DNA of 45,765 nt. Source: a virus. The DNA is taken from IMG/VR virus record IMGVR_UViG_3300036845_000176, positions 1-45,765 of that record; one strand, written 5' to 3'. Position 1 is the first letter of the stretch. The number at the start of each line of letters is the position of its first letter. The notes under the pieces were generated by a model. That model was not told the origin of the DNA. It did not search any database and worked only from the letters and a program-made list of their open reading frames with translations. Below, piece by piece: positions 1-45,765 of this stretch. The position numbers and the translations under genes are program-made.

Positions 1-127
1 GGGGGCGATCTCAGCCACGCCCGCGATAATCGACATCCCCTTGATCTTTCGCGGCTTCTTCAAAAATTTCGGCGGCTTTTCTGGAAAATCTCATGGTGCG
101 TTGTTCGGTTCTGCCTGATCCGTAACT
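1..127. repeat. Terminal direct repeat (circular closure)
   Basis: Bases 1-127 are identical to 45639-45765. A single exact repeat of 127 bases at the two ends of a contig is what a de Bruijn assembler leaves when it closes a circle with k=127. It is therefore more likely an assembly overlap than a biological terminal repeat. The genome should be read as a 45,638-bp circle, and the seam lies inside the non-coding region in front of the terminase genes. Confidence 0.95.
95..107 (+). promoter_or_regulatory. Late element copy 1, upstream of terS
   Basis: The sequence is GGTGCGTTGTTCG, a variant of the dispersed element GGTGCGTTGCTGG. The terS ATG at 135 is 40 bases downstream of its first base. 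There is no good Shine-Dalgarno sequence between the element and the ATG. Confidence 0.6.
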
Positions 128-134
128 TGTTAGC

Positions 135-674
135 ATGGACAAGACTGAGGGCGTTTCGACGATTCCTGATGCGGATGAGGCATCGATCGGGCCTGCTATG
201 CGGGCACTGACGCCGCCGCAGCGGCGATTTGCGATGGCGGCGGTGATGTACCCGCTGGCGAAGGACTGGCAGATCGCGAAGGCGGCCGGGTATTCGGACA
301 AGAGCCACGGCTCGCTGCGGGTGGCGGCTCATCGAAATTTCCATGACGAGAAGGTGCTGGCGGCGATCCGGGAGTGTGCGGACAAACAGATGCGCTCGAC
401 GTCCATGCTGGCGATGGCGGTGCTTGAGCGGATCGCCCGGACGCAGGGGCATAGGGACGAATTCAAGGCGGCAGCGCTGCTGGCGGGGCTGAACAGGTTC
501 ACGGTCGACCAGAACATCAATGTGAAGCAGACCGTCACGGACCAGAGCGGCAAAGCGATCATGGAACGAATTGAGCGGCTGGCGGCCAAGCATGGGCTTG
601 ATGCATCGAAGCTGCTTGGGAAGTCGGAGGCGCCGGTGGTGATCGACGCCGAATTTGAGGAAGTCGAGAAATGA
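135..674 (+). CDS. terS: Terminase small subunit
   Basis: A 179-residue protein directly upstream of the large terminase. It should recognise the packaging site on phage DNA and recruit the motor. Residues about 26-80 read like the helix-turn-helix half of terminase small subunits: a Pro-Pro-Gln-Arg-Arg-Phe stretch followed by an AKAAGYS-type turn and a basic helix. A helical oligomerisation segment and an acidic C-terminus follow. The stop overlaps the terL start (ATGA). It is the first gene after the putative packaging region and a late element at 95. Confidence 0.8.
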   Translation: MDKTEGVSTIPDADEASIGPAMRALTPPQRRFAMAAVMYPLAKDWQIAKAAGYSDKSHGSLRVAAHRNFHDEKVLAAIRECADKQMRSTSMLAMAVLERIARTQGHRDEFKAAALLAGLNRFTVDQNINVKQTVTDQSGKAIMERIERLAAKHGLDASKLLGKSEAPVVIDAEFEEVEK

Positions 675-2152
675 AATGCACGAGGCATGACGAGCCGGCC
701 GCCGGCTGTGACGAGTGCAGGCTGGCCCTGCTCGAGGAGTTGGAGGCGCTGGACTACCAGAAGACCTACCGGCGCCTGTTTCAGTTCGAGCCGTACCGCA
801 AGCAGCTTGATCATCTTGAGCTCGGCGCCACCAAGCGCGAGCGGCTGCTGATGGCAGGCAACCGTCTCGGCAAGTCGGAGACTGGCGCATTCGAGGCCGC
901 CCTGCATCTTACGGGCCGGTATCCGGACTGGTGGAAGGGCCGCCGGTTCGATACGCCGACCAAGGGCTGGATTTGCGGCGTGACGTCGCTCGACGTACGC
1001 AACGTGTGCCAGACCAAGCTGTGCGGCGCGTACGGCGTTCAGGAGGCCTACGGGACCGGGATGATCCCGAAGGAGGATCTGATCGATGTATCACTTGCCC
1101 GCGGCATCACCGATGCCTACGACACGATTCAGGTCCGGCATATCTCCGGCGGCATTTCCACGGCTGCGTTCAAGTCGTTCGAGCAGGGCCGCGAGAAGTT
1201 TCAGGGCGAGGGCTTGGACTGGATTTGGCTCGACGAGGAGCCGCCGATCACGATCTATGGCGAGGCGCTGACCCGTATTGGCGAGCGCGACGGCATCGCA
1301 TGGCTGACGTTTACGCCGCTGCTCGGTCGGTCGAAGGTCGTGAACCGCTTCCTGGATGAGCCGTCGGTCGACCGCGGTGTGACGACGATCACGCTTGACG
1401 AAGCGCCGCATATCGCGCCGGAAGCCAAACGGCGCATGCTCAGCGGCTATCTCACGCATGAACGTGAGGCGCGGGCGAAGGGTGTTCCGCTTCTGGGCGA
1501 AGGTGCGATTTTCATGTCGCCGGAGGATTCTGTCGTCGAGGCGCCGATCGACTACGTTCCGCCGCACTGGTTCAAGCTATGGGGCGTAGACTTCGGGATT
1601 AATCACCCGTTCGGCGCGGTGCTGATTGTGTGGGACAAGGATGCGGACGTAATCCACGTCCATCATTGCTACCGCGTGGCCGACGCGCTGCCGATCCAGC
1701 ACGTCGACGCGATCAAGCGCGTCGCAGGCGCCGTCCCGGTAGCATGGCCGAACGACGGCAACATCCGCCGCGATGACGGCAAGCCGATGGCCGAGCACTA
1801 CAAGCGCTACGGGGCGAAGATGTTGCCGACACACGCGACATGGCCCGACGGATCGATCTCGACCGAGGCCGGCATCCTCGAGATGGATGAACGCGAGAAG
1901 TCGGGCCGGCTGAAATACAGCCGCACGCTATCCGATCTGCTCGAGGAACGGCGGATGTACCACCGCAAGGACGGCCAGATCGTAAAGGATCGCGACGACC
2001 TGATGTCGGCGCTTCGTATCGCGATCATGATGAAGCGCTTCGCCAAGCAAGTCGGTCTTGGCCCCAGCGGCGGCGGCGTGGGCCCGGCCGGTAGTGGCGG
2101 CCCGGGCCCGATCGCCGACGGCACAGATTTCGACGTCTTCACCGGGCAGTGA
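671..2152 (+). CDS. terL: Terminase large subunit
   Basis: The packaging ATPase and nuclease that pumps DNA into the prohead through the portal. The 493-residue protein carries a Walker A-like GNRLGKSE (63-70), a Walker B strand LDWIWLDEE (182-190), a TFTP coupling motif (213-216) and a nuclease-domain start at VDFG (306-309) whose Asp is expected to bind metal. The N-terminus has C3, H6, C13 and C16, a possible small zinc knuckle in front of the motor. The C-terminus is Gly/Pro-rich. The start overlaps terS by four bases, implying coupled translation. Confidence 0.93.
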   Translation: MKCTRHDEPAAGCDECRLALLEELEALDYQKTYRRLFQFEPYRKQLDHLELGATKRERLLMAGNRLGKSETGAFEAALHLTGRYPDWWKGRRFDTPTKGWICGVTSLDVRNVCQTKLCGAYGVQEAYGTGMIPKEDLIDVSLARGITDAYDTIQVRHISGGISTAAFKSFEQGREKFQGEGLDWIWLDEEPPITIYGEALTRIGERDGIAWLTFTPLLGRSKVVNRFLDEPSVDRGVTTITLDEAPHIAPEAKRRMLSGYLTHEREARAKGVPLLGEGAIFMSPEDSVVEAPIDYVPPHWFKLWGVDFGINHPFGAVLIVWDKDADVIHVHHCYRVADALPIQHVDAIKRVAGAVPVAWPNDGNIRRDDGKPMAEHYKRYGAKMLPTHATWPDGSISTEAGILEMDEREKSGRLKYSRTLSDLLEERRMYHRKDGQIVKDRDDLMSALRIAIMMKRFAKQVGLGPSGGGVGPAGSGGPGPIADGTDFDVFTGQ

Positions 2153-2164
2153 GTGCGTTGCTGC
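2152..2164 (+). promoter_or_regulatory. Late element-like copy 2, at the end of terL
   Basis: The sequence AGTGCGTTGCTGC overlaps the last base of the terL stop codon. Thirty bases downstream stands CCGGGCATGA (ATG at 2182), the same context seen at copies 5 to 7. It may be a decayed or alternative copy, since a terminator follows at 2242. Confidence 0.4.
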
Positions 2165-2241
2165 TCGGGCTCGCCCCGGGCATGATCATCCCGCTCGGTG
2201 ATGCGAGTGCCCTCTCAAGGGGCGTTTCCTCCCTAGACTTG

Positions 2242-2273
2242 GCCCGCCCGGTGTCCTCCCGGGCGGGCTTTTT
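2242..2273 (+). terminator. Intrinsic terminator after terL
   Basis: A perfect 10-bp GC stem (2242-2251 with 2259-2268) and a 7-base loop are followed by five T residues. This is a strong rho-independent terminator that would stop transcripts from the terminase genes. A late element begins 8 bases after the T-run. Confidence 0.88.
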
Positions 2274-2280
2274 CAATGAT

Positions 2281-2293
2281 GGTGCGTTGCTGG
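2281..2293 (+). promoter_or_regulatory. Late element copy 3, after the terL terminator
   Basis: An exact GGTGCGTTGCTGG. It stands immediately after the terminator at 2242-2273 and before the 118-residue gene at 2353, which is where a promoter for the portal/scaffold genes would be needed. A 7-codon open frame (ATG 2333 to TGA 2356) lies downstream and ends on the ATG of the 2353 gene. Confidence 0.65.
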
Positions 2294-2352
2294 CATTCCG
2301 CGACCCGCCCACGTTCCGGCCAGCATCACGCCATGCACCGGAGACATGCCTC

Positions 2353-2709
2353 ATGACCGACGAAGATACGCAGCAATCCGCGCACGGACTGACCGTCGGT
2401 GATTTTGTGCCGCTCAGCGCCCTTAATGAACCCATCCCCGCCGCCGCTCGCCTGCGCGCATTCGAGGATACGCACCTCGGCCCCAATGCCCCGCGCGTCG
2501 CCGGTCTCCTCGAGCGCGGCCACGGCTCGCTCTACGTCCGCCTGACCGACGTGCAGCGCGCCGAGCATGCCGCACTCGAGCGATTGGTCAAGGCCGAGCA
2601 GGCCGTCGCCGACGCATCCGCGAAGCTGGCCGAGGCCGAAGCCGAGCACGGCAAGGCGCTTGTCGCGGCCGACGGCTTCAAGGCCGAGCCCGATGGCATT
2701 GCCGAATAG
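2353..2709 (+). CDS. Hypothetical protein with C-terminal coiled coil
   Basis: A 118-residue protein of unknown function. Residues about 75-110 are an Ala/Glu/Lys helix likely to form a coiled coil. The reading frame is open further upstream, but that would run through the terminator, so the ATG at 2353 is preferred. This ATG overlaps the stop of a short upstream frame (ATGA). It is followed with overlap by two more small genes before the portal, so a structural or assembly role is possible. Confidence 0.6.
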   Translation: MTDEDTQQSAHGLTVGDFVPLSALNEPIPAAARLRAFEDTHLGPNAPRVAGLLERGHGSLYVRLTDVQRAEHAALERLVKAEQAVADASAKLAEAEAEHGKALVAADGFKAEPDGIAE

Positions 2710-2902
2710 TCCCGCGCCGGTCGGCGCCGTTTCCGATCTCGGCCTCGGTGACATGCTCGGCCAGCAGGTCGCCGGCGAGACCGAGGAAGAACGCAAGCGA
2801 AGGATGGCGCAGATGCAGCAGCAACAGGCGCTGGGCCCGGCCGGTTCGCTGGCCGTGACGTCGCTGTTCGGGCCGAGAGGGGTGCCAGGTGCTGGCTATT
2901 GA
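2693..2902 (+). CDS. Small hypothetical protein upstream of portal
   Basis: A 69-residue protein whose start lies within the end of the previous gene. The middle holds a charged Glu/Arg/Lys segment followed by a Gln-rich run (about 40-50), and the C-terminus is Gly/Pro-rich. No family is recognised. Its placement in a tight string of overlapping genes leading to the portal supports it being real. Confidence 0.5.
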   Translation: MALPNSPAPVGAVSDLGLGDMLGQQVAGETEEERKRRMAQMQQQQALGPAGSLAVTSLFGPRGVPGAGY

Positions 2903-3341
2903 CCGACACGCGCTCGATCTGCGCGACTCGTGGCAGGGCAAGTGCCTCGCCGCGGCGCAGGGCAAGACCGGCGCCGTGATGCTGTCGGTGCTGGCGCACA
3001 ATTACGATGGAGCCATGCTGGCGCTGCTGCGGGTGGTTTTCCCGGGCTTCACGTCGATCACCGCGCCGTTCCTGTGCACCGCCGGCAAGGTCGCGAAGTC
3101 CGGCGCGGTGGTCGCCGACATGGTTGGCAAGACCGGCTCGATCACCAAGGACACCGTGCTCTATCGCAGCGAGATCGAGTTGCGCGACGATTTCCGCAAG
3201 CTCGCCGACCGCCTCAAGCTCAACGACGCCGACCGGATCGAGATGTTCGCCGCCGTGAAACGCTGGGTGGTCGCCGACCGCAGGCTTGATCCGACCATGG
3301 ACCCGCAGGATCCCGATGCCAAACGCCTCGTCCTCAACTGA
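2889..3341 (+). CDS. Hypothetical protein, GTG start, upstream of portal
   Basis: A 150-residue protein starting at GTG 2889 behind a GAGAGG ribosome site. It is hydrophobic in the middle (about residues 38-70) but lacks a clear membrane span, and the C-terminal half is charged and helical. Its end overlaps the portal start by about 25 bases. Function unknown; the neighbourhood suggests head or connector assembly. Confidence 0.6.
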   Translation: MLAIDRHALDLRDSWQGKCLAAAQGKTGAVMLSVLAHNYDGAMLALLRVVFPGFTSITAPFLCTAGKVAKSGAVVADMVGKTGSITKDTVLYRSEIELRDDFRKLADRLKLNDADRIEMFAAVKRWVVADRRLDPTMDPQDPDAKRLVLN

Positions 3342-5070
3342 CGTTGTGCCGTACGCCGGCGATATGACCGTGCGGCGTCCGCGCGTCGTTTCCGAGCGCG
3401 AGACGGAGGTTGTCACCGGGATCTTGCGCGAATTCTCGCAATATCAGGTCCGCCGGTCGAACTTCGCCCTGCAATGGGAAGAAGTAGCCCAGTTGATCCT
3501 GCCGACCTCGAAGAACACGTTTTTCTTTCAAAGCTACAATTCACCGGGCCAGAAAAAGACCCAGCAGCAGGTCGATGCGTCCGGCGCGCTGGCGCTGCAT
3601 CGCTTCTGCGCGATCGCCGATTCCCTCGTCACCCCGCGCAACATGCAGTGGCACGGCCTCCAGGGCGACGATTACGTGATGAAGGACCGGGCCTGCCGGC
3701 TGTGGTTCGAGAACACCACCAAGCTGCTATTCCGCCAGCGCTATTCCGCCAACGCAAACTTTGCGGCGCAGAACTACAACAACTGGCAGTCGCTTGGCGC
3801 GTTCGGAAATTCGACCATGTTCGTCGACAAGTTCGACAACCGCTGGTCCGGCGGTATGCAGGGGCTGCGTTATAAATCCGTCCCGCTCGGCGAGACCTTC
3901 TTTGGTGAAAACCATCAGGGCAAGGTCGACCGCATGATCCGCTGGTTCCGGCTTACGCCATATCAGGCGGTGCAGAAATGGGGCATCGACCGGCTGCCTG
4001 AGAATCTGATGGGCCCGCTGCGGCAGGATAGCCAGTGGGGCTACAATTTCCTGCATTGCGTTCGGCCGCGCACCGATGACTACGATCCCGAGGCGATCGA
4101 CGAGCGGTCGCTGCCGTTCCAGTCCTTCTATGTCTCGATCGAGGGCCGCTGCCTGATGCAGCCCGAGAGCGGCTACCGCAAATTCCCCTTTGCCGTCTCG
4201 CGCTATGACCAGACGCCGGGCGAGGTCGAGGGTCGCGGCTGTGCGCAGATCGTGCTGCCCGCCCTCAAAACCCTGAACGCGCAGAAGGTCACCTTCCTCA
4301 AGCAAGGTCACCGCGCCGCGGATCCCGTGCTGCTGCTCAACGACGACGGTCTGGTCGGCATGGACATGCGGCCGGGCGCGCAGAACAAGGGCGGCGTCTC
4401 GGCCGACGGCAAGTTGCTGGTGCACACGCTGCCGACCGGCGACATCAAGATCAGCCTCGAAATGATGCAGGAGGAGCGCGGCATCGTTGATGACGTATTC
4501 CTCGTCTCGTTGTTCAAGGTCTTGTCCGAACACCCGAACATGACCGCGACGCAGGTCATCGAGCTCGTCAACGAGAAGGGTATGCTGGTAGCGCCGACGC
4601 TCGGCCGGCAGCATACCGAGTATGTCGGCGGGCTGGTCGAACGGGAGCTTGATCTGCTCGCCGACATGCGCATGCTCGACCCAATGCCGCCGCGACTGCG
4701 CGAGGCGATGGGCCACTACGAGGTCACCGATACCTCGCCGCTGTCGCTCGCCGCATCCGCCGGCAAGGCCGCGGGCTTCCTGCGCACGGTCGAACAGGTC
4801 CGCGAGCTCGTCAACGTCACCCAGGATCAGAGCCTGCTCGATCCCTTCGACTTCGGCACCGCGATCCCCGAGATCGCCCGCATCAACAACACGCCCGAAG
4901 CATGGATGGCCGATCCGCAGGCCATCGCCGCCAAGCAGAAAAACCGTGCGCAACAGATGGCGAAGCAGCAGGCCATTCAGGCTGCGCCGGCTCAAGCGGC
5001 AATAATAAAAGCAAGGGCGGTAGCGGCAAAAAGCGGCGCGCTCGAACAACCCCAAGGCGCGGGCGTCTGA
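3316..5070 (+). CDS. Portal (head-tail connector) protein
   Basis: A 584-residue T7 gp8-like portal that forms the dodecameric ring at the packaging vertex. It lies between terL and scaffold as expected. The N-terminal part has the conserved run with LPTSKN, the ALALHRFCAIADSLVTP helix and a GLQGDD segment. The C-terminus is a Gln/Ala-rich tail. The ATG at 3316 is chosen because GCAGGA precedes it. A longer start at 3286 and a shorter one at 3364 are possible. The stop shares a base with the next ATG (TGATG). Confidence 0.9.
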   Translation: MPNASSSTDVVPYAGDMTVRRPRVVSERETEVVTGILREFSQYQVRRSNFALQWEEVAQLILPTSKNTFFFQSYNSPGQKKTQQQVDASGALALHRFCAIADSLVTPRNMQWHGLQGDDYVMKDRACRLWFENTTKLLFRQRYSANANFAAQNYNNWQSLGAFGNSTMFVDKFDNRWSGGMQGLRYKSVPLGETFFGENHQGKVDRMIRWFRLTPYQAVQKWGIDRLPENLMGPLRQDSQWGYNFLHCVRPRTDDYDPEAIDERSLPFQSFYVSIEGRCLMQPESGYRKFPFAVSRYDQTPGEVEGRGCAQIVLPALKTLNAQKVTFLKQGHRAADPVLLLNDDGLVGMDMRPGAQNKGGVSADGKLLVHTLPTGDIKISLEMMQEERGIVDDVFLVSLFKVLSEHPNMTATQVIELVNEKGMLVAPTLGRQHTEYVGGLVERELDLLADMRMLDPMPPRLREAMGHYEVTDTSPLSLAASAGKAAGFLRTVEQVRELVNVTQDQSLLDPFDFGTAIPEIARINNTPEAWMADPQAIAAKQKNRAQQMAKQQAIQAAPAQAAIIKARAVAAKSGALEQPQGAGV

Positions 5071-5534
5071 TGGCTTTCTCATCGAAAGAAAAGCAGGCCG
5101 AATATAATCGCAGATACTACGCGAAAAACCGCGAAAAAATGCGCGAAGGCATGCGCTCGTGGCGTGCAAAAAACCTAGAGCAGCATCGGGCTAATTCGCG
5201 CAAATATCATCACGAGAACCGTGAATTGATACTGCCGAAGCAGCGCGCGCACAGGAAGGAAAATCCACACATCTACGCTCAGCGGCTTAGGCTCAGAAAG
5301 TTCGGGTTGTCGCACGCGGCATATCAGGAAATGCTGGAATCGCAGAACGGCAAGTGCGCGATATGTAAGACCACGGGGAAGCTGGTGGTCGATCATAATC
5401 ACCAGACAGACGCCGTTCGTTCTCTGCTCTGCAGCCCATGCAATACGGCCATCGGTCTCTTCAAGGAAGATACGGACCGCATGCGCGCGGCAATAAAATA
5501 TCTGGATGAGCAGCCCGGAGGCGGCCAGCTGTGA
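5070..5534 (+). CDS. HNH endonuclease, endonuclease VII family
   Basis: A 154-residue protein with a basic, Tyr/Arg/Asn-rich N-terminus (about 1-70) and an endonuclease VII-type core. CAIC and LLCSPCN hold zinc, and VDHNH (about 108-112) is the catalytic motif. Its codons are clearly more AT-rich than the flanking portal and Bbp19-like genes, and it is wedged between them with one-to-four-base overlaps. It looks like a free-standing homing-type endonuclease inserted in the head operon. A related gene lies at 29283-29645. A role in resolving branched DNA during packaging is the alternative. Confidence 0.88.
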   Translation: MAFSSKEKQAEYNRRYYAKNREKMREGMRSWRAKNLEQHRANSRKYHHENRELILPKQRAHRKENPHIYAQRLRLRKFGLSHAAYQEMLESQNGKCAICKTTGKLVVDHNHQTDAVRSLLCSPCNTAIGLFKEDTDRMRAAIKYLDEQPGGGQL

Positions 5535-5800
5535 CCCGCGAAGAGGCCCTGGCGATCTTCACCGACTGCAAGCGGGCCTACGAGCTCGTGTTCGGCACTG
5601 ATGCCGGCAAGGCCGTGCTCACCGACCTTGCGCCGTTCTGCCGCGCGAAAGAGACCTGCATCGTGCCCGGCGACCGTGACCGTACCTACGTGCTGGAAGG
5701 CCGCCGCGAGGTTTACCTGCGTATCCGCGAGTATCTCGACCTCTCACCAGAGGAACTGACCGACCGCTACACCAAGACCATCCCCCAACCGGAGCGATAA
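5531..5800 (+). CDS. Bbp19-like phage protein
   Basis: An 89-residue protein with GTG start overlapping the previous stop (GTGA). The pattern VFGTDAGKAVLTDLAPFCRA followed by LEGRREVYLRI matches the small Bbp19-type proteins found between portal and scaffold in BPP-1-like podoviruses. The role is not known; position suggests head assembly. Confidence 0.75.
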   Translation: MTREEALAIFTDCKRAYELVFGTDAGKAVLTDLAPFCRAKETCIVPGDRDRTYVLEGRREVYLRIREYLDLSPEELTDRYTKTIPQPER

Positions 5801-5803
5801 GCC

Positions 5804-6736
5804 ATGTCTGGATTAAGGCCCGCGCAAGACCACGTTCATGCGTTCAACTTTCACACCGGCCGACCGCGGTTTCATTTCGATGAAGCTGGCGACGCTGCCG
5901 CCGCAGCCGCTGCCGCAGCTGCATCCGCAGCCAAGCCGTGGCATGACGGCATCGAGGCCGAGACCGTCGGCTTCTGGCAAAACAAGGGATACGACGTCGC
6001 CGATCCCAAGAAGCTCGCCGCTGAACTCACCAAGCAGTACCGCGCCGCCGAGAAGCACATCGGCGCGCCGCCGGATCAGATCGTCCGATTGCCCAAGGCT
6101 GACGCGCCACCGGAGGAAATCGCCGCGTTCCGCCAGCGCCTCGGCATGCCGGCCGAACCGAAGGATTACGATTTCTCGACGGTCAAGACCGCCAAGGGCG
6201 AGGCGATTCCGCAGGCGCTCGCCGATACGCTGCGCGCCAGCTTCCATTCCAAGGGTATCGCCAAGGATGCCGCGCCGGCGCTGGCCGCCGATATCGTCAA
6301 GCATCTGGACGGCGTGACGACCACGCAGAACACGCTCGATGCGGCCAAGATCGCCGAACAGCGAATCTTGCTGGACAAGAATTGGGGCGGCAAGGATTCC
6401 GCCACCTACCAGTACAACCATCTGCAGGCCATAGAGGGCGCGCGCCGTCTCGGCATCACGCCGGAGGCGGTCAAGCTGATGGAAAACCATCTCGGCTATG
6501 CATCCGTGATGGACAGCATGCGCAAGATCGGCGCGGCCCGCAGCGAAGATATCTTCGTCGAGGCCGGCCAGTCCGGCAGCGCCGGCAAGGTCACCACCCG
6601 CGAGGGGGCGCTGTCCCGCAAGCAGGAATTGATGGCCGATAAGAACGGCTGGGCCAAGCGCTATCTAGACGGCGATGCCGAAGCCAAGCGCGAGATGGCG
6701 CAGCTTAATTCGATGATCTTGGGAGACGTGGCATGA
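5804..6736 (+). CDS. Capsid scaffold / head assembly protein
   Basis: A 310-residue hydrophilic, mostly helical protein with a poly-Ala stretch (about 31-43) and charged helices to the end. Its place two genes before the major capsid protein and its composition fit an internal scaffold that guides prohead assembly. A GGAG ribosome site precedes the ATG. The family is inferred from order and composition rather than a catalytic motif. Confidence 0.72.
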   Translation: MSGLRPAQDHVHAFNFHTGRPRFHFDEAGDAAAAAAAAAASAAKPWHDGIEAETVGFWQNKGYDVADPKKLAAELTKQYRAAEKHIGAPPDQIVRLPKADAPPEEIAAFRQRLGMPAEPKDYDFSTVKTAKGEAIPQALADTLRASFHSKGIAKDAAPALAADIVKHLDGVTTTQNTLDAAKIAEQRILLDKNWGGKDSATYQYNHLQAIEGARRLGITPEAVKLMENHLGYASVMDSMRKIGAARSEDIFVEAGQSGSAGKVTTREGALSRKQELMADKNGWAKRYLDGDAEAKREMAQLNSMILGDVA

Positions 6737-7023
6737 CCGACATGACAACCAATGAAGTCAAGACCTCCGCGAAGAAGCGGGCAGCGAAGAAGCGCGCCGC
6801 GGCGCCCAAGCCAGCCCCGGCCGACGGCAAGTTCGCCGGCATGACCGTTCGCGACTGTTGCGACGGCTGCAACGAGAAGGCCTGTGTCATCAGCGGCAAG
6901 CCGTACTGTGCCCATCCCCGCAAGGGTGGCCTGCACGGCCCGGAGATGAGCGACAACGCAGCACTTTTGCGCCGGAAACAGGCCGAGACCGTCCTTGGAA
7001 AGCAGAAATTGACGGTCAAATAA
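6733..7023 (+). CDS. Cys-rich basic small protein
   Basis: A 96-residue protein overlapping the scaffold stop by four bases. The first 30 residues are Lys/Ala-rich and resemble a histone-like tail. Residues 42-60 contain CCDGC, a further Cys and a CAH, which could bind zinc. Function unknown. It is the last gene before the regulatory gap in front of the major capsid gene. Confidence 0.6.
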   Translation: MTDMTTNEVKTSAKKRAAKKRAAAPKPAPADGKFAGMTVRDCCDGCNEKACVISGKPYCAHPRKGGLHGPEMSDNAALLRRKQAETVLGKQKLTVK

Positions 7024-7027
7024 TCCC

Positions 7028-7040
7028 GGTGCGTTGAAGG
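7028..7040 (+). promoter_or_regulatory. Late element copy 4, upstream of major capsid
   Basis: The sequence GGTGCGTTGAAGG begins four bases after the stop of the Cys-rich gene. An ATG lies 30 bases downstream (7058) but opens only a 20-codon frame. The capsid gene starts at 7219. The leader between them holds three imperfect CCCCGCAAGG/CAAGGC repeats. Confidence 0.55.
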
Positions 7041-7078
7041 AATCCTCGGGCACGGTCATGTTCCGCGCCCAGAGACCC

Positions 7079-7190
7079 GAGTGTCCGGTCCCCGCAAGGG
7101 CAAGGCCGGTTCGGCAGTGACGGCCCCCGCAAGGACAAGGCTGAAAGTTTGATGGCCCCCGCGCGCATTCGCATGGGCAAGGCCGCCGAC
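7079..7190 (+). repeat. Imperfect repeats in the capsid gene leader
   Basis: Two close copies of CCCCGCAAGGnCAAGGCnG (near 7090 and 7123) and a looser third (near 7158) lie in the 195-base gap before the major capsid gene. No gene is supported here. They may give structure to the capsid mRNA leader. Confidence 0.4.
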
Positions 7191-7218
7191 GTTCAACCCC
7201 TTTTCAGGCGGGATAGCC

Positions 7219-8139
7219 ATGTCCGAGAACCTCTCGAAACTCTTCACGACCCAATTTTCCGACATCCTGGTGCTCAAGCTCCAGCAGACGCAATCGATGC
7301 TGCGCGGCACCGTGATGGAGGGCAGCCACGTCGGCAAGCAGGCGTCGCCGATCCAGTACGCGGGCTCGGTGCAGATGAAAACGCCGGCCGGCCGTTTCGC
7401 GCCGATCAACCGGCAGGACATCGACTTCACCCGGCGCTGGGTGGTTCCGATCGACAAGGATGCACAGCAGCTCGTCGACAGCTTTGACAAGCTCAAGACC
7501 GCGATCGATCCGACCTCGCAGGAAACCGCTGCGGCAGCCGCGGCCGTCGCACGCGAATGGGATGACCGCATCATCGCCGCCGCCTTCGCCACCGCCCTGC
7601 TCGGCGACGGCAACGCGCCCAACGCCTTCACCACCGAGACCTTCGACACCACCAAATGGCAGGTTGCCTCGACCTTCGGCTCGTCCGCGGCGTCGGGCCT
7701 CACCGTCGCCAAGATGATCGAAGCCAAGCGCATCCTGCGCAAGGCACAGGTCCCGCAGGAAGAGGCCAAGACGTGGATCACCAACAGCCAGGGCGAATCC
7801 GATCTGCTCAATCAGGTGCAGGTGGTCTCGACCGAGTTCAACGACCGTCCGGTGCTGACCGACGGCGTGGTGTCACGCTTCCTCGGCTTCGACATCAAGT
7901 ATTCGGAGCGCCTGAATTCGTCGTCCAACCTGCGCCAGAACATGGCCTACGTGAAGTCCGGCATGTATCTCGGCATCTGGAAGGACATGCAGAACGACGT
8001 CCGCGAGCGCGCCGATATCACCGGCATTCCGTGGCAGATTTACACCCTGATGTCGTCCGGCTCGACCCGGCTTGAGCCCGGCAGGCTGCTGCAGGTGCTC
8101 TGTTCGGACACCTCGGCCGCCGCCGACGTGACCCCGTAA
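7219..8139 (+). CDS. Major capsid protein
   Basis: A 306-residue HK97-fold capsid protein that builds the icosahedral shell. It resembles the major capsid family of BPP-1-like podoviruses: an N-terminal helical arm, then RWVVPIDKDAQQLVDSFDKLKTAIDPTS, a central A-domain with KMIEAKRILRKAQVP, and FLGFDIKYSERL near the C-terminus. It follows scaffold and precedes small capsid-associated genes, the usual order. Confidence 0.88.
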   Translation: MSENLSKLFTTQFSDILVLKLQQTQSMLRGTVMEGSHVGKQASPIQYAGSVQMKTPAGRFAPINRQDIDFTRRWVVPIDKDAQQLVDSFDKLKTAIDPTSQETAAAAAAVAREWDDRIIAAAFATALLGDGNAPNAFTTETFDTTKWQVASTFGSSAASGLTVAKMIEAKRILRKAQVPQEEAKTWITNSQGESDLLNQVQVVSTEFNDRPVLTDGVVSRFLGFDIKYSERLNSSSNLRQNMAYVKSGMYLGIWKDMQNDVRERADITGIPWQIYTLMSSGSTRLEPGRLLQVLCSDTSAAADVTP

Positions 8140-8149
8140 GGAGTTCGAC

Positions 8150-8374
8150 ATGGCCGATCATTACGTCGCACTGAACGATGGGGTTGAGGGGTTCAAATAC
8201 TCCGACTTCATCACCGGCACGGCGTCAACCGCCGGCACCAATCAGGTCGAGCTTCGTGTCCAGGACGGCACGAATCTCACCAAGAAGGACGTCATCAATA
8301 TCCTCGACGCCTTCGAACGCTTTTTCGAAAACGCCCAGCAGGTCAGCGCGGCTGGCTTCCAGGTCTCAGGCTAA
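8150..8374 (+). CDS. Small capsid-associated hypothetical protein
   Basis: A 74-residue acidic protein with a strong AAGGAG ribosome site. A beta-rich first half is followed by one amphipathic helix (about 43-65). It lies between the capsid and cement genes and is likely made in large amounts with them. Function unknown. Confidence 0.6.
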   Translation: MADHYVALNDGVEGFKYSDFITGTASTAGTNQVELRVQDGTNLTKKDVINILDAFERFFENAQQVSAAGFQVSG

Positions 8375-8386
8375 CAGGAGCAACCC

Positions 8387-8953
8387 ATGGCCGGCCACAA
8401 TCTCAAATCCGCTTCGATCACCAACCTCGATGCCAGCCCGGTAGTCGCCAACACCATCGGTGAGGGCGCGCCCGGCTACGAGACCGTCAACAGCGATTAT
8501 GTGACGACGGTTTCCGGCGACGACACCACGTCGACCTATCGCCTGTGTCGCATCCCGACCAACGCCAAGCTGAAATCGCTCTGGATCAACAGCACGATTG
8601 CAAGCGCCGGCTCGGGCGACATCGACATCGCGTTCTCGGATTCGACCACCGACGGCACCCCGCCGAGCCTTTCCGGCCTCACCAACCCGGTTTGCCAGAT
8701 TACCGGTCCGGCCGACAACAAGCTGTTCGGCTCGGCGCAGTCGCTGGTGCTGGCCAACGCCAATACCGAGTTCACGTTCAAGGGCACCTTCGTGCCGGCG
8801 CACCAGAACATGCCGCTGTGGGCCGTCCTCGTCGCGCTCGGCGCCACCCAGTTCACCACCGATCCCGGCGGTTTCTTCGACATCTACGTCAAGATCACCA
8901 CCGGCATCACCACCGGCGGCTATCTCTCGGCCACGGTTCGCTACGTCGAATAA
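8387..8953 (+). CDS. Capsid cement protein, Bbp16-like jelly roll
   Basis: A 188-residue protein rich in beta strands and small residues, with LCRIPTNAKLKSLWI and a C-terminal FDIYVKITT-GGYLSATVRYVE. It resembles the cement proteins encoded just after the major capsid gene in BPP-1-like phages, which bind the shell exterior. The ribosome site is AGGAG. Assignment rests on resemblance, size and position. Confidence 0.68.
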   Translation: MAGHNLKSASITNLDASPVVANTIGEGAPGYETVNSDYVTTVSGDDTTSTYRLCRIPTNAKLKSLWINSTIASAGSGDIDIAFSDSTTDGTPPSLSGLTNPVCQITGPADNKLFGSAQSLVLANANTEFTFKGTFVPAHQNMPLWAVLVALGATQFTTDPGGFFDIYVKITTGITTGGYLSATVRYVE

Positions 8954-8956
8954 CCG

Positions 8957-9166
8957 ATGGCGCAGAACCAGTTCATCAATGTGGTGCTCGATCCGTCAGC
9001 TGCCGGCAAGCAGGTGACGGATCATCGCAATACGGGCTCACAATCCAGCGCCGCGACGTCGGATTTCACCGTGTCGTTCGACAGCGCCAAGATCACGACG
9101 ATCACCGCGCTGGATTCGGCCTACGCTACCGCGCGCAAGATCGCGGCGGGGCAGCTCAAGCCGTAG
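8957..9166 (+). CDS. Small head-associated hypothetical protein
   Basis: A 69-residue Ser/Thr/Ala-rich protein starting four bases after the cement gene, probably by translational coupling because no ribosome site is seen. It ends at the start of a terminator-like hairpin. Function unknown. Confidence 0.55.
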   Translation: MAQNQFINVVLDPSAAGKQVTDHRNTGSQSSAATSDFTVSFDSAKITTITALDSAYATARKIAAGQLKP

Positions 9167-9194
9167 GGGGACGGGAAACCTGCCCGCCCTTTTT
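9166..9194 (+). terminator. Probable intrinsic terminator after head genes
   Basis: A hairpin with CGGG/CCCG core, one mismatch and two more GC pairs (arms 9167-9175 and 9182-9188) is followed by five T. It begins at the stop codon of the previous gene. It would lower transcription from the capsid genes into the downstream structural genes. Confidence 0.6.
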
Positions 9195-9213
9195 GCAAGA
9201 GAGGCTGTGACGC

Positions 9214-9501
9214 ATGTATAACAAGGTCGAGACATTCCCGTTCTCGAATATCTCCGCGAATACGGCAGGCTTTACCCTGCGCGGCGGCTCCTACGGCATC
9301 ACGGTCCACGCGACGTTCGGCGGCGGCAACGTTGTGCTGCAGCGGCTGGCGGCCGACGGCGCGACGTGGGTCAATGTGATCACCGCCCTTACCGCTGATG
9401 GCTTCGCGTCCACCAATCTGCCAAACGGCACCTATCGCTTTGGCATCACCACCGCGACCGGAGTGTATTGCGATGTCACAGCGGCGGTGACATCGATATG
9501 A
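9214..9501 (+). CDS. Beta-rich small structural protein
   Basis: A 95-residue protein made almost wholly of short beta strands (GGSYGITVHATFGGG, VVLQRL, TYRFGITTATGV). A GAGAGG ribosome site precedes the ATG. It resembles small decoration or fibre-attachment proteins in composition, but no family is certain. Confidence 0.55.
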   Translation: MYNKVETFPFSNISANTAGFTLRGGSYGITVHATFGGGNVVLQRLAADGATWVNVITALTADGFASTNLPNGTYRFGITTATGVYCDVTAAVTSI

Positions 9502-9605
9502 TCGCGTTCCTGCAAATCATCCTGTTCGGTGGGGCGCCGTCATCGGCATCTGGTGGCGGCGGCGGCGGCAGTGCAAGTCCAACCTATTTCATATACGGGT
9601 TCTAA
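9498..9605 (+). CDS. 35-residue Gly-rich peptide
   Basis: A short open frame whose ATG overlaps the previous stop (ATGA) and which ends four bases before the next ATG. It encodes a hydrophobic N-terminus (MIAFLQIILFGG), a run of six Gly and an aromatic end YFIYGF. The tight fit between neighbours supports translation. Function unknown. Confidence 0.5.
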   Translation: MIAFLQIILFGGAPSSASGGGGGGSASPTYFIYGF

Positions 9606-9608
9606 ATC

Positions 9609-10334
9609 ATGGCTGATCCGGTAGTCCACCTCACGAACGGCGTCCCTGACAGCGGAACGGGCAATATCACCACGCTCGGGCAGACGTTGCTCGATGGGGC
9701 GAACATCACCACAGGGGCGACGGCGGACGCTGCGGTGGCGGCGGGTGCTGCCGGGTCGCTCTCGGCGAAGCTCCGGTCGATATCGCGCGACCTCGTAGCT
9801 AATATCGTGCTTGCGGCGGGCTCGGCGTTGATTGGTATTGTCAAGGTAGGGGATGGCACGAACTCCGCTGCGATCAAAGCGGCCTCGACTGCACCGCTTG
9901 CTACCGATCCCGCCCTCGTCGTTGCCATCTCGCCAAATAGCGTGAATGCGAACGGGCAGAAGACAATGGCGAATAGTGCGCCGGTTGTTCTTGCGAGCGA
10001 TCAGGCATCGATTCCGGTGAACGCGACTGGCGTGGATCAGTACGCCACACACAAGGAAGTAGGAGCCAGCGCCACGGCAACCGTGCTTGGTGCGACCGGC
10101 GCAATCGGCGATTACCTCGCATATGTCGTTGTCTATCCTGGCACCGCTGGTTGCGGCGTCGTCACGATTCTTGACGCTGCGGCAACGGTTGGAACGTTCG
10201 CGGGCGGCGGCACCACGGCGCTGCCGAGTCTCGCCCCGTTTACAATACCCGTTGGGGCGTTCTGCACGGGTGCGGGATGGAAGATTACCACGGGTGCTAA
10301 CGTCACTGTCTCGGCAGTCGGCAAGTTTACCTGA
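9609..10334 (+). CDS. Putative decoration/tail structural protein
   Basis: A 241-residue Ala/Thr/Gly-rich protein. The segment ALVVAISPNS...TMANSAPVVLASDQ (about 102-133) is a type of repeat common in phage head- or tail-decorating proteins. The C-terminal 100 residues are beta-rich with two Cys. The stop shares a base with the next ATG (TGATG). Exact role unknown. Confidence 0.55.
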   Translation: MADPVVHLTNGVPDSGTGNITTLGQTLLDGANITTGATADAAVAAGAAGSLSAKLRSISRDLVANIVLAAGSALIGIVKVGDGTNSAAIKAASTAPLATDPALVVAISPNSVNANGQKTMANSAPVVLASDQASIPVNATGVDQYATHKEVGASATATVLGATGAIGDYLAYVVVYPGTAGCGVVTILDAAATVGTFAGGGTTALPSLAPFTIPVGAFCTGAGWKITTGANVTVSAVGKFT

Positions 10335-11026
10335 TGCTGCTCAAGCCGAAAAAGAAGGGGCTGTTTCTGGCAACGGCTACGCCTTTCTATAAGGCGACCG
10401 GCGGCGGCGTTGTGTTTTCGCTAACGAACACTGATAGCGCAGTAGATAATTCCAACGCAACAACCATCACCTATAGCGGAAAATCATTCGGCGCTGCTGA
10501 TCCAAACCGCATCATCATCGTCGCTCTCGGGGCTAGAACAACTAACACAGCCCTGACGTCCGTGACCATCGGCGGTGTAACCGCAACTGAAGTGTCGGGG
10601 TCCGCCGCCATCAACACCAACACAACGCTGTGTGATATCTACCAGGCTGCGGTTCCGACCGGAACCACTGGAAATATCGTCATAGTGGGTCCGGCCGCAC
10701 TGGTAAGATCGGGTATCGGCGTATTTCGTCTCGTGACGGCAACGCCTGCTGCGACATCGGCGTCAAACAATGAGTCACTCTCCGCCGCTTCAATTGCTGC
10801 TTCTGTGACGGTTCCGGCGACGGGCAAGGGTATCGCATTTCAAATGAACAGAGATACCGTGGCACCTGCAACATGGACGAATGCCACGTCTGATTTTGGG
10901 CTTGCAATTACTGGCGGTTCCGGGGCCGTGACCGGCGCTGACGTGACTGGAACTGGAGCGGTGACCGTCACCGCTGCCGCGGCATCGGGTGAAGTCTGCC
11001 TTTCGATCGCCGCGTGGGGGCCGTAG
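10334..11026 (+). CDS. Putative tail/decoration structural protein
   Basis: A 230-residue Thr/Ala/Ser-rich protein of predicted beta strands with a basic N-terminus (MLLKPKKKG). It lies between two structural genes with no gaps. GC content drops in this and the next gene compared with the capsid genes, suggesting a region exchanged between phages. Function unknown, probably virion. Confidence 0.5.
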   Translation: MLLKPKKKGLFLATATPFYKATGGGVVFSLTNTDSAVDNSNATTITYSGKSFGAADPNRIIIVALGARTTNTALTSVTIGGVTATEVSGSAAINTNTTLCDIYQAAVPTGTTGNIVIVGPAALVRSGIGVFRLVTATPAATSASNNESLSAASIAASVTVPATGKGIAFQMNRDTVAPATWTNATSDFGLAITGGSGAVTGADVTGTGAVTVTAAAASGEVCLSIAAWGP

Positions 11027-13605
11027 TGACTGTAGGACTCCTTTCGTTTGCGGTCCCGCCCTTCGGCTTCAACGGCGGCAAGCTCCAGGTTCAATCCGAC
11101 TTCCTTCAGAACGGCGGAGACTTCCCCTTTGTAAATCTTCTGCTCGGAGCGCAGTCGTGGTCGTTCGCTGACAATTCAGGATGGCCTTCGCCGAATGTTC
11201 TTGACCCGACTACTGGCTTGCCGACGTCCATTTCAAATGGAGGCGTGTCTACGGTCTTTCAGATTCCGGCTCAGTCCGATCGAAGCGGCAACTACTATGT
11301 CATCACCACTGGCAAGGGAACGATATCGAGCACCGGCCTTACTTCAACGGCTGTTAATGGCACCAATGTCCAAACGCTGATCTCTGGAGCAGCGCTGGGA
11401 AGCAATACGCAGATAACGTTTAACATCACCGCCACGGACGCCACGACACCCATCACCAAGGTTGCCTTCGTTCACAATCAAGACGTTTCAGCCTATCTTG
11501 CTGACAATCTTGCTTTCGGCGGCAAATTCATTCCGATCCTCCAGCAATTGAAGCCGGGGGTCATTCGATTCCTGAATTGGCAAAACGGCAACCTGACCAA
11601 CGAGACTACGTGGTCATCGCGCAAGCCTCAGACTCACTGGTCATTTGCATCTCAGTATTTCCCAACACAGAAAACCGATTCCGTTCTCGGCTGTCAGGTC
11701 GGATATCTCGGCTCGACGACCAGCACCCTCAATGATTATGTGGTATCTGACAGCGGCGGCACCGCCGCCCCCGTCGACAAGCAGACCGTCATGGTAAACT
11801 TCGATGCAGCGGCAGTCACCGTTACTAGCGGCGCGAATGCTCAGATATCTTGGACCGGCCACGGGCTTTCAACCGGAAGCCCATTCATGCTGTTTACGAC
11901 GGTTGCTGGATCGGTTCCAGGCGGCCTGACGCTCTATCCGAGCGGCGCAGGCGGAGCGGTGATCTTCTACGCGATCTTCGTCGATGCCAACACCGTCCAG
12001 TTTGCAACGACCTATGCCAACGCGATTGCTAACACCGCGATCACCACCAGCAGCACTGGCAGCGGTGTTCTCGCGCATGCAACCGTCGTCAATTCGGCTG
12101 TAACAATCACGGTCTCGACATCGAACGTCGCATGGGCAAATCACGGCCTTTCAACCGGCGATCCGATCGGGTTCGGTGGAAACAACCCATGTGGCAACGT
12201 CTCACTGGGCATCAATTACTATGCGATCGTTATCGATGCTAACAACATCAACATCGCCACCTCGCGCGCCAACGCGCTTAGTTCAACCAAGGTTACCTTC
12301 ACCGGGAGTGCTGGCGGCGGTGTAATCGCCTGTCGTTTGCCGACACTCAGCCTGAACGGTACCGGCGCGGTGCCCATCAGGGCGTCTGGTGGTCAAATCA
12401 TGACCATCAATGGCAACTCAATGCCGTTGGCGAGGGCCTTTCAGAACCATATCGTTCAGGGCGCTCTGACCTACGATGCAGCATTGAATAGCTGGATCAA
12501 GGCTGGAGGCGATGCAGCCGATGGAAATATCGGCATCAGGGGCAATGTGCCACCGGAGATTTGTCTCAAGCTTTGCACATTGATCGGAGCGCATCCCTAT
12601 TTCGTATCCGGCTATTTGATGCTCGATCCGATGACGGATTACATGCCGTCGTTGATGACATATTGCCAGAACAACGCGCCCTCATGGATGATTCCGAGGT
12701 TCGAAGCCTACAATGAGAATTGGAACAACGTCACTCCAGGGTCGAACTACGCGCAGTTCAAAGCTTTCGCGAACTGGGGCGTGCAGGAATTTCCCGCCCA
12801 CAACTGGGTAGGGAAAACTTGTTCAACTCTGGGGCAAGCTGCCGCCAACGTCTGGTCCGGTGGAAAAGGTACCAAGTATCATGTGCTGGTAGGCGTGCAA
12901 ACACCTGGTATTGTTGACGCCTCATCTGCTTCGCAAAGCAACAATCGACTTGTAGCCGCACAATACACGGCGCAGGCAGCGGCTGCGCAATCGCCCTACA
13001 CCAAAACCGCGGCCTATCAATGGTGCACGCATGTCTGCTGTGCTCAATACCTCACGCCAACACTTTACGGCACGACGAGCGGCAACCCGAATGAATCGTC
13101 GATGGCTTCAACGTGGGCTGCTAACGGTAGCCTGCCGAACGACGCGCTACTCACCACCTATGTAGACTCAATCACTGGAGCGGCTGCAAACTTTAATCTT
13201 GCGCAGCTACAAACGAACTACTCCGCGATCTTCGCATGGGCGCAGGGTGCTGGTGTTTCAGGGGGATGGGCTGGATCATATAAGCTAGGGATGTGCGGCT
13301 ATGAGGGCGGTTACTCGCCTAGTTTGTTCGCCAGCACAACTCAAATCTACAATTTTCGAGTCGCAACCAAGTTCGGGGCCGATGTCGGTATAGGTCTGAA
13401 CGGTGGCACACTCGTAAATGGCTCCACGGTAGCCGGAGCCCTGAACGACTTCATCAGCGCAGGCGGCGTGTTTCCATCCTGCTTCCAGCTTGCGGGCGGC
13501 ACAGGGACGGGAAGCGGCAACGCGTGGAGCGTTCTGGACCCGACAATCTATCTCAGCCCGCAGCCCGCTCAATGGACCGCGCTGGTGGCGTTCAGCAATA
13601 CTTAA
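11026..13605 (+). CDS. Large glycosidase-like tail protein (possible depolymerase)
   Basis: An 859-residue protein starting at GTG 11026, which overlaps the previous TAG and has GGGGG upstream (GTG 11014 is an alternative). Residues about 165-215 and 455-855 read like a TIM-barrel glycoside hydrolase. YNENWN (near E564) fits a clan A acid/base, and MCGYEGGYSPS (near E760) fits a nucleophile. Two copies of a roughly 90-residue beta domain (NHGLSTGDPI...YYAIVID) are inserted at about 265-440. It probably binds and cuts host surface sugar. It ends tail-to-tail with the antisense methyltransferase, the two TAA stops sharing TTAA. Confidence 0.6.
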   Translation: MTVGLLSFAVPPFGFNGGKLQVQSDFLQNGGDFPFVNLLLGAQSWSFADNSGWPSPNVLDPTTGLPTSISNGGVSTVFQIPAQSDRSGNYYVITTGKGTISSTGLTSTAVNGTNVQTLISGAALGSNTQITFNITATDATTPITKVAFVHNQDVSAYLADNLAFGGKFIPILQQLKPGVIRFLNWQNGNLTNETTWSSRKPQTHWSFASQYFPTQKTDSVLGCQVGYLGSTTSTLNDYVVSDSGGTAAPVDKQTVMVNFDAAAVTVTSGANAQISWTGHGLSTGSPFMLFTTVAGSVPGGLTLYPSGAGGAVIFYAIFVDANTVQFATTYANAIANTAITTSSTGSGVLAHATVVNSAVTITVSTSNVAWANHGLSTGDPIGFGGNNPCGNVSLGINYYAIVIDANNINIATSRANALSSTKVTFTGSAGGGVIACRLPTLSLNGTGAVPIRASGGQIMTINGNSMPLARAFQNHIVQGALTYDAALNSWIKAGGDAADGNIGIRGNVPPEICLKLCTLIGAHPYFVSGYLMLDPMTDYMPSLMTYCQNNAPSWMIPRFEAYNENWNNVTPGSNYAQFKAFANWGVQEFPAHNWVGKTCSTLGQAAANVWSGGKGTKYHVLVGVQTPGIVDASSASQSNNRLVAAQYTAQAAAAQSPYTKTAAYQWCTHVCCAQYLTPTLYGTTSGNPNESSMASTWAANGSLPNDALLTTYVDSITGAAANFNLAQLQTNYSAIFAWAQGAGVSGGWAGSYKLGMCGYEGGYSPSLFASTTQIYNFRVATKFGADVGIGLNGGTLVNGSTVAGALNDFISAGGVFPSCFQLAGGTGTGSGNAWSVLDPTIYLSPQPAQWTALVAFSNT

Positions 13606-14453
13606 AGATTAGCGGCAGTGAGAAACTTGAAATGGTCGCCGATTGCCAGTTCCTTGCGATCTCGCGGTTCTTGCCGCGCCGGATGGTCGAGAATATGGCA
13701 AACATGCATGGCGCTATACCAGTGAGCGGCAGAAACCGGTCTGCGTCCCGGCAAACTGCGATCATTGCCGATCTTGCGCATCTCGTTTTCTGAATTGAAC
13801 TCGTCGATAGCGGCGAGTTCACCACACCACTGGTTGGCAAAGAAGAAATTCACGTCGTCAAAATACATGCTGACGGCTGGAACGTATTTGTCCGGCGAAC
13901 TTGTGAGGCAGCGCAACCCGGCTCTGGTGGCCGAATAGATATCTACGTCAACAGAGACAAAGCCGAGCGGGGATGACGGGTCGATCGAGGCGGTAAAAGG
14001 TCCGATGGTCTTCTCGATATCACCCCAGATGATCTCGGCGCGCCCATCGATTTTATTCAAGAGAACGTCTCGGTTCTCCATGGTGAAGTCGCCGGGGTTC
14101 CAGAGTTCGGGATGATCTTTGTGGCCCTGAATTGAGGGAAGGCCGGCGCCCGTATCGAAGCCAACGATGCGGAAAGTGACGCCGGTCTCTCGGGTGATCT
14201 GCTCGGCGCAGTCGATCATGTTGAGCAGCCCGCGACCGCTTGCCACGCCCATTTCGACAACGGTGACGGATTTCTTGCCAAAATATTTCGCGTTATCGGC
14301 AGCGCGGAGCATTCCATAGAGGTAGTACGGGCGACTGATTAGCCCGTAGCTCTCTTGGGTTCTGAAATCGCCGGTCTTTCTGATCCACGCTTCTTCGCCG
14401 AAAGCCTGCTTGTAAAGCTTGCGCTTAATTCTGGTGGCCAGTCCATCTTTCAT
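13602..14453 (-). CDS. SAM-dependent methyltransferase (cargo gene)
   Basis: A 283-residue class I methyltransferase: VEMGVASGRG (66-75) is the SAM-binding loop, FD (99-100) the acidic end of strand 2, and VDVD (168-171) and MYFDD (196-200) follow. This resembles TylF/macrocin-type O-methyltransferases acting on sugars. It is antisense to the whole late block, with its own GAGGGG ribosome site and lower GC, so it looks like a cargo gene that could be expressed in the prophage. Methylating a host surface sugar, hence blocking superinfection or altering the receptor, is an inference. Confidence 0.75.
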   Translation of the reverse strand: MKDGLATRIKRKLYKQAFGEEAWIRKTGDFRTQESYGLISRPYYLYGMLRAADNAKYFGKKSVTVVEMGVASGRGLLNMIDCAEQITRETGVTFRIVGFDTGAGLPSIQGHKDHPELWNPGDFTMENRDVLLNKIDGRAEIIWGDIEKTIGPFTASIDPSSPLGFVSVDVDIYSATRAGLRCLTSSPDKYVPAVSMYFDDVNFFFANQWCGELAAIDEFNSENEMRKIGNDRSLPGRRPVSAAHWYSAMHVCHILDHPARQEPRDRKELAIGDHFKFLTAANL

Positions 14454-14579
14454 GTGCGCCCCTCAAATTGATTCCGAATAAATACGTCTACCCCAACACC
14501 CGTCCGGTTCAACGGGCGGTTGAATTTAACCTTACCCGACGCCGGCCGGGAACGGCAAGCCCGGACCTCCCCGCCTGAT

Positions 14580-14592
14580 GGTGCGTTGCTGG
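14580..14592 (+). promoter_or_regulatory. Late element copy 5, before tail tubular A-like gene
   Basis: An exact GGTGCGTTGCTGG. The ATG at 14621 is 41 bases downstream and directly preceded by CGTCCGGGC, with no Shine-Dalgarno sequence. The element lies upstream of the 5' end of the antisense methyltransferase gene, where late transcription would need restarting. Confidence 0.68.
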
Positions 14593-14620
14593 CCTGACCG
14601 CCCGCCCGCATCGTCCGGGC

Positions 14621-15925
14621 ATGACGGCATACAGGGCCCCCGTTGATATCGCCAATCGCGCGCTGCAGCATTGCGGAGCGGGCCGGATCGCCACGCCCGA
14701 TTTCAGCGAGATCAGCCGCAACTGCGCCGAAATCTCGTTCTGCTACGACAAGTTGCGTGAGGCTGAGCTGCAAAGCCGAAACTGGACCTTTGCGATCCGC
14801 CACCAGATCCTGCGCGCGATCGACGTCAACACGATGCTGCTCAAGCCGTCGCTGTGGTCGCCGGTCACGACCTATTTCGTCGGGTCGATCGTCGCCGACG
14901 CCCAGGGCAGCCTGTGGATATCGGAAATCCCCAATAACACCAACAACGACCCGCTGCTGACGTCGTTCTGGGCGCCGTATTTCGGCCCGCGCGCGGCCCC
15001 GCTCTACGATGCCAGCGGGACCACGGCCTATTCGGCGGGCGAGCTCGTCTACACCACGCCGGGCGACGGCACCAACCGGGTCTACCTGTCGCTGCAATCG
15101 GCCAATTCCGACGTGCCTTCGGCGGCCACGGCCTACGATCCGACCGTCACCTATTTCAGGAATCAGGTCGTGACGCTTTCGAGCGTCGCTTACATGAGCC
15201 TGATCGACCTCAACCTCAACCAGTTGCCGAACCTCGCGCCGGCGCTGTGGGCGGCCGGCACTACCTACGCGGCCGGCAACAAGGTCGGCGGCTCCGACGG
15301 CATGATCTACCAGTCGGTCGGCTCGGGAAATCTCGGCAACGATCCGACGATCGACGGCGACGTGCACTGGACCAACACCAACGTACTCAATCCGTGGACC
15401 ACGGTGTTCGTCGGCGGCAGCGGTTCGGTCAAATGGCTCCAGATCGGCGGCACCGAATTTCCGGCCGGCGTCACACTGGCCACGCTCAACATCGTCTATC
15501 CGCCCGGTGCCGGCCCATCGACGCAATCGTTCTCCGCCAACGTGTTCATGCTGCCGGCCGGCTTCCTGCGCAAGGCGCCGCAGAACCCGAAGCCGGGCAT
15601 GCCGTGGCTCGGCGGCCCGAGCGGGGTCGATTATGACGACTGGCTGATCGAGGGCCGATACCTCATCACATCCGACAGCGGCCCGATTGCACTGCGCTTC
15701 GTCGCCAACATGACCGACGTGTCGAAGATGCACACGATGTTCTGCGAGGGCCTGTCGCTGCGCATCGGCCTCGAGGTGTGCTCGATCCTCACCCAGTCCG
15801 ACGCCAAGATGAAATCGATCGCCGAAAAATACAAAAAATGGATGGGCGACGCCCGGACGATCGACGGCATCGAGGACGGCTTCACCGATTCCCCCGACGA
15901 CGAATACATAGCCGTGAGGCGCTAG
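14621..15925 (+). CDS. Tail tubular protein A-like adaptor with sugar-binding inserts
   Basis: A 434-residue protein. Residues 1-70 and the C-terminal 100 match T7 gp11-type adaptors that join portal to nozzle (DIANRALQHCGAGRI, CYDKLREAELQSRNW). The middle (about 77-252) holds four modules of the pattern Y-x-x-G-x-x-V...Y/W...NP...W that resemble small chitin-binding (CBM5/12) modules. Typical adaptors are about 200 residues, so the insert doubles the size. It starts 41 bases after a late element without a Shine-Dalgarno sequence. Confidence 0.75.
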   Translation: MTAYRAPVDIANRALQHCGAGRIATPDFSEISRNCAEISFCYDKLREAELQSRNWTFAIRHQILRAIDVNTMLLKPSLWSPVTTYFVGSIVADAQGSLWISEIPNNTNNDPLLTSFWAPYFGPRAAPLYDASGTTAYSAGELVYTTPGDGTNRVYLSLQSANSDVPSAATAYDPTVTYFRNQVVTLSSVAYMSLIDLNLNQLPNLAPALWAAGTTYAAGNKVGGSDGMIYQSVGSGNLGNDPTIDGDVHWTNTNVLNPWTTVFVGGSGSVKWLQIGGTEFPAGVTLATLNIVYPPGAGPSTQSFSANVFMLPAGFLRKAPQNPKPGMPWLGGPSGVDYDDWLIEGRYLITSDSGPIALRFVANMTDVSKMHTMFCEGLSLRIGLEVCSILTQSDAKMKSIAEKYKKWMGDARTIDGIEDGFTDSPDDEYIAVRR

Positions 15926-15928
15926 CCT

Positions 15929-18900
15929 ATGGCTGATGCAACATGGCTTGTTCCGAACTTTCTTGGCGGCGAGCTTTCGCAGTTCGCGCAGGGCCGCTAC
16001 GACCGGCCGGATTACCGCTTCTCGCTGAATGTCTGTCTCAACGCCTTCCCGGTCGAGGCCGGTCCATGGGCGCGCCGTCCGGGCTTTCGCTATGGCGGTC
16101 ACACCCGCGCCGGTGCGCCGGGCCGGACCATCAAGTTCGATTTTGAGCAGGCCGCCGCGGTCACGCTTGAATTCACCGACGGAATATTGCGTTTCCGCAA
16201 CGGGACCGTGCTGGTTACCGGCAACGACGCCCAGGCGGTGGTCGCGGTCTCGACGGCCAATCCCGCCGTAGTGCAGGTGCAGAACGCGGTGGGCTGGGCG
16301 ACCGGCAGTACGCTGGTGTTTCCGGGTGCTGCAACGCCGCTATTGGAAAACCGCCAGTTCACGGCAACCCGGATCGACGGCACGCATTTTGCGCTCGCCG
16401 ACGCGCTGACCGGCACCGGCATCAACGGTGCGGCGCTGGGCGCGCTCGTCGCCGGGGCAACCGTGGCCTGCGTGCAGGAGCTTGCGACCTCCTATCTCGG
16501 CGGCGCATGGTCGAGCCTGCGTGCCGTGCAGGCAGAGACCACCGATGTCCTGCTGTGCCCCGGCATCCCGCCGCAGGCGCTGACCCTCACCAACCAGCCG
16601 GCCGCCGGCGTCAATCCGACCTTCGCCATCGCCGAGATCGTATTTCAGGACGGCCCCTATCTCGACCCGTTCACGAACGGCGTGCAGGTCACACCGAGCG
16701 CGCTGTCGGGGCTGGTAAACCTGACGCTGAGTTTCGCGTCCTATAGCGCGACAAAGGCCTATGCGAAGGGAGATTTCGCGACCTACGTCGGCGTCGATTA
16801 CCAGTCGCAGGCCGACCAGAACGTCGGCAATACACCGTTATCGAGCCCGGCCTTCTGGACACCGACCACGGCCGCCAGTGCGATCAACAACGGCCTCGGC
16901 TTTCTCGGCAGCGACGTCGGCCGACTGATCCGACTGCTGTCCGAACCGGTGGCTTGGGTCGCAACAAACCCTTATGTTGCGGGTAATGTCGTCAGCTACA
17001 ATCCCGGGGGCACGCCGGGGGCGGCGACTTATTGGCAAGCGCAAGCCAGTACCACTGGCACGCCGCCCGGCTCAGAACTGACTGTCTGGAAAATCATCCC
17101 CTCCGGGGCCGCGATCTGGACCTGGGGCAAGATCACCGGCCTGTCCAACATCATCAACCGGAACCTGACGGGCTCCGTCGCAATAGGCGACATGTTCCTG
17201 TTCAACGGCATCACCGCGCCGTTCGATGGCGTATTTTCAAAGGTGACCGGATCGAGCGCGGCCAAAAGCGCATCTGGTAGTTTTGTCATCGGCGGTGTTG
17301 CGGTCAGTCTATCAAGCTATGCGGGAAAGTTCTTTGGCGGCGGCGCGCAAGCGATTCAACAGGCAACGGTCTATCCTACTACCGACAGCGGGTTCGGCAC
17401 GAACGAGTTTATCGGCCTCGGAAGGGTAACCACCTATCTTCCCTTCTTCACGCTGAACCTGCGCGCGAAGAATACCGCGCCATCGTCGCCATCAGACGGG
17501 ACGATCCTCGGGAGCGCTTCGTTCAGCGGAGGATCGCGGGCAACGACAATCATTTCAAATGATCACGTTACGGTCTGGAACTATGTATGGATCGAACTGG
17601 TCATGACGATGACTCCGACATCTTCTGCAACGTCATATAACCTTGTGAGTGCCATTGCACAGATTTCGTTTTTTAGCCCGACCGGTTCGGCCAGCTCGAC
17701 GGCGGGCTGCGCGGCGGAAATCCTCGGGCCCGCGCTGCTCTATACCCAGCCGGTGCTGACGTGGCGGCTCGGCGCCTACAGCGACACGACCGGATTCCCG
17801 ACCTGCGGCTGCTATGACGATGGCCGGCTGTGGCTTGGCGGCGCGATCTCCAACCGATTCGATGCCTCGACCTCGAACGGCATCGTGCCCGGTTCGGCCG
17901 TCGTCAACTTCGCCCCGACCGACCAGTACGGCGTGGTGGCGGCGAGCAACGCGATTTCCGAGACGATCAACGCCGACAGCACCAACCCGCTATTCTGGAT
18001 GGTGCCGGACCTGCAGGGCGTGCTGATCGGGACGCAGGCGGGCGAATTCCTGATCCTGGCGCCGACTTCGGGATCGATCGCGCCGAACAACATCACATCC
18101 CGCCGGGCGACCAATATCGGAAGCTCCAACATCGAACCGCGCCGCACCGAGCACACGCTTTCATTCGTCAAGCGGTACGGCCGCAAGCTGATGGAGTATT
18201 TCGCCGACGTCTATTCCGGCAAGTTCTCGGCACCGAACCTCGCCGAGAAGGCGCAGCACATCACCCGCACCGGGGTTGCCGAGATCGCCTATACCGAGGC
18301 AGTGACGCCGATCCTGTGGGGCCGCAACACTGATGGCTCGCTGTTCGGCGTGACCTATAAGCGCGACACGCTTTCGACATCGCAAGGCCCGACCTATGCC
18401 GCCTGGCACCGGCAGGCGCCGGGATCCGGCCGCCTGATCGAAAGCCTGTGCGCCGGCCCATCCACCGGCGGCGATCTCGACAGCCTGACCGTCGTGAGCA
18501 ACGACAGCGCGACCAACGTCCGCCATGTCGAGGTGCTGACCGATGTCCCGGACGAGTTCACCCCTCTCGCCAATTGCTGGTTTCTTGATGATGCAGTCAA
18601 CCCGACGTCGGTCTCGTCCTCGATCGTCGCCATTCCCGTTACCGCGCCGTTCGGCGGCCTGACCATCAACGGGCTGTGGCATCTCAACGGCAAGACGGTG
18701 CAGGTGTTTGCCGGCGGCCTTGACTGCGGCGATACTGGCAGCGGGCCGCAGTTTTTCTCCGATTTCGTCGTCACCAACGGCTCGTGCTTCGTGCCTTATG
18801 GCGACAGCATCAACGCCGGTTCGGGTCGGGGGTTGTTCACGGCGACATTCGCGCAAGGCCTGCCGCTGTCACAGATCGTGGTCGGCTTCACCTATAACAG

Positions 18901-19243
18901 CGACGGTCAGATCGTGCGCCGCAACGAGATGGCGGACACCGGCGCCCGCACCGGCCCCGCGCTCGGCAAGCGACGCCGCATTCATCGCTATGCCATGCTG
19001 TTGTCGAACACGCGAGGGCTTTTGGTCGGGGTCGACTTCGCCAAGATGCTGCCGGCTGGTTTCAAGAAAACCGACGACATCACGCCGATCGACACGCTTG
19101 CCACCTTCTCCGGCGTGCATCAGGACACACTCGACGACGGCACGTATGGCTACGACAGCATGCTGTGCTGGCGCGCTTCGCGGCCGAATTCGCCCGCCAC
19201 CGTGGTCGCGGTCAGCGGCGCAATTCAGACTCAGGACCAGTGA
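15929..19243 (+). CDS. Tail tubular protein B-like / tail nozzle protein
   Basis: A 1104-residue tail protein following the adaptor. The N-terminus (LVPNFLGGELSQFAQGRYDRPDYR, then a PFEAGPW-type RRPGF motif and IKFDFEQ) is typical of nozzle proteins of this phage group. Two sugar-binding-like modules (about 271-310 and 342-387) and a lower-GC beta-rich insert (about 410-610) interrupt the core. The C-terminal half returns to the conserved part (YDDGRLWLGG, QGVLIGTQAGEFLI). It would form the tail tube end and carry receptor-binding surfaces. Confidence 0.78.
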   Translation: MADATWLVPNFLGGELSQFAQGRYDRPDYRFSLNVCLNAFPVEAGPWARRPGFRYGGHTRAGAPGRTIKFDFEQAAAVTLEFTDGILRFRNGTVLVTGNDAQAVVAVSTANPAVVQVQNAVGWATGSTLVFPGAATPLLENRQFTATRIDGTHFALADALTGTGINGAALGALVAGATVACVQELATSYLGGAWSSLRAVQAETTDVLLCPGIPPQALTLTNQPAAGVNPTFAIAEIVFQDGPYLDPFTNGVQVTPSALSGLVNLTLSFASYSATKAYAKGDFATYVGVDYQSQADQNVGNTPLSSPAFWTPTTAASAINNGLGFLGSDVGRLIRLLSEPVAWVATNPYVAGNVVSYNPGGTPGAATYWQAQASTTGTPPGSELTVWKIIPSGAAIWTWGKITGLSNIINRNLTGSVAIGDMFLFNGITAPFDGVFSKVTGSSAAKSASGSFVIGGVAVSLSSYAGKFFGGGAQAIQQATVYPTTDSGFGTNEFIGLGRVTTYLPFFTLNLRAKNTAPSSPSDGTILGSASFSGGSRATTIISNDHVTVWNYVWIELVMTMTPTSSATSYNLVSAIAQISFFSPTGSASSTAGCAAEILGPALLYTQPVLTWRLGAYSDTTGFPTCGCYDDGRLWLGGAISNRFDASTSNGIVPGSAVVNFAPTDQYGVVAASNAISETINADSTNPLFWMVPDLQGVLIGTQAGEFLILAPTSGSIAPNNITSRRATNIGSSNIEPRRTEHTLSFVKRYGRKLMEYFADVYSGKFSAPNLAEKAQHITRTGVAEIAYTEAVTPILWGRNTDGSLFGVTYKRDTLSTSQGPTYAAWHRQAPGSGRLIESLCAGPSTGGDLDSLTVVSNDSATNVRHVEVLTDVPDEFTPLANCWFLDDAVNPTSVSSSIVAIPVTAPFGGLTINGLWHLNGKTVQVFAGGLDCGDTGSGPQFFSDFVVTNGSCFVPYGDSINAGSGRGLFTATFAQGLPLSQIVVGFTYNSDGQIVRRNEMADTGARTGPALGKRRRIHRYAMLLSNTRGLLVGVDFAKMLPAGFKKTDDITPIDTLATFSGVHQDTLDDGTYGYDSMLCWRASRPNSPATVVAVSGAIQTQDQ

Positions 19244-19246
19244 TCC

Positions 19247-19753
19247 ATGGCCGTCGGCACCGACACCATCAACTCCATCGGCGGCGCGGTAAGCGATCTG
19301 TTCGCTGCCGACGCGCACAGGTCCAGGGCGCAAGGCCTGCGCATCGAGGGGCAAGACTACGATCTTGCATCCGGCTTTGCGACGCAGAACGAGAAGTTCA
19401 CGGAGACATCGACCGCGATCAAGCAGGCGCAACTCGATCGCTCGATCTATCAGACCATGGGCGGCCAGCAGGCGGACGTCGCCGGCGCAGGCTTCGCATC
19501 GTCCGGTTCGGCCATTGATTTGCTGCGGGATTCCGCCTCGCAGGGCGCGCTCACCAAGGCGGTCGGCGAGCAGCAGGGGCTCATCACCGAGGAAGGCTAC
19601 AACGTGCAGGCGCAGACCTATACCAACATGGGCAATGCGGCGCGGATCGCAGCCGGCGCCGAGGATGAAGCCGCGACCGCCTCCGATTGGGGGGCCGCCT
19701 TCAAGGGTGCCGCCGCCGTCGCGTCCGTCGCGTCCATCTTCCTGAAAACATAG
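19247..19753 (+). CDS. Internal virion protein, gp14-like
   Basis: A 168-residue Ala/Gln-rich helical protein in the position of T7 gp14, between nozzle and two very large proteins. The GGQQADVAGAGFASSGSAIDLLRDSASQGAL segment is typical of this small internal protein in related phages. It should be ejected into the cell envelope at infection. There is no clear ribosome site; it follows the previous stop by three bases. Confidence 0.72.
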   Translation: MAVGTDTINSIGGAVSDLFAADAHRSRAQGLRIEGQDYDLASGFATQNEKFTETSTAIKQAQLDRSIYQTMGGQQADVAGAGFASSGSAIDLLRDSASQGALTKAVGEQQGLITEEGYNVQAQTYTNMGNAARIAAGAEDEAATASDWGAAFKGAAAVASVASIFLKT

Positions 19754-19761
19754 GACGCGCG

Positions 19762-21435
19762 ATGCCGAACATTAGGGAATTTTCAGCGCCCAACGATCTC
19801 GGCCTTCACCCCGACGACCGGGCATCGGAATCGCTCGCCGGTTCCGGCCGCCGCATTGCCGCGCTCTACAGCGAGGCCGCCGATGCCAAGATGAGCGAAG
19901 GCCGCACCGCCGCGTCCACCATCGGCGATGTCGGTAGCGTCGCCGTCAAGTACATGGATCACCAGCAGATCAGCACGGGCGCGGCGAAGGGGGCCGAACT
20001 ATTCGACTCGCTGACCAATTCCAAGGATCAGGCGATCAAGGCGATTGATCCCAACGATCCGGCGTATGGTCAAAAGGTCGAGGCCGCCGTTAAGCAATGG
20101 CGAGAGAACAATCTGGAGCCCGCGCTCGAAAAATTCAGCGACGGCTTCAGCACGGAAAATTCGCAGGCGTGGGCTGAGCACTTCATCGACAGCACCCGCA
20201 ATCATATGTTCACGAGCACTTCGGCAGACATCGCGACGGCGGCTAAAATTGGCGTGACAAATGCCGTTCGCACCACTGCAAACGTGGCGTCGAACACCGC
20301 GCTCAACGATCCGTCGTCGGTTCCGGCGCAGCTTGATCTGCTTAAGCATTCGATCAATGGCATGGTCGATTCGTCTTCACTCACCGGCACGGCAAGCGCT
20401 GCCGTTAAAACTGAAGTGCTGGAAAAGGCGAGCGAGCAGACCGTCAAGGCCGGAGCGATCGGCGCTATCCAGAAATCGAACGATCCGGAAAAGACGGCTG
20501 CAGAATGGGTTGCGAAGTATCCGCAATACATCAACGGCGCCGAGGCGGTGCAGTTGGCGGCGAATGCGCGCCAGCAAATCCGTTCGCGAAATTATGATTA
20601 CGAAACCAATCGACGCCGCGAGAAGGAGGAAACGCAGGACCGCAGCACCGAGGTCGCCAATCAATACATCATTGATGTCAGGTCGAAAGACCCGAAGCTC
20701 AAGGGCGACCCTACGGCGGTCAAGATTCTAAACGACACAAACCTGACCAAGGCCGACAAGAACGCTCTGCTAAATAATCTTGACCGACAGAACGGTGGGC
20801 CTGCAGCAACCGATCCCGCCGTGGCGCTCGATCTGGATAAGAGGATGTTCGACCCCAACAATCCGACAAGCGCGATGGACGTTCTGAAGGCTGATACTGC
20901 GCACCAGCTAAGTTCGCACGATGTGGAAAGCCGCCTCAAGCTGATAGCGGAGCGGGACAAGGGCGATTTCAAAGACCCGACCGTCAAATACGCGCTTGAT
21001 GCCGTTGGCGCGATGTTTGGCACTTCGCAAAAGGGGCAAGAGAAAAACGCGCTGTTCAATCAGGAGATTATGCCGAAGCTTATTCAGATGAGGAACGCCG
21101 GTCAGTTAAGGCCGGGTGATTTCGATACAAAAAATCCAGAATCCTTCCTCATGAAAACCTACAAGCAGTTCGAATTGACGGAGCAGGAAAAGACGCAGGC
21201 ATTTTTCGAGAAGATGGCGCGTGGTGCGCCGATAGACCTGACGAACATGCCGTCGATTTCGGGCACCAAGCCTGCCGCGCAAGCCTCCGTACCCACGCGA
21301 AAGGTTGGCGACGTGGCAGTGCCACCGGCACTGAATGGCATCGCGGCGCTTCAACTCAGCAAGGATCGCACGCGCTGGCGCGATAGTACGACCGGGACGA
21401 TTTACGACCTGAAGGGCAATGAGATCAAGCAATGA
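19762..21435 (+). CDS. Internal virion protein, gp15-like
   Basis: A 557-residue, long helical, charged protein with no Cys and no membrane span, between the gp14-like and gp16-like genes. It probably belongs to the ejected inner core that carries DNA across the periplasm. The ATG at 19762 has AGGA upstream and is preferred over earlier in-frame starts that lie inside the previous gene. The stop overlaps the next start (ATGA). Confidence 0.68.
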   Translation: MPNIREFSAPNDLGLHPDDRASESLAGSGRRIAALYSEAADAKMSEGRTAASTIGDVGSVAVKYMDHQQISTGAAKGAELFDSLTNSKDQAIKAIDPNDPAYGQKVEAAVKQWRENNLEPALEKFSDGFSTENSQAWAEHFIDSTRNHMFTSTSADIATAAKIGVTNAVRTTANVASNTALNDPSSVPAQLDLLKHSINGMVDSSSLTGTASAAVKTEVLEKASEQTVKAGAIGAIQKSNDPEKTAAEWVAKYPQYINGAEAVQLAANARQQIRSRNYDYETNRRREKEETQDRSTEVANQYIIDVRSKDPKLKGDPTAVKILNDTNLTKADKNALLNNLDRQNGGPAATDPAVALDLDKRMFDPNNPTSAMDVLKADTAHQLSSHDVESRLKLIAERDKGDFKDPTVKYALDAVGAMFGTSQKGQEKNALFNQEIMPKLIQMRNAGQLRPGDFDTKNPESFLMKTYKQFELTEQEKTQAFFEKMARGAPIDLTNMPSISGTKPAAQASVPTRKVGDVAVPPALNGIAALQLSKDRTRWRDSTTGTIYDLKGNEIKQ

Positions 21436-22931
21436 GCACGACCGACGACTGGATCGACGTGCCGCCGCTGGCATCGCCGAAAGCGGATGACGGATGGATC
21501 GATGTGCCAAAGGCTGGTGCACCAGTTCCCGCGCCGCCGATCTCCGGAGCGGACAAGGCCATTCCCTACTGGGTCCAGAACCCGACCATCACTCCGGAAG
21601 AGAAGCCGCTTGCAAATGGATATTTCAGTAACATCCTGAAGCAGTTCGGCCAGGACTTCGGGCAGGCGTGGGGACCGGAAAAGCTCGGCCTGTCCGATGA
21701 GAGCATGAACCGGATCAAGGCCGCTGGCATACCCCTGCCGAGCGACAAGGACAATGATCCGCGCGGGACGAACGGATTTGTCGTCGTCAATGCGGCGGCG
21801 GCGCTGGACGCAGCGATGCGGACGTTCCCGGCGTTCTATCACGGCATGCAGGGCGCCATTAATGCCGCGCTTGGCGACACGAGATTAAGTCGCGATATCG
21901 TCAGCATCCCCGACGCCTTCATGGGTTCGCCGGGAACGCTTGGAAAAATCACACTGCGGCCCGGCTTGCCGAAGGATGACGTTCCCCCAGGAAGTCCGCC
22001 GCCGCCACCCGCGTTGGCCGAGCCGCTCGCAAAATGGTCAGAGGAAATCGATACGCGCGTCAAGTCGGCAATGGAAAGCATGCCGCAAGAGGTTGGCGAG
22101 AAGTTCCGCGCTGACATCAAGGAGCTTGATGAGCTTCTAGCCAAGCCGCAATCCGAAACGACGGTAGAGATCAACGGAGAATCTACCACTCAACGCACGC
22201 CATTGAGTGGGGCCGATACCGATCGCGTCACGGAGCTAAAGGATAATATCCGGCAGACGTTGGAAGATCACGGCTATACCGAGCCACCGAATCCGGTTGT
22301 CGAGGCCGTGAAAGACGGCAAAGACCTTGGCGTCATCGGCCCGGAAAGGTCATCGATCAATGAGGGAACGCCGCAGGAAGTCGCCGAACGTTCCGCGCGC
22401 GGCGCCGATGAGGCCGCCCAAAAGCCAAAGGAATCGGTGCCTGGCGTCGATGGATGGCAAGCGCGCTTCGATCACTTCGTCGGCAGGATCGACAAGCCAG
22501 CGGATATCAAAAAACTGATCCACGATGCGGCGACCGAGAACGACAATTTCCCGGCGGCACGGCAGGGCAAGATTCCGGCGATGGATGTCAGCGACATTGC
22601 TGACGCGACCGGGCTCGACCCGAGCGAGATCAATGCCAAGAAGCTTGGGCAGGCGCTTCCAACGGACCAGCATGTCCGTTTCGCCATGCGCGCGATGATC
22701 ACGGCAACCGAGAACGTGAAGGCTGCCGCGCGCGACGTTGTGTCGGATGCATCAGAGGCAAATCTGATCAAGTTTCAGGAGCACATTCTGCGCCGGGATA
22801 TGATGGTCGAGCAGGTCGTCGGACTGCGCTCGCAATGGGGCCGCGTCGGCAACGTTTTTCAGGAGTTCATGCGCGAGGTCAAGGACGGCCAAGCCCTTGA
22901 TAGCTTCATCAAAGAGAGTTGTCCGCTATGA
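21432..22931 (+). CDS. Internal virion protein, gp16-like, N-terminal part
   Basis: A 499-residue protein starting with a repeated acidic motif (DDWIDVPPLASPKADDGWIDVP) seen at the N-terminus of large ejected proteins. A Pro-rich linker (about 178-196) and long helices follow. It ends abruptly in ...ALDSFIKESCPL. The next gene starts in another frame on the same ATGA and continues what reads like one domain series, so the two may be halves of a single large internal protein. Confidence 0.6.
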   Translation: MSTTDDWIDVPPLASPKADDGWIDVPKAGAPVPAPPISGADKAIPYWVQNPTITPEEKPLANGYFSNILKQFGQDFGQAWGPEKLGLSDESMNRIKAAGIPLPSDKDNDPRGTNGFVVVNAAAALDAAMRTFPAFYHGMQGAINAALGDTRLSRDIVSIPDAFMGSPGTLGKITLRPGLPKDDVPPGSPPPPPALAEPLAKWSEEIDTRVKSAMESMPQEVGEKFRADIKELDELLAKPQSETTVEINGESTTQRTPLSGADTDRVTELKDNIRQTLEDHGYTEPPNPVVEAVKDGKDLGVIGPERSSINEGTPQEVAERSARGADEAAQKPKESVPGVDGWQARFDHFVGRIDKPADIKKLIHDAATENDNFPAARQGKIPAMDVSDIADATGLDPSEINAKKLGQALPTDQHVRFAMRAMITATENVKAAARDVVSDASEANLIKFQEHILRRDMMVEQVVGLRSQWGRVGNVFQEFMREVKDGQALDSFIKESCPL

Positions 22932-24901
22932 GCACCTGTGCGCCGCGCAACCGTGAGGACCTGATCGAGATGGCCCGCGCCGTCGCCGATCTCGACCGCC
23001 AGCAGGTCGCGAAGGTCTTGAGCGATGCCCGCAACAAGCAGCCGGGTTCGATCTATTGGACATGGGTTAACGGACTGATCTCTGGTCCGATCACGCACGC
23101 CAAATATATCGCGGCGAATGCGACTTACGCGCTGACGGAGCGCGGGGTCACGACGCCGATCGCCGCCATCATCGGCGGGGTCAAGAAGGTGCTCGGCGTC
23201 GAAGCTGACCGCGTGTTTTTCGGAGAGACTGCGGCCGGATTGCACGGCGGCATCGCCGCGATTCCTGAGGCCTTCATGACGGCGGCAAGGTCGGTCAAAA
23301 CCGGGATGAGGCCGCCGCTGGAAGGCGAGGTCGCACTACGCGACGCAGCGATAGCGCGCGGCGACAAGGTGAAGCCGACGCTGGAGCGGACCGTTAATCC
23401 GGTCACCGGCTTGGAACGACCGATCAATGGCGTGTGGGGCCGCATCATCGGCGAGAAGTTTTTTGGAAAAACTGGCGGCGATGTCGGGCAGGCCATCGGC
23501 AAAGCGGCCGGTCGCATCATTGGTGTGCCAGGAGACGCAGCGGGCGCGATCCATACGTTTTTCAAGGTGATGGGATATCGCGCTGGCATCGAAGCCGAAG
23601 CCTACCGCATGACGGTAAAGGACGGCTACAGCATGGCGTCCGATCCCGACGCCTTCACTGCGCAATGGGCGAAGCGCTCGGCTAGCCCGACAGAAGAGAT
23701 GCATCAGACTGCGGTGGATGAGGCCTACAAAGGCACATTCATGCAGGAGCTTGGGCCGCATGGCAAAAAGTGGTCGATGGCGACAAAGAGCAATCCGTGG
23801 CTGAAATGGATTTTCCCCTTCGCCCATATCCCGATCAACCTGATGAAGGCCACCTACGAGCATACGCCGCTTGCCATGCTGGACGGCGATATGCGCGCAA
23901 ATATCATGGGGGAGCACGGCGGCATCGCGCAGGATAAGGCCATCGCCCGCATGGTAGTCGGCAGTGGCGTCATGGCGTTCTTCACCCACAAGGCGCTCAA
24001 CGGGCAGGTGACCGGCGACTATCCGCTCGATCCGAAAGAGCGCGATCAATGGAAGCTGACGGGAAAGCAGCCAAATTCCATCCTGATCGGCAATCACTGG
24101 GAAAGCTTTGCGAAGTTCGGCCCGGCTGGCAATCTTGCCAACCTGGGTGCCAACCTCGGCTCCGTCCTCCCGCATTTGCAGGATTTCTACAAGGGCGAGG
24201 ACGAGGAGGGGATGACCAAAGCCACGATGCAGATGGCGAACGCTGCCGGGCGCATGGTGTCCGATGAGGTCGGTTTTCAGTCGCTGGCGAATCTGTTCGA
24301 GGCCATCCACGACGAGAAAAAGGGCACGGCGTTCGTGGCAAGCCAAGCCAGTTCGCTTGTGCCGTTCTCGTCCTTTGTCAGCCAGACGGCCAGCTTCATG
24401 GACCCGGATATGCGTCAGGCCAAGACGTTTATTGACGGCCTGAAATATCGCATCCCCGGCCTTCGCGAGGAATTGCTGCCCAAGCGGGACTGGAGCGGTC
24501 AGCCGGTCGCCAACCCGGGTTATCACAACATCATCCGCGAGCGCGAGGCTAACGCCGACCCGCTCGATCTGGAAATGGCGCGGCTCAGCATTCACCCGGC
24601 CCCGCCGCAGGATCGGATCGGAGGCGTGAAATTGCCGCCCCAAATGTACGACCAGTATCAGGTCACGGCGGGCGCATTCACCCGGTCGATGGCGAACCAC
24701 TTCGTCAATCAGCCCGGGTGGGCAAATCTGCCTGCGTTCGTGCGCGAAGACACGCTGAAAAACATCATTTCCAGCACCCGGCAGTCCGCTGCCGCCACGA
24801 TCCAGATGGGATACCCCCAAGTCCTGATGCAGGGCGTCGCCGACCGTATGGCCAAGATCAATGGCGACAAGCCCCCGCCGAAGCTCAAGGACGCGCCCTA
24901 G
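22928..24901 (+). CDS. Internal virion protein, gp16-like, C-terminal part
   Basis: A 657-residue protein with ATG 22928 overlapping the previous stop. After a short N-terminus it enters a conserved stretch, ARAVADLDRQQVAKVLSDAR then YWTWVNGLISGPITHAKYIAANA, which in large ejected phage proteins normally lies inside one long chain. Hydrophobic segments (about 145-175 and 325-350) could insert in membrane. It is either a translationally coupled second subunit or the result of a frameshift near 22904-22931. Confidence 0.62.
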   Translation: MSTCAPRNREDLIEMARAVADLDRQQVAKVLSDARNKQPGSIYWTWVNGLISGPITHAKYIAANATYALTERGVTTPIAAIIGGVKKVLGVEADRVFFGETAAGLHGGIAAIPEAFMTAARSVKTGMRPPLEGEVALRDAAIARGDKVKPTLERTVNPVTGLERPINGVWGRIIGEKFFGKTGGDVGQAIGKAAGRIIGVPGDAAGAIHTFFKVMGYRAGIEAEAYRMTVKDGYSMASDPDAFTAQWAKRSASPTEEMHQTAVDEAYKGTFMQELGPHGKKWSMATKSNPWLKWIFPFAHIPINLMKATYEHTPLAMLDGDMRANIMGEHGGIAQDKAIARMVVGSGVMAFFTHKALNGQVTGDYPLDPKERDQWKLTGKQPNSILIGNHWESFAKFGPAGNLANLGANLGSVLPHLQDFYKGEDEEGMTKATMQMANAAGRMVSDEVGFQSLANLFEAIHDEKKGTAFVASQASSLVPFSSFVSQTASFMDPDMRQAKTFIDGLKYRIPGLREELLPKRDWSGQPVANPGYHNIIREREANADPLDLEMARLSIHPAPPQDRIGGVKLPPQMYDQYQVTAGAFTRSMANHFVNQPGWANLPAFVREDTLKNIISSTRQSAAATIQMGYPQVLMQGVADRMAKINGDKPPPKLKDAP

Positions 24902-24910
24902 CTGGCCTCT

Positions 24911-24923
24911 GGTGCGTTGCTGG
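24911..24923 (+). promoter_or_regulatory. Late element copy 6, before first signal-peptide tail gene
   Basis: An exact GGTGCGTTGCTGG. The ATG at 24951 is 40 bases downstream, directly preceded by CTCCCGGC and without a Shine-Dalgarno sequence. It lies 10 bases after the stop of the internal virion protein. Confidence 0.68.
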
Positions 24924-24950
24924 TGCGGGCGGCTCGTCCATCCTCCCGGC

Positions 24951-26171
24951 ATGAAACACGCACGGATAGCCCTCGCAGGCCTGCTGCTCGCCCTCTCGCC
25001 CGCCGCCGCGCAGGTCTACCTCCCGCCCGGGGTCGGCTTGCCGCCGCAAAGTGTGATCGGCAACACCCTGCCGCAGGCTGGCGACGCGGTTGCCGTGTCG
25101 TTCGCCCAACTCAAGGCGACGCTGAACATCCCGGCGATCCAATCCTGCTCGACCAGCAACTGGTTCAATTCGCTGACGGCCGGCGGCACGTTCGGATGCT
25201 CCCAGCCATCGCTGTCGGACATCAGTGGATTCGGGGCCAATGTCGTCACCTTCCTGGGCGCCCCGACCAGCGCGAATCTGGCAGCGGCGCTGACCGATGA
25301 AACCGGCACCGGGCTGGTCGTGTTCTCCAATTCGCCGACGCTGGTTACGCCCATACTTGGCACCCCGTCATCGCTCACCCTGACCAACGCAACCGGGCTG
25401 CCGCTGGCCAGCGTCACCGGACTGGGCAGCGGGGTTGCGACGGCGCTAGGCGTCAACGTCGGCACCGCCGGATCGCCGGTGGTCAATGGCGGCGCCGGGG
25501 GAACGCCGTCGGCCATCGTATTGACGAACGGCACCGGCACCGCCGCCGGATTGACGGCCGGCACCTTCACCGCCGGCAGCGCGGCAAACCTGACCTCGGG
25601 CACGCTGCTGGCTGCCCGGATGCCCGCCCTGACCGGCGATGTCACGATGGGCGTCGGCACCACCGCAACCACGCTCGCGGCCGGCAACGCAGGTAATCTG
25701 AACTCCGGTACGCTCCTGCCCGCCCGCACCAACGGGCACATGAGCGGCACGGCGACCAATGACAATGCGGCAGCCGGCGAAGTTGGCGAATACATCGAAT
25801 CCATTCTCGCCTCTGGTTCCGCAACATCCCTTACCACCACCACCGCCAAAACTATCGTCAGCCTCTCGCTCACCGCTGGTGATTGGGAGGTGTCCTGTGC
25901 GGTATCGTTCCTGCCCGCCGCCACGACCAGCGTTACGCAGATGGCGACCTCCGTATCGTTAGTGACCAACACCAGTGACTTTACAAACGGCAGGGTGAAC
26001 ACCATTTCTACAGCCGCTCAGGTCCCCGGAATTTCCACCACTGCGCTGCCAACCATGCCGCTGCGCTTCAGTTTCGCCAGCACGACTTCCGTCTTCTGTG
26101 TTGGCTTTGCAACCTTCACCGTCAGCACCATGACAGCTTACGGCGCTATCAAGGCGCGGCGAGTCCGCTGA
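24951..26171 (+). CDS. Tail fibre-like protein with N-terminal signal peptide
   Basis: A 406-residue protein. Residues 1-20 form a classical Sec signal (basic MKHAR, hydrophobic IALAGLLLAL, AAA cleavage before QVYLPP). A low-complexity fibre shaft follows (repeats of the type LVTPILGTPSSLTLTNATGLPL and GNAGNLNSGTLLPAR) with a beta-rich C-terminal domain of about 100 residues holding two Cys. The shaft repeats are those of phage tail fibres. An export signal on a virion protein is odd, because assembly is cytoplasmic. The start follows a late element. Confidence 0.68.
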   Translation: MKHARIALAGLLLALSPAAAQVYLPPGVGLPPQSVIGNTLPQAGDAVAVSFAQLKATLNIPAIQSCSTSNWFNSLTAGGTFGCSQPSLSDISGFGANVVTFLGAPTSANLAAALTDETGTGLVVFSNSPTLVTPILGTPSSLTLTNATGLPLASVTGLGSGVATALGVNVGTAGSPVVNGGAGGTPSAIVLTNGTGTAAGLTAGTFTAGSAANLTSGTLLAARMPALTGDVTMGVGTTATTLAAGNAGNLNSGTLLPARTNGHMSGTATNDNAAAGEVGEYIESILASGSATSLTTTTAKTIVSLSLTAGDWEVSCAVSFLPAATTSVTQMATSVSLVTNTSDFTNGRVNTISTAAQVPGISTTALPTMPLRFSFASTTSVFCVGFATFTVSTMTAYGAIKARRVR

Positions 26172-26176
26172 CTGAC

Positions 26177-26189
26177 GGTGCGTTGCTGG
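26177..26189 (+). promoter_or_regulatory. Late element copy 7, before tailspike gene
   Basis: GGTGCGTTGCTGG, exact, with the ATG at 26218 lying 41 bases downstream and directly preceded by CGTCCGGGC. It begins six bases after the stop of the previous fibre gene. Confidence 0.68.
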
Positions 26190-26217
26190 GGATTCCCGGC
26201 AACCGCACCGTCCGGGC

Positions 26218-28044
26218 ATGAAACAGGCTTCCCGCGCCCTCGCATTCCTCGCCGCGTTCCTGCCTGCCATGGCCGCCGCGCAACAATTCCCCACCGTCCC
26301 GTCCGGGACCGTGATCGGCCGCACCCGGATCGGAGCCGGCCCCGCGCAGGCGATCCCGATCAGCCAGCTTCTTTCGGCGGTGCTGGGCGGTTCGATCAGC
26401 GTCCCGTCGGTCAACACCAATTCGGTGGTCTATCGGGGATCGACCAGCGGCCAGGCCACGGTCTCGGCGCAGGCGGTAGCCGGGACGCCAACCCTCAAGC
26501 TGCCGACCACGACCGGAACGCTGGCGTCCGCCGCAACCGCACCGATTGCGCTCGATTCCGTCACCGGCACGATCTCCTGCTCGAGCTGCCTGTCGGTCGC
26601 AAACGCCACCCCGGTGCTGACATCGCGCGCATTCGCCCTGACGCAGAACCTGTCCGCGATCGCATCAATCCAGACCCTCGGCTATGCGGCGGGCGGCGAT
26701 GGCGGCGGGGCTGTATTCAAGAACGTCGGATCGACCGCGTTCCTCGATTCCTTCATCACGTCGTTCGCCATCACCGGCGGCTCCGGCTACACCAACGGCA
26801 GCTACTTTGGCGTCGTGCTGGTCAACACGACGAAGCCGTACGCAATCGGCACGGCAACCGTTTCCGGCGGCGTCGTCACGGCGGTTAACGTCGCGGGCAC
26901 GCCGGGCGGTTCCTGCAATGTTGGCGACGTGTACACCACGGGGTCCATCCCCGGCGGCAGCGGTTTTATTATCACGGTGACCGGCTGTTCTGCGCCGCTA
27001 GGCAGTTTCACGGATAGCGTCGGCACGCACTGGCAAATCGTATCCAGCGGCGCCTTCCCGAATATTTTGCAGTTCGGCGCCAAGCCCGATTGGGCCGGAA
27101 CTGACGCCAGCGCGACGGACAATTTCAACGCGATCCAGGCCGGGCTCTGGTTCACGAGCTACATGAACCAGCTCAACGCCGGCGGCGGTGGCTATTGGGG
27201 CGGTAGGCTGTGGGTGCCGCAGGGCTCATTCCTGGCGTGTGGCACGGGCTCGGCGTCGCTGATCGTGCCGAGTGGAGTGGCATTCGAAGGCGCGAGCAAC
27301 CAGGGCTCCGTGATCCGGATGTGCGATGCGTTCTCGACATCCACGCATTTCATAACGCTGTGCGACAGCAACTGGCACTTTGCCTGCTTCAATTCAATCC
27401 TGCGCAACATCCAGATTTCAGCGCGCATCAGCGTCACAGCCGGCGGCAGCACCTACATGGTGTATTCGCGATCGACGCAGGATTTTGGCGGCCTCTACAA
27501 TGTCTACATCTACGCCGGTGGCCGGGGCGGCTTCTGGTTCGAGAAGGGCGACGGCGGAGCCTCTACGTTTATTATCGACGGGCTTAGCGTGTCGGCGGCA
27601 TCTCCGCTCGCCATGGTGAAGATTGGCGATACGGTCGGGTCAGGCCTTAACGTCGGCACCACGGCCGTCACGATTCACAATCTAGTGCTCGGCGGTCCCT
27701 CGAGCGGGGGTACCTATCAGACCGGTGACGGTCTGCTGCTTTTTGGCGGCTTCTCCTCTGTCGAAAATGTCCATTGCGAGGAGATGATCATTTGCATTCA
27801 CGTCGCTATTCCGTCCAGCACCGGCAACGGAGACATCGTGCGTATTCACAATGTGAACGCGGCTTCGGGTGCGCCGGCACCGGCTTGCACGGGTGCAATT
27901 TTTCTCGACGCCACCAACAACCCGGGGAACACGATCATCGGTCAGGTGCCGGCGGGTAGCTGCTCGAACGTGGTAGCCAATAGCCAGTCCGGCGGATCGA
28001 GCCGCGGCACGGCGATCACCACCGATCTGACGTTCAACCCGTGA
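26218..28044 (+). CDS. Tailspike-like beta-helix protein with signal peptide
   Basis: A 608-residue protein. Residues 1-21 again read as a Sec signal (MKQASRALAFLAAFLPAMAAA before QQFP). A short fibre region leads to FPNILQFGAKPDWAGTDASATDNFNAIQAG (about 280-310), the entry motif of pectate-lyase-type right-handed beta helices used by tailspikes that bind or cut polysaccharide. Strand repeats and several Cys follow. Catalytic residues cannot be named from sequence alone. The N-terminal signal and element parallel those of the preceding gene. Confidence 0.7.
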   Translation: MKQASRALAFLAAFLPAMAAAQQFPTVPSGTVIGRTRIGAGPAQAIPISQLLSAVLGGSISVPSVNTNSVVYRGSTSGQATVSAQAVAGTPTLKLPTTTGTLASAATAPIALDSVTGTISCSSCLSVANATPVLTSRAFALTQNLSAIASIQTLGYAAGGDGGGAVFKNVGSTAFLDSFITSFAITGGSGYTNGSYFGVVLVNTTKPYAIGTATVSGGVVTAVNVAGTPGGSCNVGDVYTTGSIPGGSGFIITVTGCSAPLGSFTDSVGTHWQIVSSGAFPNILQFGAKPDWAGTDASATDNFNAIQAGLWFTSYMNQLNAGGGGYWGGRLWVPQGSFLACGTGSASLIVPSGVAFEGASNQGSVIRMCDAFSTSTHFITLCDSNWHFACFNSILRNIQISARISVTAGGSTYMVYSRSTQDFGGLYNVYIYAGGRGGFWFEKGDGGASTFIIDGLSVSAASPLAMVKIGDTVGSGLNVGTTAVTIHNLVLGGPSSGGTYQTGDGLLLFGGFSSVENVHCEEMIICIHVAIPSSTGNGDIVRIHNVNAASGAPAPACTGAIFLDATNNPGNTIIGQVPAGSCSNVVANSQSGGSSRGTAITTDLTFNP

Positions 28045-28058
28045 GGTTCACAGCGTCC

Positions 28059-28148
28059 CTAATCGAATCGCGCGACCAGCATGACGGTCCCGATGGCTGC
28101 GGCAGCGACGAGCACGATCATCACCGCAAATAGTAATTCATTCAGCAT
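28059..28148 (-). CDS. 29-residue single-span membrane peptide, antisense
   Basis: On the minus strand, an ATG at 28148 with a perfect GGAGGT ribosome site four bases upstream opens a 29-codon frame. It encodes one hydrophobic helix (LLFAVMIVLVAAAAIGTVMLV) with an Arg-Phe-Asp end. It sits in the otherwise empty gap between tailspike and lysis genes, antisense to late transcription. The very good ribosome site and clean membrane span support it as real. It could be a prophage-expressed membrane peptide, but function is unknown. Confidence 0.55.
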   Translation of the reverse strand: MLNELLFAVMIVLVAAAAIGTVMLVARFD

Positions 28149-28210
28149 GGGTACCTCCGCGCGAAGGCGGCGACCCTACCCCGCAACCTGACCGCGAGCA
28201 AGCCGCCTGC

Positions 28211-28223
28211 GGTGCGTTGCTGA
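28211..28223 (+). promoter_or_regulatory. Late element copy 8, before lysis genes
   Basis: The sequence GGTGCGTTGCTGA stands before the endolysin gene. An ATG lies 29 bases downstream (28240), but the endolysin more likely starts at 28264 behind GGAGG. The sequence AACCGTCCATG resembles the conserved CCGTCCGGGCATG of other copies. Confidence 0.6.
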
Positions 28224-28263
28224 CCTGCCGCAACCGTCCATGGTCTCCGAAACGGAGGCCGAT

Positions 28264-28800
28264 ATGCCCATCCAGACGTCACCCCGATTCCTCGCCTGCA
28301 TGCCGTTTGTCCTGACGGAAGAGGGCGGTTATTCCAACGACGCCCACGACAGCGGCGGGATGACCATGCACGGCATCATCCAGCGGGAATACGACCGGTA
28401 CCGCACGTCGAAGGGGCTGCCCCATCAATGGGTCAAGAACATCTCGATCGACGAGCAAAACGACATCTATTTCAATGAATACTGGCTGCCGCATTGCCCG
28501 GCGCTGGCTCCCGGCCTCGATCTCAGCTTCTTCAATATCGCTGTGAACGGCGGCCCCGGCGAGGCAACCCGGCTCCTGCAGCAGGCGCTCGGGATCCACA
28601 TCGACGGCGTATGGGGCGGCGAGACCGATAGGGCCGTCGCGGCCATCAAGCGGGATGACGTCCCGACGCTCATCAAAGCCTTCGCGGCTGACGAGGAGAA
28701 CTGGTACCGGCACCTCTCCAAATTCCAGTATTTTGGCAAGGACTGGATCGGCCGGGCCGAGCGTTGCGCGGCCGCATCCCTCAAGATGGTGGCCGCCTGA
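28264..28800 (+). CDS. Endolysin, glycoside hydrolase family 108
   Basis: A 178-residue peptidoglycan hydrolase for host lysis. The N-terminal GH108 domain carries the catalytic EGGY (E20) and the GGMTMHGI and NEYWLPHCPALAPGLDLSFFNIAVN motifs. A short peptidoglycan-binding domain (about 105-175, ALGIHIDGVWGGET) follows. It has no signal peptide, so it depends on a holin. The ATG at 28264 has GGAGG eight bases upstream; ATG 28240 in the same frame is an alternative. Confidence 0.92.
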   Translation: MPIQTSPRFLACMPFVLTEEGGYSNDAHDSGGMTMHGIIQREYDRYRTSKGLPHQWVKNISIDEQNDIYFNEYWLPHCPALAPGLDLSFFNIAVNGGPGEATRLLQQALGIHIDGVWGGETDRAVAAIKRDDVPTLIKAFAADEENWYRHLSKFQYFGKDWIGRAERCAAASLKMVAA

Positions 28801-29048
28801 TGTGGCCCGGGATTTCCAGCGCGGTAATGGCGGTCGGCCCGTTCATCGCACCGCTGTTCTTCGTGGTGCTGGGGCTGATCGCCGGCTTGGGCGCGTGGCT
28901 GCTGATGTTCGGATTCGGCGGCAGGGGCTGGCGTCGCATCGCAATCCTGCCTGGCGCCGTCATCGCCGGCTACCTCTTCGACATCTACAGCATGTTTTGG
29001 AACCACGGCTACCCGATGTTCTGGTTGCCGGGAATGGGGAACATTTGA
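28800..29048 (+). CDS. Putative holin or lysis membrane protein
   Basis: An 82-residue protein whose ATG shares a base with the endolysin stop (TGATG). Two membrane spans (about 10-36 and 44-60) are separated by a basic Gly/Arg turn, and the C-terminus is aromatic. Size, topology and direct coupling to the endolysin fit a holin. Two or three further membrane proteins nearby compete for that role. Confidence 0.6.
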   Translation: MWPGISSAVMAVGPFIAPLFFVVLGLIAGLGAWLLMFGFGGRGWRRIAILPGAVIAGYLFDIYSMFWNHGYPMFWLPGMGNI

Positions 29049-29049
29049 A

Positions 29050-29283
29050 ATGAACGCTCCCTGGATCATCGGCACGCTCGCTGCCATCGCGTTCTTCGCC
29101 TATTTCGAGTGGCGCGCGTTCGCCCATCCGGACCGGCAGAACACGCTGTCGCGGTTCTTTTGGACCATCGGGCAGAAGTGGCCGCTTTCGATTTGGCTCA
29201 TGGGCGCCTTCGCTGGCGCTCTCGCCACGCATCTATTTTGGAATTGGGACCCGAATTGCGTTCCCCCGGGGGTAGGTGGCTGA
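29050..29283 (+). CDS. Small membrane protein in lysis cassette
   Basis: A 77-residue protein with two hydrophobic segments (about 4-20 and 43-62) flanking a basic region, located between the first holin candidate and the HNH gene. It may be a second holin or antiholin. No family is recognised. Confidence 0.55.
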   Translation: MNAPWIIGTLAAIAFFAYFEWRAFAHPDRQNTLSRFFWTIGQKWPLSIWLMGAFAGALATHLFWNWDPNCVPPGVGG

Positions 29284-29645
29284 TGCCCTACGTCGACGTA
29301 GAGAAGCGCCGTACCGCACGCAGGCAATCCTACCTGCACCGCAAGGACAAAATCCTAGCGCAGGAGCGGGGATATCGCGCGAACAACCCGGAAGCCTATC
29401 GCAAGACGAAGCTCAAGCATCGGTACGGCCTGACGTTCGAGCAGCATCAGGAAATGTTCGAAAAGCAGGGCGGCAAATGCGCGCTCTGTGCCGAGCGGAC
29501 GGCGGTCGACGTCGACCACGATCATGACACTGGCGCCGTGCGCGGTCTGCTTTGCCGCGCCTGCAATCTCGGTCTCGGAATGTTCAAGGACGCTGTCGAG
29601 GGCCTTCAGCAGGCGATCGACTATTTGCAACGCAATAGGAGCTAA
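29283..29645 (+). CDS. HNH endonuclease, endonuclease VII family (second copy)
   Basis: A 120-residue protein with basic N-terminus, CALC and LLCRACN zinc pairs, the VDHDHDTGAVRG active-site segment (about 76-87) and a C-terminal helix. It resembles the 5070-5534 gene in organisation (GL-x-x-x-QHQEML/F...GKCA-C) but is not a recent duplicate. It is inserted in the middle of the lysis cassette with an overlapping TGATG junction. Homing-type insertion is likely. Confidence 0.87.
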   Translation: MPYVDVEKRRTARRQSYLHRKDKILAQERGYRANNPEAYRKTKLKHRYGLTFEQHQEMFEKQGGKCALCAERTAVDVDHDHDTGAVRGLLCRACNLGLGMFKDAVEGLQQAIDYLQRNRS

Positions 29646-29647
29646 TT

Positions 29648-30511
29648 ATGGACACCGAAGCACTGAAACCCATCCTCGCCGGCCTCGTCCGGCACGGTCT
29701 GACCAGCATCGGCGGCGCGCTCGTCGCCGGCGGCTACATCCAGTCGAGCGACACGTCGGCCTTTATCGGCGGCGGCATGGTTGTCGCCGGCATGCTGTGG
29801 TCGTGGTGGCAGAAGGAGGGGCAGGCGGAAGTCGCGGCCCTGCTGAAGAAGGTGACGGCCACCCACACTGCCACGCAAGCCGTAGAAGTCGCTAAGGCCA
29901 TGCCAGCCGCCGCGACTGTCGCGGAGCAAGCAAAATTCGCTGCGATCTCCAATAGCCTCCTCAAGATCCTGCTGGTCGCGTTCCTGCTGTCGGCCTTTCT
30001 GGTCCCTGCTGCGTTCGCGCAAGGCGCGGCGCCGACACCAAAGCCTCGCGCGACCTTCACCGGACGACCGGTTGCCGATCTGAAAAATGCCATCGACAAC
30101 CTGACGGCACCAACGACCCCGGACGAGATTGCCAAGACCGCCTGCGATATCTCGATGTTCTCCAAGTTGACCTTTGAGAACGCGGTCCCGCTCATTCAAA
30201 AATGCGTCGCTACCGAGGTGGCCGGCCAGATTGCTCCGCTGGTGCCGGACACCCAAGCCGCCCTCGACAGCGCCAAGGCATCAAAGGACGGCACCGCCAT
30301 CGCGTGCCTCGAACCCGGGCTTGCGCTCCTTACTGCGGCGGCCGGGACACCTGCGACGAAGGCCACTGACGGAACGATCACGCCAGCGATTCCGCCGGGG
30401 CCGATCCTGATCTTTCAGAAGCTGCGGGAGTTCGTGACGGCTGGCGGTCCATCGAACTGCAAGACGGCGGTTCAATCGACCATCAACGGGCTGATGTCCT
30501 CGGCTCTTTGA
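29648..30511 (+). CDS. Holin fused to a secreted domain
   Basis: A 287-residue protein in two parts. Residues 1-60 match a Pam3-gp28-type holin (LVRHGLTSIGGALVAGGYI, then MVVAGMLWSWWQKEGQ). After a helical linker, residues 102-125 form an internal Sec-like signal (LLKILLVAFLLSAFLVPAAFA before QG). A roughly 160-residue Cys-containing periplasmic-type domain follows. The frame is continuous, with AGGAGC upstream of the ATG. An internal start at 29900 could yield the secreted half alone. A holin joined to an exported domain suggests an envelope-lysis role. Confidence 0.65.
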   Translation: MDTEALKPILAGLVRHGLTSIGGALVAGGYIQSSDTSAFIGGGMVVAGMLWSWWQKEGQAEVAALLKKVTATHTATQAVEVAKAMPAAATVAEQAKFAAISNSLLKILLVAFLLSAFLVPAAFAQGAAPTPKPRATFTGRPVADLKNAIDNLTAPTTPDEIAKTACDISMFSKLTFENAVPLIQKCVATEVAGQIAPLVPDTQAALDSAKASKDGTAIACLEPGLALLTAAAGTPATKATDGTITPAIPPGPILIFQKLREFVTAGGPSNCKTAVQSTINGLMSSAL

Positions 30512-30513
30512 AA

Positions 30514-30789
30514 ATGACCATGAACCCCGAATGGGTTATCGCGATCTGCGCCGGGGTGGGTTTGCTCATCACATGGACCACTACCGTCATCGGCGGCGCG
30601 ATCTGGCTTGTGAGACAGCTCAAGGAATTGAAAAAGGAAATCCTTGACGACTTTCAGACCAAGCATGACGCCAACGCGCTAACGGTGAAGGCGCTCGAAA
30701 CGCTGGTGATCCGTCACGACGTCATCCTGAATCCGGAATTCAACGGCACCGGCAAGTCCCACCGCCTTCCGCCTCACAGCCGATCATGA
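30514..30789 (+). CDS. Membrane-anchored coiled-coil lysis protein
   Basis: A 91-residue protein with one N-terminal membrane span (about 6-32) followed by a charged coiled coil (LKELKKEILDDFQTKHD). This layout is seen in XhlA-like and inner-membrane spanin-like lysis accessories. The start follows the previous gene closely and the stop overlaps the next start (ATGA). Assignment is by topology and position. Confidence 0.5.
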   Translation: MTMNPEWVIAICAGVGLLITWTTTVIGGAIWLVRQLKELKKEILDDFQTKHDANALTVKALETLVIRHDVILNPEFNGTGKSHRLPPHSRS

Positions 30790-31109
30790 GCGAGATCGGC
30801 AAGACCGCGCTCGCGCTGCTGATTGTGATGGCGCTCGGACTGCTGGCGCTGGCGCTCGAATGTGGCCGCGAATCCGGCCGGCAATGGCTGATCCTGGTCG
30901 GCGCGTCGGTCGCGCTGCTGGTGCTGGCGCTGGCGTTCGGTCACGCCGCCCATGCCCGCGATCTGTTGGTGTTCTCGATCCGCCATGACGGCAAGGTCAT
31001 CTGGATCGACCCTGACACCTTCCGGCTGCCCCGCGCGCAATGCCGGCGCTATGCGAAATCCTACGGCGATGGGGTCGAGGCCCGGTGTTTTAGGAAGATG
31101 CCACGCTGA
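30786..31109 (+). CDS. Small membrane protein at end of late operon
   Basis: A 107-residue protein with two membrane spans (about 5-24 and 34-56) and a soluble basic tail of about 50 residues with two Cys. It is the last gene of the late block, eight bases from the convergent early operon. It may complete the lysis set. Confidence 0.5.
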   Translation: MSEIGKTALALLIVMALGLLALALECGRESGRQWLILVGASVALLVLALAFGHAAHARDLLVFSIRHDGKVIWIDPDTFRLPRAQCRRYAKSYGDGVEARCFRKMPR

Positions 31110-31117
31110 TGTGATGT

Positions 31118-31450
31118 TTAGGCGAGATTGTATCTGCGGCGCATGTTTGCGGCCCAGCCGGCATAAGGACGCCAATGTGTCGGACCACCGCCGCGCTCGT
31201 CATCATTCCAAGTGATCGAGCCGTCTGGGACTATCCACATTCCTACGCGGTCAGGAAATAGGCCATTCTTTTGAATGTGACCCCATTGCATGGGCCAGAT
31301 CTCCTGAGCGTGGCTGCCTTCCATCCACGTCAATTCGACGACTGTGCCGTCTTTAGGGGCGCTATCGATCGGGAGCCATCCGCTATTCCTTTCAGCGAAA
31401 GTCGCATCAAGCTTTGCAATCGTTTCGTCGGAAAGCTTTGTCATCTTCAT
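31118..31450 (-). CDS. DUF551-like phage protein
   Basis: A 110-residue protein with GWLPIDSAPKDGTVVELTW and GPTHWRPYAGW, the pattern of DUF551-type proteins common in phage early regions. Biochemical role unknown. The ATG at 31450 has an AGAG site upstream. It is the last gene of the leftward operon. Confidence 0.7.
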   Translation of the reverse strand: MKMTKLSDETIAKLDATFAERNSGWLPIDSAPKDGTVVELTWMEGSHAQEIWPMQWGHIQKNGLFPDRVGMWIVPDGSITWNDDERGGGPTHWRPYAGWAANMRRRYNLA

Positions 31451-31464
31451 GATCTCTGCTGATG

Positions 31465-31656
31465 TTAACGCGAGCGACGATCTTCTTTGGAGTACGGCCC
31501 CTTTGCGACCGAGACTCGCTCGATCAGGCATCCGTCACCGCACATCCTGCCATCTGGTGTTTGGTCGTACCGGCCGCCGCAGACCTCACAAGTTTGATTG
31601 TACCTTGCCAAACCCCTAGCGCGCCTTTCCGCAGTAGTTGTCACGTTGTCAGCCAT
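31465..31656 (-). CDS. Small zinc-ribbon protein
   Basis: A 63-residue protein with CEVCGG and two later Cys (CGDGC), probably one zinc site. The N-terminus is basic and the C-terminus has a charged SKEDRRSR. Upstream AGGA supports ATG 31656. Function unknown; one of six small Cys-rich proteins in this operon. Confidence 0.6.
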   Translation of the reverse strand: MADNVTTTAERRARGLARYNQTCEVCGGRYDQTPDGRMCGDGCLIERVSVAKGPYSKEDRRSR

Positions 31657-31658
31657 GT

Positions 31659-31778
31659 TCACCCATCCTGCTGATTTACGCGGCACGTTGGCCCGACAAT
31701 TCGGACTGCGACTGCGACAGAGATATCGCAGATCGGCGGCTGGTTGAGGTAGCCCCAAGGGGCGAAGATTATCACCAT
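31659..31778 (-). CDS. Possible 39-residue protein
   Basis: An ATG at 31778 behind a GCGGA site opens a 39-codon frame that ends two bases before the next gene's ATG. The product begins with a hydrophobic MVIIFAPWGYL. Operon-like spacing is the main support. Confidence 0.35.
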   Translation of the reverse strand: MVIIFAPWGYLNQPPICDISVAVAVRIVGPTCRVNQQDG

Positions 31779-31807
31779 TTCAATTCCGCCTTAATGCGCC
31801 AGAACGG

Positions 31808-32050
31808 TCATTTTACCAGCTTGAGTCTGGGCTGTAGGTCGTCCGGGCTCATCGCGTGCCGCGGGACAGGTCGCGTTCGAAACTCGCAGAACACAACGCC
31901 GTCAGGGATATTGCTGCTGATCGGGACATAGAACCGGAAACCCATCTCCTCGTCTATGTCGCGCTCCATCATTCCGCGCTCGACCTCATACCGCAGTTCG
32001 TGGAGCAGCTTTTCGATCCGTTCGCGACGGAAGTTCGTTGAATCTGCCAT
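31808..32050 (-). CDS. Hypothetical early protein
   Basis: An 80-residue charged protein: helical N-terminal half (RERIEKLLHELRYEVERGMMERD) and a beta-rich second half. AGGA/GGAAA precedes the ATG. No family recognised. Confidence 0.55.
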   Translation of the reverse strand: MADSTNFRRERIEKLLHELRYEVERGMMERDIDEEMGFRFYVPISSNIPDGVVFCEFRTRPVPRHAMSPDDLQPRLKLVK

Positions 32051-32061
32051 CGTTTCCTATC

Positions 32062-32277
32062 CTACCTATTTATGATGTCCGCGAGCGCCTGGGCGAACTC
32101 GATCGCCTCGGCATCTCGTCCTTCGTGGATCAGTTCCAACTCGCTCTTGCCTGTGTCCGGGCGCGGCAGCGCGAGGTACATCCCGAACTCCTCCGCGCTA
32201 TAGATGTCGCCAATCAGCTCGCGGATTTTAGCAACCGCTGGGCTTTTGTAGGCTCGCTCGATTTCACCTGATGTCAT
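32062..32277 (-). CDS. Hypothetical early protein
   Basis: A 71-residue acidic helical protein with AGGTAAGG just upstream of its ATG. No motif recognised. Spacing of 11 bases to the next gene fits the operon. Confidence 0.55.
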   Translation of the reverse strand: MTSGEIERAYKSPAVAKIRELIGDIYSAEEFGMYLALPRPDTGKSELELIHEGRDAEAIEFAQALADIINR

Positions 32278-32293
32278 GACCTTACCTGTCTAA

Positions 32294-32497
32294 CTAGGAA
32301 ATCTGCTCGCCAGCATGGCGATACTCACGCTCCATCCAAGCGCGCTCCTCGCGGGATTGCTCGATCTTCTCTTTGCAGCGGGAGCAATGTTCTGACCCGA
32401 TGTCGCCGGCCGCCATGCGCCATGTCGGCCGGTTGTCACATCCTTCTGTAGCACATCGGTCCATCGATCTCTCACCGTCAAGTTTGAACCACATCAT
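32294..32497 (-). CDS. Small Cys-rich zinc-binding protein
   Basis: A 67-residue protein with CATEGC and HCSRC motifs that could form one zinc site, then a charged helix. ATG 32497 has AGGAGAAG upstream. A GTG at 32590 in the same frame also has GGAGGG upstream and would add 31 residues. Function unknown. Confidence 0.55.
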   Translation of the reverse strand: MMWFKLDGERSMDRCATEGCDNRPTWRMAAGDIGSEHCSRCKEKIEQSREERAWMEREYRHAGEQIS

Positions 32498-32670
32498 CTC
32501 TTCTCCTGTTGTGCGCGCATGCGACGCGTTTCCGAAAATCGCTCGGGATGGTCTCTCCCAAAAGGTTGGCCGACTCCCAAAAGGCCGCACTCAACCCTCC
32601 CGATGTCACACCACTTTTTCTCGGCGCCGATACTGGGCAGGTGTCGCCCTTCCTTAAGACACCGTGAACG
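32498..32670 (-). other. Short spacer in leftward operon
   Basis: No separate gene is supported between 32498 and 32670. The minus strand carries two CCTTTTGGGAG repeats about 20 bases apart, inside the possible N-terminal extension of the gene at 32294. Confidence 0.4.
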
Positions 32671-32865
32671 TTAATCCGCCCTCACTTGCGGCACCCGGCG
32701 AACGTCCCATCCGCCGTCGCCTTGGGATTGGTCGGGTAAGTGCCGCTTTGCGAAGTCGGCGGCTCGCTGTACCGTGTCGAACGTCCCCCATGACTGCCCG
32801 TCCTTATCGATAAGCTCGTAAGGGTAGCGAACGGCATTAGTCACTCGGTCAGATTCGATAATCAT
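32671..32865 (-). CDS. Hypothetical early protein
   Basis: A 64-residue protein of the type ...YPYELIDKDGQSWGTFDTVQRAADFAKRHL, probably a small alpha/beta domain. A GAGG site precedes the ATG. It is the first gene after the spacer behind the integrase. Function unknown. Confidence 0.6.
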   Translation of the reverse strand: MIIESDRVTNAVRYPYELIDKDGQSWGTFDTVQRAADFAKRHLPDQSQGDGGWDVRRVPQVRAD

Positions 32866-32889
32866 TTCAATCCTCGTGTTTGGGCCAGT

Positions 32890-32960
32890 CGGCCTGGATT
32901 AGTCAGTCTATGTGCTTGTCAACACTGCATTTCGCAGTAACGTTAAATTAACTGTGCGGC
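32890..32960 (-). promoter_or_regulatory. Putative promoter and attP-proximal region
   Basis: The gap after the integrase stop holds, on the minus strand, TTGACA (32917-32922) followed after 15 bases by TAATCC, a weak promoter for the genes to the left. It also holds an ACTGC/GCAGT hairpin, a GTTAAATTAAC palindrome and AGTCAGTC. The integrase flank is where attP often lies, but the core cannot be named without the host junction. Confidence 0.35.
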
Positions 32961-32963
32961 GTT

Positions 32964-34037
32964 CTACGGCGTTGGTTTCACTTGCTTTTCTTGAATGTTA
33001 GTCACTTGACCGGATGCGGTTGTGTCAGTCTCCGTCCTGCCTTTGTTCATGCCGTCCTTGGCAAGCTGCTTCTGATCCGCCGCCTTCGTGTAGCGCTCGA
33101 CCTCGCGCAAGGTCTTGTGACCGGAGACCGCCGCGATCTGGCTTGCGGTCGCGCCAGCCTCGGCCATCAGCCGCATCCGCGCCTTGCGCAGCCCGTGCGC
33201 CACGCAGCGCGGCGGCAACTCGGCGTTGCTGATCGCCTTTGCCATGAGGTTCGATAACCCCTGCTGCCTCATCGGCTGACCATTCGGCTTGCCGACCAGG
33301 GCGAGTCCGTTGGTCGGGTATGCCTGCATAGCGGCCGCCAGTTCCGGCATGATGGGCACCCAGAGCTTGGCCCCGGTCTTTTCCTGCTCGACGTAGACCA
33401 TGCCATCGGAGATATCCGCGCGCCTCATCTTGGCGACATCGCCCACGCGCTGACCCGTCCACAGCAACAGCGCATAGGCAAGCCGCTCTCGCGTTCCTAT
33501 GGGCCAGCGCTTCTCAAACGTCCGGAGTTCCACATCAGTCCAAGTGTGGTGCTCACCGACGTTGAACAACTCAATCCCGGTGACTGGATTGGCCGGCAGC
33601 AGCTTGCGCTTGACAGCATAACCCATCAGGCGCCGCATCACAGCGCGCGTGAGGTTGCCCATGGCGGGATGATCGACGCCGATCCGGGTGATGATCCGCT
33701 CTACGGCGTCTGCCGTCATGAGATGAACGCCGCGGTGCCCATGCTCCTTTGAGAGAGGATCTAGCGCCGACCGATAGATGCGCCGGGAATTTGGCTTGAG
33801 GTTTAGGAACAGGTTTGAGCTGTAGAAGTCCGTCACCAACTGAGCGAACGAGCCGGCGGCGTGTGGCTTTGCCGGAACCGGCTGCTGCGCGAGGAGCGCC
33901 TGATATGCCGCCATGAACTCGGCAGAGCCGGGAAGCCCCGGCAGTTTCACCCGCACTCCATCTTTCCGGAAGTAGCGGCGGACCTTGCCGGTGCCATCAA
34001 GGTACTCGTTTATGTACCGCAGTTTGATCTTTGCCAT
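32964..34037 (-). CDS. int: Tyrosine integrase
   Basis: A 357-residue site-specific recombinase that inserts and excises the prophage. An N-terminal arm-binding region (1-60) and a SAM-like core-binding domain (about 63-145) precede the catalytic domain. All active-site residues are visible: R197 (TGQRVGD), K220 (EQEKTG), H281 and R284 (HGLRK), H307 (SGHKT) and Y316 (ERYTK). ATG 34037 is chosen; in-frame Met codons at 34049 and 34061 overlap the upstream gene. The C-terminal 35 residues are a Lys/Thr/Gln-rich tail. Confidence 0.95.
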   Translation of the reverse strand: MAKIKLRYINEYLDGTGKVRRYFRKDGVRVKLPGLPGSAEFMAAYQALLAQQPVPAKPHAAGSFAQLVTDFYSSNLFLNLKPNSRRIYRSALDPLSKEHGHRGVHLMTADAVERIITRIGVDHPAMGNLTRAVMRRLMGYAVKRKLLPANPVTGIELFNVGEHHTWTDVELRTFEKRWPIGTRERLAYALLLWTGQRVGDVAKMRRADISDGMVYVEQEKTGAKLWVPIMPELAAAMQAYPTNGLALVGKPNGQPMRQQGLSNLMAKAISNAELPPRCVAHGLRKARMRLMAEAGATASQIAAVSGHKTLREVERYTKAADQKQLAKDGMNKGRTETDTTASGQVTNIQEKQVKPTP

Positions 34038-34045
34038 TTTTGCCC

Positions 34046-34246
34046 TCATGCGTCGTCCCATGACGCTAGGGCCATATCCGGGCTGTCAATGGAGCGCGGC
34101 GCGGTCTCCCCGCTATCAACCACGATAGAGCCGTCCTGATTGACAATGATGCGCTTCACGCACAGGCCGGCGCTCTCCGCAGCCTTAACGGCGCGGCGAA
34201 CTTGCGCCTGGGTAAATTGAACAGCCTTTGCCATAGCCCCTATCAT
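34046..34246 (-). CDS. Excisionase-like small basic protein
   Basis: A 66-residue protein immediately upstream of the integrase. The N-terminal FTQAQVRRAVKAAESAG is helix-forming and basic, followed by a beta hairpin (VKRIIVNQDGSIVVD). This type is common next to alphaproteobacterial prophage integrases and may act as excisionase or directionality factor. The GGAG five bases upstream supports ATG 34246. Confidence 0.5.
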   Translation of the reverse strand: MIGAMAKAVQFTQAQVRRAVKAAESAGLCVKRIIVNQDGSIVVDSGETAPRSIDSPDMALASWDDA

Positions 34247-34360
34247 CACTCCGTTTTTCTAAATCACCAAATTCCTGTTGCCCGCTTGGTGACTGACTGA
34301 CGCATTGAACTTGTTCGACTTCTCGTAATCTGACGCGAATTTATTTTCCCATTCCGGGGG

Positions 34361-34882
34361 TTAAGGCCCATAGGCCAGCGTGGGAGGACCGACGTGACTG
34401 GCCTCCCAGATGAACCATGCGTGGTTGAATGAGGGTTGACCTTTGGAATCCTCGAACCACTTGATGCGCTTGGTAAGGACTACCTTTTTTGCAAACCGCT
34501 GATCCTGGAATAGATATTGGCGCGTCTTGGTGTGGTCGAAATCGGTCCGCAGTAGCATCGCAACGCTTGTGACCGGCTGTTTTAGGGCGTGCTCGATAAA
34601 CTCAGTCGCCAGAGCATAGGGTGGGTTGGTGACAATCGCGTCGGTTTCATCGTCAAAGCTGCAATCGACGGTAAGGAAGTCAACACCGGTTTCGATGTCG
34701 GTTCCTTGGACCGTGAGGCCAATGGATTCCAGCGCGCGGACCATCTTCCCTGATCCGCATGCAGGCTCCCAGACGTGGAATGTCGCCTCATAAAGGTGAG
34801 GCTTCAGAGCGAGCGTCACCCATTCAGGAGTTTCATACAGATCCCGCTCTTTGCGCTCGTATCCGGAGTCTCGTTGGCTCAT
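34361..34882 (-). CDS. DNA adenine methyltransferase-like protein
   Basis: A 173-residue amino-methyltransferase. DLYETPEW (14-21), the SAM loop EPACGSGKM (39-47) and catalytic NPPY (86-89) are present, so it should methylate adenine (or N4-cytosine) in DNA. There is no separate target-recognition domain. The start overlaps the upstream stop (ATGA). It could protect phage DNA from host restriction. A second such enzyme lies in the rightward operon at 42486. Confidence 0.85.
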   Translation of the reverse strand: MSQRDSGYERKERDLYETPEWVTLALKPHLYEATFHVWEPACGSGKMVRALESIGLTVQGTDIETGVDFLTVDCSFDDETDAIVTNPPYALATEFIEHALKQPVTSVAMLLRTDFDHTKTRQYLFQDQRFAKKVVLTKRIKWFEDSKGQPSFNHAWFIWEASHVGPPTLAYGP

Positions 34883-35049
34883 GTGCATATTCCAGTGGTT
34901 TCGGCCAAGCCTCGTCCGGCAGGGAAGCAGAAGTCCGGAAGCTCACACTTCTCTTGCTGCTCCTTCGCCTGGCAAGGATCGTGGACCTTCGCACCACATA
35001 GGTTGCAGGTCGGCGCAGTGGGGTCTTGGATGCTTTGAAGTTCGCTCAT
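34879..35049 (-). CDS. 56-residue Cys-rich protein
   Basis: A short frame with a GGAAAGG ribosome site seven bases upstream, ending on the start of the methyltransferase (ATGA). CNLCGAKVHDPC and two later Cys could bind zinc. It is shorter than common ORF cut-offs, but spacing and signals support it. Function unknown. Confidence 0.6.
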   Translation of the reverse strand: MSELQSIQDPTAPTCNLCGAKVHDPCQAKEQQEKCELPDFCFPAGRGLAETTGICT

Positions 35050-35069
35050 GGTTGTGCCTTTCCAACTCG

Positions 35070-35267
35070 TTAAGCGAAGCGGGCGATGCGCTCGCCAAGC
35101 ACGTCCAGATAATCGCCCATGTGCGAGCGCTGCCGTCGCAGCAAGTCCTGGTCCTCGGCGTCGAGCGTCTTGAATGTCTCACTACCGCTGATGAATGCGG
35201 TTAGCTTCGTCAGCTTCTCCCGAAGCTCATTGGATTCCGCGACTACTCGTTCTTGGTGGGGCTGCAT
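35070..35267 (-). CDS. Conserved small phage protein
   Basis: A 65-residue protein of the type MQPHQERVVAESNELREKLTKLTAFI...LLRRQRSHMGDYLDVLGERIARF, a helical family seen in many phage early regions with no proven role. AAAGGA precedes the ATG. Confidence 0.7.
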   Translation of the reverse strand: MQPHQERVVAESNELREKLTKLTAFISGSETFKTLDAEDQDLLRRQRSHMGDYLDVLGERIARFA

Positions 35268-35294
35268 TTCAGTCGTCCTTTCGCCGTGTGGTGT

Positions 35295-35483
35295 TTAACG
35301 CTTGACCAACTCGTCCGGGTCAACTCCGGAGCGGATGCAAAGCTCTTGAGCGTATGTTGAGCCGAGGCAGAAATTATCCATGATGGCTACCCACCTTGGA
35401 CGGCTACCCGGTTTGTGAGGGCGCGCACTTCTAACTGCACGCTCAACCAATTCTCGGTCTGGAATGTTGTTTACCGTGCTCAT
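35295..35483 (-). CDS. Hypothetical early protein
   Basis: A 62-residue protein; central segment RPRWVAIMDNFCLGSTYAQELCIRSGVDPDELV is a predicted alpha-helical small domain. GGAAGG lies eight bases upstream. No family named. Confidence 0.6.
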   Translation of the reverse strand: MSTVNNIPDRELVERAVRSARPHKPGSRPRWVAIMDNFCLGSTYAQELCIRSGVDPDELVKR

Positions 35484-35503
35484 TGCTGTTTGCCTTCCGC
35501 GCT

Positions 35504-35860
35504 CTACAACGCGATTCCGATTGATTGTTTGGCGGCGTGGCGGCGTTCCCACTCGACGCGCGGGATATGCTGGACGCGCTCCCATTCGCGCTGCGCTTCG
35601 CCAGCGCTCGAAAGGCCGATGTTCTCGGCGAAGGTCTCAAGGCACGCCTGCGTCTGCCCGATCTCCTTTGGAGTGTCCCCAGGCGGGCGGGAATAGACGC
35701 GATCAGCGACCCTGTTGAGAACGTCGCGCTCCATCCCTTCGGCGTGGGCAAGCTCTATCGCTTCTTCGATGAAGCGCAGCAGGCGCTCACTCCGGAGCAG
35801 AGCAACGGGGCCAAACATCTCCCGAGCCCACGCAAGAAAGGCTTTTGGTCGGCTAGTCAT
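35504..35860 (-). CDS. MazG-like nucleotide pyrophosphohydrolase
   Basis: A 118-residue all-helical protein with FIEEAIELAHAEGM (30-43), VYSRPPGD and KEIGQTQACLETFAE (65-79), the pattern of small MazG-like enzymes found in phages. Acidic residues E32, E33, E36 and E66 would hold magnesium. Such enzymes hydrolyse NTPs or dNTPs and may act on alarmones in some phages. AAGGA supports ATG 35860. The usual final Asp is not obvious, so activity is uncertain. Confidence 0.68.
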   Translation of the reverse strand: MTSRPKAFLAWAREMFGPVALLRSERLLRFIEEAIELAHAEGMERDVLNRVADRVYSRPPGDTPKEIGQTQACLETFAENIGLSSAGEAQREWERVQHIPRVEWERRHAAKQSIGIAL

Positions 35861-36101
35861 TTGATGTTCCTTGAGCAGAAGCATGGGAAATATCCGGGTG
35901 CGGATGTTCGCCGTAGGATGAGCCGCAATCCTCACAGCACCAGAACCGGCCTCGTTTGACCAAGGGCGCGTAGATTGACGTACCGTCGCTATCGAAATCG
36001 CGACGGCACATAGCGCACGTTTTGGTCGGGTAGCCCCCCTTCATGTAGGCGCAATTCGGGTTGTACCTTGGAGAGCACGAACAGTTATCTTGATTGGTCA
36101 T
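35853..36101 (-). CDS. Zinc-ribbon protein
   Basis: An 82-residue protein with CSC and a C in the first 20 residues, CAMC and CCEDC further on, likely one or two zinc ribbons. The stop overlaps the MazG-like start by eight bases, and its own start overlaps the upstream stop (ATGA). Function unknown. Confidence 0.62.
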   Translation of the reverse strand: MTNQDNCSCSPRYNPNCAYMKGGYPTKTCAMCRRDFDSDGTSIYAPLVKRGRFWCCEDCGSSYGEHPHPDISHASAQGTSND

Positions 36102-36736
36102 ATGGGAAACCCCGTAGCTGAGCGTGCGATCGAGACAAGCAAGTCGCGAAATTCGTCTGGCGTCGTGTTGCGGATTTTTGTTTTATCTTTGCCGCCCACC
36201 ATCGCCATCATTCCGATGCGCCTGGCTTTCTCGTACCCATACTTGGCGAGCGCGGTGGGATGTAGGCGCTGCTCGCACGGTCCCCAGCGAAGATCGGGAA
36301 GCGTTATTCCGTTCGGAGCGAGACCGCGGGCATAAAGCCATGTCGGCTTGCCGGCAAAGTGCCCGTAATGTCCCTGGTAGACACAGCAGGTCCAGCCGCC
36401 ATCGAAGTCAGCCGATATCCAGCCGCCATCGCGTGATGGCCGATTGAGATTGAATGCCGCCCAGGCGTGGCTATCGCACGGATGTTCAAGGATGCCGCCG
36501 TAAGTCCGCACAGCAGACAGCGCGGCGGCGAAGCAGCCATCATCGGCGCCGAGTTCGAACTGATGCGGCTTGCGTGTAGACCCGTGCCAAAACCGCCCCC
36601 AGCGCTGGCATGGGGGATGCGCTACTACGGGATGCGGGCCGGCGTAGCGCCTGGCGTCGCGGCCAATATCCCATGGATCGACATGCGGAATGTCGAAGTA
36701 GGGGCCGGCAGTTTCAACGTAGAGGGCGGCGATCAT
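36098..36736 (-). CDS. Conserved phage protein with PPCQ motif
   Basis: A 212-residue protein. DPWDIGRDARRYAGPHPVVAHPPCQRWGRFW (about 20-50) contains a PPCQ like the catalytic motif of cytosine-5 methyltransferases, and LEHPCDSHAW follows. No SAM-binding FxGxG loop is visible, so it is not a standard methyltransferase. It belongs to a conserved phage family of unknown function, possibly DNA-modifying. Alternatively the motif may be structural. Confidence 0.62.
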   Translation of the reverse strand: MIAALYVETAGPYFDIPHVDPWDIGRDARRYAGPHPVVAHPPCQRWGRFWHGSTRKPHQFELGADDGCFAAALSAVRTYGGILEHPCDSHAWAAFNLNRPSRDGGWISADFDGGWTCCVYQGHYGHFAGKPTWLYARGLAPNGITLPDLRWGPCEQRLHPTALAKYGYEKARRIGMMAMVGGKDKTKIRNTTPDEFRDLLVSIARSATGFPI

Positions 36737-36768
36737 GGATGGATTCCTTAACGAGACAAGAACGAATA

Positions 36769-36954
36769 TCAGCGATAGCGATCGTAGCCGTCACTCTCGG
36801 CTCGCTCGCGTGCTTCAGCTTCATCGCACTGATATTGATATCGCGCTTCCTTTTCGCATTCTCGTTTCCCGCAGGTCACGAGATCGCGATAGTGATTGTC
36901 GAAGATCCCGCATTCTTCGCCGCAGTTGAAGCAGTGCTGCATTTTCAGGGCCAT
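36769..36954 (-). CDS. Small zinc-ribbon protein
   Basis: A 61-residue protein with CFNCGEEC and TCGKRECE, a compact four-Cys zinc ribbon, then an acidic helix ending DRYR. ATG 36954 has GAGGT seven bases upstream; a TTG at 36960 that overlaps the previous stop is an alternative. Possibly a nucleic-acid-binding accessory. Confidence 0.6.
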   Translation of the reverse strand: MALKMQHCFNCGEECGIFDNHYRDLVTCGKRECEKEARYQYQCDEAEARERAESDGYDRYR

Positions 36955-36956
36955 TT

Positions 36957-37184
36957 TCAAACCTCACGTAAGGGACAGATTAACGATGAACCCGCCAGGA
37001 TGTGGCGACCTCGCGCCGTTATCGTCGTAAATTCCCCGGCGTGTTCGATAAGGCCGAGATCGACCATGTTTGTCTCGCCTTCCGGGATATAGCCCTTGAA
37101 AATGCGGGCAGGTATTGCGATGGTCGGAACAGTGCCGCCGCTTTCTTCAAGGTAAGACAAGACAGCGTAATCCATCGCAAGCAT
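36957..37184 (-). CDS. Hypothetical early protein, winged-helix-like
   Basis: A 75-residue protein with a pattern close to a small winged helix (MDYAVLSYLEESGGTVPTIAIPARI...GLIEHAGEFTTITARGRHIL). This could bind DNA. Starts at 37184 or 37175 are both possible. Family not certain. Confidence 0.55.
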   Translation of the reverse strand: MLAMDYAVLSYLEESGGTVPTIAIPARIFKGYIPEGETNMVDLGLIEHAGEFTTITARGRHILAGSSLICPLREV

Positions 37185-37195
37185 GACCTTAATTC

Positions 37196-37336
37196 CTAAG
37201 CTGCGGCTTTCGGCGTCTCATTGGCGAGGGTGGCGAGAAATTCACTTACCTGATCCTTCCATGCCACCCGAGCGGCGGGGCTCAAATTGGCAACGCCAGC
37301 GCGAAGCAACATCAATGCGATCTGTTCGTTGGTCAT
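37196..37336 (-). CDS. 46-residue hypothetical protein
   Basis: A helical peptide (MTNEQIALMLLRAGVANLSPAARVAWKDQVSEFLATLA...) with AAGGA six bases upstream of its ATG. Its MTNEQI start resembles the MTNQIT start of the gene at 37533. Function unknown. Confidence 0.5.
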   Translation of the reverse strand: MTNEQIALMLLRAGVANLSPAARVAWKDQVSEFLATLANETPKAAA

Positions 37337-37346
37337 GTTGGGTTCC

Positions 37347-37517
37347 TTACGCCTTGGTGCGGATGATGTTGATGTTGCCGGCGGCATCGGTGTAAGCGAC
37401 GTTGCGCGAGCCGTTCGCGAAGGTGAGGAGGACTTCGGCGTCGAAGGTGCCGGAAATGGTAACGACGCGGACAACCTCGCGGAGGTTGACGGTGGGGATG
37501 GAAGAGAGATCGTTCAT
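37347..37517 (-). CDS. 56-residue hypothetical protein
   Basis: A beta-rich peptide (VVRVVTISGTFDAEVLLTFANGSRNVAYTDAAGNINII). AGGAG lies six bases before ATG 37517; the earlier ATG 37523 touches the AGGAG directly and is unlikely. Function unknown. Confidence 0.55.
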   Translation of the reverse strand: MNDLSSIPTVNLREVVRVVTISGTFDAEVLLTFANGSRNVAYTDAAGNINIIRTKA

Positions 37518-37532
37518 ATTCATCTCCTGAAA

Positions 37533-37721
37533 TTAAGCGGCGACCAGTTCGATGTAGGTGAGCACCTTGGCGAGGCGGCCCGAGACGATGGTGACGAAGC
37601 CGTTACCTTCGCGGGCGCTAACGGTGGCGAGGTGAGCGTCGGAGCCGCCGCGGAAGTTGACGCCATAACCCAGGGAGTTGCAGAGGAGGGTGATTTGGGT
37701 GCGGGTGATTTGGTTGGTCAT
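37533..37721 (-). CDS. 62-residue hypothetical protein
   Basis: A small alpha/beta protein with GGAG six bases upstream. It is the first leftward gene after the divergent region that holds three GATATCA repeats, so it may be controlled by the CopG-like repressor at 37836. Function unknown. Confidence 0.55.
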   Translation of the reverse strand: MTNQITRTQITLLCNSLGYGVNFRGGSDAHLATVSAREGNGFVTIVSGRLAKVLTYIELVAA

Positions 37722-37748
37722 CTGCTTGCTCCGTTTCGATGATTAGAA

Positions 37749-37825
37749 GATATCATCTATTATTAGAACGTCAATAGGAGATATCATGTATTTTTGCCCT
37801 TGTAACAATACGTGATATCAACTAT
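37749..37825. promoter_or_regulatory. Three GATATCA operators
   Basis: The sequence GATATCAnnTAT occurs three times, at 37749, 37780 and 37814, spaced 31 and 34 bases (about three helical turns). All face the same way and lie between the leftward gene at 37721 and the CopG-like gene at 37836. Such arrays are typical autoregulatory sites for ribbon-helix-helix repressors. The stretch is much more AT-rich than its surroundings. Confidence 0.72.
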
Positions 37826-37835
37826 ATTGGCCGGT

Positions 37836-37997
37836 ATGGGACGCAAACAGATCAACCACGAACAGACACCCGCCAGATTTCCCGAGGGGACGATGGCCCG
37901 CATCGACGAGGCCCTGGAGGAGGGAGAGAAGCGTTCCGACCTCATTCGTGAGGCCGTAGAGCGTGAGCTAAAGAGGCGAAGTAGGGCCAAGAGCTGA
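37836..37997 (+). CDS. Ribbon-helix-helix (CopG/Arc-type) repressor
   Basis: A 53-residue protein: a beta strand (TPARFPEGTMARI) followed by two helices (DEALEEGEKRSDLIREAVERELKRR), the ribbon-helix-helix fold that binds DNA as a dimer. It is the only + strand gene inside the leftward operon, and three GATATCA repeats precede it. It probably represses its own promoter and the divergent 37721 promoter. Confidence 0.8.
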   Translation: MGRKQINHEQTPARFPEGTMARIDEALEEGEKRSDLIREAVERELKRRSRAKS

Positions 37998-38019
37998 TAT
38001 TCCTTAATGAGCGATTTGC

Positions 38020-38952
38020 TTATGCCGGCGCCTTGGCGTCAGCTTCTTCGGCCGCGGGTAAATGCCGACGATTGAGCGCCGCGTCGAGTTCGGCGCGGAG
38101 GTCTTTGGGGATCTGCGCATAGACGCGCCGCAGTTCGATCTTGCCCTTGGGCGCAGCTTCGGACAGCTTCACATCCCATTCCGCTGCGGTCAGTTCGTCG
38201 GCCATCGGCTCGGTCGGTTTGAATTGCGCGACGGTGGGGGCTGGGTCACCGCCGCGCGCCCATTCGGCTAGGGCCGCACCCGAATCTTCGCCGATGGGCT
38301 TTTTGTCGTCGAACATGCCGCGGTGCTGACGCTGCAGCTTGTGCGGCAGATCGAAATGGGGAATGCCTGGTCGATCCGGCGTCAACGTGAAGCTGGCCGT
38401 CATCTCGAACATGAACCGCTTTTCGCAGATCGGCATCCAGCCGAGCGGCTCGACGACCGTCTTTCCGTTCTCGCGTGCGATCCGGATTTTCTCGTCCGCG
38501 CGCAGGCAGAAGATGATCGAGGCTCTGCATTGCAACAGCGAGTTCATCAGCTTCTTGTGCGCGCCCTTCGGCACCTTCCAGTTGCCGGGAGATTTGGTAC
38601 CGGACTGTTCAAGCTCGTCGGCCCAATCCATGATGCCGCCCTGGCCGTCATACTCCATGCTGAAGCTGTCGATCAGGATCACCTCGGCGCCGGTCTTTTC
38701 GGCCGCCTGGATGCCTTCGATAAAGGCCGCGGGCCGGAAAGGCGGGCGCATGTCGGCGTGCACGAACTCGAATTCCTCGGCGTAGTGCAGCCCACGCCGG
38801 GCCTCGGTATCGATGAAGGCGATCTTTCCAGTCGGCGCCATGCCTTTCGCAAGGCGAAGCGCGCTGTATGTCTTGCCGCTACCCGACGCGCCGGCGAGCG
38901 CAATCAAAAGAGAGACCTGTTCCCGCTTGGCGGGTGCGAAGTGGAACGTCAT
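38020..38952 (-). CDS. Sak4-type recombinase ATPase
   Basis: A 310-residue RecA/Rad51-core ATPase. Walker A GASGSGKT (21-28) and Walker B VILIDS (91-96) are clear, and the C-terminal 100 residues are charged and variable. Phage proteins of this kind (Sak4-like) assist single-strand annealing and homologous recombination. It lies directly downstream of an exonuclease VIII-like gene, the usual pairing for a recombination module. ATG 38952 is one base from the exonuclease stop. Confidence 0.82.
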   Translation of the reverse strand: MTFHFAPAKREQVSLLIALAGASGSGKTYSALRLAKGMAPTGKIAFIDTEARRGLHYAEEFEFVHADMRPPFRPAAFIEGIQAAEKTGAEVILIDSFSMEYDGQGGIMDWADELEQSGTKSPGNWKVPKGAHKKLMNSLLQCRASIIFCLRADEKIRIARENGKTVVEPLGWMPICEKRFMFEMTASFTLTPDRPGIPHFDLPHKLQRQHRGMFDDKKPIGEDSGAALAEWARGGDPAPTVAQFKPTEPMADELTAAEWDVKLSEAAPKGKIELRRVYAQIPKDLRAELDAALNRRHLPAAEEADAKAPA

Positions 38953-38953
38953 T

Positions 38954-39874
38954 TTATCCAGCCATGATGAGAGAGTGATCGTTCTCGGATGCCTCCTCGA
39001 CCTCGCGGCCGAGCCAAGCATTCTCGAAATAGGCGGGCAGTTCGGGCCGGATGATCCTGTTCGGATACGCCGGCCAGATGCCCTTGGTGATGCAATGCCG
39101 CCAGAGCTTCACGGCGTAGTCGACTTGCTTGCGACCGATCGTCAGCGCGGCCTCGCCGATCTCGTTGACGGTCAGCGCGTAGGGCGGCTCGTTCTCTTGG
39201 GCGACGTAGTAGAACTTGCGGCGGCCGGCGCCTTTGGGGTCGATAGCGTCGAGGATGCGCTCATGGAAGGCCGCTTGGATGTGCCAGCCGGCGTTCGCCA
39301 TCAGCCGTCCAGTGGCATAGGGCGAGGCCGACATCCCGCTCGTTTTCAGATCCCAGACCTCGCGCAGGTCCGGCGTGATCCAGTCCAGCATGGAGCGGAG
39401 CCAGATGCCGTTCTCCTCGGCCGCAATCACCACCTCGGCATCGCCGTGGGTGAATGCGTTCTGGCAGCCATGGATTTTGCAAAGCTGTTCGATTGCGGCA
39501 TCTACCATCAGGCCGGCAGTCTCGAAATGCTTGCGCAGGATCGGCTCTTGGCCGGCCGCGATCGCGTCGGCCTTGAAGGCCTTGGCTTCCTTCTTCATCC
39601 AGTTATCGAACTCTCCGACAGCCATGGTCTTGCCTCGGTCGAGCATCAGCGCGTGCGCGGCGTTGCCGATAGCCTTCGCCTTGTCGTATTTCTCGGCGTC
39701 ATCCTCCTCGGCAGTCGGCACATTCAGGCGAGGATGAGCCTGATAAGCGTGCAACGGCGACTGCTCGAGGAGGATCTTGGCGAGCGACTGCGACAGGGAC
39801 GGTGCAGGCGTCGGGTCGGCGAAATAGGCTTCCGTCGAAAACTCACGGTACAAACCCGGTTTGGTGATCTTCAT
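38954..39874 (-). CDS. PD-(D/E)XK exonuclease, exonuclease VIII-like
   Basis: A 306-residue nuclease with N-terminal LSQSLAKILLEQSPLHAYQAHP, GNAAHALML (H74), E147 in EVVIAAEE, D164 in SMLDW and D175-L-K177. This is the RecE/YqaJ-like arrangement that chews one strand to supply tails for annealing. It overlaps its upstream neighbour (ATGA) and pairs with the Sak4-like ATPase. Confidence 0.85.
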   Translation of the reverse strand: MKITKPGLYREFSTEAYFADPTPAPSLSQSLAKILLEQSPLHAYQAHPRLNVPTAEEDDAEKYDKAKAIGNAAHALMLDRGKTMAVGEFDNWMKKEAKAFKADAIAAGQEPILRKHFETAGLMVDAAIEQLCKIHGCQNAFTHGDAEVVIAAEENGIWLRSMLDWITPDLREVWDLKTSGMSASPYATGRLMANAGWHIQAAFHERILDAIDPKGAGRRKFYYVAQENEPPYALTVNEIGEAALTIGRKQVDYAVKLWRHCITKGIWPAYPNRIIRPELPAYFENAWLGREVEEASENDHSLIMAG

Positions 39875-40098
39875 TCCGCCGCATCCATATGGATCAGGCT
39901 CGCGTTCATCCGCGCCGCCAGCCGCTGTTGCCGGGCCAAATTGTTGAAAAAGTCGTTGGCGTCCTTGCGTTCGAGCACGACGCAGCGCCGGCAGTAGATC
40001 CGCGGCTTGGTCTTGCGGCCGTAGCTAAAGGTGCTGACGCAGCGCGCGCACTGGAAGCGCTCGACGACCGCGGTGAAGGTGGGCGAGCGGCGCTTCAT
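39871..40098 (-). CDS. Small zinc-ribbon protein
   Basis: A 75-residue basic protein with CARC and YCRRC, a zinc ribbon likely to bind nucleic acid. Overlaps both neighbours by four bases. It is coupled to the recombination genes, so an accessory role there is possible. Confidence 0.65.
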   Translation of the reverse strand: MKRRSPTFTAVVERFQCARCVSTFSYGRKTKPRIYCRRCVVLERKDANDFFNNLARQQRLAARMNASLIHMDAAE

Positions 40099-40340
40099 GG
40101 CCGCGCACCCGCAGCCACAGCATCAAGCCGGATCGCCGCAGCCTTCGCGTCGGCGTACTGCTCGATCAGGTGCGCGGCATCGAGGACGTTTTTCAACGCC
40201 TTGACGCAGACCGCGACGTCGAGCGCGGTGCACATCGAAGGCGCGGTCTGAACGTGCAGCGGCAGCGGCGGGAGTTTGTCGTGCTTGCGCAGATCGCGTT
40301 CGTGGTCGGCGCGCTCGTATTCGTCGGCCATGCGGGTCAT
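40095..40340 (-). CDS. Hypothetical early protein
   Basis: An 81-residue protein with a charged N-terminus and a long helix (VAVCVKALKNVLDAAHLIEQYADAKAAAIRLDAV). Start at 40340 is set by the four-base overlap with the upstream gene. Function unknown. Confidence 0.6.
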   Translation of the reverse strand: MTRMADEYERADHERDLRKHDKLPPLPLHVQTAPSMCTALDVAVCVKALKNVLDAAHLIEQYADAKAAAIRLDAVAAGARP

Positions 40341-40549
40341 CGCTCGACCTCGCTGACCTTCACGCGGACGATGCGCCAGCCTTGGGCTTCCAGAACCCGC
40401 CAGCCATGGCCATCACCGGCCATTGCCTTGATGAAGGCGACCTGCACCTCGCGGCGCGCGTGCCCGACGAACGAAAGAGCGAACCAGGACGCGCCTTGAT
40501 GCGTGCACATCGGCGCGTAGGCAAATTCATGAAAGGCTTTGTCAGCCAT
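40337..40549 (-). CDS. First gene of the leftward early operon, unknown function
   Basis: A 70-residue protein with a GGAGGT ribosome site. Sequence such as CTHQGASWFALSFVGHARREVQVAFIKAMAGDGHGWRVL suggests a small beta/alpha fold. It directly follows the operator-containing leftward promoter region, so it is likely among the earliest products. Confidence 0.6.
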   Translation of the reverse strand: MADKAFHEFAYAPMCTHQGASWFALSFVGHARREVQVAFIKAMAGDGHGWRVLEAQGWRIVRVKVSEVER

Positions 40550-40576
40550 GGTGACCTCCGTGGTGTCCGGAAGTCA

Positions 40577-40613
40577 CTCAAGCATAGCTTTACTTGATAG
40601 TCAAGCGTTGCTT
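40577..40613 (-). promoter_or_regulatory. Leftward early promoter region with two operators
   Basis: AAGCATAGCTT (40580-40590) and AAGCGTTGCTT (40603-40613) fit the operator AAGCnnnGCTT, centres 23 bp apart. Read on the minus strand, 40606 to 40577 matches the cro-side sequence 41031-41060 at 25 of 30 positions, including GCTTGACT and TATGCTTGAG. This is the leftward early promoter with its CI operators, about 30 bases before the gene at 40549. Confidence 0.82.
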
Positions 40614-40625
40614 TACCCACGTCGC

Positions 40626-40652
40626 AAAGAAATGCCCGGGCTTTACCCGGGC
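40626..40652 (-). terminator. Intrinsic terminator after the repressor gene
   Basis: On the minus strand a 7-bp GCCCGGG/CCCGGGC stem with a 5-base loop is followed by ATTTCTTT. It lies 21 bases after the repressor stop and would end the repressor transcript before the leftward operators. Confidence 0.75.
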
Positions 40653-40672
40653 GTCGCTATTGGGGTGCGGAA

Positions 40673-40987
40673 TTAGCCAGTGCGACCGCGGCGCAGAGCT
40701 TCGATCGTAGCGGCGATCACGTTGGCCTCAGATGTCGTCAAGCCGTCGACCATGGTCTCAAGTGCCCCGGGCGCCGGCGGCTCACCCTTGCCCTTTAGAA
40801 GCCAACGGCAGGGCACTTTAAGCAGATCGGCCAAATCTACGATCTTGTCGATATCCGGCCGCTCTGCATCACGCTCCCACTGCGACACGGCCTGGTCGGT
40901 CACGCCAAAATGCGCGCCGACGTCTTTCTGCGTCAGTTTCGGCTGTAGTCGCTCACGGGCAGCTTTGATGCGAGTTCCTAAAGTCAT
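40673..40987 (-). CDS. CI-like lysogeny repressor
   Basis: A 104-residue protein with an N-terminal XRE-type helix-turn-helix (RIKAARERLQPKLTQKDVGAHFGVTDQAVSQWERD, 6-40) and a short helical C-terminus. There is no LexA-like peptidase domain, so induction would not go through RecA cleavage of this protein. It lies between two operator clusters. A TATGAT -10 (40994-40999 on the minus strand) with TTGCGC 16 bases further places the transcript start on the A of the ATG, so the message may be leaderless, as for lambda cI. Confidence 0.85.
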   Translation of the reverse strand: MTLGTRIKAARERLQPKLTQKDVGAHFGVTDQAVSQWERDAERPDIDKIVDLADLLKVPCRWLLKGKGEPPAPGALETMVDGLTTSEANVIAATIEALRRGRTG

Positions 40988-40999
40988 TTCAACATCATA

Positions 41000-41057
41000 A
41001 AGCACTGCTTTAGGCGCGCAATGAAGCTTTGCTTGACTTTGAGGTAAAGCTATGCTT
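41000..41057. promoter_or_regulatory. Right operator region, three AAGCnnnGCTT sites
   Basis: AAGCACTGCTT (41000-41010), AAGCTTTGCTT (41024-41034) and AAGCTATGCTT (41047-41057) have centres at 41005, 41029 and 41052, spaced 24 and 23 bases as in lambdoid operators. The first overlaps the repressor -10 region. The last overlaps TATGCT, a likely -10 for the cro gene. The layout predicts a CI/Cro switch. Confidence 0.87.
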
Positions 41058-41069
41058 GAGCTATGAGCC

Positions 41070-41285
41070 ATGAGCGACAAAACAGAAGCATTGAAGCGCG
41101 CGGTCGAGAGTGTCGGTGGCCAGGCCAAGTTTGCCCGCGCCGTTGGCGTCACCGCACAGGCCGTCTCGCAATGGGACGAAGTCCCGCCCCTTCGGGTCTT
41201 GGTAGTCGAGCGCGTGTCGGGTGTTTCCAGGCACGAGTTGCGACCCGACTTGTATCCGCTGGAGCCCGCCGAGGTCCGCGCATGA
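41070..41285 (+). CDS. Cro-like (YdaS-type) regulator
   Basis: A 71-residue helix-turn-helix protein (LKRAVESVGGQAKFARAVGVTAQAVSQW) ending in VSRHELRPDLYP, the signature of YdaS/Cro-like proteins. It is divergent from the CI-like gene and preceded by three operators. It probably binds the same operators and commits the phage to lytic growth. The TSS is expected within a few bases of the start. Confidence 0.85.
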   Translation: MSDKTEALKRAVESVGGQAKFARAVGVTAQAVSQWDEVPPLRVLVVERVSGVSRHELRPDLYPLEPAEVRA

Positions 41286-41380
41286 TCCTCCAGTCGGATG
41301 ATGTTGTCCGCCATTCCCATTCCGGCCTCTGCTTGCAGGTGAGGGAACAGCCAAGCACAACTGTCGGGTATGCGACATTA

Positions 41381-41404
41381 AATTGTGACTCTCCGAACAC
41401 AATT
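41381..41404. promoter_or_regulatory. Inverted repeat AATTGTG-N10-CACAATT
   Basis: Two perfect 7-bp half-sites separated by 10 bases lie in the 241-base gap between the Cro-like gene and the 41527 gene. The spacing suits a dimeric regulator. No other feature is clear in this gap, which probably carries the leader or a second promoter of the rightward operon. Confidence 0.5.
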
Positions 41405-41526
41405 CGATGCTGCGTGGCGGCCGGGGCACGCTCCAAAAGTAGCAAATCAGGTTCCGCAGTTTTGTCTCGAATTCTATCGACATTTTTTCATCCAGTAGTG
41501 TTTGCGTTGAGTGAGGGAGTAGTTCC

Positions 41527-41811
41527 ATGCGTGCTTTGTACGAAGGTTCCGCTCGCCGGAACATTGAAAGCGAACGATCAATCGTCGATGGCGACGAACA
41601 ATTGTTCGGATCGGTACTTTCTCAAGTCGCCAGAACACTTTGGCCCCACAAAACCGCCGCGAATATTGCCGCCTGCGCCAATTGTTCGGTGCGTGCTGCG
41701 GAGTTTTATCTCGCTGGCGAGCGCGATTGGTCGGGCGATGCAATCGCTGCGATCGTCGCTGAAATCCTCAAGCGCCACTCAATGCGAAACGTCTCGGTCC
41801 GTGCACGGTAA
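41527..41811 (+). CDS. Conserved early regulator-like protein
   Basis: A 94-residue protein. The core FGSVLSQVARTLWPHKTAANIAACANCSVRAAEFYLAGERDWSGDAIAAIVAEILKRH (about 27-84) is a helical, helix-turn-helix-like domain often seen in Hyphomicrobiales prophages after the Cro gene. It may act like CII, but this is inference. GGGAG precedes the ATG. Confidence 0.65.
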   Translation: MRALYEGSARRNIESERSIVDGDEQLFGSVLSQVARTLWPHKTAANIAACANCSVRAAEFYLAGERDWSGDAIAAIVAEILKRHSMRNVSVRAR

Positions 41812-41896
41812 GACCCGCCGCGCGTTCTAGCCTGCCAGTAATGTAAGCGTACCGCGTCTCCGCCGGCGAGTTGCCGAGCATCACCGGAGACCAATC

Positions 41897-42076
41897 ATGC
41901 TCAAGCTGCCGAACCCCTGGATCACCAATCCGGATCGCCGCTTCACGCTCGACGAGGATGCGTTCATGGACGCCATCGAGCCGGCGCCGGCGTTCATCCG
42001 TGCGCCGCGGCCGGAATATCTGGCGGCGGTCGAGATCATGCCGATCGTCGAGTTGATCGGGAGCTATGCCCGATGA
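41897..42076 (+). CDS. 59-residue hypothetical protein
   Basis: A short gene with GGAGA upstream whose stop overlaps the RusA start (ATGA). The product is acidic and Pro-rich (MLKLPNPWITNPDRRFTLDEDAFMDAIEPAPAF). Unknown function, but its coupling to rusA supports translation. Confidence 0.6.
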   Translation: MLKLPNPWITNPDRRFTLDEDAFMDAIEPAPAFIRAPRPEYLAAVEIMPIVELIGSYAR

Positions 42077-42489
42077 CCCTGCCCGATTTTGCGGACCCGC
42101 CGTTTGCGTGCCCGCCTGACGACCCGATGATTGGCGGTATTGTCCTGGATCTGCCGATGCCGCCGAGTGTCAACCGCATCTGGCGCGCCAATCGCGCTGG
42201 ACCGAAACAGGTCAGTATCAGCCCCGAATATGCGGCGTGGAAGCGGCACGCCGACCAGATGGTGCTGCAGATGGCACAATTCCGCGGGCTCAAGACCATC
42301 GTCGGCAAGTTCGAGGCCAAGATCGTATTGAAGCGCTGCAGGGGCGACCTGGACAACCGGGCGAAGGGTGTACTGGATTTTCTGCAAAGCCGCGCCGTCG
42401 TGGTCGATGACAAATACTGCGAACGGCTGACGCTCGAATGGGGCGACGCGCCGCATGGATGCCGAGTGACTGTGAGGGCGTGCGTATGA
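42073..42489 (+). CDS. rusA: RusA-like Holliday junction resolvase
   Basis: A 138-residue endonuclease that cuts four-way junctions during replication or recombination. LPMPPSVNRIW (27-37), DLDNRAKGVLDFLQ (92-105) and VVDDKYCERL (110-119) are the RusA motifs; D92, D94 and D112/D113 would bind metal. It overlaps both neighbours by four bases in the rightward early operon. Confidence 0.9.
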   Translation: MTLPDFADPPFACPPDDPMIGGIVLDLPMPPSVNRIWRANRAGPKQVSISPEYAAWKRHADQMVLQMAQFRGLKTIVGKFEAKIVLKRCRGDLDNRAKGVLDFLQSRAVVVDDKYCERLTLEWGDAPHGCRVTVRACV

Positions 42490-43064
42490 CCATCACCGAG
42501 GCGATTCCCGTCAAATCTCATTCATGGCAGCGCGAGGCGCAAGAGCATTACGTCGAGCCTTTTTGGTGCAGCGAGCGGCTGTTCCAGGAGGAGAAGTTCG
42601 AAGGCCCGGTATGGGATCCTTGCTGTGGGTTTGGTCGCATTCCGGATTCCGCGATCAAGGCCGGGCTTCCTGCGATGGGCACCGATATCGTTGACCGCGG
42701 ATATCGCGAGTTCGAAGGTGTGCGAGATTTTCTGACGGCGACGAGCGACAATATCCCGAACATCGTCTGTAACCCGCCGTTTAATATCGCGGGGCGGTTT
42801 GCTCGCCATGCGATCGATCTGCCGGGCGTGCAGAAGGTCGCGATGATCTTCCCGACGGCGCGCCTCAACGCCGCTCACTGGGTACAGGGAACGCCGCTGG
42901 CGCGTGTCTGGCTGATGACGCCGCGCCCGTCGATGCCGCCAGGGCACACAATCACGGCCGGCCAGAAGCCCGGTGGCGGCAAGATGGATTTCTGCTGGCT
43001 GGTGTGGACCAAGGGGCGTATTGGGCCGGCCGATCTGCGGTGGCTGCGGAGGGATGCGGCTTGA
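42486..43064 (+). CDS. DNA methyltransferase-like protein (second)
   Basis: A 192-residue protein with DPCCGFGR (44-51) as SAM loop and NPPF (96-99) as catalytic motif, so an adenine- or N4-cytosine-type DNA methyltransferase. The fold resembles the 34361 gene but the two are distant. It may modify phage DNA during replication. It overlaps rusA (ATGA) and the next gene (TTGA). Confidence 0.8.
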   Translation: MTITEAIPVKSHSWQREAQEHYVEPFWCSERLFQEEKFEGPVWDPCCGFGRIPDSAIKAGLPAMGTDIVDRGYREFEGVRDFLTATSDNIPNIVCNPPFNIAGRFARHAIDLPGVQKVAMIFPTARLNAAHWVQGTPLARVWLMTPRPSMPPGHTITAGQKPGGGKMDFCWLVWTKGRIGPADLRWLRRDAA

Positions 43065-43711
43065 CCCCGATCGCCAAAATGGTCGCCGAGATGCTCGCCA
43101 AGGGCGTCGATCACGAGGTCATTTTGCTGGCCGTGAGCACCGCTGAGCAGATCGCAATTCCACGGAATTCCGTGGAAAGTGCGGAGGAAAAACGCAAGCG
43201 AAAAGACCGGGAGCGCAAACGCCTTTCCAAGGAAATTCCCGGGAATTCCACGGAAATTCCACGGAACGCAGAAAACGCCCCTCTCTCTTCCTCTCTTCCT
43301 GTTTCTTCTAATCAGGAAAGTAAAAAGGAAAGTAAGAGAGAGGCAAATCGCGGGTCGCGCTTGCCGGATGACTGGCAGCCCTCACCCGAGGACCGAGACG
43401 CGGCAATCGCGGCCCTCGGCGCCGGCAGGGCGGCCGACGAGCTCGCAAAATTCCGGGACCACTGGAAAGCACAGCCTGGATCGAAGGGCGTGAAATCCGA
43501 TTGGCAAGCCACTTGGCGCAACTGGTATCGGCGCGCCGTCGAATATGGAGCGAAAAACAATGGGCGACGAACCGTACACGACGCAGCGCGCGACCTCCAC
43601 GAAAACCTCCTCGACAGGATCGCGCAGTTCGACGAGCCCGCACCACGCAGCTTACGCAGCCCAGAGGGCTCGGATGTTGTTCGGCTGCTACCGGCGCGGG
43701 GACGCGAATGA
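43061..43711 (+). CDS. Replication initiator-like protein
   Basis: A 216-residue protein starting at TTG 43061 (TTGA overlap, GGAGGG upstream). Residues 1-30 form a small helical domain, 30-95 a Ser/Asn/Lys-rich linker, and the C-terminal part LPDDWQPSPEDRD...FRDHWKAQPGSKGVKSDWQATWRNWYRRA is the conserved tail of phage replication proteins of the lambda O/DnaT-like type. The linker is encoded by palindromic and iterated repeats (43156-43266), as expected for an origin inside its initiator gene. Confidence 0.7.
   Translation: MTPIAKMVAEMLAKGVDHEVILLAVSTAEQIAIPRNSVESAEEKRKRKDRERKRLSKEIPGNSTEIPRNAENAPLSSSLPVSSNQESKKESKREANRGSRLPDDWQPSPEDRDAAIAALGAGRAADELAKFRDHWKAQPGSKGVKSDWQATWRNWYRRAVEYGAKNNGRRTVHDAARDLHENLLDRIAQFDEPAPRSLRSPEGSDVVRLLPARGRE
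43156..43266 (+). repeat. Palindromic/iterated repeats, probable replication origin
   Basis: TTCCACGGAATTCCGTGGAA (43158-43177) is a perfect 20-bp palindrome. At 43231-43266 stand GGAAATTCCCGGGAATTCC and two more AATTCCACGGAA units. All share AATTCC-CGG, are clustered within 111 bases, and lie inside the replication gene. Iterons within the initiator gene mark the origin in lambda-like phages. Confidence 0.75.
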
Positions 43712-44243
43712 TCCCGAGACATACGTCGCGGCAATAGGCGCGGTGCTGGCGCGCTACGATGCCGATCTGATCCGCGAGGTGACGGACCCTAACACGGGCA
43801 TCCAGACCACCGAAAAGCACATGACGTTCATGCCGCAATCCGGCGAGCTGAAGGTCTATTGCGAGGGCGTGGCGGCTCGCAAGGAGCGGCTGCAGCGGCT
43901 CGGTGCACTGCCGGCGCCGGACTTCAGCCGCGCGCGATTGGCGGCGCCGGAGAGGCAGCCCGGCGATAAGGCGACGGTGTTCGTCCCGGCCTCGAACTCG
44001 AACTATCCGGCATTCCTGGAGTGGTCGAAGCGCGCGGATACCGATCCGCGATTGTTCAAATTCGAGGAGCGGCCGGGCGTCTGGGTGTCATACGACACAT
44101 GGGAAAACCGAAAGATGGCCACGCGACCGCGCACCGAGGCCACCATGCCGCGGCTGGAGCTCAGCGAGGATGCATTGCGCGCGATGGCCAGCCGCGACGC
44201 CGAGCGGAATCGCACCCTGCCCGTCGACCAGGCGGCCAAATGA
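43560..44243 (+). CDS. Phage replication-associated protein (unknown family)
   Basis: A 227-residue protein. Central FGCYRRGDANDPETYVAAIGAVLARYDADLIREVTDPNTGIQT is of a type common after replication initiators in Hyphomicrobiales prophages and may be a lambda P-like partner. The ATG at 43560 has GGAG eight bases upstream and overlaps the previous gene by 152 bases in another frame. A later Met near 43671 would reduce this overlap. Confidence 0.58.
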   Translation: MGDEPYTTQRATSTKTSSTGSRSSTSPHHAAYAAQRARMLFGCYRRGDANDPETYVAAIGAVLARYDADLIREVTDPNTGIQTTEKHMTFMPQSGELKVYCEGVAARKERLQRLGALPAPDFSRARLAAPERQPGDKATVFVPASNSNYPAFLEWSKRADTDPRLFKFEERPGVWVSYDTWENRKMATRPRTEATMPRLELSEDALRAMASRDAERNRTLPVDQAAK

Positions 44244-44770
44244 CCGCGCCGATCCGCAGCACGCCGGAGTTGATGCATGGAGAGGTGATCGCGATCGTGC
44301 GCCGGCATCAGGATTTCACCGACGTGTTCCGGGTGATGAAGGAGCGGCTCGGGCTCACGAACGAGTTCTGCGATGATGTCGGCGGGCTGACCAAGGGCCA
44401 CACGGACAAGGTGCTTGGGCCGAGTGAATCCAAGGCATGGGGCCCGGTGGTGTTCGACCTGTTCTGCCAGATGTTCGCCATCGAGTTTCACGTCAGGGTC
44501 GATATGGACGCGGTGAAACGGATGGAAGCAGTGTGGGAAGGGCGGGAGCGGCCGCTTTATCCAAATGCCAGGATCGCGCGCATCAGCAAGAAACTGATAG
44601 AACGCGCGAAACCCCATGTTTTAAAGGATTTCTCAAGCCTCGGTAATGCCGCCCGCAATGCCATGCTTCCCGGCGAGCATCGGAGCAAGATTGCCCGAAA
44701 AGCCGCCAAAGCACGCTGGCGCAAGAAGCGCTCTAAGGCCGCTCGTTCAGCAGCCTGCGCCATATCTTGA
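44240..44770 (+). CDS. Putative DNA-binding regulator
   Basis: A 176-residue protein. LTNEFCDDVGGLTKGHTDKVLGPSESKAWGPVVFDLFCQMF (about 35-77) resembles helix-turn-helix regulators in alphaproteobacterial phages, and the C-terminal 40 residues are very basic. As the last clear gene of the rightward early operon it could be the late-gene activator, which is inference. It overlaps the convergent gene at 44733 by 38 bases. Confidence 0.6.
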   Translation: MTAPIRSTPELMHGEVIAIVRRHQDFTDVFRVMKERLGLTNEFCDDVGGLTKGHTDKVLGPSESKAWGPVVFDLFCQMFAIEFHVRVDMDAVKRMEAVWEGRERPLYPNARIARISKKLIERAKPHVLKDFSSLGNAARNAMLPGEHRSKIARKAAKARWRKKRSKAARSAACAIS

Positions 44771-44936
44771 CCAGCCGTTGCTTGCGCGCCTGATCCACGC
44801 TCATCCCGCGCGACGCACACCATCTGCGGATCAAATGCCGGCTGACGCCTGCATGTTGTGCCGCCTCGGGCACGGTCATCAGTCCCATGGATATCGCCAG
44901 CAGCACCGCGCGCTTCGCCTCGGGGTCTTTCCTCAT
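44733..44936 (-). CDS. Small helix-turn-helix protein
   Basis: A 67-residue basic protein with LLAISMGLMTVPEAAQHAGVSRHLIRRWCASRGMS, a clear helix-turn-helix. It is antisense at the end of the rightward operon. The palindrome GTTCACGAACGTGAAC touches its start codon, suggesting autorepression. A GTG at 44942 is an alternative start. Confidence 0.65.
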   Translation of the reverse strand: MRKDPEAKRAVLLAISMGLMTVPEAAQHAGVSRHLIRRWCASRGMSVDQARKQRLVKIWRRLLNERP

Positions 44937-44952
44937 GTTCACGAACGTGAAC
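44937..44952 (-). promoter_or_regulatory. Palindrome GTTCACGAACGTGAAC at the start of the HTH gene
   Basis: Two 7-bp arms (GTTCACG/CGTGAAC) with two central A stand directly upstream of ATG 44936. No Shine-Dalgarno is present. It is probably an operator for the encoded protein. Confidence 0.6.
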
Positions 44953-45094
44953 TCGCAATTTCACCAGATCAACGCACCACAAAACCAGCCAAAATGCAGG
45001 AAATGCCCATAAACATTGAACAAGTGCTCGGTGCGTTGATAGCGATCGCAAACACGCATATCACCCATCGCGCGGCCCGCATCGCGCCCGCACG

Positions 45095-45115
45095 CTTCTC
45101 TCGTTTAGAGAGAAG
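45095..45115 (+). other. Perfect 8-bp stem-loop
   Basis: CTTCTCTC and GAGAGAAG pair perfectly around GTTTA. There is no T-run, so it is not a normal terminator. It may be an mRNA processing or stability element in the 264-base stretch (44937-45200) that otherwise holds no convincing gene. Confidence 0.5.
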
Positions 45116-45200
45116 TCTGTCCGCAGGGACGAGGACCACGACGAAGCGCAACGCGCGAGGATGTGCTATCGTCACGGACAGACCATCAGAGATCGGCACA

Positions 45201-45359
45201 ATGGACAATCTTGACAAACGTCTGCGCAACCCGCCGTGGATCGAGAGCGATGGTCAACGCCTCATCCTCGATCCTGAAGCGGTCCCAACGCTGCTCGAAC
45301 AGGCAGCCAACGAGATCAAGCGGCTGAATGACCTGTTGCATAAGCTGGCGAGCAATTGA
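45201..45359 (+). CDS. 52-residue hypothetical protein
   Basis: A small acidic helical protein (MDNLDKRLRNPPWIESDGQRLILDPEAVPTLLEQAANEIKRL). Its sequence looks like a conserved small phage protein with a C-terminal coiled coil. The ribosome site is weak, and an in-frame ATG at 45003 would make a longer, less protein-like product. Confidence 0.5.
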   Translation: MDNLDKRLRNPPWIESDGQRLILDPEAVPTLLEQAANEIKRLNDLLHKLASN

Positions 45360-45388
45360 CCTCATCGTCCCAATGCACCCGATAACGA

Positions 45389-45411
45389 GTGTGAGTGACG
45401 TCACATCACAC
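45389..45411. repeat. Inverted repeat around GTGACGTCAC
   Basis: A perfect 10-bp palindrome GTGACGTCAC (45395-45404) is flanked by TGTGA on the left and TCACA on the right, giving a near-symmetric 23-bp site. It lies in the non-coding stretch before terS and looks like a protein-binding site, possibly for the small terminase or a regulator. Confidence 0.55.
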
Positions 45412-45441
45412 AACGTCTGCTCGCACATGCAGCATTCCAGC

Positions 45442-45475
45442 GTGTCAGTCACCGGCTCTGACACGTGACTGACAC
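45442..45475. repeat. 11-bp inverted repeat GTGTCAGTCAC / GTGACTGACAC
   Basis: Two perfect 11-bp arms (45442-45452 and 45465-45475) are separated by 12 bases that contain a further TGACAC half-site. There is no T-run, so it is not an intrinsic terminator. Position upstream of terS suggests a binding or packaging site. Confidence 0.6.
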
Positions 45476-45622
45476 AGCCATCAGCCAAGCTATTGATATC
45501 GCTGCGTATGTGCTCCCTTGATGAGGGACTATGCGTTAATGCGCTGTTAAATCGGTGCCTGGTCGACGGGTTAAATGCTGGTATTCATGCGCGAATGCTG
45601 GGGTTTGAGCCCTCGAAAGACC

Positions 45623-45643
45623 GGGGAGGGGTGGGGGTGGGGG
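45623..45643 (+). promoter_or_regulatory. G-quadruplex motif upstream of terS
   Basis: Four runs of four or five G are separated by single bases (GGGG-A-GGGG-T-GGGGG-T-GGGGG), a textbook intramolecular quadruplex pattern with one-base loops. The last run is also the first five bases of the window. It lies about 130 bp before the terS start. Confidence 0.7.
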
Positions 45644-45765
45644 CGATCTCAGCCACGCCCGCGATAATCGACATCCCCTTGATCTTTCGCGGCTTCTTCA
45701 AAAATTTCGGCGGCTTTTCTGGAAAATCTCATGGTGCGTTGTTCGGTTCTGCCTGATCCGTAACT
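45639..45765. repeat. Terminal direct repeat, second copy
   Basis: This is an exact copy of bases 1-127, including the GGTGCGTTGTT element at 45733 that precedes terS. It starts inside a run of G residues that is the last G-tract of a quadruplex motif (45623-45643), so the assembly was cut exactly at that structure. Confidence 0.95.

Follow-up and report, generated by a model that had tools for sequence, protein, structure and literature searches.

A 13-bp word is dispersed through the window (the whole stretch of DNA analysed here, 45,765 nt) and forms the upstream part of a bipartite element, in which GGTGCGTTGCTGG is followed after 15-17 nt by YANNNT. The element stands ahead of nearly all structural gene blocks in this temperate phage and in dozens of its uncultured relatives. 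The 13-mer is probably the -35-region half of a late promoter for host RNA polymerase with a sigma70-type factor, activated by a phage protein. The identity of the element as a promoter appears well supported by the sequence comparisons described below, from which we also infer transcription, its late timing, the start sites and the identity of the activator. The original prediction had offered three readings of the 13-mer. A late promoter or activator site used by the host polymerase has been upheld, given the sigma70-like distance of the -10 box, the conservation of the element at equivalent gene borders of relatives and the TTGACA-type promoters at the capsid border of distant ones; an mRNA leader element and a mosaic linker have been set aside.

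The circular phage genome is complete at 45,638 bases, the first and last 127 bases of the window being identical. The phage is temperate, judging from the integrase gene at 32964-34061. The labels terS, terL, portal and capsid given earlier to its genes are borne out by PHROGs, Pfam and tblastn, and those of the tail gene (phrog_394 tail protein), the fibre gene at 24951 and the lysis gene (GH108 endolysin) also hold. Two tail fibre genes had been claimed; the first is confirmed, and the gene at 26218 has no family match. A search for the host via the capsid in bacterial genome contigs gave no match. Capsids that are 30-40% identical are present in the bacterial class of a Novosphingobium match.

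Eight plus-strand copies of the 13-mer had been listed, and all of them stand at their given positions, with exact matches at 2281, 14580, 24911 and 26177, one mismatch at 28211 and two at 95, 2152 and 7028. The firm core common to the copies is GTGCGTTG, which occurs 9 times on the plus strand and twice on the minus strand of the 45,638-base circle; the circle was used for counting, and the copy at 45733 is a repeat of that at 95 in the 127-base terminal overlap. Two copies had escaped the earlier reading, one at 45030 on the plus strand and one at 44978-44966 on the minus strand, as had the -10 box, the leaderless arrangement and a small RNA. The enrichment that it expected is present, with 9 plus-strand copies of GTGCGTTG vs a mean of 0.98 and a maximum of 4 in 200 dinucleotide shuffles, from all of which the exact 13-mer is absent. 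With 3 mismatches allowed, the enrichment is gone (30 matches vs 21.8 expected), so that exact matching of the core is required. By the gene starts used here, all 9 plus-strand copies of the core are noncoding, and noncoding sequence accounts for 4.3% of positions 1-28300. The 2152 copy overlaps coding sequence only at the final base of the terL stop codon. No known match to the element was found in a limited literature search.

When the window copies are aligned, a second conserved block, CAYNNTYCCGG, appears after 15-17 bases, often with an ATG next. A weight matrix trained on relatives only scores nine window sites above 16 bits, the best score in 20 shuffled genomes being 11.6. At several of these sites the start codon follows the -10 box closely. 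The plus-strand terS promoter (95-128, 16.1 bits) consists of GGTGCGTTGTTCG (95-107) and the -10 box TAACTT (123-128), with ATG at 135. The tail tubular A-like promoter (14580-14614, plus, 33.3 bits) has the 13-mer at 14580-14592, CATCGT at 14609-14614 and ATG at 14621, and the first fibre promoter (24911-24944, plus, 30.7 bits) has the 13-mer at 24911-24923, CATCCT at 24939-24944 and ATG at 24951. The second fibre-like promoter (26177-26211, plus, 32.1 bits) is built likewise, from the 13-mer at 26177-26189, CACCGT at 26206-26211 and ATG at 26218. At terS, at the tail gene and at both fibre genes the ATG comes 6 nt after the -10 box, so that their late mRNAs are predicted to be leaderless; no GGAG is found between the -10 box and the ATG of these genes. 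In S. meliloti, 171 leaderless mRNAs have been described (PMC3616915).

At the portal block, the capsid gene and lysis the start codon lies further off. The portal-block promoter (2281-2315, plus, 32.5 bits) comprises the 13-mer at 2281-2293 and CACGTT at 2310-2315, with the first ATG at 2353. The capsid promoter (7028-7062, plus, 26.5 bits), with GGTGCGTTGAAGG at 7028-7040 and CATGTT at 7057-7062, would give a leader of ~150 nt before ATG 7219. This leader (7069-7218, plus) contains repeated hairpins of the form GGCCCC-loop-GG-AYAM-GGCC, which are conserved even in relatives whose capsids are 45% identical; across 20 units 94% of the cells are paired, the covariation score is matched by 4/500 shuffles, and the hairpins have no Rfam match. 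The lysis promoter (28211-28244, plus, 25.4 bits) has GGTGCGTTGCTGA at 28211-28223, CATGGT at 28239-28244 and a predicted start at ~28251. Since GGAGG and ATG 28264 come after this predicted transcript start, the endolysin probably starts at 28264 and not at 28240. On the minus strand, the promoter of a small helix-turn-helix gene, gene B1 (44944-44978, 20.6 bits), has GGTGCGTTGATCT at 44978-44966, CACGTT at 44949-44944 and ATG at 44936, and is predicted to be leaderless. An inverted repeat, GTTCACG-TT-CGTGAAC (44937-44952), spans its -10 box and is perhaps an operator. The extra core copy at 45030-45042 (plus, GGTGCGTTGATAG) lacks a good -10 box and was rejected as a real promoter, its matrix score of 10.6 bits being at noise level; it may be a remnant of a promoter that in G035 and similar relatives drives gene B2.

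The spacing of the two boxes was evaluated in 59 sites from 17 MCP-related contigs, which were found by the 8-mer alone with the second box unused; contigs found by the two-box pattern were excluded from these statistics. Of these sites, which at homologous borders are not independent of one another, 51/59 carry NANNNT 28-30 nt downstream of the start of the 13-mer and 44/59 carry YANNNT, and three-offset windows away from the -10 box hold 0-9 matches. An ATG is present at offset 40-43 in 29 of the 59 and 5-7 nt past the -10 box in 25. This is the geometry of sigma70 promoters, in which the -35 box begins with the TTG of the 13-mer and a spacer of 16-18 nt leads to a -10 box with A2 and T6, an arrangement found in 51/59 sites. 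The -10 boxes are poor (CATCGT and alike), and some of the 59 sites have no YANNNT. As for the -35 box, TTGACA is not kept and only its TTG remains (TTGCTG, TTGTTC, TTGAAG); scans of the window with the canonical sigma70 consensus gave matches at shuffle level. A shared word that overlaps or replaces the -35 box at several late promoters is present, as at activator-dependent late promoters. Sigma54 promoters have GG and GC 12 positions apart (TGGCAC-N5-TTGC), and in GGTGCGTTGCTGG the two are 8 apart.

Relatives were taken from IMG/VR by their MCP, and further ones were found by the two-box pattern. GTGCGTTGCTG occurs in 27/36 records, on a single strand per contig throughout, and the reversed-word control gives zero. 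The conservation at gene borders on which the original prediction had staked its reading is found at the homologous capsid and tail genes, the element standing at -183 to -255 before the relatives' capsid gene and at -38 to -42 before the homologous tail gene in 22/23 contigs (gene identity at least 54%), with -47 in the remaining contig. In G007 the core has changed in concert to GTACGTTG at all 7 sites, which read GTACGTTGCTGT, and G009 has the same core, as GTACGTTGC. Such a concerted change would be expected if one factor reads all the sites, and it argues against a linker. Distant relatives that do not have the word carry a TTGACA-type promoter in much the same position before the capsid gene in three lineages (G015/L023 at -222, L028 at -202 and L159 at -206), a score that is reached by 28/958 control windows.

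These observations bear on the strongest rival, namely a sigma70 promoter of the host whose -35 box is unusual and which works unaided by a phage factor, so that lateness, if any, would come from replication or lost repression. The geometry and the A2 and T6 of the -10 box are sigma70-like, TTG is the best-kept part of the -35 boxes, TTGACA-type promoters occupy the capsid border of distant relatives, and in S. meliloti a motif class attributed to RpoD has a conserved TTG and little else (PMC3616915). However, the upstream GTGCG varies hardly more than TTG, the copies in one genome drift together in their core, the flanks follow a phage gene (gene A, below) and not the capsid, and the element is not repeated in the sampled bacterial genomes; such a promoter therefore seems unlikely, if still worth keeping in mind. 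With regard to the host itself, a regulon was rejected, the two-box pattern having 22 taxonomically scattered matches in all GTDB contigs, as by chance, and so was a host promoter family, with 14 scattered single matches, as by chance, in 385 genomes of the class of the Novosphingobium match.

A phage-activated promoter calls for an activator, and the stretch that separates the early block from terS holds regulator-like genes. Gene A (44240-44770, plus) is the final gene of the early block and encodes a 176-aa HTH-like protein; gene B1 (44733-44936, minus) encodes a 67-aa helix-turn-helix protein under the minus-strand copy of the element. All of the examined contigs that bear the motif and span the region contain gene A, and 0/6 distant relatives without the motif do. 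Five genomes, spread over three capsid clades, have a type-2 gene A, and the flank C-GGTGCG is found at 21/21 of their sites vs 10/39 sites elsewhere. With the flank variants, gene A gave a Mantel rho of 0.33 (p 0.02) and the capsid one of 0.00, in a comparison of 12 related genomes made after the data had been seen. Gene A was chosen as the candidate activator because the flank variants track it and not the capsid, and we tentatively regard it as the likeliest one. Its AlphaFold model has helices in HTH-like order at a moderate pLDDT of 71, which lends weak support to the HTH assignment. A Foldseek search with the model yielded no significant match, gene A has no PHROG or Pfam family that would name it a regulator, and a PDB profile search with genes A and B1 gave no significant match.

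The slot after gene A is occupied in most genomes by gene B1 (minus, HTH) or gene B2 (plus), usually with its own promoter copy, and minus-strand copies before gene B1 are also seen in G005, G006, G027, G030, G034 and G040. Gene B1 or B2 could be the factor instead of gene A; as a universal factor both were rejected, since each is present in only part of the motif-bearing genomes. In relatives, gene B1 is followed by a gene for a small CxxC...CxxC zinc-ribbon protein that is absent from the window (minus strand; G005 13445-13648, G027 29569-29799, G030 22598-22798, G034 7898-8089 and G040 189-422).

In the phage-activated promoter that we favour, the holoenzyme would read a weak -10 box that is mostly CANNNT and follows the TTG hexamer after 16-18 nt, with GTGCGTTGCTGG standing in for TTGACA. 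A phage protein, for which gene A would be the likeliest source, probably binds GTGCGTTGCTGG at about -41 to -29 and recruits sigma70, in the manner of other phage activators of this kind. The transcript would start ~7 nt below the -10 box, a position that at terS, the tail gene and the fibre genes is the A of the ATG. The same promoters would drive the portal block, the capsid gene and lysis as well as the sRNA and the small HTH gene.

The 13-mer could also be the -35 box of a sigma factor encoded by the phage, which we consider very improbable. A long, fixed -35-like word 16-18 nt from the second box would suit such a factor, phage genes of unassigned function remain, and one relative of B1 gave a very weak match to a phage sigma family (E 0.023). 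On the other hand, no sigma factor was recognised among the proteins scanned, and the A and T of the -10 box are placed as sigma70-type factors need; the -10 boxes of ECF factors differ from this placement. The earlier statement that no phage RNA polymerase is visible agrees with the PHROGs matches of the large ORFs scanned, none of which is such an enzyme.

Less probable still is a role for the 13-mer as an RNA leader element in translation or processing. This would fit the 13-mers that lie ~41 nt before several start codons. Nevertheless, the distance to the start codon varies at the capsid, portal and lysis genes and that to the -10 box is fixed, the element is upstream of the predicted start with the start codon often at +1, and a terminator ends just upstream of 2281, which requires a new RNA start at that point. 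Least probable of all, and rejected here, is a recombination linker at mosaic borders, which would account for every copy being at gene borders but not for the concerted core change in G007 and G009, the fixed distance of the second box or an orientation that is always that of the downstream gene, including the minus copy facing gene B1.

The terminator upstream of 2281, which had been noted before and is confirmed, is included in an RF00519 match and seems to belong to a phage-borne sRNA of the mmgR/suhB family (2193-2276, plus), between terL and the portal block. The match (2202-2282) is full length, at 51.7 bits vs a gathering threshold of 41, which places the RNA in the family. The fold has a z of -3.2, and the terminator stem (2241-2269) is followed by a T run. 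The 2152 copy is predicted to drive this sRNA from a start at ~2193; its promoter (2152-2186, plus, 23.3 bits) consists of AGTGCGTTGCTGC (2152-2164) and CATGAT (2181-2186). Like other members of the family, the sRNA has a 5' hairpin, a single-stranded UUUCCUCCCUAGACUU core and a terminator hairpin; unlike them, it is phage-encoded and lies under a phage late promoter between terL and the portal block. The same double arrangement of an sRNA promoter and a following copy is found in G035, and other relatives have a CCTCCCT core and hairpin directly before the GGAG of the next gene. The CCUCCCU core is kept at the terL/portal border in L019, G007, G009, G002, G011 and L021. This promoter-borne copy of mmgR constitutes a concrete case of a phage sRNA from a host family.

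The phage activators P2 Ogr, Mu C, lambda CII and T4 MotA act on sigma70 promoters whose -35 box is poor. The window phage resembles these systems in its dispersed promoters, with an activator word at or near -35 and a -10 box, and in having no recognisable phage RNA polymerase; it differs from them in the word itself and in the leaderless arrangement predicted at many sites. No Ogr-like or Mu C-like protein was recognised among the window genes scanned. GafY/GafA, a phage-derived activator of alphaproteobacterial gene transfer agents, controls its own operon and many promoters, and GafY acts at degenerate -35 boxes through RpoD (PMC11150451). Together with IHF, GafY binds at a site far upstream, for which a consensus was hard to define (PMC11150451), whereas the word of the window phage is tight and overlaps the -35 box. 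The HTVC010P-type pelagiphages (Ubiqueviridae), whose capsids are 31-36% identical to that of the window, have no RNA polymerase and reportedly rely on the host polymerase and two regulators (PMC10504331). These phages are marine, whereas the window phage is temperate and GC-rich, and their late promoters are not described in that study (PMC10504331).

A complete switch in which gene A, as an unclassified HTH-like protein, redirects the host polymerase to a 13-bp replacement of the -35 box, the late mRNAs are leaderless and the mmgR sRNA alters host gene expression late in infection is a possible but rather doubtful combination, and would be an undescribed phage late-gene switch. With the promoter word, its -10 partner, the predicted starts and the candidate activator, late control in this lineage becomes open to direct tests, and in uncultured relatives the word marks late operons and allows start codons to be corrected. 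Elsewhere in the window, an endonuclease VII-like gene lies inside the portal block (4902-5534), and a 67-nt stretch at 29423-29489 is 70% alike. A predicted repressor gene is flanked by a 37-nt inverted repeat (40577-40613 and 41024-41060), the two arms of which are 84% complementary.
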